A DNA stretch of 64,000 nt from Dipylidium caninum (lineage: Eukaryota; Platyhelminthes; Cestoda; Cyclophyllidea; Dipylidiidae), in NCBI GenBank assembly GCA_017562135.1, contig QEYB01000841.1, positions 930,001-994,000 on the forward strand. The letters run 5' to 3'. The translations under genes and the position numbers were made by a program. Each line of letters opens with the position of its first letter. Position 1 is the stretch's first letter. This document shows, piece by piece, positions 1 to 64,000 of the stretch. The notes beneath the pieces were generated by a model that saw only the letters and a program-made list of their open reading frames with translations, was not told the DNA's origin and made no database searches.

Positions 1-276
1 TCATTTATTGTGCGCCGAAATCATAACAGCCGTGGGTATGGCCAGTTCCTGGTCTAAAGCCAACTTCACGCCTAGTTCTACGTGTGAAGTGGATTCCACA
101 ATCTTCCTTAATTCCTCCCCGTCGTCAACAACATGGGCCGGCGGTCTTCTCCGAGGCGCCTTAATGGCAGTCAAATTGCCAGAACGAGATTTATGAAACC
201 AAAGTGGGACCACTGTGGCCTCTCCGAATACCTCATAAGTGTTCCGCGAAACTTGTTGAGCTGCGCTATGAGTCAA
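1..276 (-). CDS. Possible 3' terminal exon, unknown product
   Basis: An open frame on the minus strand ends in TGA at 3-1 and is open back to about 276. It has no useful ATG, so if real it is a last exon. Possible acceptors on the minus strand are the AG after 'catagcgc' near 262 or the AG in 'ggccacag' near 213. The residues look protein-like: a basic PRRRPP stretch, then an Asp/Glu-rich helix-like part with the core VVDDGEELRKIVEST, ending AVMISAHNK. I do not recognise a family. A chance open frame of this length is possible. Confidence 0.3.
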   Translation of the reverse strand: MTHSAAQQVSRNTYEVFGEATVVPLWFHKSRSGNLTAIKAPRRRPPAHVVDDGEELRKIVESTSHVELGVKLALDQELAIPTAVMISAHNK

Positions 277-3060
277 TTTGAACTATTTCAATAACTACAT
301 CCATTTTTTTCCGAGAAAAACGAAATAGAATCGTTTATGATTAGGAGAATACCTTTAAGATTTGTAAGTAAAAATATCGAGCCCACTTTAAAATGTTTCT
401 CTCTCACTCGTAGCTGAACGTTGACTAAACAAAAGAGCCCGTTTCGTTGTTTCCTACTGCAAAACGAGCGCCATTCCATCTGACACTAGTTGGACGGGGC
501 GACATACATTCCCCACATTGCGTGGGACATCCGTGTCTTCCCTTCACCGATTACGAGGCGCCCCGACGAGGGATTCAAGAAAACACCACCACCGAGGAGG
601 ACGAAGTCGTTACAATTTTTTTTCCCTGCCTGATACGGGCGAGAGAGAGGGAGGCGAGGATATTTCCCATCAGGCAGTTCACCTGCGCCTTATTCTGGTG
701 CCGTTACCAGACAGGTGTTTCGGTATGCCAAATCAGCACAGGCTGATGGACTGATGACACTGACAACCATCTGCCGTAGGCACAATTAATGGCTACCTCG
801 GCCGCGGAACAGACCCCCCGAGGTCATCCGTGGGTTTTATATGTTGAATTTGACGTCAAAAACTGGATCCCCGTGAAGAATTTGGGATGACAGTATTATC
901 AAGCCCGCCGCCCTCCTCCCAAACATCTGCTTCTCGAGGCTGACACTAGGAATCGCTGGCTCTCTCCCTCTGCCAAGCGTTTCAAGGCAGTTTGGAGGGA
1001 CAAGAAGCCCTCTCTGTCGCCCAACACACTTCAGTATTCTGTAATGGAGTGTCTCATTGAGACACGAAGTTGTGCCCGAGTGTATAGACGAGAGTGGAGT
1101 TTTTCCATGCCTCTCTTGCCACTCTTCCTCGCCAAGAAACCCTCCTTCACCGTAAAAATTTGCCTTCTTGCTTTAATTTTTCTGTCATAATTGAGACGGC
1201 CGGTTCAGGTAGATGGATTAATTCTTTTCTGTTTCTCTGCGACCCCATTTGTCGTCGCCTTAACTCTTTTCAAGTTAGCCTTCATCGACACAGTGATTCG
1301 TTCTTTATGAAGATTGGGAATGCTGAACACCTCTTCTGTTCTCTCCTAGAAGCGGTCACCTTCGCACCATGGTGCGGAGAACGCATACATAAAAGGAAGT
1401 CTCCTGACGGCGGAGTGTAACAACGAAACATCGTCTGCAATGGAAATTGAAAATCACTTGAGAGGGATTTTGGCGAACTCCTCCCCCTTGACTTATTCCA
1501 AGTCAAGCTATCATTTCATCGACAGTGAAGAAAACGCCACTTGAATTATGCTGTCAAGGCGTAATGAACAAATAGTATCAATTTTGCTTTCTACGCAGTT
1601 TTGTGTGGTAGACACCTCTGCCTTACCCGTCGCACTACGATGGCGAAGGCATATCCGCAAAAGCCTATCTACCGGTTCAGGACATTCAGGACCGAAGTTA
1701 TCGTCCAAAATCGGAAGATGACACTACGACAGAAGGCGATCGAGTCTGCCACATCAATAAAGGACTCGACTCTTTGGTCCACGGTTGCCACCCAGTTTCC
1801 ACTCACCATGGCTGAGCAGATGGGTCATTTAATTTGCAGAATTTTATGCTTTACTACTTTATGCCCCGTCCAGCTGACCTCTGACCCACCCCCTTCCGGC
1901 CCTTCCCCCCCCTCCTCCTGCTCAATCCTCGCGACGCAGACATCATCACCACTGACCCCCTTTGCTCCACCCTGCCCTCCCCCGCTCCACCACTTCAAGG
2001 GTTCATGCTTGGTGGCAGGTCTGCACAAATCTGCAGGGTCGCCCACTGCTAATTGCCGCAAGCAGTGCCTTAAATGCTGCCGTCTCGATGAGAGCCTGTT
2101 AACCCCTCCCCCCAGGTTGAATGGTAAAAAGTCTTTTCAGTTTCTACTCGAATTGTTTTGGATATGTCTCGACCTCCAGATACTGCGGTTCCTTAAGGGC
2201 GACGAGGAGAGACGCAGGAAGACGTCGTCGTCAAGCGGTATTCAAGTAATGCTTACAGCCACCGGGAAGAGCAAACTGAAGAGACCCCAATAGTGGTAAA
2301 AATACTTGTCATCAGAGAGAATTTGACTCTCTGGTTTGCATGGTTTACCATATTCCTTATCCAGTGAACAATGTTTCTAACTTCTCATTGCATTGTCGCA
2401 CCAAGGCTTACTGGAAGAACCCCCTACAAAACTACTCTTACATGCTTTCATTGAAAAACAGTTTTTCACTATCCAAAGAGGAAGGAATTGAGAAGCATCA
2501 CGTAAATTTAATATGTAGTTTGGAGAATAGTGCTAAAAGGAAACACAACCGAGACCACCAAAATTTTTTGACATAATTGTGGGAATAAGTGGAAGGAAAA
2601 CGGACAATTGCGCGGACCGATGTGCTTTTCCACGGGAAGACTAACTATCCCAACCTCTGTGAGGGGGAAAGCAGGCATTTGTCCAAGCCGAGCGGAGGGA
2701 TTAGAGGGGAGCCTAGCAGTGTTATAAAAGACTACTGGGAAACTCGACAAATGCTAGAGAGGTTTTTTAGATCCATCCTAAGTTGGAGTTGGTTAACATT
2801 AATGTGTATTTTTTTTCCTTATATGCAACTACAGCAAAAATCGATGTGGAATAAATTTATTTAACGAATGTAATGTTCGCAATGAAGATCATCGAAATCC
2901 TTAACGTCTACTTCTGATGATAAAATCACCGTCTGATTTAATCATTAACGAAGACAGACACTGTTTTATTAACTAGCTCATTTTCAATTTGGTCCTCCAT
3001 TATTATTTGGCCGGCAGCTAAAGCTACGATCATAATCGTAAAATTGTCCAGTGATTTAAT
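277..3060. other. Intergenic stretch, no supported gene
   Basis: Only short overlapping frames on both strands, none with coding character. Noted: a 9-base inverted repeat (626-634 with 669-677) around a purine-rich tract, and isolated TATA-like strings (2722 plus; 835 minus) not followed by a convincing reading frame. Confidence 0.5.
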
Positions 3061-3074
3061 CCGGATGAGCCGTT

Positions 3075-3195
3075 TGCGCTCCCATTGGGTAATTAATAGC
3101 GGTTCACACGCGCGAGACTTTGATTGGCTAACTAGTAAACCAATGAAAACGAGAAGTCTTTTGATGATAGTCACCAAAATAGATAAAAGCCACTG
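3075..3195 (+). promoter_or_regulatory. DMRT promoter: three CCAAT boxes and a TATA-like box
   Basis: CCAAT boxes occur at 3082-3088 (as CCATTGG), 3123-3127 (ATTGG) and 3140-3144 (CCAAT). A TATA-like GATAAAAG lies at 3182-3189, about 55 bases before the DMRT start codon, so transcription would begin near 3212. Clustered CCAAT boxes are typical NF-Y sites. The same layout recurs upstream of the secreted-peptide genes further right. Confidence 0.6.
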
Positions 3196-3243
3196 TGGGA
3201 ACCGGTGAAACTCTCTTAATTAGCGTAGCCCTATAGGACAGCA

Positions 3244-3526
3244 ATGATCACAGAAACCGGCTTCTATTCCAACATGGTGGGCGTTCGGAAACCCAAGTGT
3301 GCTCGTTGCCGAAATCACGGGATAATAGCGTGGATCAAGGGTCACAAGAGGTTCTGTGCATTCCGCGATTGCAGATGCGAGCAATGCCTATTGGTGGTGG
3401 AACGTCAGCGTATTATGGCAGCTCAGGTGGCCCTAAAACGCAAACAAGCGGCAGAGGATCTAGCTCTTCAACAGGCGATTGTGAATTCTACCTGCTCTAA
3501 CAACACCTCCAGCCCACTCCATATTA
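3244..3526 (+). CDS. DMRT-type transcription factor, exon 1 (complete DM domain)
   Basis: Encodes a full DM domain, the intertwined zinc-binding DNA-binding module of Doublesex/MAB-3 (DMRT) transcription factors, which act in the nucleus, often in sexual differentiation or germline and neural development. The domain spans about residues 15-67: Cys at 19, 22, 38, 43, 45 and 48 and His at 25 and 34 fit the CC-H-H-C-C-C-C pattern, with RNHG, GHKRFC and the recognition-helix stretch [16 protein letters not shown] all present. ATG 3244 is the first in frame and fits the upstream TATA-like box; a second ATG lies at 3274. The exon ends at a strong donor (GTGAGT, 3527), leaving phase 1. If unspliced, the frame stops at 3574-3576. 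Which DMRT subfamily it belongs to cannot be told from the DM domain by eye. Confidence 0.92.
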
Positions 3527-4128
3527 GTGAGTGCAAAGCGATTGCTTACATCATTTCTCCTTGCAAACTGGCATAGAATGTGACCTGATTTTTTCGACCT
3601 AAAGGCCTGATTTAAACAAAATTTTTCTTCTAGGCCCAACTGTTACTATTTTATGACAATGTTGACAAATCATTCCCCTTTCACTGGCAATGAAGAGAGT
3701 CGCAAACATCACTTAGAGACACAACCACCTTCGAAAATCTTGTCTATCATGATTACGTATTACTTGTAAAAATTTCTGCACCCCTCATTTCTAAGTACGT
3801 GGTTAGGGGGACTCCTGTTGTGGCAGGATCGGGTAAATAGTTACCTCTTTTCAGCGCCATATGGTTGAAGATTTTATCCACGAAGGCATTTACGAGCCTT
3901 TTTCTCGGGCCCGACCCACATTGACTCTAACCATTACTATTACGTGTCTGTCGTTACCGGTTTGACCGATGTTCGTTTTTAACCTTTGGACTTGAATACT
4001 GATGCCGGTTTGGAAATCTTTCTACCCCTTATGCATCCCACAACAATATGTGTCCTTTACAAGAGACATCAACATCGATGGTGAGGCTACCGAAGCGAAT
4101 GAATAGGCTTGAATTCTTGTTATTCTAG
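3527..4128 (+). other. Putative DMRT intron 1
   Basis: Runs from GTGAGT at 3527 to a pyrimidine-rich acceptor ending TTCTAG at 4128. No open frame inside. The join in 4129 frame does not keep phase with this donor (see findings), so the true acceptor may be 4186 (TTGACAG), or a small exon is missed. Confidence 0.45.
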
Positions 4129-4515
4129 GCAAATCGAAGCGGCAGTCAAACAACTCGTCAGAGCCATGATTCTGCCTACTTGACAGCGGATTCGCAGCTC
4201 TCCCTGACCAGTGGAAGCATCACCCCGCCACTGCCATCGGATGACGGCTCCCCGAGTGGGGAACAGAACTCGTCGCTTGCCTCGACCCCGCCTCAAAGCA
4301 TAGTTGAGACGATTCTCAACTTGGGTGAACGTCTACGCCAGCAGGCCAAGGTCACTCTGACACCCGAGATGTTGACCCATTTCTTCCTCTGTCTTCCCCA
4401 TCCCTCTTTTTTACCCATATCGCCAGCCTCAACGTATCAATCGCTACCACCAGTCCCACCACCCCCTCCACTACCGCCGCCTCCTCTCCCACCCCCACCT
4501 CCCTCTTTTCCCTGA
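4129..4515 (+). CDS. DMRT candidate exon 2 (Ser/Pro-rich)
   Basis: The frame opens immediately after a good acceptor (TTATTCTAG, 4128) and runs to TGA at 4513-4515. It encodes an Asn/Ser/Thr-rich stretch, then SLTSGSITPPLPSDDGSPSG, then a helix-like segment PQSIVETILNLGERLRQQAK, and ends in a polyproline run. Such low-complexity Ser/Pro regions are usual downstream of DM domains. From 4380 on the composition is pyrimidine-rich and could be intronic, with a possible donor at CAAG|GTCACT near 4351. Exon 1 ends in phase 1 and does not join 4129 in frame, but it does join 4187 in frame (ACG-GAT-TCG). Confidence 0.55.
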   Translation, partial: ANRSGSQTTRQSHDSAYLTADSQLSLTSGSITPPLPSDDGSPSGEQNSSLASTPPQSIVETILNLGERLRQQAKVTLTPEMLTHFFLCLPHPSFLPISPASTYQSLPPVPPPPPLPPPPLPPPPPSFP

Positions 4516-4977
4516 TTGGCCCATCGATGGGTTGGGCGTTTTTAGTAAAACATCCTCGTCCCCTTCCACCCGGTTGCTATTAGCCCCGTTTTATATACTA
4601 CTTAAATACACGTGTCCTTTTACAAGTAACATGAAGCAATTCTTAAGATGGACTCCACAAGGGTGGATGAGTGCCAAAAATCATCCCGCTTACCTTAAAA
4701 AATACGGTTCGTTTAGCAGTAGCACTGTGCGCCTAAAAACTGAGCACTTGACAGTAAAAACACATTCTGGTTGCCTGACGTGAAAGTGCTCCCACCTCTG
4801 TGCAGACCACTTAGTCTACGGTCCACGTTGAAGCTGACTGAGACTGCGCGACTCGCCTTGTCAGGATTCACTCTCTATCAAAGTCCTCACCAGTAGCGGA
4901 GGCAGTTCACTTCTTTGCACCATTTCGAACAGACTTCCTCATGCAGAACGCCTTATGCATGGTCATTGGAATGCTAA

Positions 4978-5119
4978 AACCCACTGAATGATGCCTCGGA
5001 AGATGAATGCCAAGTGGTCAGTTCATTTGCCAATAGGGCATCCAGTTCCAATGGCCAAAGCAATGGTTCTACTTCGACCAGAACATCATCCTCAAAGGGA
5101 GGACGAAAGGCGGTGTTAG
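4978..5119 (+). CDS. Candidate internal exon, Ser/Asn-rich
   Basis: An open plus-strand frame with residues such as ASEDECQVVSSFANRASSSN followed by GQSNGSTSTRTSSSKGGRK. It ends at a donor (TTAG|GTAATG, 5120). The Ser/Asn/Gly bias fits the tail of a transcription factor, so it may belong to the DMRT gene. I cannot find a good acceptor: the frame is closed by TAA at 4975-4977 and the only nearby AG is weak. Confidence 0.28.
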
Positions 5120-5659
5120 GTAATGCGTAATTTGAATGGGGACCAGAGTTATTGAGAGAACCTAATGTTGTGGAGTTGACTACCTCTGAAGTTGAAAGCG
5201 TCTTCACAATGTGAACAGACTAAGAATAAGCCGAAAATTAATGAGAGTCTTCCTCGTGCACTTCATAACATTGTAAATTTTGTCATTACAACTGAGTTTT
5301 AGCCCATGAGGTCCCCGAAAATGGCAAATGATATTTTCGGTCATGGAATATCAAGTCTGCAGAGGTTCAGCTTCCAAGAGCGTACATGCAAAAGTATTCG
5401 AAGGGAACCGGAAATCTGCCGATCGCAAAGTAAGGAGTTAGCCAATGCATTACTCTCGCCCTGATCCCGAGAAGGTGTAGTGAAGTAAATTCCTCGGTTT
5501 CCCTTTTCCGAATCATTTCTTCTCGTGGACGAATGGACGACTTCTTCGGTTAATGTGCCAACAGCAAAAATTTGTGAAGTGGCGGTGCTCTTTACACGGG
5601 CATGCTACTAATACGTTTACTTTTCATTTCACTGGGGCATTTTGTTTCTCTCCGGACAG

Positions 5660-5869
5660 AGAGATCGTCGCGGTCCTGACCACTTTGGTTGTGAAGGTCA
5701 TAACAGCCGAGCTGTTGACAAAGTGGAATTAGACGGAGGTTTCCGGCCTGTAGACATCCATTTCCAAGTATTTGGACGAGGGTTTTTTGGTGGAAAACTT
5801 AAAACTCCTGTTCGGGTACCACTCGGAGAATTAATACCGCTCCTTCTGTTGCTGCTGCAGACCTGGTCG
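5660..5869 (+). CDS. Candidate internal exon (210 bases, phase 0-0)
   Basis: Bounded by a pyrimidine-rich acceptor (TTTCTCTCCGGACAG) and a good donor (TCG|GTAAGA). Only one plus frame is open throughout. It encodes RDRRGPDHFGCEGHNSRAVD and ends LIPLLLLLLQTWS. No family recognised, and the opposite strand is also open, so this may be chance. If real it could be a further exon of the DMRT transcription unit. Confidence 0.28.
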
Positions 5870-7939
5870 GTAAGAGAAGGGGCATTCTTCACCCGCCCAA
5901 ACCGGACATAGCCTCACATGTGAACATTCGGCACCCGGCTGTGGAGGGAATCCACTACTGCGGAAGGTGAGGCGACTTTCAAAACCGTCGTCAACATTGG
6001 CTGCGGTAACCTCAAAGAAAGGTGTCTCCGTGAAACGGCTGAATCAGCAGTGGTGAAGTAGTGAGAGCCCTCGTCTTAGACTGATTTCGGCACCACGAAT
6101 TCTTCTCGAGAAAACCATTGCACTATGTCGGCGAGATTTAGCATTAGAGGAACAGAAAATTTGAAATTGCTCACATTTGACTTAACAATTGCATCATAAG
6201 AGCTGTGGCCCTTTGAACCATTGCACGAAAGTGGACTTTTCCCAATTAGCTCGATGGCCCTGCTCCTTGCCGGTTCAGTTTCACGACGGCAGGTTTCCAG
6301 GGGGGAACCATAGACAGAAATTATTCCCCAAATAAGGTCCAACCTTCAAAATGTGATCATGATGTCCCGTAGTCTGTCCGGCTTCGACACTCGTGTAAGT
6401 TCACCGTTGGGGTAGTAATTTCAACTGAGGAATTCAGTCCGCGAAGGATATAAACAAAACCTCTGAGGTTTCACTCCGATAAAAGAAAACAACTGGGTGC
6501 CTTAGCAACGACGACGGAGGCATTGGAGGTTACTCGAGTTTACTTCACCCGCAAAGTGCAGGTTCGATGTGTCTTTGATTGTTTTACCTCTCCTCCGGTT
6601 GACCCAAAGTGTGTCAGTCTTGTCCTCACATGTGTGAAGGCATGCTTTTGAGACCGTGGGAAACTTGAATACACCCTCGTTTTCCATTTTAAATCGATAA
6701 TTTGTTCCCCTGTGGTGCTGCCAATCGCGATGACGTGACAGAGTTGTGACAAGTGCATCCGCTCAACGTGAGTGGAAATGGTTTAGATTCGAAGGTCGGC
6801 CAGACCCCAGTAACGGGGGTGGCGATGAGCAGGGTAGGGGAATTCGCGACATGTCAGGACATCTCATGCCTGAGGATTCCCCAGGGTTGGTGGATGTGAG
6901 GCCCTTTCAAAAACCACCTCCTTGTAAGACAACTGTCAATCAAATGAGGATGCTTCAATGGTCAGGAGATGAGAGATTTGTGGAGCTCAAATAAGTGTAG
7001 ATATTGTCAGGGAATGAAAGGCGTGGGAAAAATCGCCCCTTGTCCCGCCGTTTCACCGTGGCTGCCTCACTCCCATGAATATCTCGTGTCTTTTGCCCAA
7101 GGGCAATTATTCTAGCACTGCTAGAAACCATTCGCAATTTACTTCGTTACTCGGGAAACTCGTTCAGAGATTTTAAAGTAGACGCGCCAATGAGGACAAC
7201 AGCGCCTGTCGCAACAACACCGAGGGGAATAGAGATGCTTCCGCGAATAATGAATCGAACTGTTGCCACTTTCCTTGGCCACTGACTATGCCCTAGCATC
7301 TATCCATTCTCGAATAACAGGGGGAAAACGAAAGGGTGATATCCATTTGACAACCCCCTCCAGTGGCGATCAGAGCCTTGTTGCTGACCTCGCCACTGAC
7401 CTCTCCGCAAACCCACTTCTGATTAGCGGTTGCACTCCGTGACCTTGAGGCAGCTAATCTGCAGCCAGGTAAAATTATCAACATCGACAAAGCGCTTTCA
7501 TAAAACCCAAGTTGGCTATAAACTAGTTGCATTACATCAGGGACTATTTTGTTTAGAGAGGAACCTTTCTTATTTCCTGATAAATTTCAGGGCTCATGAA
7601 TGAATTCAGCACTCTTATCACTGCCAGAATTTTTGAATTCACACTCGCATATGTGGCTCCGATGGCCACTTGCGTGGGTCTTCGAGACGCCCCATTCCAT
7701 TACCAGGTCAAATTGAAACCAGAACTTTTGGCCCTAGAGTTAAACAGTGACTTTATCAAAACATTCAGAAAGTAACTTAAACAAATGATAGAGTACTTTA
7801 AGTTTGGATGGCGCTCAGTTGTTTACTCGGGCGTAACAACTCGGCTCACTGTGGTAGGATGTATGGTTGTCGTAGAGAGTGGGCTGCCAGTCCACTGGGC
7901 AGGACGTGAAATTCGTACTTATTAAATCGGAACAGGAGA
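5870..7939. other. No supported gene
   Basis: Short frames only. No splice-bounded coding stretch or repeat that I can support. It would be intronic if the DMRT unit extends to 13.6 kb. Confidence 0.4.
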
Positions 7940-8104
7940 ATGAGACGACACCACTTTACCACAACCATCGTCATCATCAGCATCAGTCACACCTCTGTTC
8001 TCCCGACGTTCAACTCTACTCAGCTTGGTAAAAACGTCTACTACGAATCTCCAGACGACGCGAACATTCTCGAACCTCATTGCAGCTGTGAGCACCGCAG
8101 GTAG
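7940..8104 (+). CDS. Possible short secreted peptide (54 aa)
   Basis: ATG 7940 opens a 54-codon frame beginning MRRHHFTTTIVIISISHTSV, which could be a weak signal peptide, followed by a polar part containing GKNVYYESPDD and a Cys pair near the end (HCSCEHRR). The Met-Arg start recalls the secreted-peptide genes beyond 30 kb, but the hydrophobic core is weaker. A TATTAAAT string lies only about 20 bases upstream, too close for a normal leader. Could be chance. Confidence 0.22.
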   Translation: MRRHHFTTTIVIISISHTSVLPTFNSTQLGKNVYYESPDDANILEPHCSCEHRR

Positions 8105-9015
8105 TGAGAGAGGATTAGTTTTAATGCAGAGGAGAGCTGGAAGGCCAACCGGATGCGACAGTCATTCTCAACTTATTGAAGGGGGTGTATATCAACAGTC
8201 GACTTGTCAATATACTAAAAATAGCGCCACAACAGTTCGCACCCTATTTCACCGCCAACTTCTTTTTGGGGCTGCCCCCTAGGCCGGACAATCCGCCTTG
8301 TTAGCAACTACGATCATCGTGTAACATCCGAGGGGGTGGCGAGAATTCATGCCGTACGTATCTTCCGAGTCCATCACTAACAAAATCCGACATCAAGATA
8401 ACCTATGTTCGGAGAGCTCATGTAGGGGCGAGTGGTCATTCGCCGTCAGTGTCTCTTCGACAAATGGCATCTGGACCGGAATAGCTTACCGGGACCTCTA
8501 ACTAACAGGTCATTTGCGTTTTTCCCTCGAATTGATGCCTTTGAATCTAGTGGCATTCATCACAGTCCCAATCTGTTCCTCCTACAGTAGTTCTCCGGAA
8601 CTTAAATTTTTGGGCTGGTCAAGGGGTGGTTGCAGTTGGAGAAGAAGTCACCGCGGGCTCCATTTCAAAAAAGACGTGTAACATCCCGCTGCTGCCACTG
8701 ATTCATTCTTCTTAAGACCGTCGGCTTCTTTACCTTCCACTGCTGTCTTTGAATTTTCCATTTTCTGACAACACTTCTGCGAAGTGAGTTCTTTGCTCGG
8801 TTTTACTAACTCGCATTGCATAGGTCCTCGAATGTCTCACCAGACACGCCACATTCTCTTACTCAGAGGCGTAAGGGCTACGTTCTTCGGTTTCAGAGAA
8901 TGTCCCTTTCCCCAGTTGTCGTCCGGTTGAAGAAGATTTTGAATTTGTTCGGAGCAAGCAGAGATGTACATACGACGACTCGATTATCCCAAATCTTTTG
9001 ACTTTGTTCATCTTG
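8105..9015. other. No supported gene
   Basis: Only short frames on both strands and no recognised repeat. Confidence 0.4.
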
Positions 9016-9230
9016 TGCCCGTCGTGACTATTTCCACACAAATACTAGCTCCCGCATACGATCTGAAATGCTGTGCTTAGTTGAATTGAGACTTTCTATG
9101 ACCTCCCATGACGTTAGAAAAGGATTTTGTTCCGACAGCATCCCAACAACATCGTCGTCCACCAGGGATGCTCGCCCAGAAAGTCGCCCATTAAAAAGGT
9201 TAAGAGCGCCTAATTTAAAAATTTCCAGCT
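9016..9230 (-). mobile_element. Mariner transposase fragment (dead)
   Basis: Read on the minus strand, this encodes a piece of the N-terminal helix-turn-helix part of a mariner transposase: SGRASLVDDDVVGMLSEQ, then a WEVIESLNSTKHSISDRM-like stretch, then a stop. It matches the other mariner copies in this window (SGR...DDxVExxLE...ADxLNSTxxSIxD). No catalytic domain is attached, so it is an old fragment. Confidence 0.7.
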
Positions 9231-12200
9231 ATCCTCTGCATGTCCCATCCCCAAACTCCACCTTCGCTGAACTCTTAAAATAAATTTCTCTACGCGGTTG
9301 TCTCCTTTCTTCTTTGTTGAAATTCACGTAATTCGTAAGGTGGCGCGAATGAGCTTCGTCGGTAGCCATGGGTACACAATCGCTTCACATGAATTTACTG
9401 TGTTTTAGTTAATTTTCTACGGTAGCATGTACATTTTAAGCCACAAAAATAGAGAGCCAAATCTGTTCTAAATAAATATGTGGTACGTGTCAAAATTTGT
9501 CATGGGCACGAACATTACTTTCCGGTAAATGAGATATTTATTTGTCGCAGAAATCCAACACTTCAAGAAGCACATTAATTCCCATTATTTTTTGTCTCAT
9601 TTACCAACGTACAAGCAGTTGTTCGATCCCTTTTTTTTACAGAAAAGAATTCTTTGATCTTGGCATTAAATAGTCTTTCAAAGTGAGTGTGTGTTTGAGC
9701 TTCATCGAGGTGAAACGGCGATGATCGGACGACGCGAGTTCCAGTGAATAAAGCGGATGAAGTGGAAGTTCAAAACCAAACTGCCCAACCTTTCTCCTGT
9801 CTTATTTGTACAGCCCGAGGTCTCGAGCTACCGGGTGGAAGGCTTTATCCCCCATATTTGACGAAAAACACAGCGTTTTGTTATAAACTATTCCTTCACT
9901 CGCTCCAATTGTTTCCAACACGCAATCTGGCCAAATTCAAACACTTCAAAGTGTTTGATTACCGAACAATCTCAACACACACAAACACAGACCTCCTTTA
10001 GTGGTGATGGCTAAGGGGCGGGAATAGGTGCTTCTCCCTGAGAAAGACATTATTTCTACTTCAAACAGGATTATTGCATGGCATCCACTTCACATCTCAG
10101 TTGCATTTTCGGCGTCGTACCCAGAAGCGTCTCATTTGTGAGGCAAAAGAGACGGGGAGATTGCACGCGCTTGACACAGTACCGCCTCTGTCAATGCATG
10201 AGGAAACCCGACTTCCTTGTCTAACACCCTTTTAATGCGTTGAAGGAATTCCTGACCTGTGGATCATGGGCAGCCGAGTGAACTCCTGTGATAATTCCTC
10301 AATAGCTTGACGAGTGTCATCATCATCATCACCTGTAATTTGAAGTCGTTCCTTCCTTTCAACACTACCGATATTGTTTTCCATTTTTAAACTTTTTCAA
10401 CACTCTATTGCCTCCGTCTAGGCTTAGAACATTACCATCGGTGTCGTTAATTACTTTCACTCCTCCATTTGCCTTCAATCCTTGACCAAACCAAAACCGC
10501 ATACACTGACGTAAATGGCCATCTTCTAAAGTTGGCCTTGATATCGTTCCTCCCTTACTAGGTCAAGAATTTCTCTACCGAAAAGTGTAATTTATAGCCG
10601 AGCGTGATCTTAACACAAAACTCTCCTGATAACTGTGGCGTGTCTCCCAATGGAAAGGATTTTGATGAGCTTTCTGCCCACCTAATGCCACCATCGGTCG
10701 TGTCTGAAGGCCACAAAAGATTCACGCAACGAGAGGGAGAGAGTTTGCGAGTTTACTGCGGCCATAATGGCTCTGAAGGCATTCTTGCACCTTAAATTTA
10801 CCTCATTAGGTTCAAGTGTTACTCCACAGACAGATTGCTTATGCCCTGCCGGTCAACCGGCTACCCTTTGCTTTCCCCCAATTTGACTTCACTGATGAAT
10901 CCTTTTCCAGTATTCTCCTCTGCCACCCACATGACATTCTATAGGTACTGGAGGTTTCTCCTGCACTTGGGGCGCTGAATCCCACTCCCTTAAAGACTTA
11001 CTTATGGTCCTGAGGGGAGAGTTTTACCTCGAACGGCCTAAAGAGGCCTTCAATAGCATTGCTTTACCCATGCAAAATTTTTGTCCTGATGAATTATGCA
11101 ACACTCTCAAGGGTGTTCTTTTGCTATATTCCAGACGTCCGCAGAACCAAGCTCTTTAGATTGGAGAAATCACCAAATGAGTGACATCCAGGTGCCTTGT
11201 TTTTTTTTTCACTTCGAGTCTCCTTGAGTACACACAAGGGGTTAAAGCGCTTAAGACGTCCTCTGGTTGTCGGGTATCGTCTCTCCGGAGGCTATACGGG
11301 CCACCTTAGCCATAAGCGTCTCTCGGAGACCACTTAAACTTGCCTTAAGACGGCCGAGGTCTGAGTGCATCCAAGAAGAGGAGGACATTCGTACTGTTAC
11401 CAGGGAGCATTCGGTACTTCCCTCCTCCCCATTTTCATGTCTCCCTGTCCACGATCCGCTTCTTCCGAGCATTTGGCACAGAACTACGGAAACTTTTTAG
11501 ACTAGCCGATTCCGCAGTCACATTGACCAGTGAAATAAAAGACCTGATTTTCATGGTGGTCTTATAACTCTCCATCGAAGGAGGATTTTTAATAGACATG
11601 CGAGGAACACTTATGTCTGCATCTTGCATAATTAGTCCAAATAATTTAAACAGACGATCATGTTGGTGGGTTTGGGAAGTTGTGCGAGTGAAGCCATCAC
11701 CCCGGCAACCGATCTGATCCCCACTTTGATCCGACGGCACTGCCGCTCGCCTCACTTGCCTGCACGGGGGTACGGCGAGGAATACACGCACACAGACAAG
11801 GTCAAATGGCGAATCCGAAAAACAGTGTTGTCAAGGCGAGCAGGTCAGATGGAGAGAGGGGATGACGGCGAATGGAGAGGGTTTGGCCACTCCCCCTCCC
11901 TGTGCCGTAATAAAGTCCACCTGGCGATCTGTTAATGTCCTCCTCCCCTCCTCTCCGCCAGATCGAACGCGTGAACGAAAGGAATTACTTGGTGTCTACA
12001 AAATTTAAGGGTTTCCATTACCCGAATGTTTGTCGTCCATCGTCTTGAAACAAGAACATTCTGAAATGGACCTGTCACCTTGGGCAGTGTTGATTTCGAG
12101 TGGCTTTGGATTATCCGGACGTCAGAAGCATGAAAAGACTGCGACTCCAAACTTGCGTAGTCCTGGTGACCAGTTGGAAAGCAGACGATCCCACTGGACA

Positions 12201-13420
12201 GTCCAGTCCTCTTCGTCCGCTTTCGCCTCTATTCTGCAACTCCTGGGCCCCTTTCACATTGGGACATTGAAGGCGCACTGAATTGCTCAACAGCTACGCA
12301 ATTTCGGTCAATGCCAGGACTGCTGACATGTGAGGAGAAATGCAACCGCCACAGCTGTGTGTGTGTGGCAGTGTTGCAACAGTCTGCCTGCTGTACTTCT
12401 CACCTTTCTCCCCTTTAATGCGCAGCTATGAGTGTATGTGCCTGAGTCTTGTCACAAAATTTGCTCACACATTGGCGCTTATACCGGAAATGTGGCAGCT
12501 GGCAGGCGTTGAATGCTTTCGAGTAAATTGTCATTGAATATATTCAACTGCCTCCCTACTTACTTGCTTAATTACTTACTTTCTTGTCGACTTGCGGAGG
12601 CGTAAACCTAAAAATCGAGACCACCAATTTCGGTTCTTTAGCGGGGCGGAAGGAGGGAGAAAGGGGGATTTGAGAGCCACCATTCAGGCCCCCACCCGGC
12701 CTAAACCTAGGATCCATTATGCTCTTTCATCGTTCTTCCCACTTCTGCTAAAAGACAGCCAATGAACGCGAAAATAGGCTTAAACCGACCTCAGCTTGAC
12801 TCCTAGTTTGGGAAGACCCTCAAAGTAGTTTTCATCGAGTCAAGGTTGGTTGGAAAGTAACTGGATAGCTATGAAAATTCATAAGCAAGTAGCACCTTCC
12901 TCCTGCGTTGTCAGAGTATCCGTCTTGTTCACATGGTCTTGCAGAGGTAGAAAATTGAATCTTATGTTATACAAAAGATTGAGCAGACCTCATAAGCAGA
13001 CTGGGGTAGGAGCTGAGAGGGAAAATCTTTTCCCAATCGGCCAATAAGCTGTCAAACCGACATTACCGTCCTTCTACACCAATCTGGAATTTCGGGTTGA
13101 ACACTTGCAATGGTATTCCCTCAAAATCCCCAGTTCGAATGAGTAGTGAGCATCCACTGGCAGTGGTGGCGAATTTTCTTCGTGCGGTCGTTACTAAATA
13201 CTGGACGGGAGAGTTGCCTGAGCTGCTCCCTTTCGTTACATGAGGGACAAATAGGGCGTCATATTCCCCCTCTATTGCGAGCCTATACTCTACGACGTGA
13301 AATCCGGTCTCGCCTCGGCAGCAGTTGCTTTTGGGAACCAGAGACTCGGCATCCGACAAGAAAATCCACGTCTTTACCCGCACTACACGCAGCCTCGATG
13401 ATACTAGTTATCCACAGCAG
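9231..13420. other. Gene-poor stretch
   Basis: Many short frames on both strands, including overlapping 110-120-codon ones near 11.4-11.8 kb and 13.1-13.4 kb, none with a recognised family or clean splice borders. (ATC/ATG)-type short repeats occur near 10320. May be intronic to a plus-strand gene ending at 13568. Confidence 0.35.
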
Positions 13421-13568
13421 AGATCAAAACGATTGTGACTCTAATGACGACCTGTCACCCTCGTCACCATCCTCAAGCAGTGTGGAAACGGGAAACCACA
13501 GCGGTATTAGAGCGCCCGTAAAGGCGGAAGTATACAACTTCCAAGCAGCTAGGAGGCAATTCAATTGA
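13421..13568 (+). CDS. Candidate 3' terminal exon, Ser-rich acidic
   Basis: An acceptor (TATCCACAGCAG) at 13420 is followed by one base and then an in-frame stretch beginning DQNDCDSNDDLSPSSPSSSS and ending PVKAEVYNFQAARRQFN with TGA at 13566-13568. The acidic/Ser composition and abrupt stop look like the C-terminus of a regulatory protein. It needs a phase-2 exon upstream, and none of the candidates I list supplies that phase. It could be the last DMRT exon, which would make that gene about 10 kb long, or belong to another gene. Confidence 0.42.
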
Positions 13569-14329
13569 CCATACGTTAGAACAATTGTTCTTCCTCATGT
13601 TTACCTTCGTCTACCTACGCCTGATGGAACAGCCTCCTCGTCAGGCCGGACTCTCACTCACACATTCTGTCAATCTCTCATGAACAGAGGAAGGCTGTCC
13701 TGATCCTATTAGTTATATTCTGTGAAAAGGGTCCCATTTTCGCGATGCCTTAGTCAGGCAATGAATTAAGTGTTGGAAAGAAAGTGCGGATCAAATGGGA
13801 CAAACATGTTCACATTACTTATTGCTAATTATTACCACTTTATTTTTCAATAATATGAATTCACAACGCTTGTGTGAAGCCGGTTTTAACTAGTTACGCA
13901 AAATCTGTAAAGGGGATGAAAAACAGCATTAACTACATAGGTAAAACTAAGTTAAAGTTACAGAAACTGCGCTCTAGAGGTTTTAGTCGACGTGGAAAGG
14001 GCTAAGCTTGGAACAGGCTGAGTGCGGCACCCCTGTGTCGGGTCTGCCAAGCCGTTCAAAGTAGAATGGTCGCCTGAGAAACGTGAGATCCCAAGAGCTA
14101 GAGAAACCCCCGAAACCACAGTCTCTGGGACCGCCAAGCTCACCGAGTACAACCTACGCGCCTACACCACCGGGACCGTGCGAGGAATTTCTGGCCTAAA
14201 TGCAGCTGCCACCACACATTGGACAATTCGTTCAACCAAGAGCACGAAGCTCCAAGGAAACACGACCCTACCCGACCGGCGACGCGGTCATCCTCGAGGT
14301 CTTGCATCCCCTTCGAATGCACAAAGGCC
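13569..14329. other. Non-coding; GC-rich block next to the tRNA
   Basis: AT-rich to about 13960, then a GC-rich block (about 13990-14330) with open frames on both strands that I take as compositional. No second tRNA fold found in it. Confidence 0.4.
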
Positions 14330-14416
14330 CGCCGGGAAGGCGGAATCGAACCGCTCCGACGCTAGTCGGCTACAGGTTTGAAGCCTGCACCCCGGCCCAC
14401 CGAGGTTCATCCCGGC
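14330..14416 (-). tRNA. tRNA-Sec (anticodon UCA)
   Basis: Selenocysteine tRNA, which decodes UGA during selenoprotein synthesis. Read on the minus strand it begins GCCGGGATGAACCTCGG and ends CCGCCTTCCCGGCG. It is 87 bases long, the usual length for animal tRNA-Sec. Stems visible: acceptor GCCGGGA/TCCCGGC; a long six-pair D stem CCTCGG/CCGGGG; anticodon arm TGCAGG-CTTCAAA-CCTGTA with UCA in the loop; a long variable arm CCGAC-TAGC-GTCGG; T arm GCGG-TTCGATT-CCGC. The anticodon arm matches the human gene base for base. Discriminator is G. No TTTT terminator follows within about 80 bases on the minus strand, which is odd for a Pol III gene. Confidence 0.96.
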
Positions 14417-14437
14417 GCCGGCGGCTGCAAACTGTAA

Positions 14438-14443
14438 TTATAA
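14438..14443 (-). promoter_or_regulatory. TATA box of tRNA-Sec
   Basis: TTATAA lies 22-27 bases before the 5' end of the tRNA on the minus strand. Animal tRNA-Sec genes are known to use an external TATA box together with a proximal sequence element further upstream, so this supports a functional gene rather than a fossil. Confidence 0.6.
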
Positions 14444-14887
14444 GATGATTAATAATAACATCACCTCAATCCACAGAACGCCATCTAATCGGTATCATAT
14501 CATTCATCGTAGTTGGCTTAAGGTAAGCTCTATAAATTCCCACTGGATTCACAAAACGCTGGCATTTTCCTCCTCCCGGCAATGAACACAAATTGTAGAC
14601 GTCGCACACTGATGGTTTCTATTAGTAGTATACACATAAACCACTTGTTTGTGAATCATGCACATGGAAACAGGCACAGTGCGGGCCATTACAGGGACTA
14701 GCACATTTTTAAACAATTTTCATCATGTGAACTACAAAAATCTAAAGAAGTACTACATAGAAGGCGACAATAGGATTTATGCCCCCACCAGTATTCAAGG
14801 CAGAATAAAGCTGCAAGCCGATGGATAGAAAAAGAAAACACAGTAAGTACAGACAGTTGTATACACAAAAAATACATTATACAATAT

Positions 14888-15754
14888 TCATCGATGCTTT
14901 CCATTCTTCCGTCGGCCCTTCCACCGTTTGTTCCTTTTCTGTTTCTTTTTATTCTACAAAAATTATATACGTAACACTGATATACCTTGGGATAGATGAA
15001 GTTCGTTTCCTCTTCGTCGTCCGACTGAAATCAACAAAGAAATTTTCACTGATGCAAAAATAGGCGAAGCCAATTAAAGGAAAAAACGCACGCTCTCAAG
15101 CAATTTTCGGATGTGATCCATTCGGGTTTTTGTGTCAAGAAATTCGCCTCGTTCCAGTCGTACCTGCATCAACCGTTCACGTTTCTTCAGTGGAACACGA
15201 GTGAAGTTCTCCTCTTCGTATCTGTTAATTTAATTGGGAAAGCAAATACATACTTTTCTCGTTCCCGCAGTTTGGCAAGAAATTTTGTGTCGTTATGAGA
15301 AGCACCATACTAGAGCAAAGTAATGATGAACAGAGATATCTTACGTATATCTCTACCGGCAAATCTTCCTCTTCATTTAAATCGGGATCTTCCAGCAACC
15401 ATTTAGCTGCTCTGCGCTTCTCTCTCGAAACCTTCTTATTGCGATTGGACGAATCGCCATCTATAAAGAACAAGGTTACTATTCATCTACTTATATGAAA
15501 AGTAAAAAAAACTGTTTTCATACAACTACATGACTAAGCATGGAGACATCAAACGAGCACATTACCATAGAATACTGGATTAATATGCATTGGTCGATAA
15601 ATGTCGGATGGATTATCACTCTTTGCCTCCCCTTCTTTCTCTCTGGATTCAGATTTGTTGTCATAAACATTCTAAATGTTTGCGTATATGAATAGTTCCA
15701 CATTATACCACAAAGTTTTCCAGTATCGGCTTACAATTATTCATAATTATATGC
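14888..15754 (-). CDS. Neuroguidin/Lcp5-like protein, six 3' exons
   Basis: Neuroguidin-family (Sas10/Utp3/C1D, yeast Lcp5) proteins work in nucleolar small-subunit rRNA processing with U3 snoRNP; vertebrate neuroguidin also binds eIF4E/CPEB. Minus-strand exons, in order: 15709-15754, 15566-15671, 15345-15460, 15092-15211, 14986-15024, 14888-14938 (TGA 14890-14888), all with GT/AG borders and consistent phases. Family features: CKPILENFV, resembling the RPNPENLV motif; IYRPMHINPVFYD, resembling YVPPRLVPVHYD; SREKRRAAKWLL; a YEEENF/ENFTRVPLKKRERL segment, resembling YEESMMVRLSVSKREK; an acidic SDDEEE; and a Lys/Arg tail KRNKRWKGRRKNGKHR. Introns are only 37-133 bases. The exon 3/4 junction is uncertain: the best acceptor (15222) breaks the frame, while an AG ten bases on (15212) keeps it. 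The N-terminal Sas10 domain is not found here. Confidence 0.8.
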
Positions 15755-15852
15755 CTGAAAATCATAAAGAACAACCTATTTTAGGAATCGACGGTCGCTA
15801 TTAACTAGGGTGATGAAATATATCGAGAGAGGTCCTATGCAACAAACGTAAC

Positions 15853-16328
15853 CAGAAGTTTAGCGACTTGCAAGAACGAGAGATACGTATCAAGGAAAGT
15901 AAAAAAGGTAAGACGCAAACATACCCAAAATCTTTAATTTACCAGATTAAGCGCTAAACGACTCGGTGTCAAAAACCAGGGAAGGAAAAGAGCGACACAC
16001 GTGCTTGAATTGTTGCCGATTCCAGCAGACAGGACTGTACTAAAAATTAACAAAATGAGGGTTAACATATTCTAAGTATATAGCGCATTTTAACACTAAA
16101 TAATTGACCGCTTTTGTGCTCGTGTCTAAGTCATACGAAAATAAAGCGCTTCGAATGCAATATAATTTAGTTGAAGCCTAAGATATTGACATAATTATGC
16201 TGAGAGTTGGGCAATACATACGTCAATAGGCACTCGATCCTACCCATATTCGTGGCACAAAGCGTTTCAGTATGTGGCAAATCATGCATTGTTAAATCAT
16301 AAACGGATCTTTTTACCGCATATCCCAT
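15853..16328 (-). CDS. Possible upstream exons of the neuroguidin-like gene
   Basis: Three further minus-strand pieces chain in phase: 16222-16328 starts at ATG (MGYAVKRSVYDLTMHDLP) and ends at AC|GTATGT in phase 2; 15943-16039 follows a strong TTAATTTTTAG acceptor (TVLSAGIGNNSSTCVALF) and ends CTG|GTAAAT in phase 0; a 14-base piece 15853-15866 (SLNFW) would join the exon at 15754. The splice signals are good, but the residues do not resemble the expected Sas10/C1D domain, so this may be another short gene or a coincidence. Without the tiny exon, the third piece runs to TAA at about 15802. Confidence 0.28.
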
Positions 16329-16734
16329 TGAGAAGTGAAACTAATTCTGCATGTGAATTTAATCCCTTAAGACACATACACTTTCGGCGTTCCTCACTTT
16401 AGCTCTATGGTAATAATATATGGATTTTAACTAAAATAAAGCTACACGTGGTGAGCGGATCGAGTTAAGTTCATTCCAAGATTAATCTGTTAACTGCAAC
16501 CATAAAAAAGGGTTTGTAAGGGGCCGAAGTAGAAGCAGTCAGAAGAACAAATGGTTCTCTGGGGGAACAGCCCCTTAGCCAAACACATTGCACCACTGCC
16601 CTTTAAAAGGATTTTAAATCCAAAGGTAAATATATATCGCAGAGTGTGGTATGACACTCAGAAGTATATGTTGGTTTGATATTTTGTAAGCCTACGTTAG
16701 CCAAATAGTTTATTAACTCACTCTTCAGTAGTAA

Positions 16735-16960
16735 AGCATGTGGGGTGCGAGGAAGGCCGTGGAAGGAGCAGAAGGATGAGGTGGAAGAGGAGGAGCCGAA
16801 GGCGGAGGAAGCATAAATGGAGGGAAGGAGAAGAAGAAGAAGATGCAATGAGAGACGAAAATGGCTTTTATGATAAGAGTTGAGTGGTGACTTTGACGGG
16901 AGACTTCAGTCATCTTTACACGTTCGGTGAAGCAGCAACATCACTATTCGGTCGGTTCCG
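16735..16960 (-). repeat. TATA-bearing dispersed repeat, copy 1
   Basis: On the minus strand this copy shares a run beginning CATAAAAGCCATTTTCGTCT with copy 2 at 22290-22505, followed by a matching pyrimidine-rich stretch (CCTCCGCCTTC..GCTCCTCC). Similarity continues upstream (CCGAATAGTG / CCGACTAGTG). A TATA-like string at the same place in both suggests a shared promoter, so a mobile or amplified transcription unit is possible. Confidence 0.65.
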
Positions 16961-18749
16961 CCATTCCCTCTAAAAGACCTTTATAGTATATCTTATTTTA
17001 TCCTGCGTGGATGCATTTACTGGAAATAATAGTTACTTTTTCTCTTTATGGGCCTTTTTATTTTGTCAATGGTGCCAATTAAATGTCCCTTTCATTTTAT
17101 CAAGGCAATTCAAATTGCGAACCCATCTGTTCTTAACATTCAGTGCTCTGCCATTTTCAATGAATTGACGTACATACCGACCTTTAACTAATCTACTCTC
17201 TCAAGATATAAATAAATGGGGTTTAATTAATTCAAACCCACATCTCGCATGCTGACTCTGAATGACTGAAACTATCACTCTTGTTGATCTCCAGTCATTA
17301 CGACAACCACATGCCTGAGGTATTAGCTTAAAACTTAAACACCACTTCAAAATGATGTTAGTCTTAGGAGAAAAGCCCTCCGTCTCTACTCGGATGCTGG
17401 AAGGTGGAGTCTAAATGAACCAAAGGAAACACTTCTGCCCTACCTTTGTCTACTCCCAGTCCCCATGAGTAAACTACTTTGTCCAGGTCCGTTCCTCAAG
17501 TTCCCTTTCTTCCCTGGAAATCAAATTTATTCGCCCAAATGATGAGATTTCGCAAGCTTCCACTTGACTTGGGCCTCAGTGACCCTTGGCAAATCTCAAA
17601 ATTTACCAGTGGCCTACACAACTGTCAAATAAATCAAGACGTTTGTACAAAGTGGATTGCCTTGATTCACCTCTCCCAATTTTGGGAGCAACATAGGGAA
17701 GAGCCTGCCACAAGTGAACGAAAATGTGCCGATATCACCAGACCCTCGCCGGTCTGAGTGACAACTGAATTTCGTTAAGGCAGTTCACGTCACTACAATA
17801 ATAAATAATGGCGTTTATTGGAGTGTTGAACCACATCACTTCAAAAGTGCTATTTTTCTTCGGTCACCTCGGTGGATGAATGTGATTTACAACTGCGAAG
17901 ATACCGTTGGGTAACTTGCGATTGTCAAAATACCAACGACACCAGTTGCGAGAAATGAATAAACTTTTATGTCTAAATTGCCAAACACAATCCAGTCGGT
18001 CATTCAAATTCACGGAGAGTTCGAATGATCCACACTGGCTTTGGCACAACTCGTCTGGCGTGTGAAGGGCGTAGTCACCTCTTGAGTAGACCTGCTGATG
18101 GCATGACGGAATGCGGTGTATTTTGCCATCAGACCTGAGACATCTTGAATAACCGTGGACTCGTGAGGCATCGCTAACTTCTCTCGAGCCGTGCTAACAC
18201 TATCTGCCGACTGAGTTTGCTGTTTTCCAGGCCTTCTCTCCACCGACAATTGAGTTTCCTTTGCTTTAATTACTCGGAGTGAGAGGTAGGAGTCCAAGGA
18301 CTTCTTACTTTAGCCGACTTCTCCACTGGGACGCGATTGTTCCGCTAAGCAGGATAAATTAGAGATGGACGGACTCTAAAACCTCCCTTCTTCACTACCC
18401 TCGATGAAGTAAATCCCGAAGATGACGATTAGCTGCCAGTAATGAGATCAACGCCACCTCAGCGCTCGTCACTGCTAGGGATTTGCATAATTTACACATC
18501 GCCTGTGCTATTTTGCATCACACAATAGAAGTCAAAGGTAGTGCGTACATAAAGAGATTTCTGTTGACATAACGCTCGACTTTTTGGTCTAAAATCAGTA
18601 AACACGAAGTGACAGGTTCTGTTTAAGGGGATAAGTGTAGCCGTGGCTGCGAAGTTCTCAAAAAAAAACAATAGAATTTGAACGAACGAGGCCTCGAAAG
18701 ACTTCACTTGAGCCACGTACTCCAACGTCGACTAATTGTGCGTCTCCAT
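16961..18749. other. No supported gene
   Basis: AT-rich, with only short frames. A 95-codon minus frame at 18010-18297 lacks splice borders or a recognised family. Confidence 0.4.
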
Positions 18750-19010
18750 GCGCCCTCACAGACGAATTAACGTTGAGCTGTTAACGTTTGCATTAGTTCT
18801 TCGCACCCCGTCTGTTCTTAATTTCAAACACTTTGGTCTTCCTCGAGTCAGGGACTGGCGAGCCAGTGTTTGCCGGAGTGTTCTGAAACGGTAGGACGAG
18901 AATATGTTTTGAACCCGGGCAAAACCGGATATTTTGAAGATCGTCGGGTAGGAGAAAGTCGTCTTTTCTTCAAGCATTTGTCACGACTGTGCACAATTCA
19001 CTTTTGACCT
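18750..19010 (+). repeat. Direct repeat, left copy, flanking a mariner
   Basis: Diverged match to 20090-20375 in the same orientation, traceable through CTCACAGACGA, GCTG..ACGTTTG, GCCAGTGTTTG, AATATGTTTTGAAC, GATATTTT and CGTCGGG strings in the same order. It could be the ends of a composite element or two copies of an unrelated repeat. Confidence 0.6.
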
Positions 19011-19199
19011 CATCTATCAGTTTGACCAGAAAGTTCTGTTTATTTCTGTAACGCAAATTCTCAATACGGAGCACATTTTGTTTGGCGCACCTTCGACTCT
19101 CCGTTTTTATCGTTTGATTTACACACACTGATGTTGCAAATTAACTAAGAAGAAACTAATTCACGTTAATTTTAAGTGTAGCTGTGGCTAGAAGAAGAA

Positions 19200-19960
19200 A
19201 GAAATGCTACAGAAACACGTACAGATTTACTTAGTGTTTGTTTTGATGAAGGTACAATGTCTGAGGAAACATGCAGAAAATTGTTTAAAAAAATTAGAAA
19301 ACGTTGATTTCGGTCTTCCTGATGAGCTACGTTCTGGACGATCATATTTCAACGGTGACGATATTGTTGAGATCGTGTTGGACCCAAATCCTCACCGGGC
19401 AACAGTGGAGATCATAAAAAGGCTCAATTCAACTCAGCAAAGCATTTCGGACAATATACGAAAGAGAGACTTGGTGTAGAGATATTCGAGATGAGTGTCC
19501 AATGAGTGGAGTCAAAATAATGTGGATGATCGAGTCGTCATGTGCACATCTCTGCTTGCTCAAAACAAAACCGACACCTTCTTCAACCGGACGACGACTG
19601 AAGATGAAAACTGGAATACCTAGCACAAAATCGTGAGGAAATGAAGCTGGAAAACGTGGCCCCTTCATCTTCAACGGAAATTTGCCTTTGAATAAGAGAA
19701 TGCTGTGGTGTGTGGTGGAACATACAAGGACGACCAAAAGCTTAATTCAGCGCGGTGCCGTTAGCAACAGGATGATTTCGACGCCTCACTTGAGGAAAAG
19801 ATGCAGGCGATGTTCAGATGGATGGAAGGACGTCATGCTGCACCATGATAACGCCAGACCACATGCCGCGTTGGGGACTCGTCCAAAATTTGCGCAGCTC
19901 AGCTGAGGAATTCTGTCGAACCCACCCCATTCCCTGGACTTGACATTCATCCTCCGACTG
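19200..19960 (+). mobile_element. Decayed mariner transposase copy
   Basis: Mariner-family pieces in order: the N-terminal DNA-binding part (ENVDFGLPDELRSGRS; DDIVEIVLDPNPHRATVEII; LNSTQQSISDNIRKRD), a central LLAQNKTDTFFNRTTTEDEN segment, and near 19845 the catalytic-region motif MLHHDNARPHAALGT. These lie in different frames with several stops, so the copy cannot make transposase. It sits between the two direct repeats. Confidence 0.85.
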
Positions 19961-20089
19961 TTGCTTGCTTTTGTCCATAATACTTAATACCAACTAAGTC
20001 CCCAAAACCCAACGGAACTTGAACCGCCAGGATGGCAAGGTGCCTGACCCGTGTAATGGCCTCCGACATCACCGTCTTGTGCATTGGCA

Positions 20090-20375
20090 TTCGTCTCACA
20101 GACGAGGTAGCACAGCTAAGTAGACACAAATTCGTTAAGCTGCTCACGTTTGATTCAGTTTTTCATATCCGGTCTTTTCTATTTTTTACACTTGAGAGCT
20201 CTTTGAGACAGAAACCGGCTAGGCAGTGTTTAACGAAGTGTCTGCAGCCGTAAAGCGAAAATATGCTTTGGACTCAGGCAAAAAGCTGATATTTTCAGGT
20301 CCGTCGGGAATAGAGGAAGGCGACTTTTACCTCAGACATTCGTGACGAATATGCACACTTTACCTTTTGCCTTCT
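20090..20375 (+). repeat. Direct repeat, right copy
   Basis: Partner of 18750-19010; see there. The two starts are about 1.34 kb apart. Confidence 0.6.
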
Positions 20376-22289
20376 GCATGTTCTTAAGGCGGGAAGTAGC
20401 CTTGTCACTCAGTGGAGGGCGGAGGGCAAGGAAGACCGTCCAACTAATCCATTTTGAGAGTTTGGTAGAGTCTCTCGTCAATTGAACGAGCATAACCTTT
20501 GTGCCATGTTTCTCTCCTCACCCTTAGTCCGGACAGTTGAGTCCCGTGCTATGTGGATGAAGAGTTTGTGATCAGATTGACTTTATAGTGTCTACCAACT
20601 ATGCACTGCACTGTTATGATGCCCTGGGGAAGCTCGGCACCTTCCATGGGCACAGGTGGCACCGTGAACCACCTCGTCTCGTGGGTGCCTGCCACAAGTT
20701 GAGCAGAATTTGACCGCGTCCTAGCTAAAGCGGACACAGCCACTAAACATGGGTGTGTTTATTACTGGGAGTTAACATCCTGTTTCACGAGGGCAGTACA
20801 CAGTTTCCCTTTCCCTCACGTCTCTGCACCGGACAGAGAGAAGAAGGAATTTCGACTGTAGAATAACCAAATCCCATCACCAACTTTGTCTCAGTGAAGG
20901 CAAAATCCGTGGAGAATGTCGTTTTCCCTAGCATTTCTCGCATGGCTTCGTACTTCGGGCGCATTTTGTCCTCGACACTTTCCTGGCTCCCCATGGCGGG
21001 AAAATAAGGAGGTCAAATACACACTCAGTCTGGTGTATTTGCTGGGTTCTCGGTCGTTGAAGGCGCACACTTCACAGCCCTCACACAAACCCACCAGGGT
21101 TGGAGAGTGCACATTTCACTTCAATTCATAGGTTAACGCATAAATTAGACAATGAAGACTTATTGTTTGGGGCTGTATGAAATGGGGTCTCTACACGTAA
21201 GGTGCACTGAAAAGAATGTTGGCGTGGGTGACTACGTTGCGTTTTTCTTAAGCCGTTTCAATAAACGGATTAGAAATGGCGTTCTGGGACATGGGACGTT
21301 AATTGGTAGGCCTGGAGACGTTCTCCCCACAACCTGAGTAAATTAGAGTCACATAGTAAATTTGTGGGGGAAGGGGAGGAAGTCGTAAGGTCGCGAGTGC
21401 GTCGCAAATGGAGTGGATTATCTTATCTGGCCTTAATTCCCTTCCACTCTTTTCCGCTGCGCCTGACTGGCGGTGAGCTTTAGATGAGGATGTCCTTTCT
21501 GCCCCTATTCTCCCAGGATGGGCGCACCACTCTCAAGTGTTTGTTCCCGCATTCTTGGTGGATCTGCCCGCCAGCCAACAAAGAGTGTAATCCAGTGACT
21601 TAAATCCCTGAGGACATGCTCGTAAGGGAAGAGAAGAGAGTCTTTTACGGGGTCTTACACCCCAAGGTGAGACTGTGTTTCTGCCACAATTCATCCAGAG
21701 TGACTGCTCCACTCTCATGCATTTGTTTTCCAAGTGCTTGAAGTTTTTTCGTTCCAGGAGGATCTGCCGGTCGGCCAGCAACGGACAGCGGGTTGACGCA
21801 GACCACGTATGGGAAAGCTTGACTAGAGATTTCCAAGCCTCCCTGAAACGGGTTAGCTCAGGCTTGCAATCAGGAAGTCCTCCTTCCTCTCCTCCCTCCT
21901 CCATTCCTTTTTCCTTTTCTTCCTTCTCTCTTGGCCACGGCAAGTATTGGCATTATCGCCGGCGTTGTTGGCCACTTGGTCGGCACTCCGGACATAAAAA
22001 TGTTTTCAGTAATGAATTCGACAAAATTAAACACAGACTTGTAGGTGGAGGATGGCAGAGTCAACCTCCCTATTCATTTTAGAATAAGACTTCGAGAATG
22101 CAAAGATTGTTGTAGCATAGACTAAAGAGTTTATTCTAGCGAATTCAGTAACAGGAGAAACCACTAAACTTATACTAAATTGAGCAAAAGTTGGCAAATA
22201 AAAGGTAAGTGAAGGTAACAATAGATTTCTCTTTGGAGATTAAAGGAGCGAAATAGTCGTCAACGCCAAAATACATTGAAATGAAATGT
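20376..22289. other. No supported gene
   Basis: Short overlapping frames only (for example on both strands at 21.5-22.1 kb). No splice-bounded coding stretch recognised. Confidence 0.4.
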
Positions 22290-22505
22290 AAGCTGATCCA
22301 CCGACTAGTGGCGAAGCCTCTTCACCCGGCGTATAAAGAAGATTGGCGAGTGTCCTGCCAGCTTCACTACTCATCTCTTGCTATAAAAGCCATCTTCGTC
22401 TCTCATTGCCTCCTCCGCCTTCCGCTCCTCCCCTTCCACCTCGTCCCTCTGCTCCTTTCCCGGCCTCCTCCCACTCCTCACTCTCGCCTTTGCTCCACGC
22501 AGCTA
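22290..22505 (+). repeat. TATA-bearing dispersed repeat, copy 2
   Basis: Plus-strand partner of 16735-16960. It carries GTATAAAG at 22331 and CTATAAAAGCC at 22381, then the pyrimidine-rich run. The reading frames across it are compositional (Pro/Ser/Leu) and lack a conserved ATG between copies, so I do not call a protein. Confidence 0.65.
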
Positions 22506-23172
22506 ACCACTTTGTTTCCATGCCTGCTGATCGGGTGCAGCAGTCACTGGTCATCTCATCTGGTAAAGCTTGACCTGAGCATCGAGGCACGACGAGGCAC
22601 GGTCAACGGGAAGAGGAGGGGAGGTGGGAGAGAGGACGGCGAAGTAATCGCACCGTCTTGATTGAATCACCAAGCGGAGAAGTGAGAAGTTGACGAGATG
22701 TGGTGAGGAGGAAAGGCCAAAAGGGAAAGAGGATGGCCTATGCGACGTGGTGGTCAGGTTGCGGTGTTGAGGGGGATGACTTCGCGCATACGGGTGATGC
22801 GAGGGCATCTCTTCTGCTAGACTGGCGACTTGGTGATCTGCCTCTCTGAGCGAGAGTGGAGACGAGCGGATGTAGTACTCACTTGAACATCGACGCAGCC
22901 TTTCCATCTGCCCGAACACCAGCCGTCATCTCGAGTAGGAGCGGGAAGAAGGCGAATTGGTGGATATGCGTGGACTTGGAGTGACAAGAGTGCGAATCAT
23001 GCGGTGATGCCTGCGACGACGACGTGACGGAAGGACTCTCTCTTCGCAAAGACGTCGTGTGACGTGGGCGTGAGAGAGGAGAATGGAGAGGAAGACGAAC
23101 CAAGGCGGGGCCACAAAATTAGGTCGTTTGACCACCTCGCAATGGTGAGTCGCAATTTAGCCTCCTCCTGTG

Positions 23173-23196
23173 ACACACACACACACACACACACAC
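23173..23196 (+). repeat. (AC)12 microsatellite
   Basis: Perfect dinucleotide run. Confidence 0.95.
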
Positions 23197-23199
23197 GTA

Positions 23200-25518
23200 C
23201 ATGGACAGTTGCGGACATTTGCGGAGAAGAGAGTTGCAACACGTGGGATGACCATGCGGCAATTCGACTGTCGTGAGGCAGGCGAAAGCATTGAGTGTGT
23301 TGGTGAAAGTGGGTAGGTGAGGTGAGGCGTCACCTTCGCAAAGAGTAGAATTATGAGATGAGAGGTCCTAACTGGTGGCACTAATGCTAATCAAAGTTCC
23401 TTTAGGCAGACGGAGAACGGAAGCTGACTTTGTTGATGACAAAGCTGAAGTCTTCTCGCAAAATAAATCCTTCCTAATAAGCTAGTGTGTGCGGAACATG
23501 GCTTAAAATCCTCTCGACCATCATATGGCATTCTGCGTTCATTGAATCATGGTTTTGAACAATCGCTTGTTGTTTTAATGAGATGAGCTCAAAAAATGCT
23601 GACTTGGAGTCCTCTTCCTCCCAGACACGCAAACTTGAATTCATTTTTCCTCCCAATCCCCGCTCTACGTACTATCGAGTTTATTTCCTTTGTTTTTCAT
23701 TATTTTCCTGTCTGTTATCAAGTTTATTTATGGCAGAAACACCGATTCCAACTCCCGTGAAGGCATCCTATTAATTGGAAGCGCAAACGACAGGAGAAGG
23801 CGAATCATACAATCAGCTAAAAATCAAAATGAGAGGCTGTTGATTGACCAAATTCTGGGAGTTACGGACCATTTTATTTGGAATTGGTTTTTCCTTTCTC
23901 TGAAAGGACTGTATGTTTAGTGTGTTGGGCAGAAACATTTTAGGTACACCCTCAAATTAAATATTTGCATGGAAACCATGAAACGGGTGCTGCGTTTTGT
24001 CTGTTCAGATGTGCTACAGTTGTATTTACACGTTTTCAAGGTGTTCTTACTCATTTTTTAAAAATTCTTCGTAGTTCTACCCTATTTTATTGTGCTTTCC
24101 ACGGAAACAAGAGGCAAGAAATCTCGACTTTCCTTGAATGAGTTCAGATTGAATTGTAGCTTAGCTCAACAAGGTTGGAGAAACATTCAAAATATATATT
24201 AGGTGATGGATCCATTAATGAAAAACAAGGGAAAGATGTTGATTGCAAAGTTTTTGTTCTAGCAATTTGAGTATCGTGAAGGAGCCTCGAGGAAGACCAA
24301 AGACACATGTTGAAGGTGTCGGAGAGGAAGAAGGAAAAAAAGACTGTGAAATCCCATCCACGCTCAGAACTACTCGTAACGACTTGGGTCTAAACTAAGA
24401 ACTGTGCATAAAAACAAGCAAAACAAAGGAAAATACACACCTCTGTGGCGATCCCAAGAAGTGACAAAATTACAGAGCACCGACCGATTGCAAGAGCAAA
24501 TGCCGAAAACGGTCACTCATAGGGGTAGACAAGAGTAAACTCATAGGACGCACCTGAAACCCGAAAATTTATCCATATAAGAAGATTATGGCTCGCATAT
24601 GGTCGAATGTCCAAGGAGTGATCGCTTTATTCCCTCCTACAACGCGGCGAGATCACTACAGCAGTGGACTTCCATTGTTGTGTAAAAGTGGCTGTGTCAC
24701 GCATGGGAGGAAAGTTGTGGAGAAAAAAACAACCAGGAATGCTCAATCGGCTCGAGACAAACTTACTGCCTGTTGACAACACCCGGAGACCACACAAGGC
24801 TTCAATTCTTGTGGACAAATAAAATAACTTCTTCGCGATATAACATTTTAGCCGATATTTCACCGACAGATCATAACTAAAATGATATTATGAGAATCTT
24901 TGAATGGTTTATTAACGCCAGAAATAAAAATTGTTTTCCAAAAGTACATGTGAACTTATTTAGTCCTCATTAGAAAGTCGAAGATGCCAGTGGAAGTTGC
25001 TGAGAGCGAACACAATAAATGATGCAAAAAGTCAGTTTATGTTTTCCATTTACACTAAACGCCCGTTTCATCGTTTCCAGCCTATTAGTTGAGCTTGGTG
25101 GCCGTGGGTAGACACCGCATTGGAATATTTCTTTTTTTACGAGTAATGTGAAAGATCGGGAGATGATTATACTCCACGTATAAATTTTTCTCGCTCATAT
25201 ACTTTTGATCTGCATTAATGGAACTTTAAATAGGCCTATGTGTGACAGCTTTCACATGATTCTACTCCGAAATTGCCAAATCCAGTCATTAACACCAAAT
25301 ATTCCGCCTTTGGAAAGTTTTGAGTTAGTTTCTAGTTAACAAGCGGATGTTAAGAACGAAGGCCTGATGACGTACCAGTCCCAAAGTGAATATTATCCGG
25401 ACAGAGCAGAGTTGGAGGGTGGGGAGGAAACACCGCGAATGGCCGGAAGCGGATAGATGTGAATGCGACTAAAACTTAACTATTTTTAAATGCAGAAAAT
25501 GATGGTCATTTAGAGTAA
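23200..25518. other. AT-rich stretch, no supported gene
   Basis: A 95-codon ATG-less plus frame (23639-23920) has a hydrophobic start (LFFIIFLSVIKFIYG) followed by a basic DRRRRIIQ segment. It could be a secreted-peptide remnant or an exon but has no start codon. Nothing else recognised. Confidence 0.35.
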
Positions 25519-25674
25519 ATCTCAAATATCTTTTCGCCTACTAAAAACATCGACGATGATGATGATGATGATGGTGATGACGATCGAGCACTTTGGAATC
25601 CCTCGGAAGCACCTGGAACATGTGAAGAGTCAATAGAAGATGACGAAAAAGAAGACGATCACAAAGGAAATTGA
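25519..25674 (+). CDS. Possible acidic terminal exon on a (GAT)n repeat
   Basis: An ATG-less frame after TAA at 25516 encodes a polyaspartate run (from the GAT microsatellite at 25556-25575), then RALWNPSEAPGTCEESIEDD and EKEDDHKGN before TGA. Acidic tails like this are common in real proteins, but a triplet microsatellite gives the same result by chance. Confidence 0.18.
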   Translation: MSNIFSPTKNIDDDDDDDGDDDRALWNPSEAPGTCEESIEDDEKEDDHKGN

Positions 25675-25883
25675 TAAGGAGAATGTCGACTGTCCCAATG
25701 GAGCTTTGAGAAAACACTCTCCGGACTACAAAATGTTACCATCCGCTCTACTCCGCCTCTCATCTTCACTCTCTTTACCTTGGGAAAGGGAGAGGAGAAC
25801 ACCGAGTCTCACCCCCATGGTGCCTCTCAAACACCCTCATTTCTTCCCGTCCCCTTTACGGCACTCAAATGCCCTTTTAGCAG

Positions 25884-26351
25884 TTAGCCAAGTACCAAGT
25901 GCCATTCTCCCGCTCGACAACACGACTACCTCAATCTGAGGACATTTAGCAAAACAAATCACATTTGTTTTTTCTTTCTGTTGCGAGGAAAAACACAGCT
26001 ATGGCAGGGAAGAGAGTCACTACTCTGTCTAATTTCGAAATTCCATTACCTGCATGCGGATTGACGTTGAAAGGTGTCACAATTTGTGTATTACGCTCCC
26101 GCTTAGGCTAACTTGCTTCTTCCACTGGATGGATAAACAGGTGTTAGTGTCTCCCTCCTTCGTCGCCGGCCTAGGATCCCCAGGAAGGTGGCGCAGATCT
26201 TAGCTGGGAGGAGAGTCAAGCCCTCCGACCTCGGCGGTTGCACGAGGAGGCGCCTACGTCTGCAGACATGACTCCGAAGGTCTTCATCTCATCCCTCCTC
26301 ATCTGTCCTTATTTCTACGTGGAACAAAGTGAGCTGGACTGAGGCAAATGG
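25884..26351 (+). repeat. Inverted repeat, left arm
   Basis: Closely similar by eye to the reverse complement of 27833-28330, from TTAGCCAAGTACCAAGTGCC at one end to TGGACTGAGGC at the other. Differences are mainly single bases, a C-run in the right arm, and a 10-12-base indel. No reading frame is conserved between the arms. Confidence 0.9.
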
Positions 26352-27832
26352 AGAAGCAGTCCCACTCTCGCTATTCTTATACTAAACCGTCGATATCGTT
26401 GTGATGTAACCTCCTTCATAAAATAGCGAGTAGATACGAAAGACTTGAAGTGTCAGTCTGCTCTTCCGCAAATCCTTTGACACACCATTTGCCTTCTTTC
26501 ACTTCAAAGCCTTTCGCCGAGAGAGCGAGGAAGTTGGAGGAAAGGAATTGTGCCCTTGAAGGAAGAGGTGGGGGAGAAATGTGAAGAGTAGAGTGGATTA
26601 GGGATGTCGAGATGTTCAGGAGCCCGTCTGGATGGTCGATTTGCTACGTTCCATGGCGTGGAAAGGATCCACATGTGTGATTGAGAATTGGTGAATTAAC
26701 AGCTTTGCAATGTAGTCACTCCGACGTGTGGAGAGGAGGTTTCAACGGAATATTCTACTGCCTATTCGGGAATGACGCTACTCCGCCGCGGCCCCGATAT
26801 TTCATACTCGATTGCACACAGTCGAAAGAAAACACGAATACTTTACATTTCTCACTTCACTACTTCCATGGAGTAGCTGGAAGCAATCCTAAGTCCGGGC
26901 GAATGTCGAATTGCGACCAGGATGACTTTATTTACTTTACCTTATCACAAAATTGGCAGTTTATTTGCCGGTTGATAGTCGTAGCCCCCTTTTCTCGCCT
27001 TGACACAGTCTTTGCCGACGCAATCGGCACAAAATAGATTCGTTGTGTTAGACAATTAGTAGATTTGAGGGTTTCCTTGGCACGAAGGTGAAAAGTGGAG
27101 GAGTCTCGCGAGTCTCTGCACACTCCCCGAACCGTCATCCTCGTGTTAGAGCAATTAAACGCGTCGTCCGCAGAATCAAGACGTCGCCCTGAGCTGAAGG
27201 TCCTCACAAGGACAGTCTGCCAACCTCGGTCCACTTGCTTCCGTCGCTATGCCGTCTCACTGGCCGCTGGGGGGCAGCCGACGTGAGGCGCAGACTATCC
27301 CGTAGGTAAAACACCGAAGAATTCCAATTTTTTCCCATTTGAGGTCCGTTTTTCAATTTCGGAGCTCCCCTGTGCTTCGAGAGCTCCAAACGGCAGGAAA
27401 AGCGTCTCTCTTACACTGCGCCAATGCCGATGCCATGGAATTATGGTGAGAAGGAAGTCCACTCGCCTTCCCACAGCCCGTAATTCTTATCCACGGCTCT
27501 AATCGCCTCCAAGATCTGGTTGATGGTCAGACGCCCTCATTTGGTTGCCAGATTCACACTTTTAGTGCCAAATGCGAAGGATAAACCAGTAAAACGAGGA
27601 AGAACTTACCAATTCCCCGTTATAAACATAGGAATGTATTTTCATTAAAAATACACCGCTTTAATGAACTTCTTTAGCCAATAACCGTTCGACACAGAAC
27701 AGCCAAGAGAGAGGGGAAAAGAGGAAATAATGTGAATCATTAAACGCTAATTTGGTCAGGACCAAACGGAAAATCCGCGTGGTGAACGGTCGCGTGGGAG
27801 AGCAAGAGGTTGGAAAATGCCTCCAGGCGGTT
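26352..27832. other. Spacer between inverted-repeat arms
   Basis: Unique sequence of about 1.48 kb with short frames on both strands (the longest about 118 codons at 26681-27037). No gene or transposase recognised, so I cannot say the repeat arms mark a mobile element. Confidence 0.4.
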
Positions 27833-28330
27833 CCATTGGCCTCAGTCCAGCTAACTTGTTCCCACGTCGAAATAAGGACAGATGAGGAGGGTCATGTGAT
27901 GATACAATGAGGTGAGGACCTTCGGGGTCATGGCTGCAGACGTAGGCGCCTCCTCGTGGCAACCGCCGAGGTCGGAGGGCTTGACTCTCCCTCCCAGCTA
28001 AGATCGGCGCCACTTCCCTGGGGATCCTAGGCCGGCGACCCCCCCCCCCCCTGAAGGAGGGAGACACTAACACCTGTTTATCCATCCAGTGGAAGAAGCA
28101 AGTTAGCCTAAGCGGGAGCGTAATACACAAATTGTGACACCTTTCAACGTCAATCCGCATGCAGGTAATGGAATTTCGAAATTAGACAGAGTAGTGACTC
28201 TCTTCCCTGCCATAGCTGTGTTTTTCCTCGCAACAGAAAGAAAAGATAAGCGTAATTTATTTTGTTAAATGTCCTCAGATTGTGATAGTCGTGCTGTCGA
28301 GCGGGAGAATGGCACTTGGTACTTGGCCAA
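27833..28330 (-). repeat. Inverted repeat, right arm
   Basis: Reverse-complement partner of 25884-26351, with an expanded C run near 28041-28052. The long minus frame across 27756-28160 is GC-rich and not conserved in the left arm, so I treat it as non-coding. Confidence 0.9.
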
Positions 28331-29946
28331 CTCCTCCAAGTCCAGGCGGAAGGCGGATGAATAGCATGCAGACGAGATGGAGAAGTGGTCGTCAAAGTAG
28401 AAGAACAAATTGGAGATCGACATGGTTGTAGATTAATTTTTTAACCCTGACAGATGGCGCCTTGTATGGGCTACGCTCTGTGTTTCCTCTTTCATGTACA
28501 GTTGCCTCCCAAAGGGTGAGATGATGACGCCGAAGGGTATGGCCGGATGAGCTCACTGATGCAATCGGGCAGGACAGACGCTTTACAAAGGCATAATTAA
28601 AGGAAGTTCAATGTTTTTGTGCTAAATGAATTCATAGAGTCTAAAGGAAAGGCGATGGTGAAGATGAAATTTGATGAGTTATTGGCGTTGGCAACTAAGC
28701 CATTGAGGATTTGTGTGCAAGAATAAGTATTCGAAGTATTTTGCTGAAAAATATGACTTTATTCAGGCGGGTGCTGTCCATTTGTGTCGATGCCAAACAG
28801 TGTCATAATTTTGCGTTCTTAAAATTTCTGACCTTTCCTCCCCCCCCCCCCCCAAAAAAAACTGAAACAACTTGAATTTGTCATTATCAGCATCATTAAA
28901 CATTTCACCATTTGAGGAGTTCTGCATGGGACGACAAAATAAACGGTGGTTTGAGGGCGCAGGTCCGGACTGCCTGGAGTGTGCGCCATGAGATCCCAAC
29001 TCAGGCGTATCCAAAAACTTTTGGTGAGTGGCCAAAGACGTGCGGGGTTTTGCATTAGCCTGGTGGGAAACAACACTCTCACGATTTGCCTGAATGACAT
29101 CACTCACTTTAGCGAGTTGTCGAACGTACGTGTTCGAATTGACCTCTTGGTTGTTTAGTAAAAGTTCGAAGTGCTGAATTCAATTTATTAGTCCCATAAG
29201 AGCGACAGCATAAAGTTTTTTTTTTCGGTGGATCACCTCTCTTCCGATTCACGTTGTCTTAAACTGTCCGCTTTCCGTCATCAAGAATTAGTCCTCCCCA
29301 GCAATGGATCATCTTCGTTTTGTTTCAGATGTAAATCGCAGATGTGAATGCGTTGCGCCAAATAAATTTCTTCAAACTGGTAAGGGACCCGAAGGCCAAG
29401 TTTCCTGAAGTAGCCAAGCTGTTTCAGTTTTCCTTTCAACGAATGTATGCGATTGGTATCTGAGCTTCTCCGCAACGTTATGCGCGTTATGCGCGTTGTG
29501 CTCGGACGATCTGCTTCGGCGATGGTCTCGATGAATGGCTCTTCTCGTTGACTCCAGTTGGGCGGACAGCCAAATCAGTTCAGCGAAAAATCACCACAAC
29601 GAAATGTGGGAAGCCAATTTTGATGACACTACCTTTCTTTCACCCAAGTTTCATTCCTATCTATTAGTTCCTACGAAATAAAAGAAAAAATGGAAGTGCA
29701 CAATCCATCGGCCAAAAAATCTCCAATGGCTTAGTTGTCAATCTAATAGTGAGATAGTAGACGTAAATATGGAGGAAATAACATGCTCTGCTAACCCACT
29801 GAGTCGGATTTAATGCTTTAAGACGGGCGTGAGCTCAAAGTGCCCATTAAGCTGTCCTTGCCGTGGGCTATTTGTCGGTCCTGCGGCCTTGGCATGGCCA
29901 TTAGCAACATTATGAGCTAACTTCTGCTGGAAGGCGTGGTTTTCAT
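28331..29946. other. No supported gene
   Basis: Contains a C-run followed directly by an A-run at 28841-28862. Two overlapping minus frames (28763-29107) have no recognised family. Confidence 0.4.
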
Positions 29947-30081
29947 TCAACGCAGATCCAAAGATGCTTGCGAGACGTTTGGTAGGCGCGCTTTAATGAA
30001 TGAGTGAAATTCTTCTGCCGACACCATCAGGACCAGGAAAATAAGGAGCAGACCGAAGAGGATGATCGTTGAGGTTCTCAT
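29947..30081 (-). CDS. Secreted short peptide 1 (44 aa)
   Basis: Signal peptide MRTSTIILFGLLLIFLVLMV with a likely cut after VSA (residue 22), leaving a mature part of about 22 residues (EEFHSFIKARLPNVSQASLD...) with a possible N-glycosylation site at Asn35. I start at the Met-Arg ATG (30081-30079) because the frame runs on upstream only without signal character, and because four other genes of the cluster also begin Met-Arg. Intronless. Orientation is the same as the next two members. No clear TATA box. Family unknown. The mature part is less basic than in the other members. Confidence 0.6.
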   Translation of the reverse strand: MRTSTIILFGLLLIFLVLMVSAEEFHSFIKARLPNVSQASLDLR

Positions 30082-31655
30082 TCTTGTAAACTGCGAAAAA
30101 GTGATTCTCCGTAGTCCTGAGGAAATGCTCGATTGAAACGTAAATTTATTGCACATGTTCCCAAGGCAAAGTAGACGAGAGAGTATTTTAATTGTCCCAT
30201 CCTGTACTTCGTACTCATATGAATTCAAATCAAATTATCGTGTGGATTTAAAATGACTTAAATAGCAAATGCGCGTATGGAGATCATAACATTAACCTTT
30301 TTCCTAACTTCGAGGTTTCTCATAGCTTGAAGTTTTTTACCGATCTTATCGGAAGTAAAACTATCGTGAGTAACTTACGCTTTCGTTATCTGAGTTGCCG
30401 TGGTTTTAGTTAACTTATTCCCAGTTAATTTTCGGAATTCTGCTACAAAAATAATTACAAATAAGGGCACTGTGAACAAAAGAAGTACAATGTAAATGAC
30501 CATTGACAAAAAAGCAAACATTTATTGCATAAGATTTATTTTAATTAACTAATCTGAAGACCGTTACTTTCAAAAAACAGACTGCCAGCCGCCTTTCTCT
30601 CAGAGTGTCGAACTTTGAGTAATTAATTTCAAATTAAGTTAATTTTAAAAAGGACACATCAAATTTGCATAACTTTTACTAACGTCCCTGTACTTTTGGT
30701 TGAACACCGAGTAATTGATGAAATCCCATCCTGGAAATCCTTAGATATTTTAGCAGGCATGGCGAATTTTTGGTTAGGTGTGGAAAATTTGACACCACCA
30801 GCCCGAATAGGAAAGATGTGGCTCCAAGCTACTACTTTTATCGTGACAATAAGTAGGGGTCCTCCTTCCATCTGTCACAGGGTGAGAAGTACGAGGTCTG
30901 CGGCATTCTGGTCTTAGCAGACTGATGGGAGATTGCAGCTGCTATTTCCGACAAATCTTATGCGGATGTAACTTCTGCATTTCCGTTCAGCTCTCGAAAT
31001 GGAGAGCGGGACAAATAGAAGACACTGGAAATATGCGACAAAGTTTCACTGTTCGGGCTTATTGCTTTCCCAAATTTCCCAGCTATAAAGACAATCTCTT
31101 CCTTCAACAGTATTTGAAACATACTTCGGCAATCATGAGGGATCAGTCGCTTATCATTTAAGGATCATCATATCTCCCTCCAAAAAGCGTTTCGTTAACT
31201 TCGGTGCGTGCACTGTTCCACGGAACTTTAGCTGCAATGGGCATTGTGCTTTGGCGAATTTCACACTTAATAAGAAGTGGATTGTGATGAGTACCCGGAA
31301 AATGCATTTGTCTACTCCCATTCGGACGCGAAGATGTACTTCAATGAAGTTTAAGGGGGACTCTACCGTTGTAAGACCAAGTCTAAAAAAATATTTGCCA
31401 TTTCAATTAATTAAAAAGACAAACAACTGAGGCCAAATTGATGCATTTCATCACCTCGATTAGACGCTATTTGATGAGAGCCTGTTGAACCCGCATCAGC
31501 CGGAAGAATGCACACAACTGAAAGTGACATTAACTTGGAGGGACTTTTTACTCTAGCCTGTATCACAGTGGTAGTATCGAACTCTCAATACACCTATGAT
31601 TAAGTCGTGCCTTTGTACGAGCCGAGGGAAGTAAGTGCTAGGGCGGGAAAGGGGG
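30082..31655. other. No supported gene
   Basis: AT-rich; overlapping short frames on both strands at 30.66-30.92 kb without signal peptide or splice borders. Confidence 0.4.
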
Positions 31656-31659
31656 AGGA

Positions 31660-31770
31660 GTATTGATTGGTAGATGCTATGTCCGTTTGGCTCCCATTGG
31701 TCTATTTCGCGGAGATCAATTAATTTAACAACCAATGGAGGTCGAGAAAGCAGCGCTTTGTAAATAAGAG
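31660..31770 (+). promoter_or_regulatory. Orphan CCAAT-box promoter module
   Basis: CCAAT boxes at 31666-31670 and 31696-31700 (both ATTGG) and 31732-31736, then a TATA-like TAAATAAG at 31761-31768. It shares the string GCTCCCATTGG and a following AACCAATG..CGAGAA pattern with the DMRT promoter at 3079-3155. No convincing reading frame follows: the first downstream plus-strand frames are under 20 codons. Confidence 0.4.
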
Positions 31771-32826
31771 CAATCGGATTCATACCTAATTTCAATATTC
31801 GCGGCAGTTAATTTGCACATCATATTTCATCCCAAATGCTCTATAATTAACTATTTCACTTCAAGCGGCCAGTCGGCGAACACCATCAGCATTTTCGTCG
31901 CCACTTAAGCTTCAGCCGTTTCAGACTAGTTTTAACACGCTCTATATCATAATGTGCTCTGAAATACTAGTATTATTGAAGTATGAGGGCCGCTATGACT
32001 CATGAGGAGAGAGGTTTAATTGTGAAGTCTGGCGCAATCGTAGGACTACACACGAATATATCCAGTAGTTAATCGGATCTTTCTGTCATTTTCATACTTT
32101 TCTCTGAAACATGATTCAAACTGGGGATTCTCGACTCTTCTTGTAAGATCGTCTTACACATTAATTTACTAAAACATTACGTTAGATCACCTCCCTCACA
32201 GGTAGCAAAGCATTTATCTAAAATGCCACGTTCCATTCGGTTGAAATTGACACTGTAAATTATCGTCACATGACCGCAACTTTGAAGAGCATTAGAGCGC
32301 AAATTCGAATAGGCGAGTGCCGACATCACTGCTAAGTAAGCATTCAGACAATTCAGAAAATAGGTAAGAAGGCTATTCTCTGGATTATTTGGAACACAAG
32401 AAAAGCATCTTCCGCATGTCTCATTCAACCTCCCTCTCCCTCCCTAGTAGTAGTAGACCTCTGACAGTTACGTAGAGCGCAGACAGCGAAATACTTTAAA
32501 AGGCATGCTCTCTTTTCTTCTCCATTTCAATTTATACAGACAAAAGTAGGTCGACAGCAGCGGTATCCGTAATACCTCTCCTATTTAGCTAAGATTTTCT
32601 TGCTCTCTTGAAAAGCAAGTTAGAAGAACTAAGATTTCGACCTGAGGAGAGGTAAAAAAAGAGTCCGGAGAGCACCCAGACCATGGTATATTTGTTCTTC
32701 AAATAATATTTAATTTTACTCAGATAGGTAAATAGACAAATAAGTAACCAATACACCAATGTTTACATGGGCGAAAGAAGATTATTCTCTGGTAGGATAA
32801 TGCATTAATTTAAAGTGAGAGGAGAC
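31771..32826. other. No supported gene
   Basis: Includes an ATACTTTAAAAGG TATA-like string near 32495 followed only by a 14-codon frame. No coding stretch recognised. Confidence 0.4.
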
Positions 32827-33135
32827 TCAATTGTACCGCCTGTGGCCTTTAATCCTGGCTAACGCCAATTTTTGTTCTTTCTCACGGCTCGCACCACTAC
32901 CAGCGGTATCGCGGATATATGCTAAATGGCTCTCCAAACTGTCATCGCCTGCTTGCTTTCGGACGAGATAGCGACGGGGAGCTTTATACTCGCGTTTGGA
33001 CGCATCCTTGTACACACGATATCGAGGTTCATGTATTACATACCCTTCCCCATGACGTCTATGCCGATAGCCTGAAGTCGAAACGGTCAGAAGAAGGAGC
33101 AGAAGACAGAAAACGTAGAGCGTTGACCCTTTCAT
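32827..33135 (-). CDS. Secreted basic peptide precursor 2 (102 aa)
   Basis: Signal peptide MKGSTLYVFCLLLLLLTVST with a likely cut near residues 20-22, then a Tyr/Arg/His-rich mature chain (YRHRRHGEGY; several Arg-Arg and Lys-Arg pairs) and a C-terminal part with the motif LESHLAYIRDTAG, then ALARIKGHRRYN and stop. The mature chain is strongly basic. The C-terminal half resembles that of the next gene (34226-34519), same strand, so the two are tandem paralogues. Starts upstream of this ATG would bury the signal peptide. Three CCAAT boxes lie upstream (33201, 33246, 33270) and a CRE-like TGACGTA near 33230. ATTAAA at about 32710 may be the poly(A) signal. Intronless. Function unknown. Confidence 0.72.
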   Translation of the reverse strand: MKGSTLYVFCLLLLLLTVSTSGYRHRRHGEGYVIHEPRYRVYKDASKREYKAPRRYLVRKQAGDDSLESHLAYIRDTAGSGASREKEQKLALARIKGHRRYN

Positions 33136-33194
33136 TGCCGAGAGTCTGAATGTGACACTTTCAACATCTGAGTTTACCATCGCGCAAGTAACGC

Positions 33195-33280
33195 ATCGTG
33201 ATTGGTCGAATGAAACGGCTTGGGGATACGTCATCCTGCCATCCACCAATCAGAGCGCGGGGTGGATAGATTGGTGCCAG
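33195..33280 (-). promoter_or_regulatory. Triple CCAAT promoter of peptide gene 2
   Basis: CCAAT/ATTGG motifs at 33201-33205, 33246-33250 and 33270-33274, 66-140 bases before the start codon of the minus-strand gene. No TATA box seen. Confidence 0.5.
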
Positions 33281-34225
33281 CAATTACGCTTGGGGGCGTC
33301 TTAAACCTAGTGTCAACTGAATTGAAGGCGATATACTCAATTATTCATTTTATGTAATTATTAAAGAAGTTGGGGCGCCTTCGCCTAGTCGTCACTTCAT
33401 AATCTCAAGGCGGTGCTTTACTGAGGTACATAAGATAAGCAAAAAGAATTAGCAGGTTTGTCGAGAATGAAAATTTCAACCTGTAGAAAATAGGTAATTT
33501 TATTAACTCTCTAGTTAATAAGGCTCTCTAGTTAATAAGGCCGAGAATCCGACTTAATTTATGAACATCAGTTATGATCTTTTGCTGAGAGTTATGATGA
33601 AGTTTATAGAGCATTCCAACTATCGCGAGTACGACACAAAGGCAGAACCTCCTATTTCGCCATCATGTGATCTGTCATAATTTAGGACAGGAAGGAAAGC
33701 AGTGGGGTGAAGGCTTTAAAGTGAAGGTACTTAAACGGTGGAAACATTCAAGAATGACGAACGTGAACACTAAATGCTATATTGCATAATAGTGCAGACG
33801 ACTTACTCTTCGGTGAAGGGTCTCAAGAACGCCTCGATGATTTCCCGTGATTTTAGTCCTGAGATCCCCACCACTGCCTCTTATCTCGGGGATTGGATAA
33901 ATGCATAAAGAAAGTCGAGGAGACTAGGCCGTTTGCCACTATTTGAGCTTATAATCTCTTATGATCTCGTGATTGCGAATGTGAATGCCGCATTCGCCAT
34001 TACCAGGCTACTGAATTTCTTATTTCAGTAGGTTGTCTGTCTCTCCCTTCCCCTGTCTTTGCAACCTAAGCAGCGAATAGGCGGTAGGTAGCAAAGACAA
34101 ACCGTGTGAATTATGCAGACCTATCGAACAACAAAAATCAAGACATCTCCTCTCGATTAAACAGAAAAGCTACGAAATTGTGCGCTTTAAACCATGGGTC
34201 AGTGTAGGTAGTGCAGCGGAGGGCT
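33281..34225. other. No supported gene
   Basis: AT-rich. A short tandem duplication CTCTCTAGTTAATAAGG (about 33508-33541) is the only structure noted. Confidence 0.45.
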
Positions 34226-34519
34226 CTAGAAATACCGAAGTCGACGTCTCCTTCGTTGCCGCAGAAGCCTATAAGCGAGTTCTCGACTCTCACGTCCTCC
34301 GCCCAGACTGCGCAGGTAGTTTAAGTGGTCCCTGACTCCCCTGGCTTCTACAAATCTCTCCTTTTCTGGAATCACCGCAGACTTCTTGTAGATCGGGAGC
34401 TCCTGGCTTGTAGGGACGGGCAATTGGTGCACTTTGTAATGCGTGGCGACACAGAGAATTAGTAGAAGGAAGAGCAGTAGGAGAGGAAGGCAACGGAGAA
34501 AGCGACAGGCCTTTGGCAT
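34226..34519 (-). CDS. Secreted basic peptide precursor 3 (97 aa)
   Basis: MPKACRFLRC then an almost pure Leu/Phe core (residues 11-23), likely cut near ATH (residues 25-27). The mature part has YKVHQLPVPTSQELPIYKK, then VRDHLNYLRSLGGG and RESRELAYRLLRQ, and a C-terminal Arg cluster ending LRYF. It is highly basic. It shares an IYK/VYK element, the motif [DS]HL-x-Y-[LI]-R, a Gly-rich hinge, an LA element and a terminal RY with the neighbour at 32827-33135. CCAAT boxes at 34602-34606 and 34694-34698. The C-terminal RYF recalls RFamide/NPF peptides, but there is no Gly for amidation. Intronless. Function unknown. Confidence 0.75.
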   Translation of the reverse strand: MPKACRFLRCLPLLLLFLLLILCVATHYKVHQLPVPTSQELPIYKKSAVIPEKERFVEARGVRDHLNYLRSLGGGRESRELAYRLLRQRRRRRLRYF

Positions 34520-34529
34520 GATGGCGGCG

Positions 34530-35060
34530 AAAATGACTGTTACCTACCGCTCTCAAATTGAGTTTGAGGTTTCATCAAAAGGACCTCGCCGAATTTTGAA
34601 ACCAATGGAAATTTGATTATGGTTGCAGGATCCACTGGGTAGACAACATGCCTAAGTATTTTAATAATACCGACTCACTAGCTGTTTCAACGGCCAATGG
34701 AACGAAAGCTCTGCAGTTCGACGGTGATGTACTTAACCGTGATGGTGGAGCAGATGCCAGGTGAAATCTGTCAAATAAATTCTAGTAAATAAAGTCTAAT
34801 AAAGTCATTCTCTTTCCTACATTTTTTTCCAACTTTCGATTGAAGATTTTATGACGGACCTAAATTTGTAGACAACATTCACATCGCATTGCTGTTTGCC
34901 ATTCTGCCACCAAGATTTCATCTATGAAGTAGCTCGCTATAAGATATGACATAGTGTCGTTCAAGCGGTCTTCGCAGGAGCCGAGAAAGAGGTTATCGGA
35001 ATCAATTACGATGAAAGAACAAACTATACCTTTCCTCTTAATCGTGTTGCACACTCAACT
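34530..35060. other. No further gene; upstream region of peptide gene 3
   Basis: Holds the two CCAAT boxes described for the gene at 34226-34519. Otherwise nothing recognised. Confidence 0.4.
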
Positions 35061-35137
35061 CGAAGATGAGCTTTTATTATTCTCGTCAGGATTTGCCATT
35101 TCCAGCGTCTGGACTGAACGGCAATGTGAGAGACCCG

Positions 35138-35323
35138 TCAGAAGCCTAATAGAGGCTCTTCGTGAGAGCCTCGTATTTCCTTAGAGACGAGATAATGCTT
35201 GTTTAGTACCAACTTGATCCGAGGCCATTCATCGAAACTGTGTAGCATTAACTCAGAGCAACTCTTGTGCAATGTGGAGAGTCCTCTTTCAGCCAATTCA
35301 GTTGGCATTCTACCGTTAGCCAT
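35138..35323 (-). CDS. Short gene with TATA box and poly(A) signal (61 aa)
   Basis: ATG 35323 opens a 61-codon frame starting MANGRMPTELAERGLSTLHK and ending EIRGSHEEPLLGF. There is no signal peptide and no recognised family. It is taken seriously because it has a full small transcription unit: TATAAAA at 35397-35391 on the minus strand, 68 bases before the ATG, and AATAAA at 35078-35073, about 60 bases after the stop. The coding sequence contains an 8-pair hairpin (GAGGCTCT-tcgtg-AGAGCCTC, 35153-35173). It lies within the secreted-peptide cluster but is not obviously a member. Confidence 0.4.
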   Translation of the reverse strand: MANGRMPTELAERGLSTLHKSCSELMLHSFDEWPRIKLVLNKHYLVSKEIRGSHEEPLLGF

Positions 35324-35390
35324 GAAAAAAAGTTAATTGAAGGAAAATGACTTAGAAGTCAGCCTAGAACGCAGGTCTGATGGCACACGG

Positions 35391-35397
35391 TTTTATA
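35391..35397 (-). promoter_or_regulatory. TATA box
   Basis: TATAAAA on the minus strand within GCGTATAAAACCG, placed for a start of transcription near 35361. Confidence 0.5.
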
Positions 35398-35399
35398 CG

Positions 35400-38330
35400 C
35401 AGGGGAAAGAGTCGTGAATTAGCGGACTCCGTAGGATGGTGGCGTAACTGCCCTTTATAATCGCTGCCTCGTTGCAACTGTGTTTTAGGGCGGCAGTGTG
35501 AAAATTTATATTTCAGGACTACATCAAAGCATGGGTCTGCAAAGCTATTAGAGCATAGGAAAACGATTAAAATTGAAACCATTTATGCCCAGACTTTGCC
35601 TTATATCTGGATCTGAAGCGCTCAGCCTACTTATATTTGTTAGTAACATGAGTTATCAGTTGAACTACTCTCATATAACTAAATGGCGCAATTGTTGGCA
35701 TTATTAAGAACTAATGGTGGACAGACGGAGAAAGTAAACGATTTAAATAAGTCTCAAATGGGAAAAGCATTTGGCATTAAGACTCACCAGTCCTAAGAAG
35801 ACCGGCATATTTCATCGGCTTGGAGTTGCTAACATCTCAGCAATTAACACCCGACAACGATTTTAAAAAGACGTAGGTGGCACAAATGCAAAAGCAATTT
35901 GTTTAAACCTTAATAGACTACTGCATAAGGACCCAAAAGCCTCACTCGAAATCTATTTTTGAATCAAGGAGAACAGCCAGCGACATGGAATAAGCAGGGC
36001 TGTTAGTCGTTAATCTACTTACTTCATGCAGACTTTACAGGGCCCACTTCACCGATCATAAAACGACATAGTCAGCTTTGAGGAATGATTCTGTTTCCAC
36101 CCTTCCCACCGACAGCGGAGAACAAAAAAGTAGAGAAACGGAAAATGATCAATTAGGGTGAAATGCACATCTGAAAGGGAAAGTAAAGTGTTGAGTTAAA
36201 GGCAACTCACCTACTCTGGCTTTATGGGAAAAATATAGTCTTAAAGAAGTCATAAATGAGTTTTCTGGGCCCCACGAGCAGTGAATATTTTATGCGCCAC
36301 CAGTAAACCAGGCGTTGAAGTGGCTCTCAACGCCAGTCATTTAAACCGCCTCCATTCCGAGCTGCTCCCTGATATTTGCCTTTCTGCCTTCAGGGCGGAA
36401 GACTTTTCCGTGGAGCGTCTACTGTAGAACCATCGATAGTTTTTTCTTGAATACGAACCTCAGTGACTAATAACTCTTGTTACCACTCTTTTAAGCGTTT
36501 AACTTCTCAGTGAGTTAAACTAGACGATTTCTTCTTCACTTGTGACTTTGTCGAGGTTACAAGAATAATTTTGTTGAGGCTTAGCTGTTTGGTAGGAGCA
36601 TTTCGTTCGGTGAGATGATCTGCATACGCAATGCCCAGCCGCCCATTTGTAAGAATGTTTGGCTACCTACATCGAGAGCAGGGAGTAATTTCTTCCGCCT
36701 CTTTCAACACTACAAAAATCACTCCCGAGGTAGTCGAGGAGGTTGCATCCACACGTAGCTCCTGACACCGCCATTTCAGATGCATCGTAGAATGAAATTG
36801 ACGCGAAACAATATTTTATCAGTGACCACCGGGGAAGGCGTTGTGGTATGCCTAGGGGAGAGTCGAAGCAACACTAAGCTGTGAGACATGCCTCATGTGC
36901 ACGGCGTCGATGGAGGTGAGGACGAGTCCGATCGCCGTAGAGGAGGACTTATTAAGTAGTATTAAATGAAGAGACGTAAAAAGGGAAAGGAATGTCCACC
37001 CACCTCTGCAGCCTGGCTTTCTGCCGAGGCTTGTTGAGCAGTTGAGCTACTCCAGGTGCTCACACTATCTCCAATTCACGTCTAAAATTATTGAATCTGA
37101 GCGCACTGGGTGGAGAATGTGCGCGTCAGACGCTGGTTGATAGGCAGTTTGGTTAACTGCGATGAGAGATTTTCGAGCGATTTCTCGCAAAGTTTCACCC
37201 AAACCCAGTGTGAGACGAAGTACCGATCGCCTGCGTTCTCCGCCTTCTTTAGGAGAAATGAAGAGAGCGGAGCGCCACGCTGGCGATAGCATGAGATGAG
37301 GCGGGCCCCGGGAATGCTGCGCAACGGGGACCGAGGCGAAGACGAAGCGAAGATGACAAGTGAAGGGCGCGCAGTTCCCGCAGAGGCAGCAGGCAAAGGT
37401 GTCAACTAAACGTCAAAATTTGAGCAGTAATTTGAATGCCTCGCATTTTCATTTGGAGTAGGCAGTTGTTTGTGTGCACCAATTTCTCCTCCCATATGAG
37501 ATTTTCATGAGGGTTTTATTTCCCAACGACAAACCATCAATCATGCGGTTGATTTCGCCACAACACAGAGAAAGAAGGCACAATTTGTGCTTAATTTTGC
37601 TCTCTGAAGAGGTGAATTCATGCATTGGTGTATTTTTTCATTTCTTGTGCGCTGCTGTCACCTTCTCCTCGACCGAAACTTGAGCCAAAATAGCAACTTT
37701 ATGGGGCCGAACTCCGTTGTCGAGGTTACAGTGGTCCAAACACCCTCATTTTCCTGCATTTTGTAAGAGACTCCACTCCAAAGGCGTCACTTTAAGCGTT
37801 ACTGTCACCGATTAGAAAGGATGCGAAGATTCCGTAGTCTACGGATTGTTTGGTCGCCCACTCGGGCCAACTGGCCTTCGAACCAGTGCCCGACGGTGCC
37901 CTCCTCGCGCCTGAAGCCACTTCTCGCAAAGCAGAGAGTTTACGACGGCGATTGCCGCACCAAAGCCAATGTTTTTTGACCTCACCTCTGTAAAAATAAA
38001 GGATGGTTGACGACCACCTTCACTACAGTAATCAAATTAATAAGAATAATCACTGACAACTTGTCAAGCCTGATAAACAGTCGCATCTCGTAAATTTAGC
38101 CTTTACTGGCTTGCGAGGACATCACTGATACTTGAATCCATCACCACGATAAATTGCACACCTCAGCAAAAAGAAGTCGCTTTGAAGGCGGCATCAATCA
38201 CAGGCAGAAACGGCAGCACCCGACACTTGCGCCTCTGGGTCTAATACAATTACACCGCCCTAGAGCCCCCCGCCCTCCCGACGCCCTCATCGAAGAGGCC
38301 TTTCAATCCTCCGCACCCTCGCCACCAGCG
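35400..38330. other. No supported gene
   Basis: Overlapping GC-rich minus frames at 37.07-37.40 kb lack a signal peptide or family match. A perfect small palindrome TCCGTAG-T-CTACGGA lies near 37830. Confidence 0.4.
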
Positions 38331-38335
38331 GCATA

Positions 38336-38408
38336 CCAATGGGCCTCTCGACTCACCTCAAATCGCCAATAGGAAGGCGAACTCGAGGACGAATGAGTGT
38401 GGATTTAA
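38336..38408 (+). promoter_or_regulatory. Promoter of peptide gene 4
   Basis: CCAAT at 38336-38340 and 38366-38370 and a TATA-like ATTTAAG at 38403-38409, about 45 bases before the ATG at 38452. A TCACACTT string near 38430 would suit a start site. Confidence 0.55.
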
Positions 38409-38451
38409 GGCGGAGTGGATGCCCGCCTCGTCACACTTACACCAAGTCGCC

Positions 38452-38691
38452 ATGAGACTCTGTGTCCTCACCCTCTGCGTTCTCGGCCTCCTTCTGCTGA
38501 CGCTTCCATCCAACGAGGTGATGGGCAAAAGTGTCTCCAAGCACCAGAATGGCGTCGCCTATAGAGCAAATAGTGTTTATGTGCCAAAAGGACACAAACC
38601 GAAGGGCATGAAAAAGAAGTGCACGGGCCACGGCAAGAAAAAGAAGTGTTACTACGTGAAGAAGGATAAGAAGAAGTGGTGGAAAATCTAA
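38452..38691 (+). CDS. Secreted Lys-rich peptide 4 (79 aa, two Cys)
   Basis: Signal peptide MRLCVLTLCVLGLLLLTLPS, likely cut near residues 23-25 (VMG), then a strongly cationic mature chain of about 54 residues: KSVSKHQNGVAYRANSVYV, then Lys runs around two cysteines (Cys57 in KKKCTGHG and Cys66 in KKKKCYYVKK) that could form one disulfide, ending KKKWWKI. The Lys/Trp-rich tail and small size resemble antimicrobial or heparin-binding peptides, but no family is recognised. The upstream in-frame CTG/ATG-like extension lies before the expected transcription start. ATTAAA at about 38772 may be the poly(A) signal. Intronless. Confidence 0.8.
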   Translation: MRLCVLTLCVLGLLLLTLPSNEVMGKSVSKHQNGVAYRANSVYVPKGHKPKGMKKKCTGHGKKKKCYYVKKDKKKWWKI

Positions 38692-38699
38692 AGAGGTAA

Positions 38700-39330
38700 C
38701 AGGCCGAGAGAGGGAGAGAGGGAGAGAGAGATACACTGCCATCTGAAGGATTTCGTGGAAAAACTTGTGCATTAAATATCATGATGTACCTCTCTAATGC
38801 CACCTTTTCTTTGAATACATCTTAACTTCTTACAAGTCTTCTCCACTTACATAATTGCTTTTGCTACAGCTTTACATTCTTGGATTGCATTTTTGGCTGC
38901 AGCGACGTGTCGGCGGCCCAAGTCTAACACTTCCTTAGCAGACATGAACGAAAAGGTTTGGGAATGCCGCGGAGGTTCAGTTGGTCAGGGAAGAGGGGAT
39001 AGGGGAGGCGAAGGGCTGGGGGCAGAGAGAGTTTTGAGGGGATTATTTGCCCGAAAAAGGGAAGAGATTCATCGCCACCCTCGAAATGGAGGAGGACTGT
39101 AAGGTTATGCTGCCAGGCAATGGGGTAGAAGGAGCGAGCAGAAGAAGACAAAGAAGAGAGGGAGCCTCGAGGCAGATATCAAAGTAAACCTTGGCGGGGG
39201 AAGATGCTACTTTTTAAAAGGTGTGCCGGAAAAAAAAGTTTCGTCTTTCGACGCGAATAAATAAACCACTGCTTTGATGAATTTTTACCCTTGAAAATAA
39301 TTGTGTGAGGACAAAAACAAATGGTCGTGG
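38700..39330. other. 3' flank; GA-rich tract
   Basis: GA-rich low-complexity sequence at 38704-38732 in the likely 3' UTR of the 38452 gene; otherwise only GC-rich short frames. Confidence 0.4.
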
Positions 39331-39334
39331 GAGA

Positions 39335-40215
39335 TATGGTGGATGCGACAGAATTTCCCCAGCTGACTTCTGCAATTTTTCAACGAGTCCCCAAAGCAGC
39401 CTGTCATCTGGCGTTATCCTTATGCCGCACTACGTCTCTCCACCTTCTCGACCAGCGCCAACCTCTTTTCTTCCACTCTTTTCTCTAACATACCCACTTG
39501 CTGACAACACTCCTCCACATTTAGCTGATCAGTCAATTTTAAAAGCTCACAATGCATTCGCCTCGAATGTCCTGCCTCACACACACACACACACACACAC
39601 ACACTCGGAGATGGAGGGACCACGTTCTCCGGCCTCACGATGCGCCCCTTTCCTTGCGATTTTTCCCCTCGGTAGTCAACTCTTCATTCCCACTCCCCGT
39701 CCCCTTGAGAAAGGTCTCGCTGTTGCCTTGAACAGGCAGAGCTGCTCACGCGACAACGCCACCATAAATTCCTCTCACTTCAACCACGCGGCACCCGTCG
39801 TGAATGTCTCCGCGCCAATCCCCTCTCCGAATATAGTCCAAAATGCTTTGCTCAGTGGAAGGGAGACCTTCTGCCACCTCCCATGTTTTCCGGAAGGGAA
39901 TTTCCTCCAACACTGTCTCCACAACATCGTCGTCGCTCAAAGTCAGCCGTCCTCAACGTGGATCATCAGGAAGTTCACAATCATCTTTTTCACACCTTTC
40001 GAGCCATCTTCCGCACCTCCTATCACAAATTGTGCCTTCATCAAACCCAACACTTTCTATACAATTCTACCTGTCTCAGTATCATTTCTTCCCTGTTGAA
40101 TTTCGTATGAAATGGAGTGGGGCGAATGAAGTGCACCAGTGGCCACTGCTACACTATCGCTCCACACTTAGGACCAAGGGGAAGCAACTTTGTTTTAGTC
40201 AATTTGCCACCTCCG
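39335..40215 (-). mobile_element. Decayed mariner copy with CA microsatellite
   Basis: Minus-strand translation gives mariner pieces: DDDVVETVLEEIPF, WEVAEGLPSTEQSILDYIRR, and near 39370 a piece matching the catalytic-region sequence LEKLQKSAGEIL. Frames shift and stops interrupt. It carries an internal CA run (39578-39604), and a shorter run sits at the same place in the copy at 46680-47625, so the two are sister copies from the same burst. The long plus-strand open frame over this region is antisense and not a gene. Confidence 0.85.
39578..39604 (+). repeat. (CA)n microsatellite inside the mariner
   Basis: Perfect dinucleotide run of about 13 units, at the same position as a shorter GT run in the 47 kb mariner copy. 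Confidence 0.95.
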
Positions 40216-43200
40216 TATGGCACGAGGGCCATGGGAGCACTTTTCCTGTTTACTTCTTCGTTATGTGTGAGCACTGGCATATGCTTTTGTGGAATGTCGA
40301 GATGCCTGGGTCAAGGTCACTAACATTTCCTCGTAACCTTGTCATAACTCCAAAATGGTGGGGAAAAAAGCCGACTCTCCCCGTGCCATCCTTCATGGTT
40401 TTATCGCAGTCAAGTTTATCGACTTGCAGCTGAAAAACCATGTGACCCCAGTGGCGCAACCTCTTCACGCACAAATTAGAGCCTGGCGAACAGCGTAATA
40501 TGGCATGGTGCCCTCAATAAAATTCCCAGTGTAACCACAAAACCTCCATGCCCCACGTCCCCTCCCTCGACACTCCATTGGTGAGACACGAAAACCTTCT
40601 TTCGGGATTATTTTTTAAGCTCTGCTTCACGTGGCCTTCCATTGCTTGCTTATTCCATTTAGGAGTCTTACAGTAACCAGTTCAAAAAAATTTCGATAAT
40701 TTTGTATTCGTCATAACAAAGCAAATCACTTGTGTCGTCAATCACAAAGTTAAGAACTCTAATGAGTTTTCGGTAGACATATGGGAGGTAGTCGCATGCA
40801 AATTTTGAGGGTGAATATTCCGACTCTGTTTACAATGGCTTTAAAGCAACGACCTCTGTCAGAAAAAGGTGATATTGGAAGTAAGACTCGATAAAGAAAA
40901 TCATAAGACATCGGTATCTCGCGCACATGTTTTTTGATTTCCAAGGCGTCCCATTTCTTCATACTGCATTTTTACATCCCATGTTACACTTGACACAAGG
41001 AGACAGTAAGAATTTTGAAGTGGTGTGACGAATGCCTTGTGGGGAGCACCGCAAATATTACGGCAACTGATAACGAGGCAGTAGCATTCTATGGCGGTCA
41101 GTTAAACGAACTTTCATTTATATCATGATAATTCCACATGTAAATAAAGTGTTACTTAAACGGTGAGAGTAGCAGACAATTGAGCATTTGTACATGCAAG
41201 TTTGGAAGAAGGACCGTGCAGTATAACCAGAGGCTTTACAAAAGCATTTCCTGTAACAGCCAAAAAATATTAGGGTCAGGAGTACACCCTTTTAGCCCAC
41301 TCGATTTTTTGTGCATTTTGGGCAAAAGTGTTATTTGACTGTATGAATCGTAGAATTTTGTCAACCTCATCGTTATTTTCACTTTGATGTTTTGTGTACT
41401 ATACTTTCTACGTCTAGTACGTTAAACCATGTAATAGCTCTCATTGTCATCTAGATCAAAAGAGTTACTCTTGTGCAGGAGTCTCGACAAATGTACAACA
41501 GCAGCACGAAACACGGATCATGAGATGTGGTAAGGGGCATTTAAACGCCTAGAATGTCCGGAAAGTTCTGATATTCTGACGACCGAACTAGAAACTACTA
41601 AGGGAACTGCCCGTGGCTTTTCGTCCAAGGTGTTAAGTTCAGAGGGTGACGTTTGAAATGCCACCGCTTTTCGAAATCAAACCATAGCTGGCAGGGGGCA
41701 ATTAGTGAACCTCTAGTGTGAGTTCCACTTTGTCTGCTTTTCATAAATATCAAGGACATTCAAGTTCTTTAATAGACCGCAAAACGAAAATTGGCTTAGG
41801 AATAACTTACCTCTACTCGGGAAATATGGATCAAGCTGAAAGGCTCACACCAGACAGCCAAAGTCAAAAGGCTGACGTCCTTCGTTATTTGCCTAAACAT
41901 AGTTAATTAGTTTAACAAAACAGAGAATAACCGAAATGGAATGTATCAATTTGTGATGCCCTTAAACTTAGTCGGCAATATATATCAAAAAGTATAAAAA
42001 ATTACTGACAAAAATATGTGGTTGCAACTCACGACGATATTCGAAATTTCTGGGATTTTGAGGACTAATGTGCTGCGTTTGGTTTTGGTTTTGGAGCAGT
42101 AATAATTAGGGGTTTGCTTTGGTCTTTTAACATTTGATGAGTTACTTTTAAAAACTAGTCTACCGGACTTATTTGCTAGCTACCAAGCCTCATTTACAAC
42201 GCTATCAACTTATTATCAAGTTTAGAAACAAATTGATAACCACTTTCAGTAACGCTTTATTGTCCTCAGTACGGAGTGCTCAATTCTACGCATGTAGTTA
42301 CAAATGACCTCTTCTTCTAAGCATCTTGGACTTCTGCATAATGCTCCCTGTCTTCATTCACGTCAAAAAGGACAGGTGATGGCCCAAACAAATTCTAACT
42401 TATTTCTCGAACCTGAATGAATGTCTGCTTCGATTTATCACGTAGCAAGTCGAGTTATTTTTAATTATTAACGCAATTGGGGTTTTTTCTTGAATGGTTG
42501 AAATGTGTGCATTTCTCCAATTTGTAAACTATACTTGTGTTTTATTTGGCAAAGAATTCACATATTAGCTGCCTCAGTTTTAGCTAACAAACCATTTCTT
42601 CCCACGCCGTATACATCGAAAACAGTATTTAAATTTTCCTGTATTTGCCAAATGGTACATACTTCCTTTCGTCGAAATTTTCATAATCTTACTAACTAGT
42701 AAAAATTATACTAGTGAGGTTGTGAATTTTAGTGGTCGTTTTAATTAGCCAAGAAATGTAACTAAACCAGATTTGTTCATTGTTTGATTACACAAAGGAG
42801 TCTTCACGTAGGAAGCAGTGGTTTCGCTGACGTTTAAATAGTGTTAGATGTTTGCTGGCAACAATTGTGCTTAATTTCGCAAACGACTTCCTTAAGTACC
42901 ATATTTTGCTATTAAGGCTCATACAGTCATGATGAGGGTGCCCTAATTGTACAACATAAACAGCCATCCCGTTTGATCTTTTTGGATGAACTTCAATTTC
43001 ACAAAGCCTTTCTCAACAGACTAATGAGGTGTCAGTTAAGGTGATTTGCTGCACTACCTTTCGCCAATGTCCCTGGGTCTTCCCTCACCTAACAAAATAT
43101 GGAGTTGATAAAAGAATTGCGAAAGTGTCACCAAAATGACCTCAAAACTCCCTCTTAAATGAGATTGTCGGAATTAGTTACAAAGGGTTCCATTTCAACA

Positions 43201-43940
43201 TGTCAAACTAATGCATCCGCACTCGAGAAGGACAGAAGTATCTGTTGAGAAATAGTCAAATAGGACGGCCGCATTTCCTCATTAAATTTACCTTCAGTAG
43301 CATTTAAATTTGTTCTATAGTTCGCATAGGTCAAATTAACTGCTAATTTCATTCGAGACGACTTGATACTCATGAAAGATTGCCTTTTCCTTATGTCATC
43401 CACTGATCACATTTGGTAGTGCCCTCAATAAAATAACATACTACGAAAGGGGTTGGACAGGATTTGGTTATCTACAATCAGTGGGGTAGAATGAAGGCGT
43501 TGCATAAAAGTAGACTCCCTCTTTTCATCATCATCTGTTCCCAATGGTCGCAAGTAGTACGACTTATATGTTAAGAACCGAAATATAAGGTAATGCGATG
43601 AATGTGAAGTGAATCCTTAGGTACCAGTGGATGTCCTCCACCACCATGGTTGAGCAGACCCGCCTTTGCAACACACACGCACACGTCCTTAAATCCGATG
43701 AATAAACGTAGGTTACTTGAGAAAATGAGTTGGAATATTTTAGGCCATGTGAAAAGGAGCATGTGAAAATATATCTTGACCACTTTTCTCATAGCCTTTC
43801 CAACACAGCGATAACGACTGTGCATCGGGAAGTCTGCAATGCTTCTTCCATCCCTAAATTTCGAGTGTCTCCATTCGCTCGCCTACTCCACTCACTCTTC
43901 TAACAACGGGTGAGAATCAGCCGGTGACGCCTATGAGTTC
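40216..43940. other. No supported gene, AT-rich
   Basis: Short frames only; no signal peptide or splice-bounded coding stretch recognised. A minus frame at 43571-43825 has a Met-Arg start and a partly hydrophobic stretch (MRKVVKIYFHMLLFTWPKIF), but with charged residues inside it and no promoter. Confidence 0.4.
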
Positions 43941-43949
43941 GAGGAGAGG

Positions 43950-44092
43950 CCAATCACCAGCAAGAACCGACGTTTTCACCAAATGCGGAGTCATCAGTTA
44001 ATCATAGAGATGAGTGGCTGGTGAGTAGACTCTTTACTGTCTTTCTCGTGCCAATAAGAAGAGATTGGAGCTTGTGGTGGTTCATATATAAG
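43950..44092 (+). promoter_or_regulatory. Promoter of peptide gene 5 (3 CCAAT + TATA)
   Basis: CCAAT at 43950-43954 and 44051-44055, ATTGG at 44064-44068, and a canonical TATATAAG at 44085-44092. The TATA box puts the transcript start near 44115, which selects ATG 44135 over the in-frame ATG at 44099. Confidence 0.75.
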
Positions 44093-44134
44093 GGCAGTAT
44101 GGCTGAGAATAAAATTGGTAGCAGGGAAAGTATC

Positions 44135-44389
44135 ATGCGAGTCTCCATTCTCAGCCTTTGCCTCCTTTGCCTCCTCATCTTGGCGGTTATTTCGGTTGCT
44201 GATGCAAGGAAACACAAGGGTCATCATTCCCCCTCCTCATACCAATTACAACGAAGGGCCATCTTCGGAAGGAAGAAAGAGGAGAAGCAGAAGAAGCCCC
44301 AATCGTTCTCAGAGAAGATAAAAAGCAAGGTTAAAAAGCACATAGTTAAGGGAACTCTCAAGAAGATCGCTGGGAAAGGCGGTAAATAG
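44135..44389 (+). CDS. Secreted cationic peptide 5 (84 aa), amphipathic helix
   Basis: Signal peptide MRVSILSLCLLCLLILAVIS, likely cut near VADA (residues 21-24). The mature chain of about 60 residues is very basic: KHKGHHSPSSYQLQRR, then AIFGRKK (a dibasic site, and a Gly before Arg-Lys that would allow an amide), then FSEKIKSKVKKHIVKGTLKK. The last segment (residues 58-79) has hydrophobics at 3-4 residue spacing (F, I, V, I/V, L, I) facing a Lys face, the pattern of membrane-active helical host-defence peptides. AATAAA at about 44493 and 44511 gives a short 3' UTR. Intronless. The antimicrobial idea is inference from composition only. Confidence 0.82.
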   Translation: MRVSILSLCLLCLLILAVISVADARKHKGHHSPSSYQLQRRAIFGRKKEEKQKKPQSFSEKIKSKVKKHIVKGTLKKIAGKGGK

Positions 44390-44490
44390 TCCCTCCTGAA
44401 CTCCACCTCCCCTCTATTGACTCTAATTGAACACACATTCACACACGAAGAAAAAAACACACATAGACACATTAACTATCTTCAGTTTCG

Positions 44491-44517
44491 AATAAAAATT
44501 AATATTTGGAAAATAAA
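44491..44517 (+). terminator. Poly(A) signals of peptide gene 5
   Basis: Two AATAAA hexamers within about 25 bases, roughly 105-125 bases after the stop codon at 44389. Confidence 0.6.
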
Positions 44518-44880
44518 CCTGCCTTTTCTGTCCCAGTGTCCACATAGCAGACGGAGTTAAGGGGAGAGGGCAGAAGGGGACCATTCCTCCTGTCCACTTC
44601 CAAACGATGAGGGAAGATGGAAATCTTATTGTCATCTTCCCACTTGCACCAGAGCGATGCCGTTTTGATATTCAGTAGTCCAGCCTCCGCAGGAGTTAGA
44701 TTTGTCTGAAAAAGTGAATGAAAAAGGCTTTAATTTGAAGGAAACTCCACCAGCATCCGTTTATTCCTCACCTGTTTTATTCAAAGTAGACTCAAGCAAG
44801 ACCGCCCCGTCATTCGCCTTATTTAATTATGACAGTGGGGGCTACAAATATGCGCTCTCCGCTCTTTTTTCCCAGACCAT

Positions 44881-44884
<4 letters not shown>

Positions 44885-44912
<28 letters not shown>
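44885..44912 (+). repeat. (CA)14 microsatellite
   Basis: Perfect dinucleotide run. Confidence 0.95.
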
Positions 44913-46675
44913 TTAATTTCTCCGTTTTAATATCAGGGATCTCAGGAAATGGGGCAAATTAAACTTCTCATGGTCAAATGCCTCAGGCATCACCATGAGA
45001 CAAGCTGGTTTTTTCCCCGGCTTTTCAGTCGAAGCCACTGAGCTACTGTCATGTTACTTTCGAAATTCCTTCATTCAAGCCTTGGTGGAGCATTTCACTT
45101 GGCATGGCGCCTCTTCACCCGCCCTTTGAGTCACGGAAACCGCAGAAGCAATTGCTCAACTCACTTTAATTAATAGCACTTAAGAGCTTATAATAGGCGA
45201 GAAGAGAGGAGATAGTGCGGCCCGCGCGGTCACCATCTCCTTCGAATTTAACCTTTTTAAAAGATGCCAAAGGGCGAGAGGTCGACAGGACACATCTGGT
45301 GGAATCTCAACGTGTGTGTACGCTTCTACTCCTTTGAAAGGGTTAGTCTCAGCACTGGAAGGTCTTCCTCCGCATTATCAGCAGACTGACATGTCGTGAG
45401 AGTGAGTGCGACGAGGAGAAATCCCATTGGCTCAAAAACAAAACTCCAGTAATAATAAAGTTGTTCTCTTAGAGGTTTTTCAAGACCTCCTCCGCCTTCC
45501 TTCCCACAGTCCCATTGCAGTACAGGAGTGACGTCTACGCTGTTGCAAATGGGGGTGTTTACCTCACGTAATTGTTTGCCAAAGAGAGAGCCTAAACCAC
45601 TTGAATTGGCGTGGCACTCCTAAATTTCTCGCGAAAACACAGTTAATTCATTTGTACTACACTTGAATGTCGTGTAACTCCGAATTGATAACTTTAAACG
45701 CATATGCTTTAGAATAGCCTAATAATTTTCCCCTTTCTGAGGCTTTCTTGCCCCGGTCTAATGGACTCAACCTCATATTAGACAAAGAAACCGCGAGAAG
45801 TCGGTGTCACACCTGACCTTGAGGCAAAGTCACTCAGCCAATGGTGATGGAGTAATTCTCTTTTTATCTTCTTACCAGACCGCCTAGGGGAAGTGCTCCT
45901 CTCTGCCTGCCTGTTTGAAGCACATATTCCTCCCACCGAGGTGGCATCTATTGCAATGTGTGCCCCAGGAAGAAAGCTTCGTGTCATGCCCTTCACAGCA
46001 TAACTGGGGCGGCTGGCAGCCATCAGTAAATGCCTCAGACGACTGGTTTTGTTGTCAGAGAAAGCCACCTATTCGAAAGTCGGTGCTCCACTTGGGCCTA
46101 GGCGAGGGGATTAAGAGGAGAACGTTTGGGGCAAGGGAGGCTGGGGGTTTACCTCAGGCTTCCTAAAAATGGTCTTCTATGCCTTCATTAGCCTCGTTCG
46201 TTTTATCACTGGGAAGTCCTTCACCCACCATCTCCTGGTCGGTTATTCAGCAACATAAAATTGCCATTTTCTAGCAGCGTCTCTGAAGTCAACACCGAGA
46301 TGGAACCGATTTGACAAGATATAGCGGTGTTGGGACATTTGCTTTCGCGAAGGGATTTGTTGCAGGCATTGCGATGGCCAAGTATTCTCTCAGTGCTCGC
46401 AAGTCCTTCACTTGCCACTTCTCCAAACTCACATATGGTCTGGTGATCTCTTCGTAGACAATCTGATAGAGGGAGGAAGCAGCACCCTGGAAGATTTCCA
46501 TCAAGATTCAAACAGGAGGTCGCACTTTGGCATAACTTCGAATAGGCGTCGGGTGAGCACGTCCAAACACCTACCGGAAAGTTCTGCCTGCTACTATGGC
46601 AACAATTATCGGCATATAGCGCATGTTTGTTTGTTGCCTACTCGATTCGCTACTTTTGTGGCTCAATGGGTAAAC
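44913..46675. other. No supported gene
   Basis: Short frames on both strands. No signal peptide, repeat or splice-bounded stretch recognised. Confidence 0.4.
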
Positions 46676-46679
46676 ACAG

Positions 46680-47625
46680 ACGTAGCAAATTGACTAAAAC
46701 AAAGTTGCTTCCCCTTGGTCCTAAGTGTGGAGCCATAGTGTAGCAGTGGCCACTGGTGCACTTCATTCGCCCCACTCCATTTCATAGGAAATTCAACAGG
46801 GAAGAAATGATACTGAGACAGGTAGAATTGTATAGAAAGTGTTGGGTTTGATGAAGGCACAATTTGTGATAGGAGGTGCGGAAGGTGGTTCGAAAGGTGT
46901 GAAAAAGAGATTTCGAAACTTCCCGATGATCCACGTTCTGGACGGCTGACTTTGAACGACGTCGATGTTGGGGAGACAGTGTTGGAGCAAAAGTCCTTTG
47001 CGGACAACATGGGAGGTGGCAGAAAGGCTCCCTTCCACTGAGCAAAGCATTTTGGACTATATTCGGGAGAGGGGATTGGCGTGGAGACATTCACGACGGG
47101 GTGCCGCGTGGTTGAAGTGAGAGGAATTTGGATGGTGGCGTTGTCGCGTGAGCAGCTCTGCCTGTTCAAGGCAACAGCGAGACCTTTCTCAAGGGGACGG
47201 GGAGTGGGAATGAAGAGTTGACTACCGAGGGGAAAAATCGCAAGGAAAGGGGCGCATCGTGAGGCCGGAGAACGTGGTCCCTCCATCTCCGAGTGTGTGT
47301 GTGTGAGGCAGGACATTCGAGGCGAATGCATTGTGAGCTTTTACAATTGACTGATCAGCTAAATGTGGAGGAGTGTTGTCAGCAAGTGGATACGTTAAGG
47401 AAAACGGTGGGGGAAAAGAGGTTGGCGATGGTGGAGAAGATGGAGGGACATCGTGCGACGTTAAAGATAACGCCAAATCACACGCTGCTCTGGGCACTCG
47501 TTGAGAAACTGCAGAAGTCTGGTGGGAAATTCTTTCGCATTTACTGTATTTCCCGGACTAAGCGTCCACCCTCCGATCATCACTTGCTTTTAATTTTTGC
47601 ATTCAAAAATGAAAGAATATCAATT
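46680..47625 (+). mobile_element. Decayed mariner copy, inverted sister of 39.3-40.2 kb
   Basis: Closely matches the reverse complement of 39335-40215 from GCAAATTGACTAAAACAAAG (about 46685) through the catalytic-region remnant near 47500 (LVEKLQKSGGKF then a PPSDHHLLL piece from the PPYSPDLxPSDYHLF motif). Frames: ISKLPDDPRSGRLTLNDVDV, then shifts and stops. It cannot encode transposase. With its sister it forms a 6.5 kb inverted-repeat bracket around peptide gene 5. Confidence 0.87.
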
Positions 47626-49000
47626 ACTCTTTGGTTCAGTGTATGGCCCGGAAAGATGGAAACCTTACCACAATTGGGGCTTGCAAATTACTCTCTAGCC
47701 GACTAGAGGTCGTTAATAAAACTCGTCTTTTATTAGCCCCATAAAGAAGTGAACCTTCCGGTAGACCTTCTAGTGCCTCACATCGTCTTTTAATGCGGAT
47801 GTTTCAGTTAATGCGGTGAGTTCGGAAATTTCCTAGTTAAATTAGCGAAGTTGAAAAGTGGAAACGCAGTTAGACATTAACTTGCTCCTCTGTCAGTGGG
47901 GGAAGTTCGAGTGTGTTAAGTGGAAAGAGAAACAGGCTGAGGACAGCGTCCACCTTCATGTGGTGGCAACTCGCCGACATGATCTTTCCACCCTCCACAC
48001 CTCGCCTCCCAGACCACATAACATTTCTTGTCGGCCGTCATCTCTCACCCCTCTTCCCCCGTCAAAAAGTCTACTTTCGGAAAATTTTTCTCCATCCTCC
48101 GTAACCGTGACGGGTGTGCGAGGAAATTGCGTCATTGGCTCTTAAAAAGAAGAAAAAAAATCATATTACCACCGCTTTTGCCTTTTCTTGAGATGGCGCA
48201 AGTGGAAGAGAAGTCAAATAGAGGCGAGTGCGATAGTGCAATGCAAACACTTGTCACTCTTCATCAAATGCTTTTATATTAACTGTCTAATTTTCTTCTC
48301 CTTCTGCGGTGCCGTGTGAGTCTCACTTAGACGAAGAAGTACATTTCTGTGATGAATGCCTTTTTTCTTGACATTTTAAATGCCGAATACAAAACGGAGG
48401 TGAATGAAGTGATCGGGTTAGAAGACCTTAGACATCAAACGTCCTTTTGCTTAAATTTTTCCTTCTCATTTTAAATCTAGGCACTCAGTTGAATAAATTA
48501 GGGGCAAATTGAGACGAGAAAAGTGGAACAATTTCTCGTGGACACTTTGGCTGGAATTGCATCGTCCTCCCTCCAGTTCTTAGCGGTCTTTCGAGAAATT
48601 CTACCTTTGGAAGGTGGAAGTAGACAGAAAAACGTCTGACAACATCAGTGTTTGAGACAAACCATGAATGCTGTACATTTCTTCGCCTCCTCTTCGGATA
48701 AAAACTAAGTTTGTGCTCCAAGTCTTAGCATCGAGCCACGCTAGTATTTCGGTTTGGTACTCCGGCGAGTCTTTAACGCCTTCTTTAATTCTGCTATTCA
48801 CGATTCAGGGCTGAAGGAGGGATATTTCTAGCAGGTGAGCCTAGAACAGTCATAGAGAGGACAATTTTCAACTTCCCCCACACGGCTATGGGGCCTAGGA
48901 GGAGGAGGATGCGTAGAACACAAAACTACGGGCTGGTTGCGTGAGGCAGGGCGTAGACTCGAGAGTAAGACACACGCCTGACCTTCACTTGGGGCTTCTA
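47626..49000. other. No supported gene
   Basis: Short frames only; no promoter or signal peptide recognised until the gene at 49092. Confidence 0.4.
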
Positions 49001-49091
49001 AGCGAATGAGAAAGGCTTTGTGTGCCACGTACGATGTGTGGGAAAGTGTTTTGCGTAGTTCTACTACACAATTGTCTCTGCTAACTACCGA

Positions 49092-49325
49092 ATGCGTTCT
49101 GATCTGTTGTCGCTGTTGTTGTTTATCTTGTTGCTCTTTCTCTTGGCGGTGTCAGCCCAGGGGTTGCGTCGCAGTCCTCAGCAACATTTCTACTACCTCA
49201 GGATGAGGAATGTGAACAAGGGGAAGAGGGCAGGGAACGCAGGGTCCGCAGTCAAGGCCAGTCAGAAACGTGTAGAAGTTCGTGGCATTGGCAGCAGGGC
49301 AATGAATGACAATAAAATAAAATGA
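49092..49325 (+). CDS. Secreted peptide precursor 6 (77 aa) with Gly-Lys-Arg site
   Basis: Signal peptide MRSDLLSLLLFILLLFLLAV, likely cut at SAQG (residues 21-24). The mature chain is basic and shows classical precursor processing signs: LRR (25-27), then SPQQHFYYLRMRNVNKG, then KR (45-46). Gly44 before Lys-Arg would yield an amidated peptide. The rest (AGNAGSAVKASQKRVEVRG...) is Gly/Ala/Lys-rich. A poly(A) hexamer AATAAA overlaps the last codons (about 49311), so the 3' UTR would be minimal. No CCAAT or TATA box is obvious, and a short upstream ATG frame precedes the start. Function unknown; a neuropeptide-like or defence peptide are both possible. Confidence 0.7.
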   Translation: MRSDLLSLLLFILLLFLLAVSAQGLRRSPQQHFYYLRMRNVNKGKRAGNAGSAVKASQKRVEVRGIGSRAMNDNKIK

Positions 49326-50160
49326 AGTGAAATGATCAAAGCTCTGAAATTTGACAAGCTCTGCGTCACAATCTGTCTAAACTCCTTGTGATCCTCAAGT
49401 GCGTATTACGAAATATATATATTTCTTGTTTATCATTCACATTTCCCTTTAATAACAAGCAGTTTTGGCAGGGATGGGTGCGCTGTACCCAAGTTCCGCC
49501 AGTCTCCCAAAAAGCTTCCTCACCGTCAACCAGCTTGGCTGGACAATCTCCCTGACCGCTGCTATGGGGAGACTTCCTAAACCAAAACTGTGGGCTACTC
49601 CTTCGCCCACCCTATCACCTTATAAATGTGACTCTCCGGGGATGCAGGTGAGCTGACAGAATCTGCCCTAGACGAGGAACTCCTTCAAGTAGCGCTGAAA
49701 GTACTCTTTTGTGCCACGACCTGTCGCACGGCTCAATTCTCCCTCATGGAATTTGCAATTCGCAGCTTAGAACGATTTCTGTATGGCTCGGTGTTGTCTC
49801 CGCATGGCTGAACATGCATTGTCCCGTGACTTACTGCACCCACTCGCACACACAACGGATGAGGGCTGACAGCGTTACTGCGGCAAAACGCGAATGATAC
49901 GGTGTAGGGATGTGAACTGCACAAGGGATGCGTCTGGTGGCAATTGAAAGAATACTAAGAAGGGGTGAAAAGTTTCCCGCATGGGTGAGGCTCATCAGTG
50001 CCACAGAGTCACCTCCTGTCAGGGTTTTCACACGTGACCACCTTCTCATCATCCCCTTAATCTGATATACACCAAAGATTGAACGAGGATCCATTCATCC
50101 GGTCACCTCATCGGGAGGAAGGCAGAGCGCCCAGATCACGGCCTCGTCTTAGCAGCTGAG
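49326..50160. other. No supported gene
   Basis: A 63-codon plus frame at 49465-49656 follows a CAG acceptor-like site but has no recognised family. Otherwise short frames. Confidence 0.35.
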
Positions 50161-50178
50161 AGCTCGTGTGGCGTAGAA

Positions 50179-50184
50179 GTTTAT
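50179..50184 (-). terminator. Poly(A) signal of peptide gene 7
   Basis: AATAAA on the minus strand about 85 bases after the stop codon of the gene at 50266-50634. Confidence 0.55.
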
Positions 50185-50265
50185 TTAAGCTAGAAGTGGA
50201 TGGATGGAAAGATGCGAGAGGAGAATGTCTGGTTGGGAGTGGATCAAGAATTGTTCACAAGCAAG

Positions 50266-50634
50266 TTAGAGCAGCACGTGGAAGAGGAGGAATGCGGTTA
50301 GAGTAATAGAGAAGACGAATCTTGAGGCCGTGGACGTAGTTAGGACATCCCGGCCGTTTCTGGTATGAATCCTCTTCGCAGACGACCTAACCCGTGTTAT
50401 GTAATGAGAGCGAACATTATTGAGGTCGAGTCCATTTAAGGACTTCATTAGATCACCCGCCTTGTGGCGGACAGATTTCTCGAGTTCACCACGTAATTCT
50501 TCGGGCTGCTTTCCACCTGCAAGCAATTCAGCTGGGGGTAACTGGCCGTATAGGTTCAACTGAGCACTCGTCTCCTGAAACAGGAAGAACGTTAGCAGCA
50601 GGGGCAAGCACAACGAGACAGAGGTGGCACGCAT
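50266..50634 (-). CDS. Secreted or GPI-anchored protein 7 (122 aa)
   Basis: Signal peptide MRATSVSLCLPLLLTFFLFQ, likely cut at TSA (residues 22-24). The mature part starts QLNLYGQLPPAELLAGGKQP and has a charged, helix-prone middle (EELRGELEKSVRHKAGDLMK; SLNGLDLNNVRSHYITRVRS). It ends in a small-residue stretch (VLTTSTAS) followed by a purely hydrophobic tail FVFSITLTAFLLFHVLL to the stop, the layout of a GPI-attachment signal or a tail anchor. It is the only member with such a tail. I choose the ATG at 50634. CCAAT boxes lie at 50704, 50779 and 50876, and a TATA-like GATAAAG at 50720-50714, about 80 bases before the start. Intronless. Function unknown. Confidence 0.75.
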   Translation of the reverse strand: MRATSVSLCLPLLLTFFLFQETSAQLNLYGQLPPAELLAGGKQPEELRGELEKSVRHKAGDLMKSLNGLDLNNVRSHYITRVRSSAKRIHTRNGRDVLTTSTASRFVFSITLTAFLLFHVLL

Positions 50635-50703
50635 AGTCAAATGATATCTGTCTTTGTGATCCGTTAGGCAAGTAGAGTGGGTGGAAAGTGTTTCCTTGTC
50701 TCA

Positions 50704-50880
50704 CCAATCCACTCTTTATCTAATCGCTCGCCTCAGCTCTGAAGCCTCCGAGAAGAGTGTTGCCTATAGCGCCCCCTGATTGGAAAGACAGGCCGTGAAG
50801 GCCATTGCCGCAAAGACTGACACACTCTAGCCTTCCGCAGATGTGTGACTGCGAAGAGACGGGATCTTTATCAACCCAAT
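50704..50880 (-). promoter_or_regulatory. Promoter of gene 7 (3 CCAAT + TATA-like)
   Basis: CCAAT/ATTGG motifs at 50704-50708, 50779-50783 and 50876-50880; GATAAAG (minus) at 50714-50720. Confidence 0.5.
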
Positions 50881-53580
50881 AGTGAACCCAGCCTTTCGAT
50901 GTGGAAGAGAGGCAGGAGGACTGGATGTTACCCCCAGCGATAAACTTTGTTTTGCTTAATTATCAGGAGTCGTCGGGAGGAGAGAAGAACTTGGTGAGGC
51001 TGTTTCTCACCCCATACCGGGGCCGATGACGCAAAATCAGGAGACAGATAAACAGACAGAGAGGTAGTTTGTTTGGTAGACCACTCACGTGGTTGCCGAC
51101 ACCGTTCTCCGCGGTGCCGTGGTCCTAGAGCCAAGCCGACCGCCGCACCGCCCTGGCCGACGCGACATCGGCGAGCGGCAGATATCTCGCCTCGATAGAA
51201 TAATTTTAATTTCACCCGTGTCTTCGATAGAAAAGATGAGGGTGTTAAAATGATGCCCATTTGTTCTAGGGAGATCCGCCTGTCCTACTGCCGATGCTGC
51301 TAAAGCAGGAGAATCTACAGCTTATCTCTCTGAGCTCCATTCTCTATGCTCCACTACAGCAATTGCATAACAAGTGTGGAAGGCCTTCCGCAAAAAGCGT
51401 CCGCATATAACAGGCAATTTCATCAAGCTGAGAACAATCAACTCCACTATTCACCTAAAGGGATCAAAATATTTAGATAAGATTGGAACAGGTTGGGGAA
51501 TAGGAATAAAGATGACAATCTAATTAGTTGTCATGGTGCCAGAGGTATCAAACAAGCGCCGTGGCCCGCAGTGGCTACTGTCAACAAACTGCGACGGCTT
51601 AGACTCCGACGTGGGTTTGCGGCTGCTAGTAAAACAGAGTGACTGGGTTCTGCTCGGGTTGACTTGTTGGCTTGGGAAATGAGCGCAAGAAATCCCACGT
51701 ATCTGTTTTGCCTATCCTCCAAGACTACCAAATTTCGGCCTCGCTACGTGGCGGTAGCATGGAGGATGTGGCAGGCATGATTGTGGAGTGAAGCCGGAGG
51801 GAAAGAGGGACACTGTCGACCAAGTTGCCGACAAAGCTGCCTAAGATAGTTTTTGAATGTGACGGCGACTCCGATTTGACTGGTTTACTATCAACTTGTA
51901 AGTAGTATGTTTTTGAACCGTCTTGACTTTCCATTAGGCACATGAACTCAGGCCCTCCGCCAACTCTCCTCCTCGCCGGTCACCTCTGTGCTCGCAAATG
52001 TCAGCGTTTTGGTTGAAAAAGGCTGTACAACTGGCTTAACTACCACTCCGCTTGCTCTACTGGCCCGGACTGTTGTCGGAGAGGTCTACAATCGCTTTCC
52101 ACTGCTTCAAAGTCGTGGAGGCGATTGACCGTGGTGTTCACCGCTCGTCCTGTATGTCGCCTATGGCCCCACCATGCTAATCGCCTATCGCTTCAACCTC
52201 CGTCAGGACATCATTGGCGGTTCTGAGGGAGTTCCAGCAGTCATGTGCCTGGGGAAGTCGAGAGAATAGGAGATACTAATGGGTGCAATCAGTTCTGTCA
52301 GAAGAGAGTTCGTGATCAACTAACTTTCCACATGACACCATATGTACATTTACGGAGATAATCATATCCGTGGTCTCCGAGGCAGATAATTCCTTGCACT
52401 CACTCCAGGCTTCATGTCCATCAGTTCGTCGTATGATTTCAGTAAATGTCAGCGCTCATGCTCCATCTCTTTCGAAGGCAACTTTATGCGTTTTTGTCGT
52501 TGTCAAACTATTATCTGCTCTAAGAAATGTCGCTTAGGGGAATACGTAAAGTTTCCACCCTTGCGGTCTTTCCCCATTCAGCATTTAGCCGCAAGAAAAC
52601 AGTCCACCTCGATCAGTGAATTATCACTTTTCGTAGGTCTCCTTTCCCCATAATATACCTTGTCTCTTTCGCCTCCACTCCTTACTTTGCCATTCTACTG
52701 ATGGGCAACTAGTAGGATCATTTCAACTGCAAGCGTTAAGGAATTAGCATCCGCTGAGCTCAAAAGATGCAGTCGGGAGAGAAGGATGACCATTTCATCA
52801 CCAAAGCCCGTCATTTCGACAACTTCGTGTTGTTGTAGTTGTTTCACGGTAGGTCTTAGAAGAGTTATACAATTCAGTGAGGACGGGAGAAGTTCAGGTG
52901 GGGCAAAACCTCTCCAAGATCTTAACTGAGGAAGTCGAAGGGATTGCATCAAATCCTTGACCCCTCAGTAAAAATGTCATTTTATGGAAATTGGGTGGCT
53001 GTGATTTCTTTCAATTTTAGTTAGTGTCGCTTTGGCAAATGCACAAAGCACCTCGGAGATTTCACATCACTTTCAGCATTCTGCCTTGGGCATAGGGCAC
53101 TCACACCACTTTCTGCTACCGCCTGGAGGGCTCAAAGCTCTCACTTCATACTTGTTCCTCGGAGCCATGTGCTCTAACAAGGCTGCAAAGTAGAGCGCTG
53201 TGTGGAGTTGCGTCGAGGAGCACAAGGCCTGGACCTAGTGTAGGCGCGCATTCCACATTGCATGAAAGAACATTTTCCTGCGAACGTGGTTTCTGGCAAG
53301 CGGATCACCTTCACTTAGTGCCTTAAGCTGACACATCTGGCATCTTAGAGTGTAGAAGCAGGGAAGGAGCGACTTAAGGTAAATATTGTGCAGATGATGG
53401 AGGAGCTCGTAATCATAGCTTGGTTCAAGAGAGAAGGAGCTTCTGGTTTAGCCCTCCATTCCTCTCGTCAGGGCTTTTAACCTTTGCCTCGCCCTCATAG
53501 TGAAGAGTGGACATGCAGAATCCTAACAACTGACAAAACGGGCAGCAACCTCTCTCGTAGTCGAGAGACAAAGAGTGCAA
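50881..53580. other. No supported gene
   Basis: A GC-rich island around 51090-51190 gives long chance frames. Otherwise short frames only. Confidence 0.4.
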
Positions 53581-53680
53581 AAGCCTTGCCATTGGTGAAA
53601 CGGGTTGTGCACTCACTGACCTCTTTCACGAGTTTATTCGAACCCCATAGAAGTCATTTGGCGCACGCCTCTCTCCTCTC

Positions 53681-54025
53681 ATGGTGTGGCTGCATCGCTC
53701 GGTCCAAATTCGGTTCCACCTCTCCCTCCTCCTCCTCTGCCTCACCTTCTTCATGCTCCATTTCTGCGTGCTGTGCAGCTCGCCAGGCATGCGAGTCAAC
53801 GTTTCTGTCGATAAGGAATCTGGAGAAGCCCTACTATCGGCGCGTAATGAATCTGGTGGTTATCAACCCCGTAAACTGACTCCATCCCGTCATCATTATC
53901 ATGTCCCTGCCAAGAATAATACTAGAATAAGGAAGAAGAGAAGGTCGGTTGCCCCCAAATCCGTAGAATCCGCTGATATTTGGGAGCGACTGGATTTCTA
54001 TCATTCTCTAATGCCCCATTTCTAA
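53681..54025 (+). CDS. Secreted peptide precursor 8 (114 aa)
   Basis: MVWLHRSVQIRFHLSLLLLC starts a long N-terminal region with a Leu/Phe/Cys hydrophobic core (residues 14-31), likely cut near SS (33-34). The lumenal part has N-glycosylation sequons at Asn40 (NVS), Asn56 (NES) and Asn79 (NNT), a His-rich spot (SRHHYH), and a furin-like RKKRR at 84-88. Cleavage there would release SVAPKSVESADIWERLDFYH plus SLMPHF. One ATTGG lies at 53591-53595; no TATA box is clear. Intronless. The C-terminal peptide after the basic site is acidic to neutral, unlike the cationic members. Family unknown. Confidence 0.68.
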   Translation: MVWLHRSVQIRFHLSLLLLCLTFFMLHFCVLCSSPGMRVNVSVDKESGEALLSARNESGGYQPRKLTPSRHHYHVPAKNNTRIRKKRRSVAPKSVESADIWERLDFYHSLMPHF

Positions 54026-56810
54026 CGCCCGGTTCCACCCTACTTACCCTTCTTCTCCTATTTTTGGTCCTGTTCTGACTGAGCCGGTCTACTGGGTTCC
54101 ACCGCGAGCACCACTTCCCGCTCCCCATCCCACCGTCTTGTTCAACTGACTTACCATTTCATTAGAGGAGATAAAAATAGAGTCCAGTGGCTTCGGTTTT
54201 GTATTCGCTTGCAGGGCGACAAATCAGCAAACACTCCTCTACGCATAGTCAAAAAAGTGGTAAGTTAAATCTACAAGAAGGCAAGCTCTGTGGCTTGGTC
54301 GTCTCGATGACGCCAGTTTGACCTCAGCCACACTAAAAATGTGAATGAGAGGCGCGTCAAAGGGGGAGGAAGGCCTTCTCCCTCAGCCTGCCAGCTCGGA
54401 TTCTCCTCAAATCCACGTCATCATTAAATATAAATTCAGGTAGCCAAAATATCATCTTAATCTAAAAGTTTGCCTCCGTTGTATGAAATTCTTCGAGCGT
54501 AAATAGTAGACCTAAGGAGTTACCTCGCCGCCCCCACATCGCCTGACGCTTACTTGTAAGCCCTAGAAAAAGTCATGTGCACTCTGGTGGGAGGTAGAAG
54601 TGGTCGAGAAGCAGCGCCTTCTGTTCTGGGGCAAATGAACAGGATTAGAAGGCAATGTGGGGGATAGTGGGCACCGAGAAGAGCCAAAAAGCGCTTCAAT
54701 GAACAATCGTTTGCTTCAACCATCGCTGGGCCACTTAGCAGTGAATGCATTCAGTGGGAGGAATAAGAAAATACCGAGGTCAAATTAGCATGCGTTGGAC
54801 CTGTTTGGTATTAATTTGTTTACCCTTCGTTTAAAAGTTATTTGGCCTAAATTCACATGATTCGCCTTCATTATGGTATTCGAGTGGTGTGTGATACCGC
54901 CTAACTTATTTAATTACACCCACATTAGAAATTCTCGACTGTCAGCTATGTATTGGGGGCGGTAATTGCGATTCAAGTTGCAATTCCCTTCCAGTGCAGT
55001 AGATAAACACACCCGAGTGAAGAGACCCTGCTCTGGAGTCACAGCGGGGCTAACGACTCGGTGCAGTCTTCAAGTGGACGTTACTGTATGCTGATCTCAT
55101 TTCCACCACCGCGGACTGGGCCACGAGGCCTACGATCTCACTCAGGAGAATGAGTAGGCCGAGAGCTATTTGACCCGTTCCTGGGGCATTTACTGCGTAG
55201 TTAATCGCATCGAGGCTTTGATCTTGTGCTTAGGCCCCTTGGAGAAAAATAATCAAACTCGTTAGTTGCATGTGGCCCACTGACCTCGAACCGGTGCATG
55301 TGAGTCCGGTTGAGAGCGTTTTCCTCTTCTGGTGGACGTTGCAAATGTCGAGCGGTTGAGTGGTTCAGGTTTAGCTCACGCATGCATGGCAATATCCACA
55401 CAAGGTGACAGGCCCACATCGTGTAAACGTTAGCAGGGTCTGTTCGCACCAGGTTGACTTGTTTGCCAAGCCAGTTTAGATCTCATCCTTTCTCTGGAAA
55501 CGCTGATTTTAGGCCGCGATGTTGGCGTTGCCATTATTTTTCACCTTCCCACGGGTATCAGTGCTACTTTGGCTGGGATGCCCTAGACCATGAAAATTTG
55601 GCAGTCAAAGTGGAGACGTGGCACATGTTTGCCATAGAAGCCTCGCTTATCATCACAGAGACGTGCACCGAGGCGCGCAAGAGGCCCACTTGACAGTATG
55701 GCGGTCGGCATGCAGCCGCAGTTTCGGGTCTGGTCTAAATCGCGGACCTGGGGCTCACTCCAGACGGACTTCAAGCAGTCCAAGGGCGCAAGGAGGCCTG
55801 GTTGAACACGGAGGAGGTGTCTGCACAGGCTGAAGCAGTGCCAACACTCAGAAGGCAAAGAGATTCATGGAGTTGGGGACAACATCCACACCTTAGCTGC
55901 GATACTCCCTGTTTATTCGCGTTTGCTTGAATTTCTCGCCCTAATCAATCCGAACACTGGGGTAGAAATGACGTCCCGGCTTAGACGACCAGCAGATGTG
56001 GCATTTTCGTTTGGGAGGGTGACAGTGTTGACGCAGTCACCCGATTTCACGATTAATGGGCTCTCCTTTTGGTTCGTCTTATCTCCTTACAAGACCAGGT
56101 TGAGTACTCAACGCACTTCTTGCCTGTCTTGTGCTTTGTCCACATAGTGGAGTAGTCGCCTCTCGCAGTCTTCTGGCCCTAAAAGAGGCGACTTCATCCT
56201 CACAAGAAAGTGTTGAAACGATTTTTACGTGCACTTAGAGTTCTCTTCGTTTGATAAATCAAGTTACTTCCGCGTTATGCAATCCACTAGGGACTGAGGA
56301 TCTTTCCTGAACTGTCAACATCTTCGTTAATTCACTTAATGAGAGACATCGGGTTAAAAGCCACCTTCCATGAACAAACATGTTCCTCACATCCTCGCCA
56401 CGTTTGACATGCCCACTGAGGGGGAAGTGGGATGAGCGGTGCACGACTTTGCTGCGTGAATTGGACGGCACTCCTTCTTGACGTTCGTGAATCCTTCTGT
56501 TAACTCGGGCATGAGCCTATACCGAGCCTTCCGGCCTCACAGTTTGCAGCAATCATAAATCCGTGTTAGTTAGACGGCCGCAAATGGGTCGGTCAATCTG
56601 TATGGAACAAAACATTTTCCCATTCACCCACACAGAGCATAAGAGGGGGGGGGGGGGGCAAATGAGCATAGAAGGACGGATTCATCTCGCAGATCATAAG
56701 GCCTACTGGAAAGTTTTGTCTGTTTTTATGTACACGTGACGCGAGTTTGGCTCTCTGTCATTATCACTCGATGCATCCAGACTGACTCAGAAAAATTAAA
56801 AAACAAAAAA
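54026..56810. other. No supported gene
   Basis: A GATAAAAAT TATA-like string at 54170 is followed after about 90 bases by a donor-like GTAAGT, possibly a non-coding first exon. Row 54790 has a truncated hydrophobic frame (MRWTCLVLICLPFV, then stop) that could be a dead signal peptide. A G15 run lies near 56646. Confidence 0.35.
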
Positions 56811-56814
56811 AAGT

Positions 56815-57745
56815 TGATTCACTTTGATCTTGTGTGTTGAAAGCGTTTGGTTTTGTGTTTGTACAATTTGCGAGAGGAAATACAGAAGACTGTTGGAGAA
56901 AGTAGAAATAGTTGATTTCCACAGTCCTCATGAGCCACTGTCTGGACTGAAATCTTTCAACGAAGACGGCGTTGTTGAGACCTCATTGGAGCAAAGTACT
57001 TACCGGACAACACGGCAGGTGGCAGAATGGCTCAACTCAACTGAGCAAAGCACTTTGTACCAGATGCTGAAGATGGAATTGGCGTGGAAACATTCTCGAC
57101 GTTGGCACCATGGATGAAGTGAGAAGGATTTGGAGGGTCGAGTCGTCACGTTCCCAGCAGCTCTGATTGCTCGGGACACGAGCGACTTCTTCTTCAACCC
57201 GACGGTGACTGGAGATGATAAATGGACGACCTACGTAAAGATCGTAAGGAAAAGGGCATATTGTGGCCCCCGAGAAGGTTGTCCTTCCATCCTGAAAGCC
57301 AATTTGATTGTGAAAAGGGGAATGTTGCGGTGTGTCTGATGGGGCACTCGGGGGGAGTTCTTTAAAACCGAACTGGAAAGTTCCCTTTGGAGAGGTGTTG
57401 TCAGCGAGCGGATATGTTGACGACAACAGTCGAAGAGGAGGGTAGGCGATGTTAAAGAGGAAGGACACCATGCTGCATCATGGTGAGGCCAAGCCAATGC
57501 TGCTTTGGCCGCTCTTCAAAAATTTGCCACACTAGGCTGAGAACTTTTGTCGCCTGCACCCTATATTCCGGCTGAACCCTCCGAATACCACTTTTTTGTC
57601 CTTACAAATTGTTTGAAGGCTAAGCAATTCAACAGTGAAGATGTCAACCACGGTATTGTTCAAGTAATCGTGCCAAAAGGTGGAACCTTTGTCAAAAATG
57701 GCATATGCAAATTGTCCTCGGCTGGCCAGAAGTCATGAATGACAG
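56815..57745 (+). mobile_element. Decayed mariner copy
   Basis: Pieces in order: LLEKVEIVDFHSPHEPLSG, FNEDGVVETSLEQSTYRTTR, QVAEWLNSTEQSTLYQMLKM (DNA-binding part); a KWTTYVKIVRK piece; and at 57556-57736 the C-terminal part (PAEPSEYHFFVLTNCLKAKQ; FVKNGICKLSSAGQKS, matching mariner DGIMKLPERWQK). Several frames and stops, so inactive. It carries more of the C-terminus than the other copies. Confidence 0.87.
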
Positions 57746-59460
57746 TCACGTCAATTATATTATGTAACAAGATTTACGGATGCTAAGAAAAAGACCATAT
57801 TAAATTTATTCTGTAGACATTATAAACCGGAGTTAGCAAAAAACTCTTTGGCCAGAAATTCGACTTAACGGAAAAATTTGGTCCCTGGCATTTTAACTTT
57901 GTGATTGCCCTGACGAAGCTCTTTTCTAACAAGACTCAAGTCTCCGCTCGACCCCTCCCCTCGGGCATGAGAATCCTAACACCGAAATTAGAGGTGAAGT
58001 AGAATTTAAAGGCCTTTCAACTTCCTCTTCCCCACCACTTATAACATTCCGGTTCTCAGTTTCTCGTAATTCGTTAGAAAATCTAAAGTCGAATCTATGC
58101 GGGGAAAGAATGCATTCTCCATTTGAATTTGACCTCATCCATTACGGAAAGCGCTGCAATTGTTCTGTCCATTAAGACTGGATTTCCATCTTAATGCAGC
58201 CTTCGGAATGGGAGACGTGGGAGCGTGAGAAGTGTTAAAAAGTGGAACCCGTTGAAGCCCAAGCGACCAGACAAATTGCGGCTGATGGGAGCTTTAACCG
58301 CCAGTAACTCGAACGGAGCACTAAGAGGCAACGAGACAATATCCACTTTCCTTGCTTGGCCATTGTGCTGAGGTGAAAGCGGTTAGGCGGAACGAGGTGG
58401 TACACCGAGTCGATGACGTTGAAATCTCAAGCTTTGAAGTGAAATGTTTGCGATATCCCGGGAATGTTCTACTTAGTTTCAAACTAACGCGGATAGAGAG
58501 AATTGTGATGGAGGCTCACTCCTTTGCCTGCGCGACCGTCCTACTCCCCGCATGTCACCCATCTAACATGGCGTTTTGTTGATTTCGACGGCCCAAGCAG
58601 CGGCTTCGAAAGCGGAGTTCACACAAATTCGACAAGTTGTGTCAAAGTGCCGATAAGGAGTCCCAAGCATGACAGGCTAGTAAACAAAGGAGTTTAATCC
58701 AGCGTCAGAAGTCACAGTTAAGGGGGGAACTAAACCATGTTTAAACTGAATTTTTTCAGTCTTTTTTTGCTGGGAAAGACGAGGTGAAATGAGTGGAATG
58801 GTCATTGAGTTGGATTGAGGCGCAAATATGATTCGTCCACAACCTCAGCCAATCTCAAGCCGCAATCCGGGCCTTCACTATGTTTAAGAGGACACGCACG
58901 GAGACTCTGGACAGGTAACAAGACTATTTTTAACCTCACGTCGCACGATTTCTTACCTCCCCCCCCCTCGAGGGGAAAGGGGATGGCTCGCTTAGTGTCT
59001 ATACTTCGCACAAGCACCTAGGCCACGATGCCTCATAGATGGACTGCGAAGCAAACTTGACTTCTCTCCGCTCTTCATGCTCAAACTCGCTAATATTTCT
59101 CCGTCGAAAGGTGTTCAGTGAAGCTATTGTCATGTTCTTACTCCTCCATCGACACACCTTTGAGACCTTCTAGTACTCACTGCAAATGCTGTGTCCTTTC
59201 AAAGAATAGGCGCAAGACGATAAAGTTACCGATGAGGTTACACTCATCGGATTTTGGTTGTGCTTAATTGGTGCACTTGAAGTTTCCCGAAGTTCGTGCT
59301 CTCTACGCCTAGAGGCAACCATTCCCCTGGAGTGAATTAGCACGCACGCCTGCCTCACACGCCCCGGCGCTCTCTCGCTCGCTCTCACTGGCACTCACGG
59401 CAACCAACGCTGCGCACAGCCTTGAACTACCACCGGTAATCGGGCGATAGCCTCAAGGTT
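57746..59460. other. No supported gene
   Basis: Short frames and a C-run near 58958. No signal peptide or splice-bounded coding stretch recognised. Confidence 0.4.
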
Positions 59461-59473
59461 GCCACCTTTGGGG

Positions 59474-59480
59474 TATATAT
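59474..59480 (+). promoter_or_regulatory. TATA box of peptide gene 9
   Basis: TATATAT in GGGGTATATATGAG; the start of transcription would be near 59503, giving a purine-rich leader of about 105 bases with a (GA)n tract. Confidence 0.6.
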
Positions 59481-59609
59481 GAGACGGGGAGAGCAGACAA
59501 ACTGTATTCGGCGCGACAGTGCGATCACTGGCAGCAGGGGGAAGAAGACACCTTGAAAGGGCGAGAAAAAGAGCGAGAGAGAGAGAGTAGAAAAGGGAGA
59601 GGAAAGAAG

Positions 59610-59785
59610 ATGATATCTCTCCTATTATCCATCACAATCGTCCTCACTTTACTCACGACTCTAGCCAGCGGCGCAAGTCAAAGTATAAGTTGCCTCTTGC
59701 CACGTCTGGCAAACCGAGGAGTCGGAAGAAGCTCAACTTGAAGTTCCTCTTGAAGCGGATGTGCTACCACCGGAAGGTCGAATGA
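59610..59785 (+). pseudogene. Secreted peptide 9, split between two frames
   Basis: ATG 59610 gives a good signal peptide, MISLLLSITIVLTLLTTLAS, ending at GAS. In the same frame the rest is short (SISCLLPRLANRGVGRSST, stop 59739-59741). In the frame two bases on, the sequence immediately after the signal region reads RKSKYKLPLATSGKPRSRKK then LNLKFLLKRMCYHRKVE, stop 59783-59785, which is the Lys/Arg-rich type of mature chain seen in its neighbours. That frame has no ATG, and no GT-AG intron of sensible size can join the two. Either a one-base deletion (real or a sequencing error), or frameshifting, or the short in-frame form is the true product. I give no joined sequence. Confidence 0.55.
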
Positions 59786-62700
59786 TTTTGAACACTTGAG
59801 TCACGAGTGTTAACTACTGCCAGTCGTCGCTCGAGGTGGATGATCTCTCAAGTTTCTCGCATTTACCTGTGTTTTTGTAATTTTTTTTTTACTTTTTAAT
59901 ATCAAAATTCTATCCTTATTGAGCTATGCATGTCTTGAATGGAGTGGAGTTTGCTACCGCCGTGTTTTCATGCCACTTAGTCATCTCGAAAGCAGTAATT
60001 AGAACAGAGCAATGAGCCGGCCAACTTGCAAGAGTATGCAAACACGGCGGAAATTGGAAGGAATTTTGTCGTTTGGGGAGAATAGTCGAACAGCCGTGTT
60101 TTGAGGCTTCATTTTCACCATGTTTACCGAGTAAGAGAAGATAAGATTGTCTCCCATCCGGCTCTTTGCCGTAAGGTGTGCTATACGCAAATTGCGTAGT
60201 CAAATCTGAAATGCTTAACACGAATCCCCTCAATTTTGCCACTTCAGCATCTTCTCTAAATCTTATGGCAACTGTCAGGGAGTTTAAGTCTGCAAGGATC
60301 CAAAATTCGTCAAATGGGGACTGAACATTCCAGCGTAGTCGCCATACACTCCGCGAAATCCTCATCCCAAAGGGAATTCTGGCGCGCCTCCATCGTTGTC
60401 TGGACCTCGTCGATGTTCGGACGAGGACAATCGTCAGCCTACCTTTGAACGAAGAAAGGCATCCCCGGGGTGAGTTGGTGCACGTTCAACTTGGCGCTTA
60501 AGACTACTGTGTGTAAGGCGCCCAATCACTCGCATCGCGCTGAGATGGATTACGTTGTAATGCCTTGTAATTTGAGCTTGCACGACTGAGGTGCTCACAC
60601 GCACCCTCCTCTCCCCTCACATCCACAAATAGTAACACTTACTCCTGACAAACCCTTATTTTTGAAAGCACAATGCGCGGTTTGAAATGCGCTAGGCCTA
60701 TTCTCAGGCGTAGTCTGATGTCACTTGCGCTTTGACAATGGCTAGATGGCTTCTGTAACCTAATCGAGTTGTCGGAGGCGTGGCATACGAAGGTAAAGAG
60801 GAGAGAAAGAATATAATGAGGTACTGTCACGTTCCTTACCGACCCAATTTTGATTGCGGGAGGGTTTTCGCCCCTCCCATGGATGGACAATGCGTGGGGA
60901 GTTATGTTTTCCTCACGGAGCGCATGAGCAAGGCGAAAGTCATTTACCTGGTCGTCACCTGTGAGACGTCACTCCTACCCTCGCAAAATATATTTTACCT
61001 TGTTTAGACGAAAATACGCTCCAACAATCTTGGAGGATGAGGCATTATTCACAAGAAAGTTTGCTTTACCGCTATGTTCGGAAGGGAAGCCTAAAATTTT
61101 AAAATTACCTTGCCAAAAGTTTCACTTGAACCGGTTCAACCGTTCCGCCCATGAACAAACTCCTCGTGTATCATTAGGACTGTTAAACTTACAGCTTCTA
61201 AGTTGCCCTTAGCTCCTACCGTCGTAACGATAAGAAACAAGAGGAAATCGCATCGTATTCGGATAGGATGGCAAGTCGTCCCAACGACCACAGTTGACTG
61301 GAGCCTTTGAGTTCCTGAGGTTCCATTTCCCCATACTCGAAAGCCCCTTTTCTTCATCCCAATGGATAAACCAGTTCGTGATGAAGTCCCCGCCCTACCA
61401 GCGGCGATCGCAGAGACGCAACCGCTTTCCCTTAGGAATAACAAGGCATTAGAGAGGAAAGCCATTGTATTAAAGTTAAGCTATACTTGGGCCTTAAAGG
61501 CAGTTTATAGCCCATAAGTTTCGAGGGGCAGACATTATAATGTGCCAACTTCAAAAGCAGCACACCCAGTGAAAATGCATTACTGCTGCCCGACATGTGT
61601 ACAACAGTTGCATGATGCTACGACTCGATTACGGCTCCACTGTGACCGGACTTCTTCCGACATCAGCTAGCCTGCAGTGGATTTTCAGGTCTAACAATGG
61701 CATCCGACATTATTAACTTGGCAATGTCGCCTTGGAGATTTGGAAACTACTGGATGTCAGGTGGCTTCTTCTTCTTCTTCTTCTTCAGTTATCATTGGCC
61801 AAGGGCCGAAGTATCTCATGTCTTCTGGGAAAATGACCGTGTTTCATGAAACAGTACACGTATTCAGGAAGGCTCTGGCTTCTATTTTATGCACTAAGTG
61901 AGTCTGCGCCAGTGATGACACCTTAAAGTTCACCTCCAGGTTTAAACCATCTTCCACAAGACTGTCGATAGGGCATGAAACCGACCATCATCAGCCCCAA
62001 CATAGTTTCACTACATGAAATACTTTCATCATGATGTGGATATTTTTCGTGTTGCATGCGTGACAATGTGCCTTACACACGCCGGGCATATTGACAATGG
62101 GTGCGTGTGTGTGTGCGTGTAACGCTTTATAGTACTTTCTTATAGTAGCTAGCTATTTATGAAGACATGAATCCCCTCACGGTGATGCCTAATGGTTCAC
62201 TAAAACACAAGGACACCTTGGTTCGCCTCTTGGGTGAACGTGCTAAATTTATCGTGGGAGGGGAAAGGACTGGAGACGGAGGCGGCATCAGCGCCGAGAG
62301 GAGATGGGAATGGTGAGAGGAGGGGAGTTCTCCGTAGCGGAGAAAATCTGTGCCATCACGAGGCCAGGGACAAAGGTCATCTCCAAAACAGGCTATCTTA
62401 GCATCCTTCACACACACAAACGCATTGAGTTAGCTGGAGGTTTGTAAGGCGACGCAACAAGTATGTCGCCTTTCGCGAAGGTTAACCGGCGATGGAGGCC
62501 AATTACAACGCCGTGGCTCGGTCGACCCTCCATCCACACTCCGTCGCCAAGACTGCTCCGCCAACAACAATTACTCTTTTGTGACATCAAAACCTGAATT
62601 AAAATAAGTTACTTTCCGAGTGCACCATGAGGGTTAAATATCCACTCAGTCTCATTCCTCGTTCACGCGAAGGACGATTACACGGAAATTACATGAGCGG
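59786..62700. other. No supported gene
   Basis: Short frames only. A (TTC)n run occurs at 61765-61786 and a GT-rich run at 62103-62120. Confidence 0.4.
61765..61786 (+). repeat. (TTC)n microsatellite
   Basis: About seven perfect triplets. Confidence 0.9.
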
Positions 62701-62709
62701 CTGCTTTAA

Positions 62710-62874
62710 ATGCTTGCGATGCTTCATGTGCTGGTGTTAATGCAGGTTATTCTTGAGGTGAGAGGTAATGCGCCACTACTTTTGTGTTTGCCAGTGGTTT
62801 GTCTTCGGGCTGCAGAGACCTCGAACCTGTCAACCGTCTTGGTGATGCCTGTCTTTCGCCACAAGTCGAGATAA
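62710..62874 (+). CDS. Possible short hydrophobic peptide (54 aa)
   Basis: ATG 62710 (second ATG 62719) opens a frame starting MLAMLHVLVLMQVILEVRGN, then APLLLCLPVVCLRAAE, ending FRHKSR and TAA. Signal-peptide-like at the start, and it lies between other cluster members, but a second hydrophobic stretch follows at once and the promoter is weak (TTTAAATG just upstream). Chance is quite possible. Confidence 0.2.
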   Translation: MLAMLHVLVLMQVILEVRGNAPLLLCLPVVCLRAAETSNLSTVLVMPVFRHKSR

Positions 62875-63400
62875 TTTCAACAGACTTCAGACTTTAATTA
62901 AGGCACCTTACGTCATCAGCGTGTCCCTTAGAGACAGAGGGGGGTCCGTCTCCACTTGGAGCTCGGCGCCAACGAGGTAATCAAGTAGACGCCTACTTCG
63001 ACAGGCGTCCTATCAACTGTGATAAGTTAACAGAAATTTAATTGAAATGCTGACTACCTTTTGCACTTAAGTGAAATCGAGGCTACCTATTCGAGTAGGT
63101 AACCCTAAACTTATACATACGTATTTCGCCTCCCATAGTTCTGCCAATGACAAGGTGGCATTAGCAGAGATTAGCCTCATACCGGTCCCTCCTAGCCTCG
63201 ACAGGCGATCTCTTCGTCCACTCGCGTTTTGTCTGTGTAGACAAGACGGTTAGTTGGGGAGAGATTGTAAGAGAAAATTAAATTCACCTAGAAATTGCCA
63301 CGTGCAGGCGAGACGAATCGAGGAATCTTCACTCGCTGGTGAAGTTACAGTTTTAGTTGTCAGCTGATTCGCAGATGAAGACCACACTTTGCCCCACGCA
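62875..63400. other. No supported gene
   Basis: Only short frames; this is the upstream region of the gene at 63476. Confidence 0.4.
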
Positions 63401-63407
63401 CATTGCG

Positions 63408-63415
63408 TATATAAG
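63408..63415 (+). promoter_or_regulatory. TATA box of peptide gene 10
   Basis: TATATAAG, the same form as in the 44 kb gene, 68 bases before the ATG. A TTCACTCACTG string near 63442 could hold the start site. Confidence 0.65.
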
Positions 63416-63475
63416 CAGAAAAACCCTTAATGTGAGGCGTTGTTCACTCACTGTGCAATTACGCCTCGGTGCAGA

Positions 63476-63604
63476 ATGCTTGCAGTATTTCTCTCTATTG
63501 TCATTTCTCTTATCTTCTTGCGCATCTTGGCGAGTTCGCAGTTTCCAAAAACGCAAGTCTTCCTCTCTCCATTCTCAAATCCAACACCGATTCCTCATGG
63601 GTGA
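63476..63604 (+). CDS. Secreted short peptide 10 (42 aa), C-terminal Gly
   Basis: Signal peptide MLAVFLSIVISLIFLRILAS, likely cut at SSQ (residues 20-22), leaving FPKTQVFLSPFSNPTPIPHG to the stop. The mature peptide is Pro-rich with a terminal Gly, the substrate of peptide-amidating enzymes, so it would end in an amidated His. The ATG lies just behind a strong TATA box. Two longer frames overlap it but have no signal peptide and no good start. Intronless. Unlike most members it is not strongly basic. No family recognised. Confidence 0.6.
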   Translation: MLAVFLSIVISLIFLRILASSQFPKTQVFLSPFSNPTPIPHG

Positions 63605-64000
63605 CTGGAAAACTAGGTATTGAATCGCCTTCCTCTTCACTCCTCGCCCTCCGTGGACTTCACCCCCTCTGTTTCCCCCGGGTTTTGGGAGGAGAGAAAG
63701 GGCGGGAGTTCACAATCTCATCCAAATACCCTGCATAATTGTGTTGTAAGAAGTGAGTGCATTTATCAAGATAGCACGATTTTGTTCCTACAAGAAATGG
63801 ACTGTTGATGTCTTCGTGAGTTATTACTTACTGTCTTGGGCAATGCCATGAGCATGTTGATGGCCGGGGGAGACAAAATGGGCAAGTGTACCTCCAAGTG
63901 CCCGTGGTTGCTGCAACTAAGAAAACTTCGGCGCCTCAAAGATAGCTCATAACAAGGTAGAAAGTTACTATCAGGAGGTAGTTTTTTTGCTGTCTAACCG
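63605..64000. other. No supported gene
   Basis: 3' flank of the gene at 63476; short frames only. Confidence 0.4.

Follow-up and report, generated by a model that had tools for sequence, protein, structure and literature searches.

At least five small genes in a part of about 20 kb of the analysed window (the whole stretch of 64,000 nucleotides) very probably encode short, mostly positively charged, predicted secreted peptides and have a common promoter style. They belong to a set of ten short frames with signal peptides put forward in the original prediction; the members of this set were inferred, and the outer edges (29947 and 63604), the smallest and largest lengths (42 and 122 aa) and the number of Met-Arg starts, for which the announced count of five was recovered in our frame scan, all agree (Table 1). 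All ten frames are open as described. The frames at 32.8, 34.2, 38.5, 44.1 and 50.3 kb are well supported as genes, as far as prediction from sequence goes, those at 49.1 and 53.7 kb are probable genes, and the one at 29.9 kb is doubtful as a complete gene. The mature part of the latter comprises 22 residues and is not basic, a pyrimidine tract with AG is seen by eye directly before its ATG, and its end is overlapped by a different frame. The frames at 59.6 and 63.5 kb are unsupported as genes. The uninterrupted reading of the candidate frames suggests that they are intronless.

Table 1. Short frames and upstream elements in window coordinates; negative positions are counted from the ATG, and a signal-peptide score of 3.2 or more is strong.
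Feature	Position	Strand	Description
p30	29947..30081	-	44-aa secreted frame, doubtful as complete gene; signal-peptide score 3.69
Frame outside the ten	30375-30521		signal-peptide score 3.2 or more
p32	32827..33135	-	well-supported precursor of a basic secreted peptide, 102 aa; signal-peptide score 3.33
CCAAT pair of p32	33199..33252	-	extended boxes at -117 and -70
p34	34226..34519	-	well-supported precursor of a basic secreted peptide, 97 aa; signal-peptide score 3.91
CCAAT pair of p34	34602..34700	-	extended boxes at -181 and -89
CCAAT pair and TATA-like box of p38	38336..38410	+	CCAAT at -116 and -86; ATTTAAGG at -49
p38	38452..38691	+	well-supported precursor of a Lys-rich secreted peptide, 79 aa; signal-peptide score 3.2 or more from upstream ATG 38419; ATTAAA 79 past stop
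CCAAT pair and TATA box of p44	43950..44092	+	CCAAT at -185 and -84; TATATAAG at -50
p44	44135..44389	+	84-aa secreted Lys-rich peptide precursor, well supported; signal-peptide score 3.2 or more from upstream ATG 44099; AATAAA 101 and 122 past stop
p49	49092..49325	+	77-aa secreted basic peptide precursor, probable; signal-peptide score 3.76; CCAAT and TATA forms absent from 300 bases
p50	50266..50634	-	122-aa precursor with hydrophobic C-terminal tail, well supported; signal-peptide score 2.68; AATAAA 80 past stop
CCAAT pair of p50	50777..50882	-	CCAAT at -248 and -149; ATAAAG at -85
p53	53681..54025	+	114-aa precursor with long n-region before hydrophobic stretch, probable; signal-peptide score 2.86; one extended CCAAT at -92
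p59	59610..59741	+	claimed 43-aa frame, unsupported as gene; signal-peptide score 2.98; no CCAAT, no poly(A) form
p63	63476..63604	+	claimed 42-aa frame, unsupported as gene; signal-peptide score 3.28; TATATAAG at -68; no CCAAT or poly(A) form

A local excess of short secreted frames, in line with the earlier reading, is supported. With a home-made score of signal-peptide strength, eight strong frames were counted in 35 kb compared to four in the 229 kb of flanks (Poisson p 2.8e-7), and 40 second-order Markov copies contained on average 0.42 such frames with a maximum of 2. Two of the eight, p63 and the frame outside the ten, are regarded as noise. Met-Arg starts occur in five of the eight better frames while Arg follows any ATG in 9.2% of cases (binomial 2.9e-4, becoming 2.9e-3 when 15% Arg is assumed). 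The synonymous codon score, trained on 3075 codons, ranked the eight better frames within the upper 3.5% to 45% of 947 controls, a test that is weak even for two recognised exons, which are partly in the training set and reach 16% and 24%; 94.7% of these controls score higher than p59, and p63 is mid-range, in their lower half. It is very unlikely that the set consists of chance open frames without gene function. Such an origin is likely for p59, p63 and, outside the ten, the frames at 30375-30521 and 35364-35582, and p63 and 30375-30521 reach a signal-peptide score of 3.2 nonetheless, but it gives a poor account of the joint occurrence of a signal peptide and a pair of CCAAT boxes in the five best frames.

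This pair was defined as at least two extended CCAAT boxes, which we take to be of the NF-Y type, at -260 to -60, and was searched before 1044 ATG frames of at least 40 aa in 264 kb. Only 12 frames obey the rule, among them the five well-supported candidates and one DM-domain gene. The pair is found in 5/8 candidates versus 7/1036 among the remaining frames (Fisher 4.3e-9; the extended definition was fixed after viewing the upstream sequences); for a plain CCAAT pair the counts are 5/8 versus 67/1036 (6.5e-5), and for a stricter consensus 2/8 versus 4/1036 (7.6e-4). Six of the 12 frames have a signal-peptide score of at least 2.6, which is reached by 47 of the 1044 (hypergeometric 4.6e-6), and four have a score of at least 3.2, reached by 12 (4.7e-6). 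Furthermore, 6 of the 15 CCAAT clusters of the 264 kb fall in 31.6-50.9 kb. As an unplanned validation, the rule also picks the DM-domain gene (Pfam E 1.9e-23) and a distant secreted frame running into a splice donor at C164:1030518.

The original prediction of TATA boxes, clustered CCAAT boxes and nearby poly(A) signals stands in part. CCAAT-type promoters are present, with paired boxes in five frames and one before p53, but p30, p49, p59 and p63 have no extended CCAAT box, and p34, p53, p59 and p63 show none of four poly(A) forms in 300 bases. AATAAA is located at most 130 bases past the stop of p44 and p50, and ATTAAA past that of p38. TATA-like boxes precede p38, p44, p50 and p63, and p44 represents the most complete transcription unit of the set. 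Its upstream ATG sits just behind the TATA box, and the in-frame upstream ATG of p38, close behind the TATA-like box, is probably not used. The notion of a promoter kept in sequence found no support, because the upstream stretches do not align beyond the boxes: none of 28 pairs of 150-bp stretches exceeds shuffles at 0.02, compared to 5 of 63 other pairs. The CCAAT pair is the sole feature common to the promoters, and two other genes carry one too.

Kinship among the signal peptides was evaluated by permutation within the n, h and c regions with control frames; this test replaced a region-blind codon permutation, because any two signal peptides then look alike. The signal-peptide DNA of p38 and p44 is alike in 36/63, which was reached by 0 of 2000 region-wise permutations, and p30 and p32 are alike in 35/63 (p 0.005; residue score p 0.001). 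Pairs at a DNA p of 0.01 or less make up 3/28 versus 1/80 and 0/45 among control pairs, and kinship by residues was found for 4/28 versus 2/80 and 1/45. The earlier picture of a kept signal peptide with a changing mature part is clear for p38/p44 and weakly suggested for p30/p32, p32/p38 and p44/p50. Among the mature chains, two of 28 pairs are related, p32/p34, in which the C-terminal half of p32 resembles p34 (shuffle p 0.002), and p34/p53, which are weakly similar (p 0.003).

A tandem family, as formerly proposed, was not recovered. The strands are mixed, therefore there is no clean tandem family, and of the seven frames searched against the own genome only p53 has a near copy, an 85% match on contig C62 whose frame is broken and whose aligned part contains no extended CCAAT box. 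The values for this pair are close to neutral (pN 0.069, pS 0.086), and Ka/Ks is uninformative here because the frame of the copy is broken. The own-genome search found only the query itself for p32, p38 and p44, only an additional match at E 4.18 for p34 and at E 1.18 for p49, and additional matches all at E 2.99 or more for p50. It is also conceivable, at well below even chances, that unrelated lineage-specific short secreted genes were gathered by chance or in a permissive gene-poor region, without common family, gland or task; the likeness of signal peptides would then reflect convergence on Leu-rich, pyrimidine-rich DNA. The lack of near copies of p32, p34, p38, p44, p49 and p50, the promoters that do not align, the few resembling mature parts, the mixed strands and the CCAAT pair of the DM-domain gene agree with such a gathering, but it would not readily explain the signal-peptide DNA of p38 and p44, the frequent Met-Arg starts and the concentration of CCAAT clusters.

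We rate it as an even chance that the region contains five to eight genuine short genes in the form of compact units for predicted secreted polycations, which underwent an old local duplication with fast change of the mature part. Such an origin is probable because some signal peptides, as well as the p32/p34/p53 chains, still show traces of kinship. Each unit would consist of a promoter, with two extended CCAAT boxes in five cases and in some a TATA-like box located 50-85 bases ahead of the ATG, and a single continuous frame for a signal peptide followed by a mature chain, which is basic and 54-98 residues long in the seven units other than p30. The products would enter the secretory pathway and lose the signal peptide, some might be cut at basic sites, and they may act extracellularly as polycations on anionic surfaces such as the glycocalyx, the egg or larval coat, or host or microbial membranes. 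The C-terminal tail of p50 appears GPI-anchor-like by eye and could keep this protein on the surface. A role as secreted polycationic gland or surface peptides is proposed, although the sequences contain no feature that points specifically to polycations. It seems unlikely that one promoter-plus-signal-peptide module has been reused before unrelated, newly formed basic mature chains, by which secreted genes would arise in place without an exon-shuffling intron.

The mostly cationic nature of the mature chains is supported: with cleavage points set by hand, the mature part is basic in all of the eight better frames but p30 (net +6 to +18, pI 10.3-11.8; p32 with net +11 and pI 10.3). Cationic amphipathic antimicrobial peptides were rejected, because helical amphipathicity beyond composition was found in none of the eight chains: the best 18-mer moment never exceeded shuffles (lowest p 0.105; p50 without tail). 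A structure was modelled for p34 from an alignment with p32 and p53. Apart from the signal peptide, the model has helices at 52-72 and 76-96, and with a mean pLDDT of 63 and a pTM of 0.24 it is too uncertain for a fold search. The earlier view that no described family is recognisable is supported. No Pfam family was matched over its cut-off by any of the ten frames, the seven frames searched have no relative among solved structures (PDB), a protein-database search with p50 returned no match at E 1, and the frame-broken p53 copy was the only relative in all these searches and that of the own genome. Moreover, a literature search covering part of the literature returned no paper on such a cluster.

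Flatworm neuropeptide precursors are likewise short, with a signal peptide and basic cleavage sites. That the frames encode precursors of neuropeptides or peptide hormones, with peptides freed at dibasic sites and some of them amidated, is quite improbable. GKR in p49 and GRK in p44, each with dibasic sites ahead, and the RKKRR site in p53 would suit such precursors, but the amidation-type sites, one each in p38, p44 and p49, are not above shuffled chains (probability of one or more 0.34-0.54), inspection by eye shows neither a repeated peptide nor an RFamide end, and Pfam gave no match over cut-off. Conotoxin-type venom superfamilies display a kept signal peptide and a changing mature part, the pattern claimed earlier for the present frames. 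In contrast to them, signal-peptide kinship is clear here for a single pair, with three further pairs suggesting it. A conotoxin-like superfamily, which would have cysteine-rich mature peptides, was rejected: the eight mature chains have 0-2 cysteines, and the Conotoxin Pfam match of p49 (E 0.17) is under the cut-off.

Schistosome eggshell genes are short, intronless and secreted with CCAAT/TATA promoters, a combination of traits for which our literature search found no paper. We consider it unlikely that the products are structural secreted proteins with cross-links via Lys and Tyr, for instance those of an eggshell, a vitelline capsule, an embryonic envelope or an adhesive cement. The Tyr content of p32 (10%, with 26% Lys+Arg) and of p34 and p38 (7%) would be in line with such a function, and short TATA/CCAAT genes would suit high expression; however, Gly amounts merely to 0-11% and Tyr to 0-10% in the eight, p44, p49 and p50 are Tyr-poor (2-4%), and Pfam contains no relative, nor do the solved structures contain one of the seven frames compared with them. 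An eggshell or vitelline protein was rejected on composition, the chains not being Gly/Tyr-rich, with p32 coming nearest. The antigen B genes of Echinococcus, another cestode, also lie clustered. Antigen B comprises small secreted proteins, as predicted here, whose mature chains are some 65-71 residues long and whose members share as little as 26.3% identity; they have Asp-rich stretches, and their genes have one intron and two exons, the first of which codes for the signal peptide (PMC2919375). They differ from the present genes, in which one open frame spans both signal peptide and mature chain and most chains are strongly basic; membership was rejected on this gene structure.

If transcribed, the genes would add secreted peptides without relative in the searched collections, and this in a lineage of flatworms that includes many parasites. 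Annotation readily overlooks genes of this sort, given their shortness and lack of introns. The promoter-plus-signal-peptide rule offers a cheap finder of further such genes and also allows a test of signal-peptide reuse with new mature chains. As a side observation, cox1 of this genome has AAA on a conserved Asn (AAA = Asn), which supports its flatworm origin.

The sequence argues that at least five small predicted secreted genes, and probably up to eight, form a genuine local group. A scan for signal-peptide frames at a loose threshold found 43 frames in the whole window, and these contained a set of ten that matches the original prediction in edges, lengths and Met-Arg count and is taken to be the one meant there; two of the ten, p59 and p63, are unsupported (frames are named by window kilobase; the other eight are called the better frames below). 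The frames were scored by a home-made measure, not SignalP, which combines a hydrophobic stretch lacking Pro and any charged or strongly polar residue with a small-residue cleavage site. Eight frames scored at least 3.2 in the 35-kb cluster stretch versus four in the other 229 kb examined (p 2.8e-7), second-order Markov copies of the region (n = 40) gave on average 0.42 and at most two such frames, and an older version of the score gave seven frames versus 0.46 per 35 kb. Of the four frames beyond the cluster stretch, one is a Leu run, one a VCVC run, one an unplaced 56-aa frame and one a start recognised by eye as calreticulin. Inside the cluster stretch, p63 and the frame 30375-30521 are regarded as noise despite their scores; hence, the score alone is no proof of a gene. 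Codon use discriminated coding frames poorly here. The different frame overlapping the end of p30 is either a chance frame or a broken longer gene.

Features of the window (positions in the window, or in contig QEYB01000841.1, of which the window spans 930001-994000, where marked C164; score, signal-peptide score; CCAAT pair, at least two extended sites at -260 to -60)
Feature	Position	Strand	Details
DM-domain (doublesex/mab-3 type) exon	3244-3573	+	Pfam E 1.9e-23; CCAAT pair
Selenocysteine tRNA gene	14331-14416	-	Rfam 79.5 bits; ARAGORN
Inverted repeat	25874-26352 and 27832-28340		arms 90-95% complementary, ~1.5-1.9 kb apart
Frame overlapping p30 end	29813-29992	-	open 60 codons, 44 beyond p30 stop
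p30	29947-30081	-	score >=3.2
Further frame	30375-30521		score >=3.2
CCAAT cluster	31664-31738		three boxes; no frame >=40 aa close behind; 39-aa minus-strand frame starts ~140 bases beyond
p32	32827-33135	-	score >=3.2; CCAAT pair
p34	34226-34519	-	score >=3.2; CCAAT pair
p38	38452-38691	+	score >=3.2; CCAAT pair
Repeat pair, inverted	39426-40216 and 46676-47457		91-100% alike
p44	44135-44389	+	score >=3.2; CCAAT pair
p49	49092-49325	+	score >=3.2
p50	50266-50634	-	score 2.68; CCAAT pair
C62 copy, inverted	51157-51381		90%
C62 copy, inverted	52414-55492		89%
p53	53681-54025	+	score 2.86
C62 copy, inverted	57900-62548		89%
p59	59610-59741	+	score 2.98
C62 copy, inverted	63297-63990		93%
p63	63476-63604	+	score >=3.2
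Secreted frame	C164:1030518-1030718		three CCAAT boxes; splice-donor-like site near end (by eye)

The CCAAT boxes were first spotted by eye upstream of the frames and tested afterwards, an extended site being CCAAT followed by A/C/G and then A/G on either strand. Between -290 and -40 the eight better frames carry 11 such sites, with at least one in six of them, whereas 1018 control frames, in which the candidates were left, averaged 0.18 each; among 20000 random draws of eight frames none reached 11 sites and 0.045% reached six of eight. Of all ATG frames in the 264 kb that reach 40 aa (1044), 12 follow a CCAAT pair, namely five candidates, the DM-domain gene and one frame overlapping it, the secreted frame C164:1030518-1030718, one frame that runs antisense to the promoter of p44, and three without a recognised gene. 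With its splice-donor-like site, the secreted frame probably represents exon 1 of a secreted gene with several exons. Since two other genes are caught by the same rule, the boxes mark promoters of some genes generally and not of this group alone; those of the DM-domain exon, three in number, lie 104-162 bases upstream of its first ATG. Plain CCAAT pairs precede 5/8 better frames versus 67/1036 others, and a stricter form was more weakly associated (2/8 versus 4/1036). Of the other candidates, p53 has a single extended site and p30, p49, p59 and p63 have none. The most complete unit is p44, with its CCAAT pair, TATATAAG 50 bases 5' of the ATG and AATAAA about 100 bases past the stop. Within 300 bases after the stops of p34 and p53, no form of the poly(A) signal was seen.

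Kinship of the signal peptides was assessed by permuting codons only inside the n-, h- and c-regions. Those of p38 and p44 are clearly related at the sequence level (36/63 bases alike, reached in 0/2000 permutations), and kinship is suggested for p30/p32 (DNA p 0.005, residues 0.001), p32/p38 (0.003 and 0.02) and p44/p50 (0.036 and 0.0025). At DNA p <=0.01 there are 3/28 pairs versus 1/80 and 0/45 control pairs, by residues 4/28 versus 2/80 and 1/45. A kept signal peptide, as originally proposed, therefore holds for p38/p44 and possibly for these three pairs, but is unproven for the rest. Among the 28 pairs of mature chains, compared with hand-set cleavage points, only p32/p34 (p 0.002) and p34/p53 (0.003) exceeded shuffles at 0.03. 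The idea of a kept promoter sequence was not supported, as 0/28 pairs of upstream 150-bp stretches align at 0.02 versus 5/63 pairs with other frames. Single-protein searches of the 106.3-Mb genome (920 contigs), in which only the best candidates were scored, revealed no near copy of p32, p34, p38, p44, p49 or p50, all other matches having E >1.

An 85% copy of p53 lies on contig C62 (28.8 kb), which matches window 51157-63990, without 62549-63296, in inverted orientation at 89-93% identity. Judged by these matches, C62 may be a second haplotype of the window's right part or a duplicate that has diverged from it, or it may have another source. The p53 copy is broken by two one-base insertions within its frame, and over the aligned 3.1 kb C62 shows no extended CCAAT. 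Between p53 and this broken copy, substitutions amount to 7.2% in frame (25/345) versus 8.4% in the flanks (pN 0.069, pS 0.086), figures compatible with p53 being under constraint or not. The p59 and p63 regions also have DNA copies on C62. Window 52414-52813 differs from C62 by 2.5-3.5% and the next blocks by 8.6-12%; the frame 52698-52964 has no Pfam match.

The view that this is not a recognised family was supported by the searches made: none of the ten frames exceeded the Pfam cut-off (best p44, E 0.0076, 16.4 bits versus 27.3), and p32, p34 and p50 found nothing at E 1 in a protein database that may contain few flatworms. Seven frames were compared with the PDB: three had no match at E 5, and the matches of the other four were weak, E 0.36 at best; the p34 structure model was of low confidence (pLDDT 63, pTM 0.24). 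Antimicrobial amphipathicity, amidation sites, cysteine frameworks and Gly/Tyr richness were absent or at chance level, hence no known peptide class is claimed. From charge, signal peptides and size, the products would be secreted polycationic peptides, and p50 might be surface-anchored through its hydrophobic tail. The group is of an already known kind, that of clustered lineage-specific secreted peptide genes.

At 29-64 kb no conserved multi-exon gene was recognised by Pfam on the ten candidates and four other frames there. The flatworm code fits, because mitochondrial cox1 has AAA at conserved Asn positions and TGA is read through; the overall appearance of the sequence would suit a cestode. 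The peptide cluster lies near the DM-domain exon of the window; DM-domain factors are a sex-related type of transcription factor. Repeats of the window appear transposon-like by eye, and the pair at 39426-40216 and 46676-47457, which has many 63-76% relatives across the genome, resembles mariner-type transposons on inspection.
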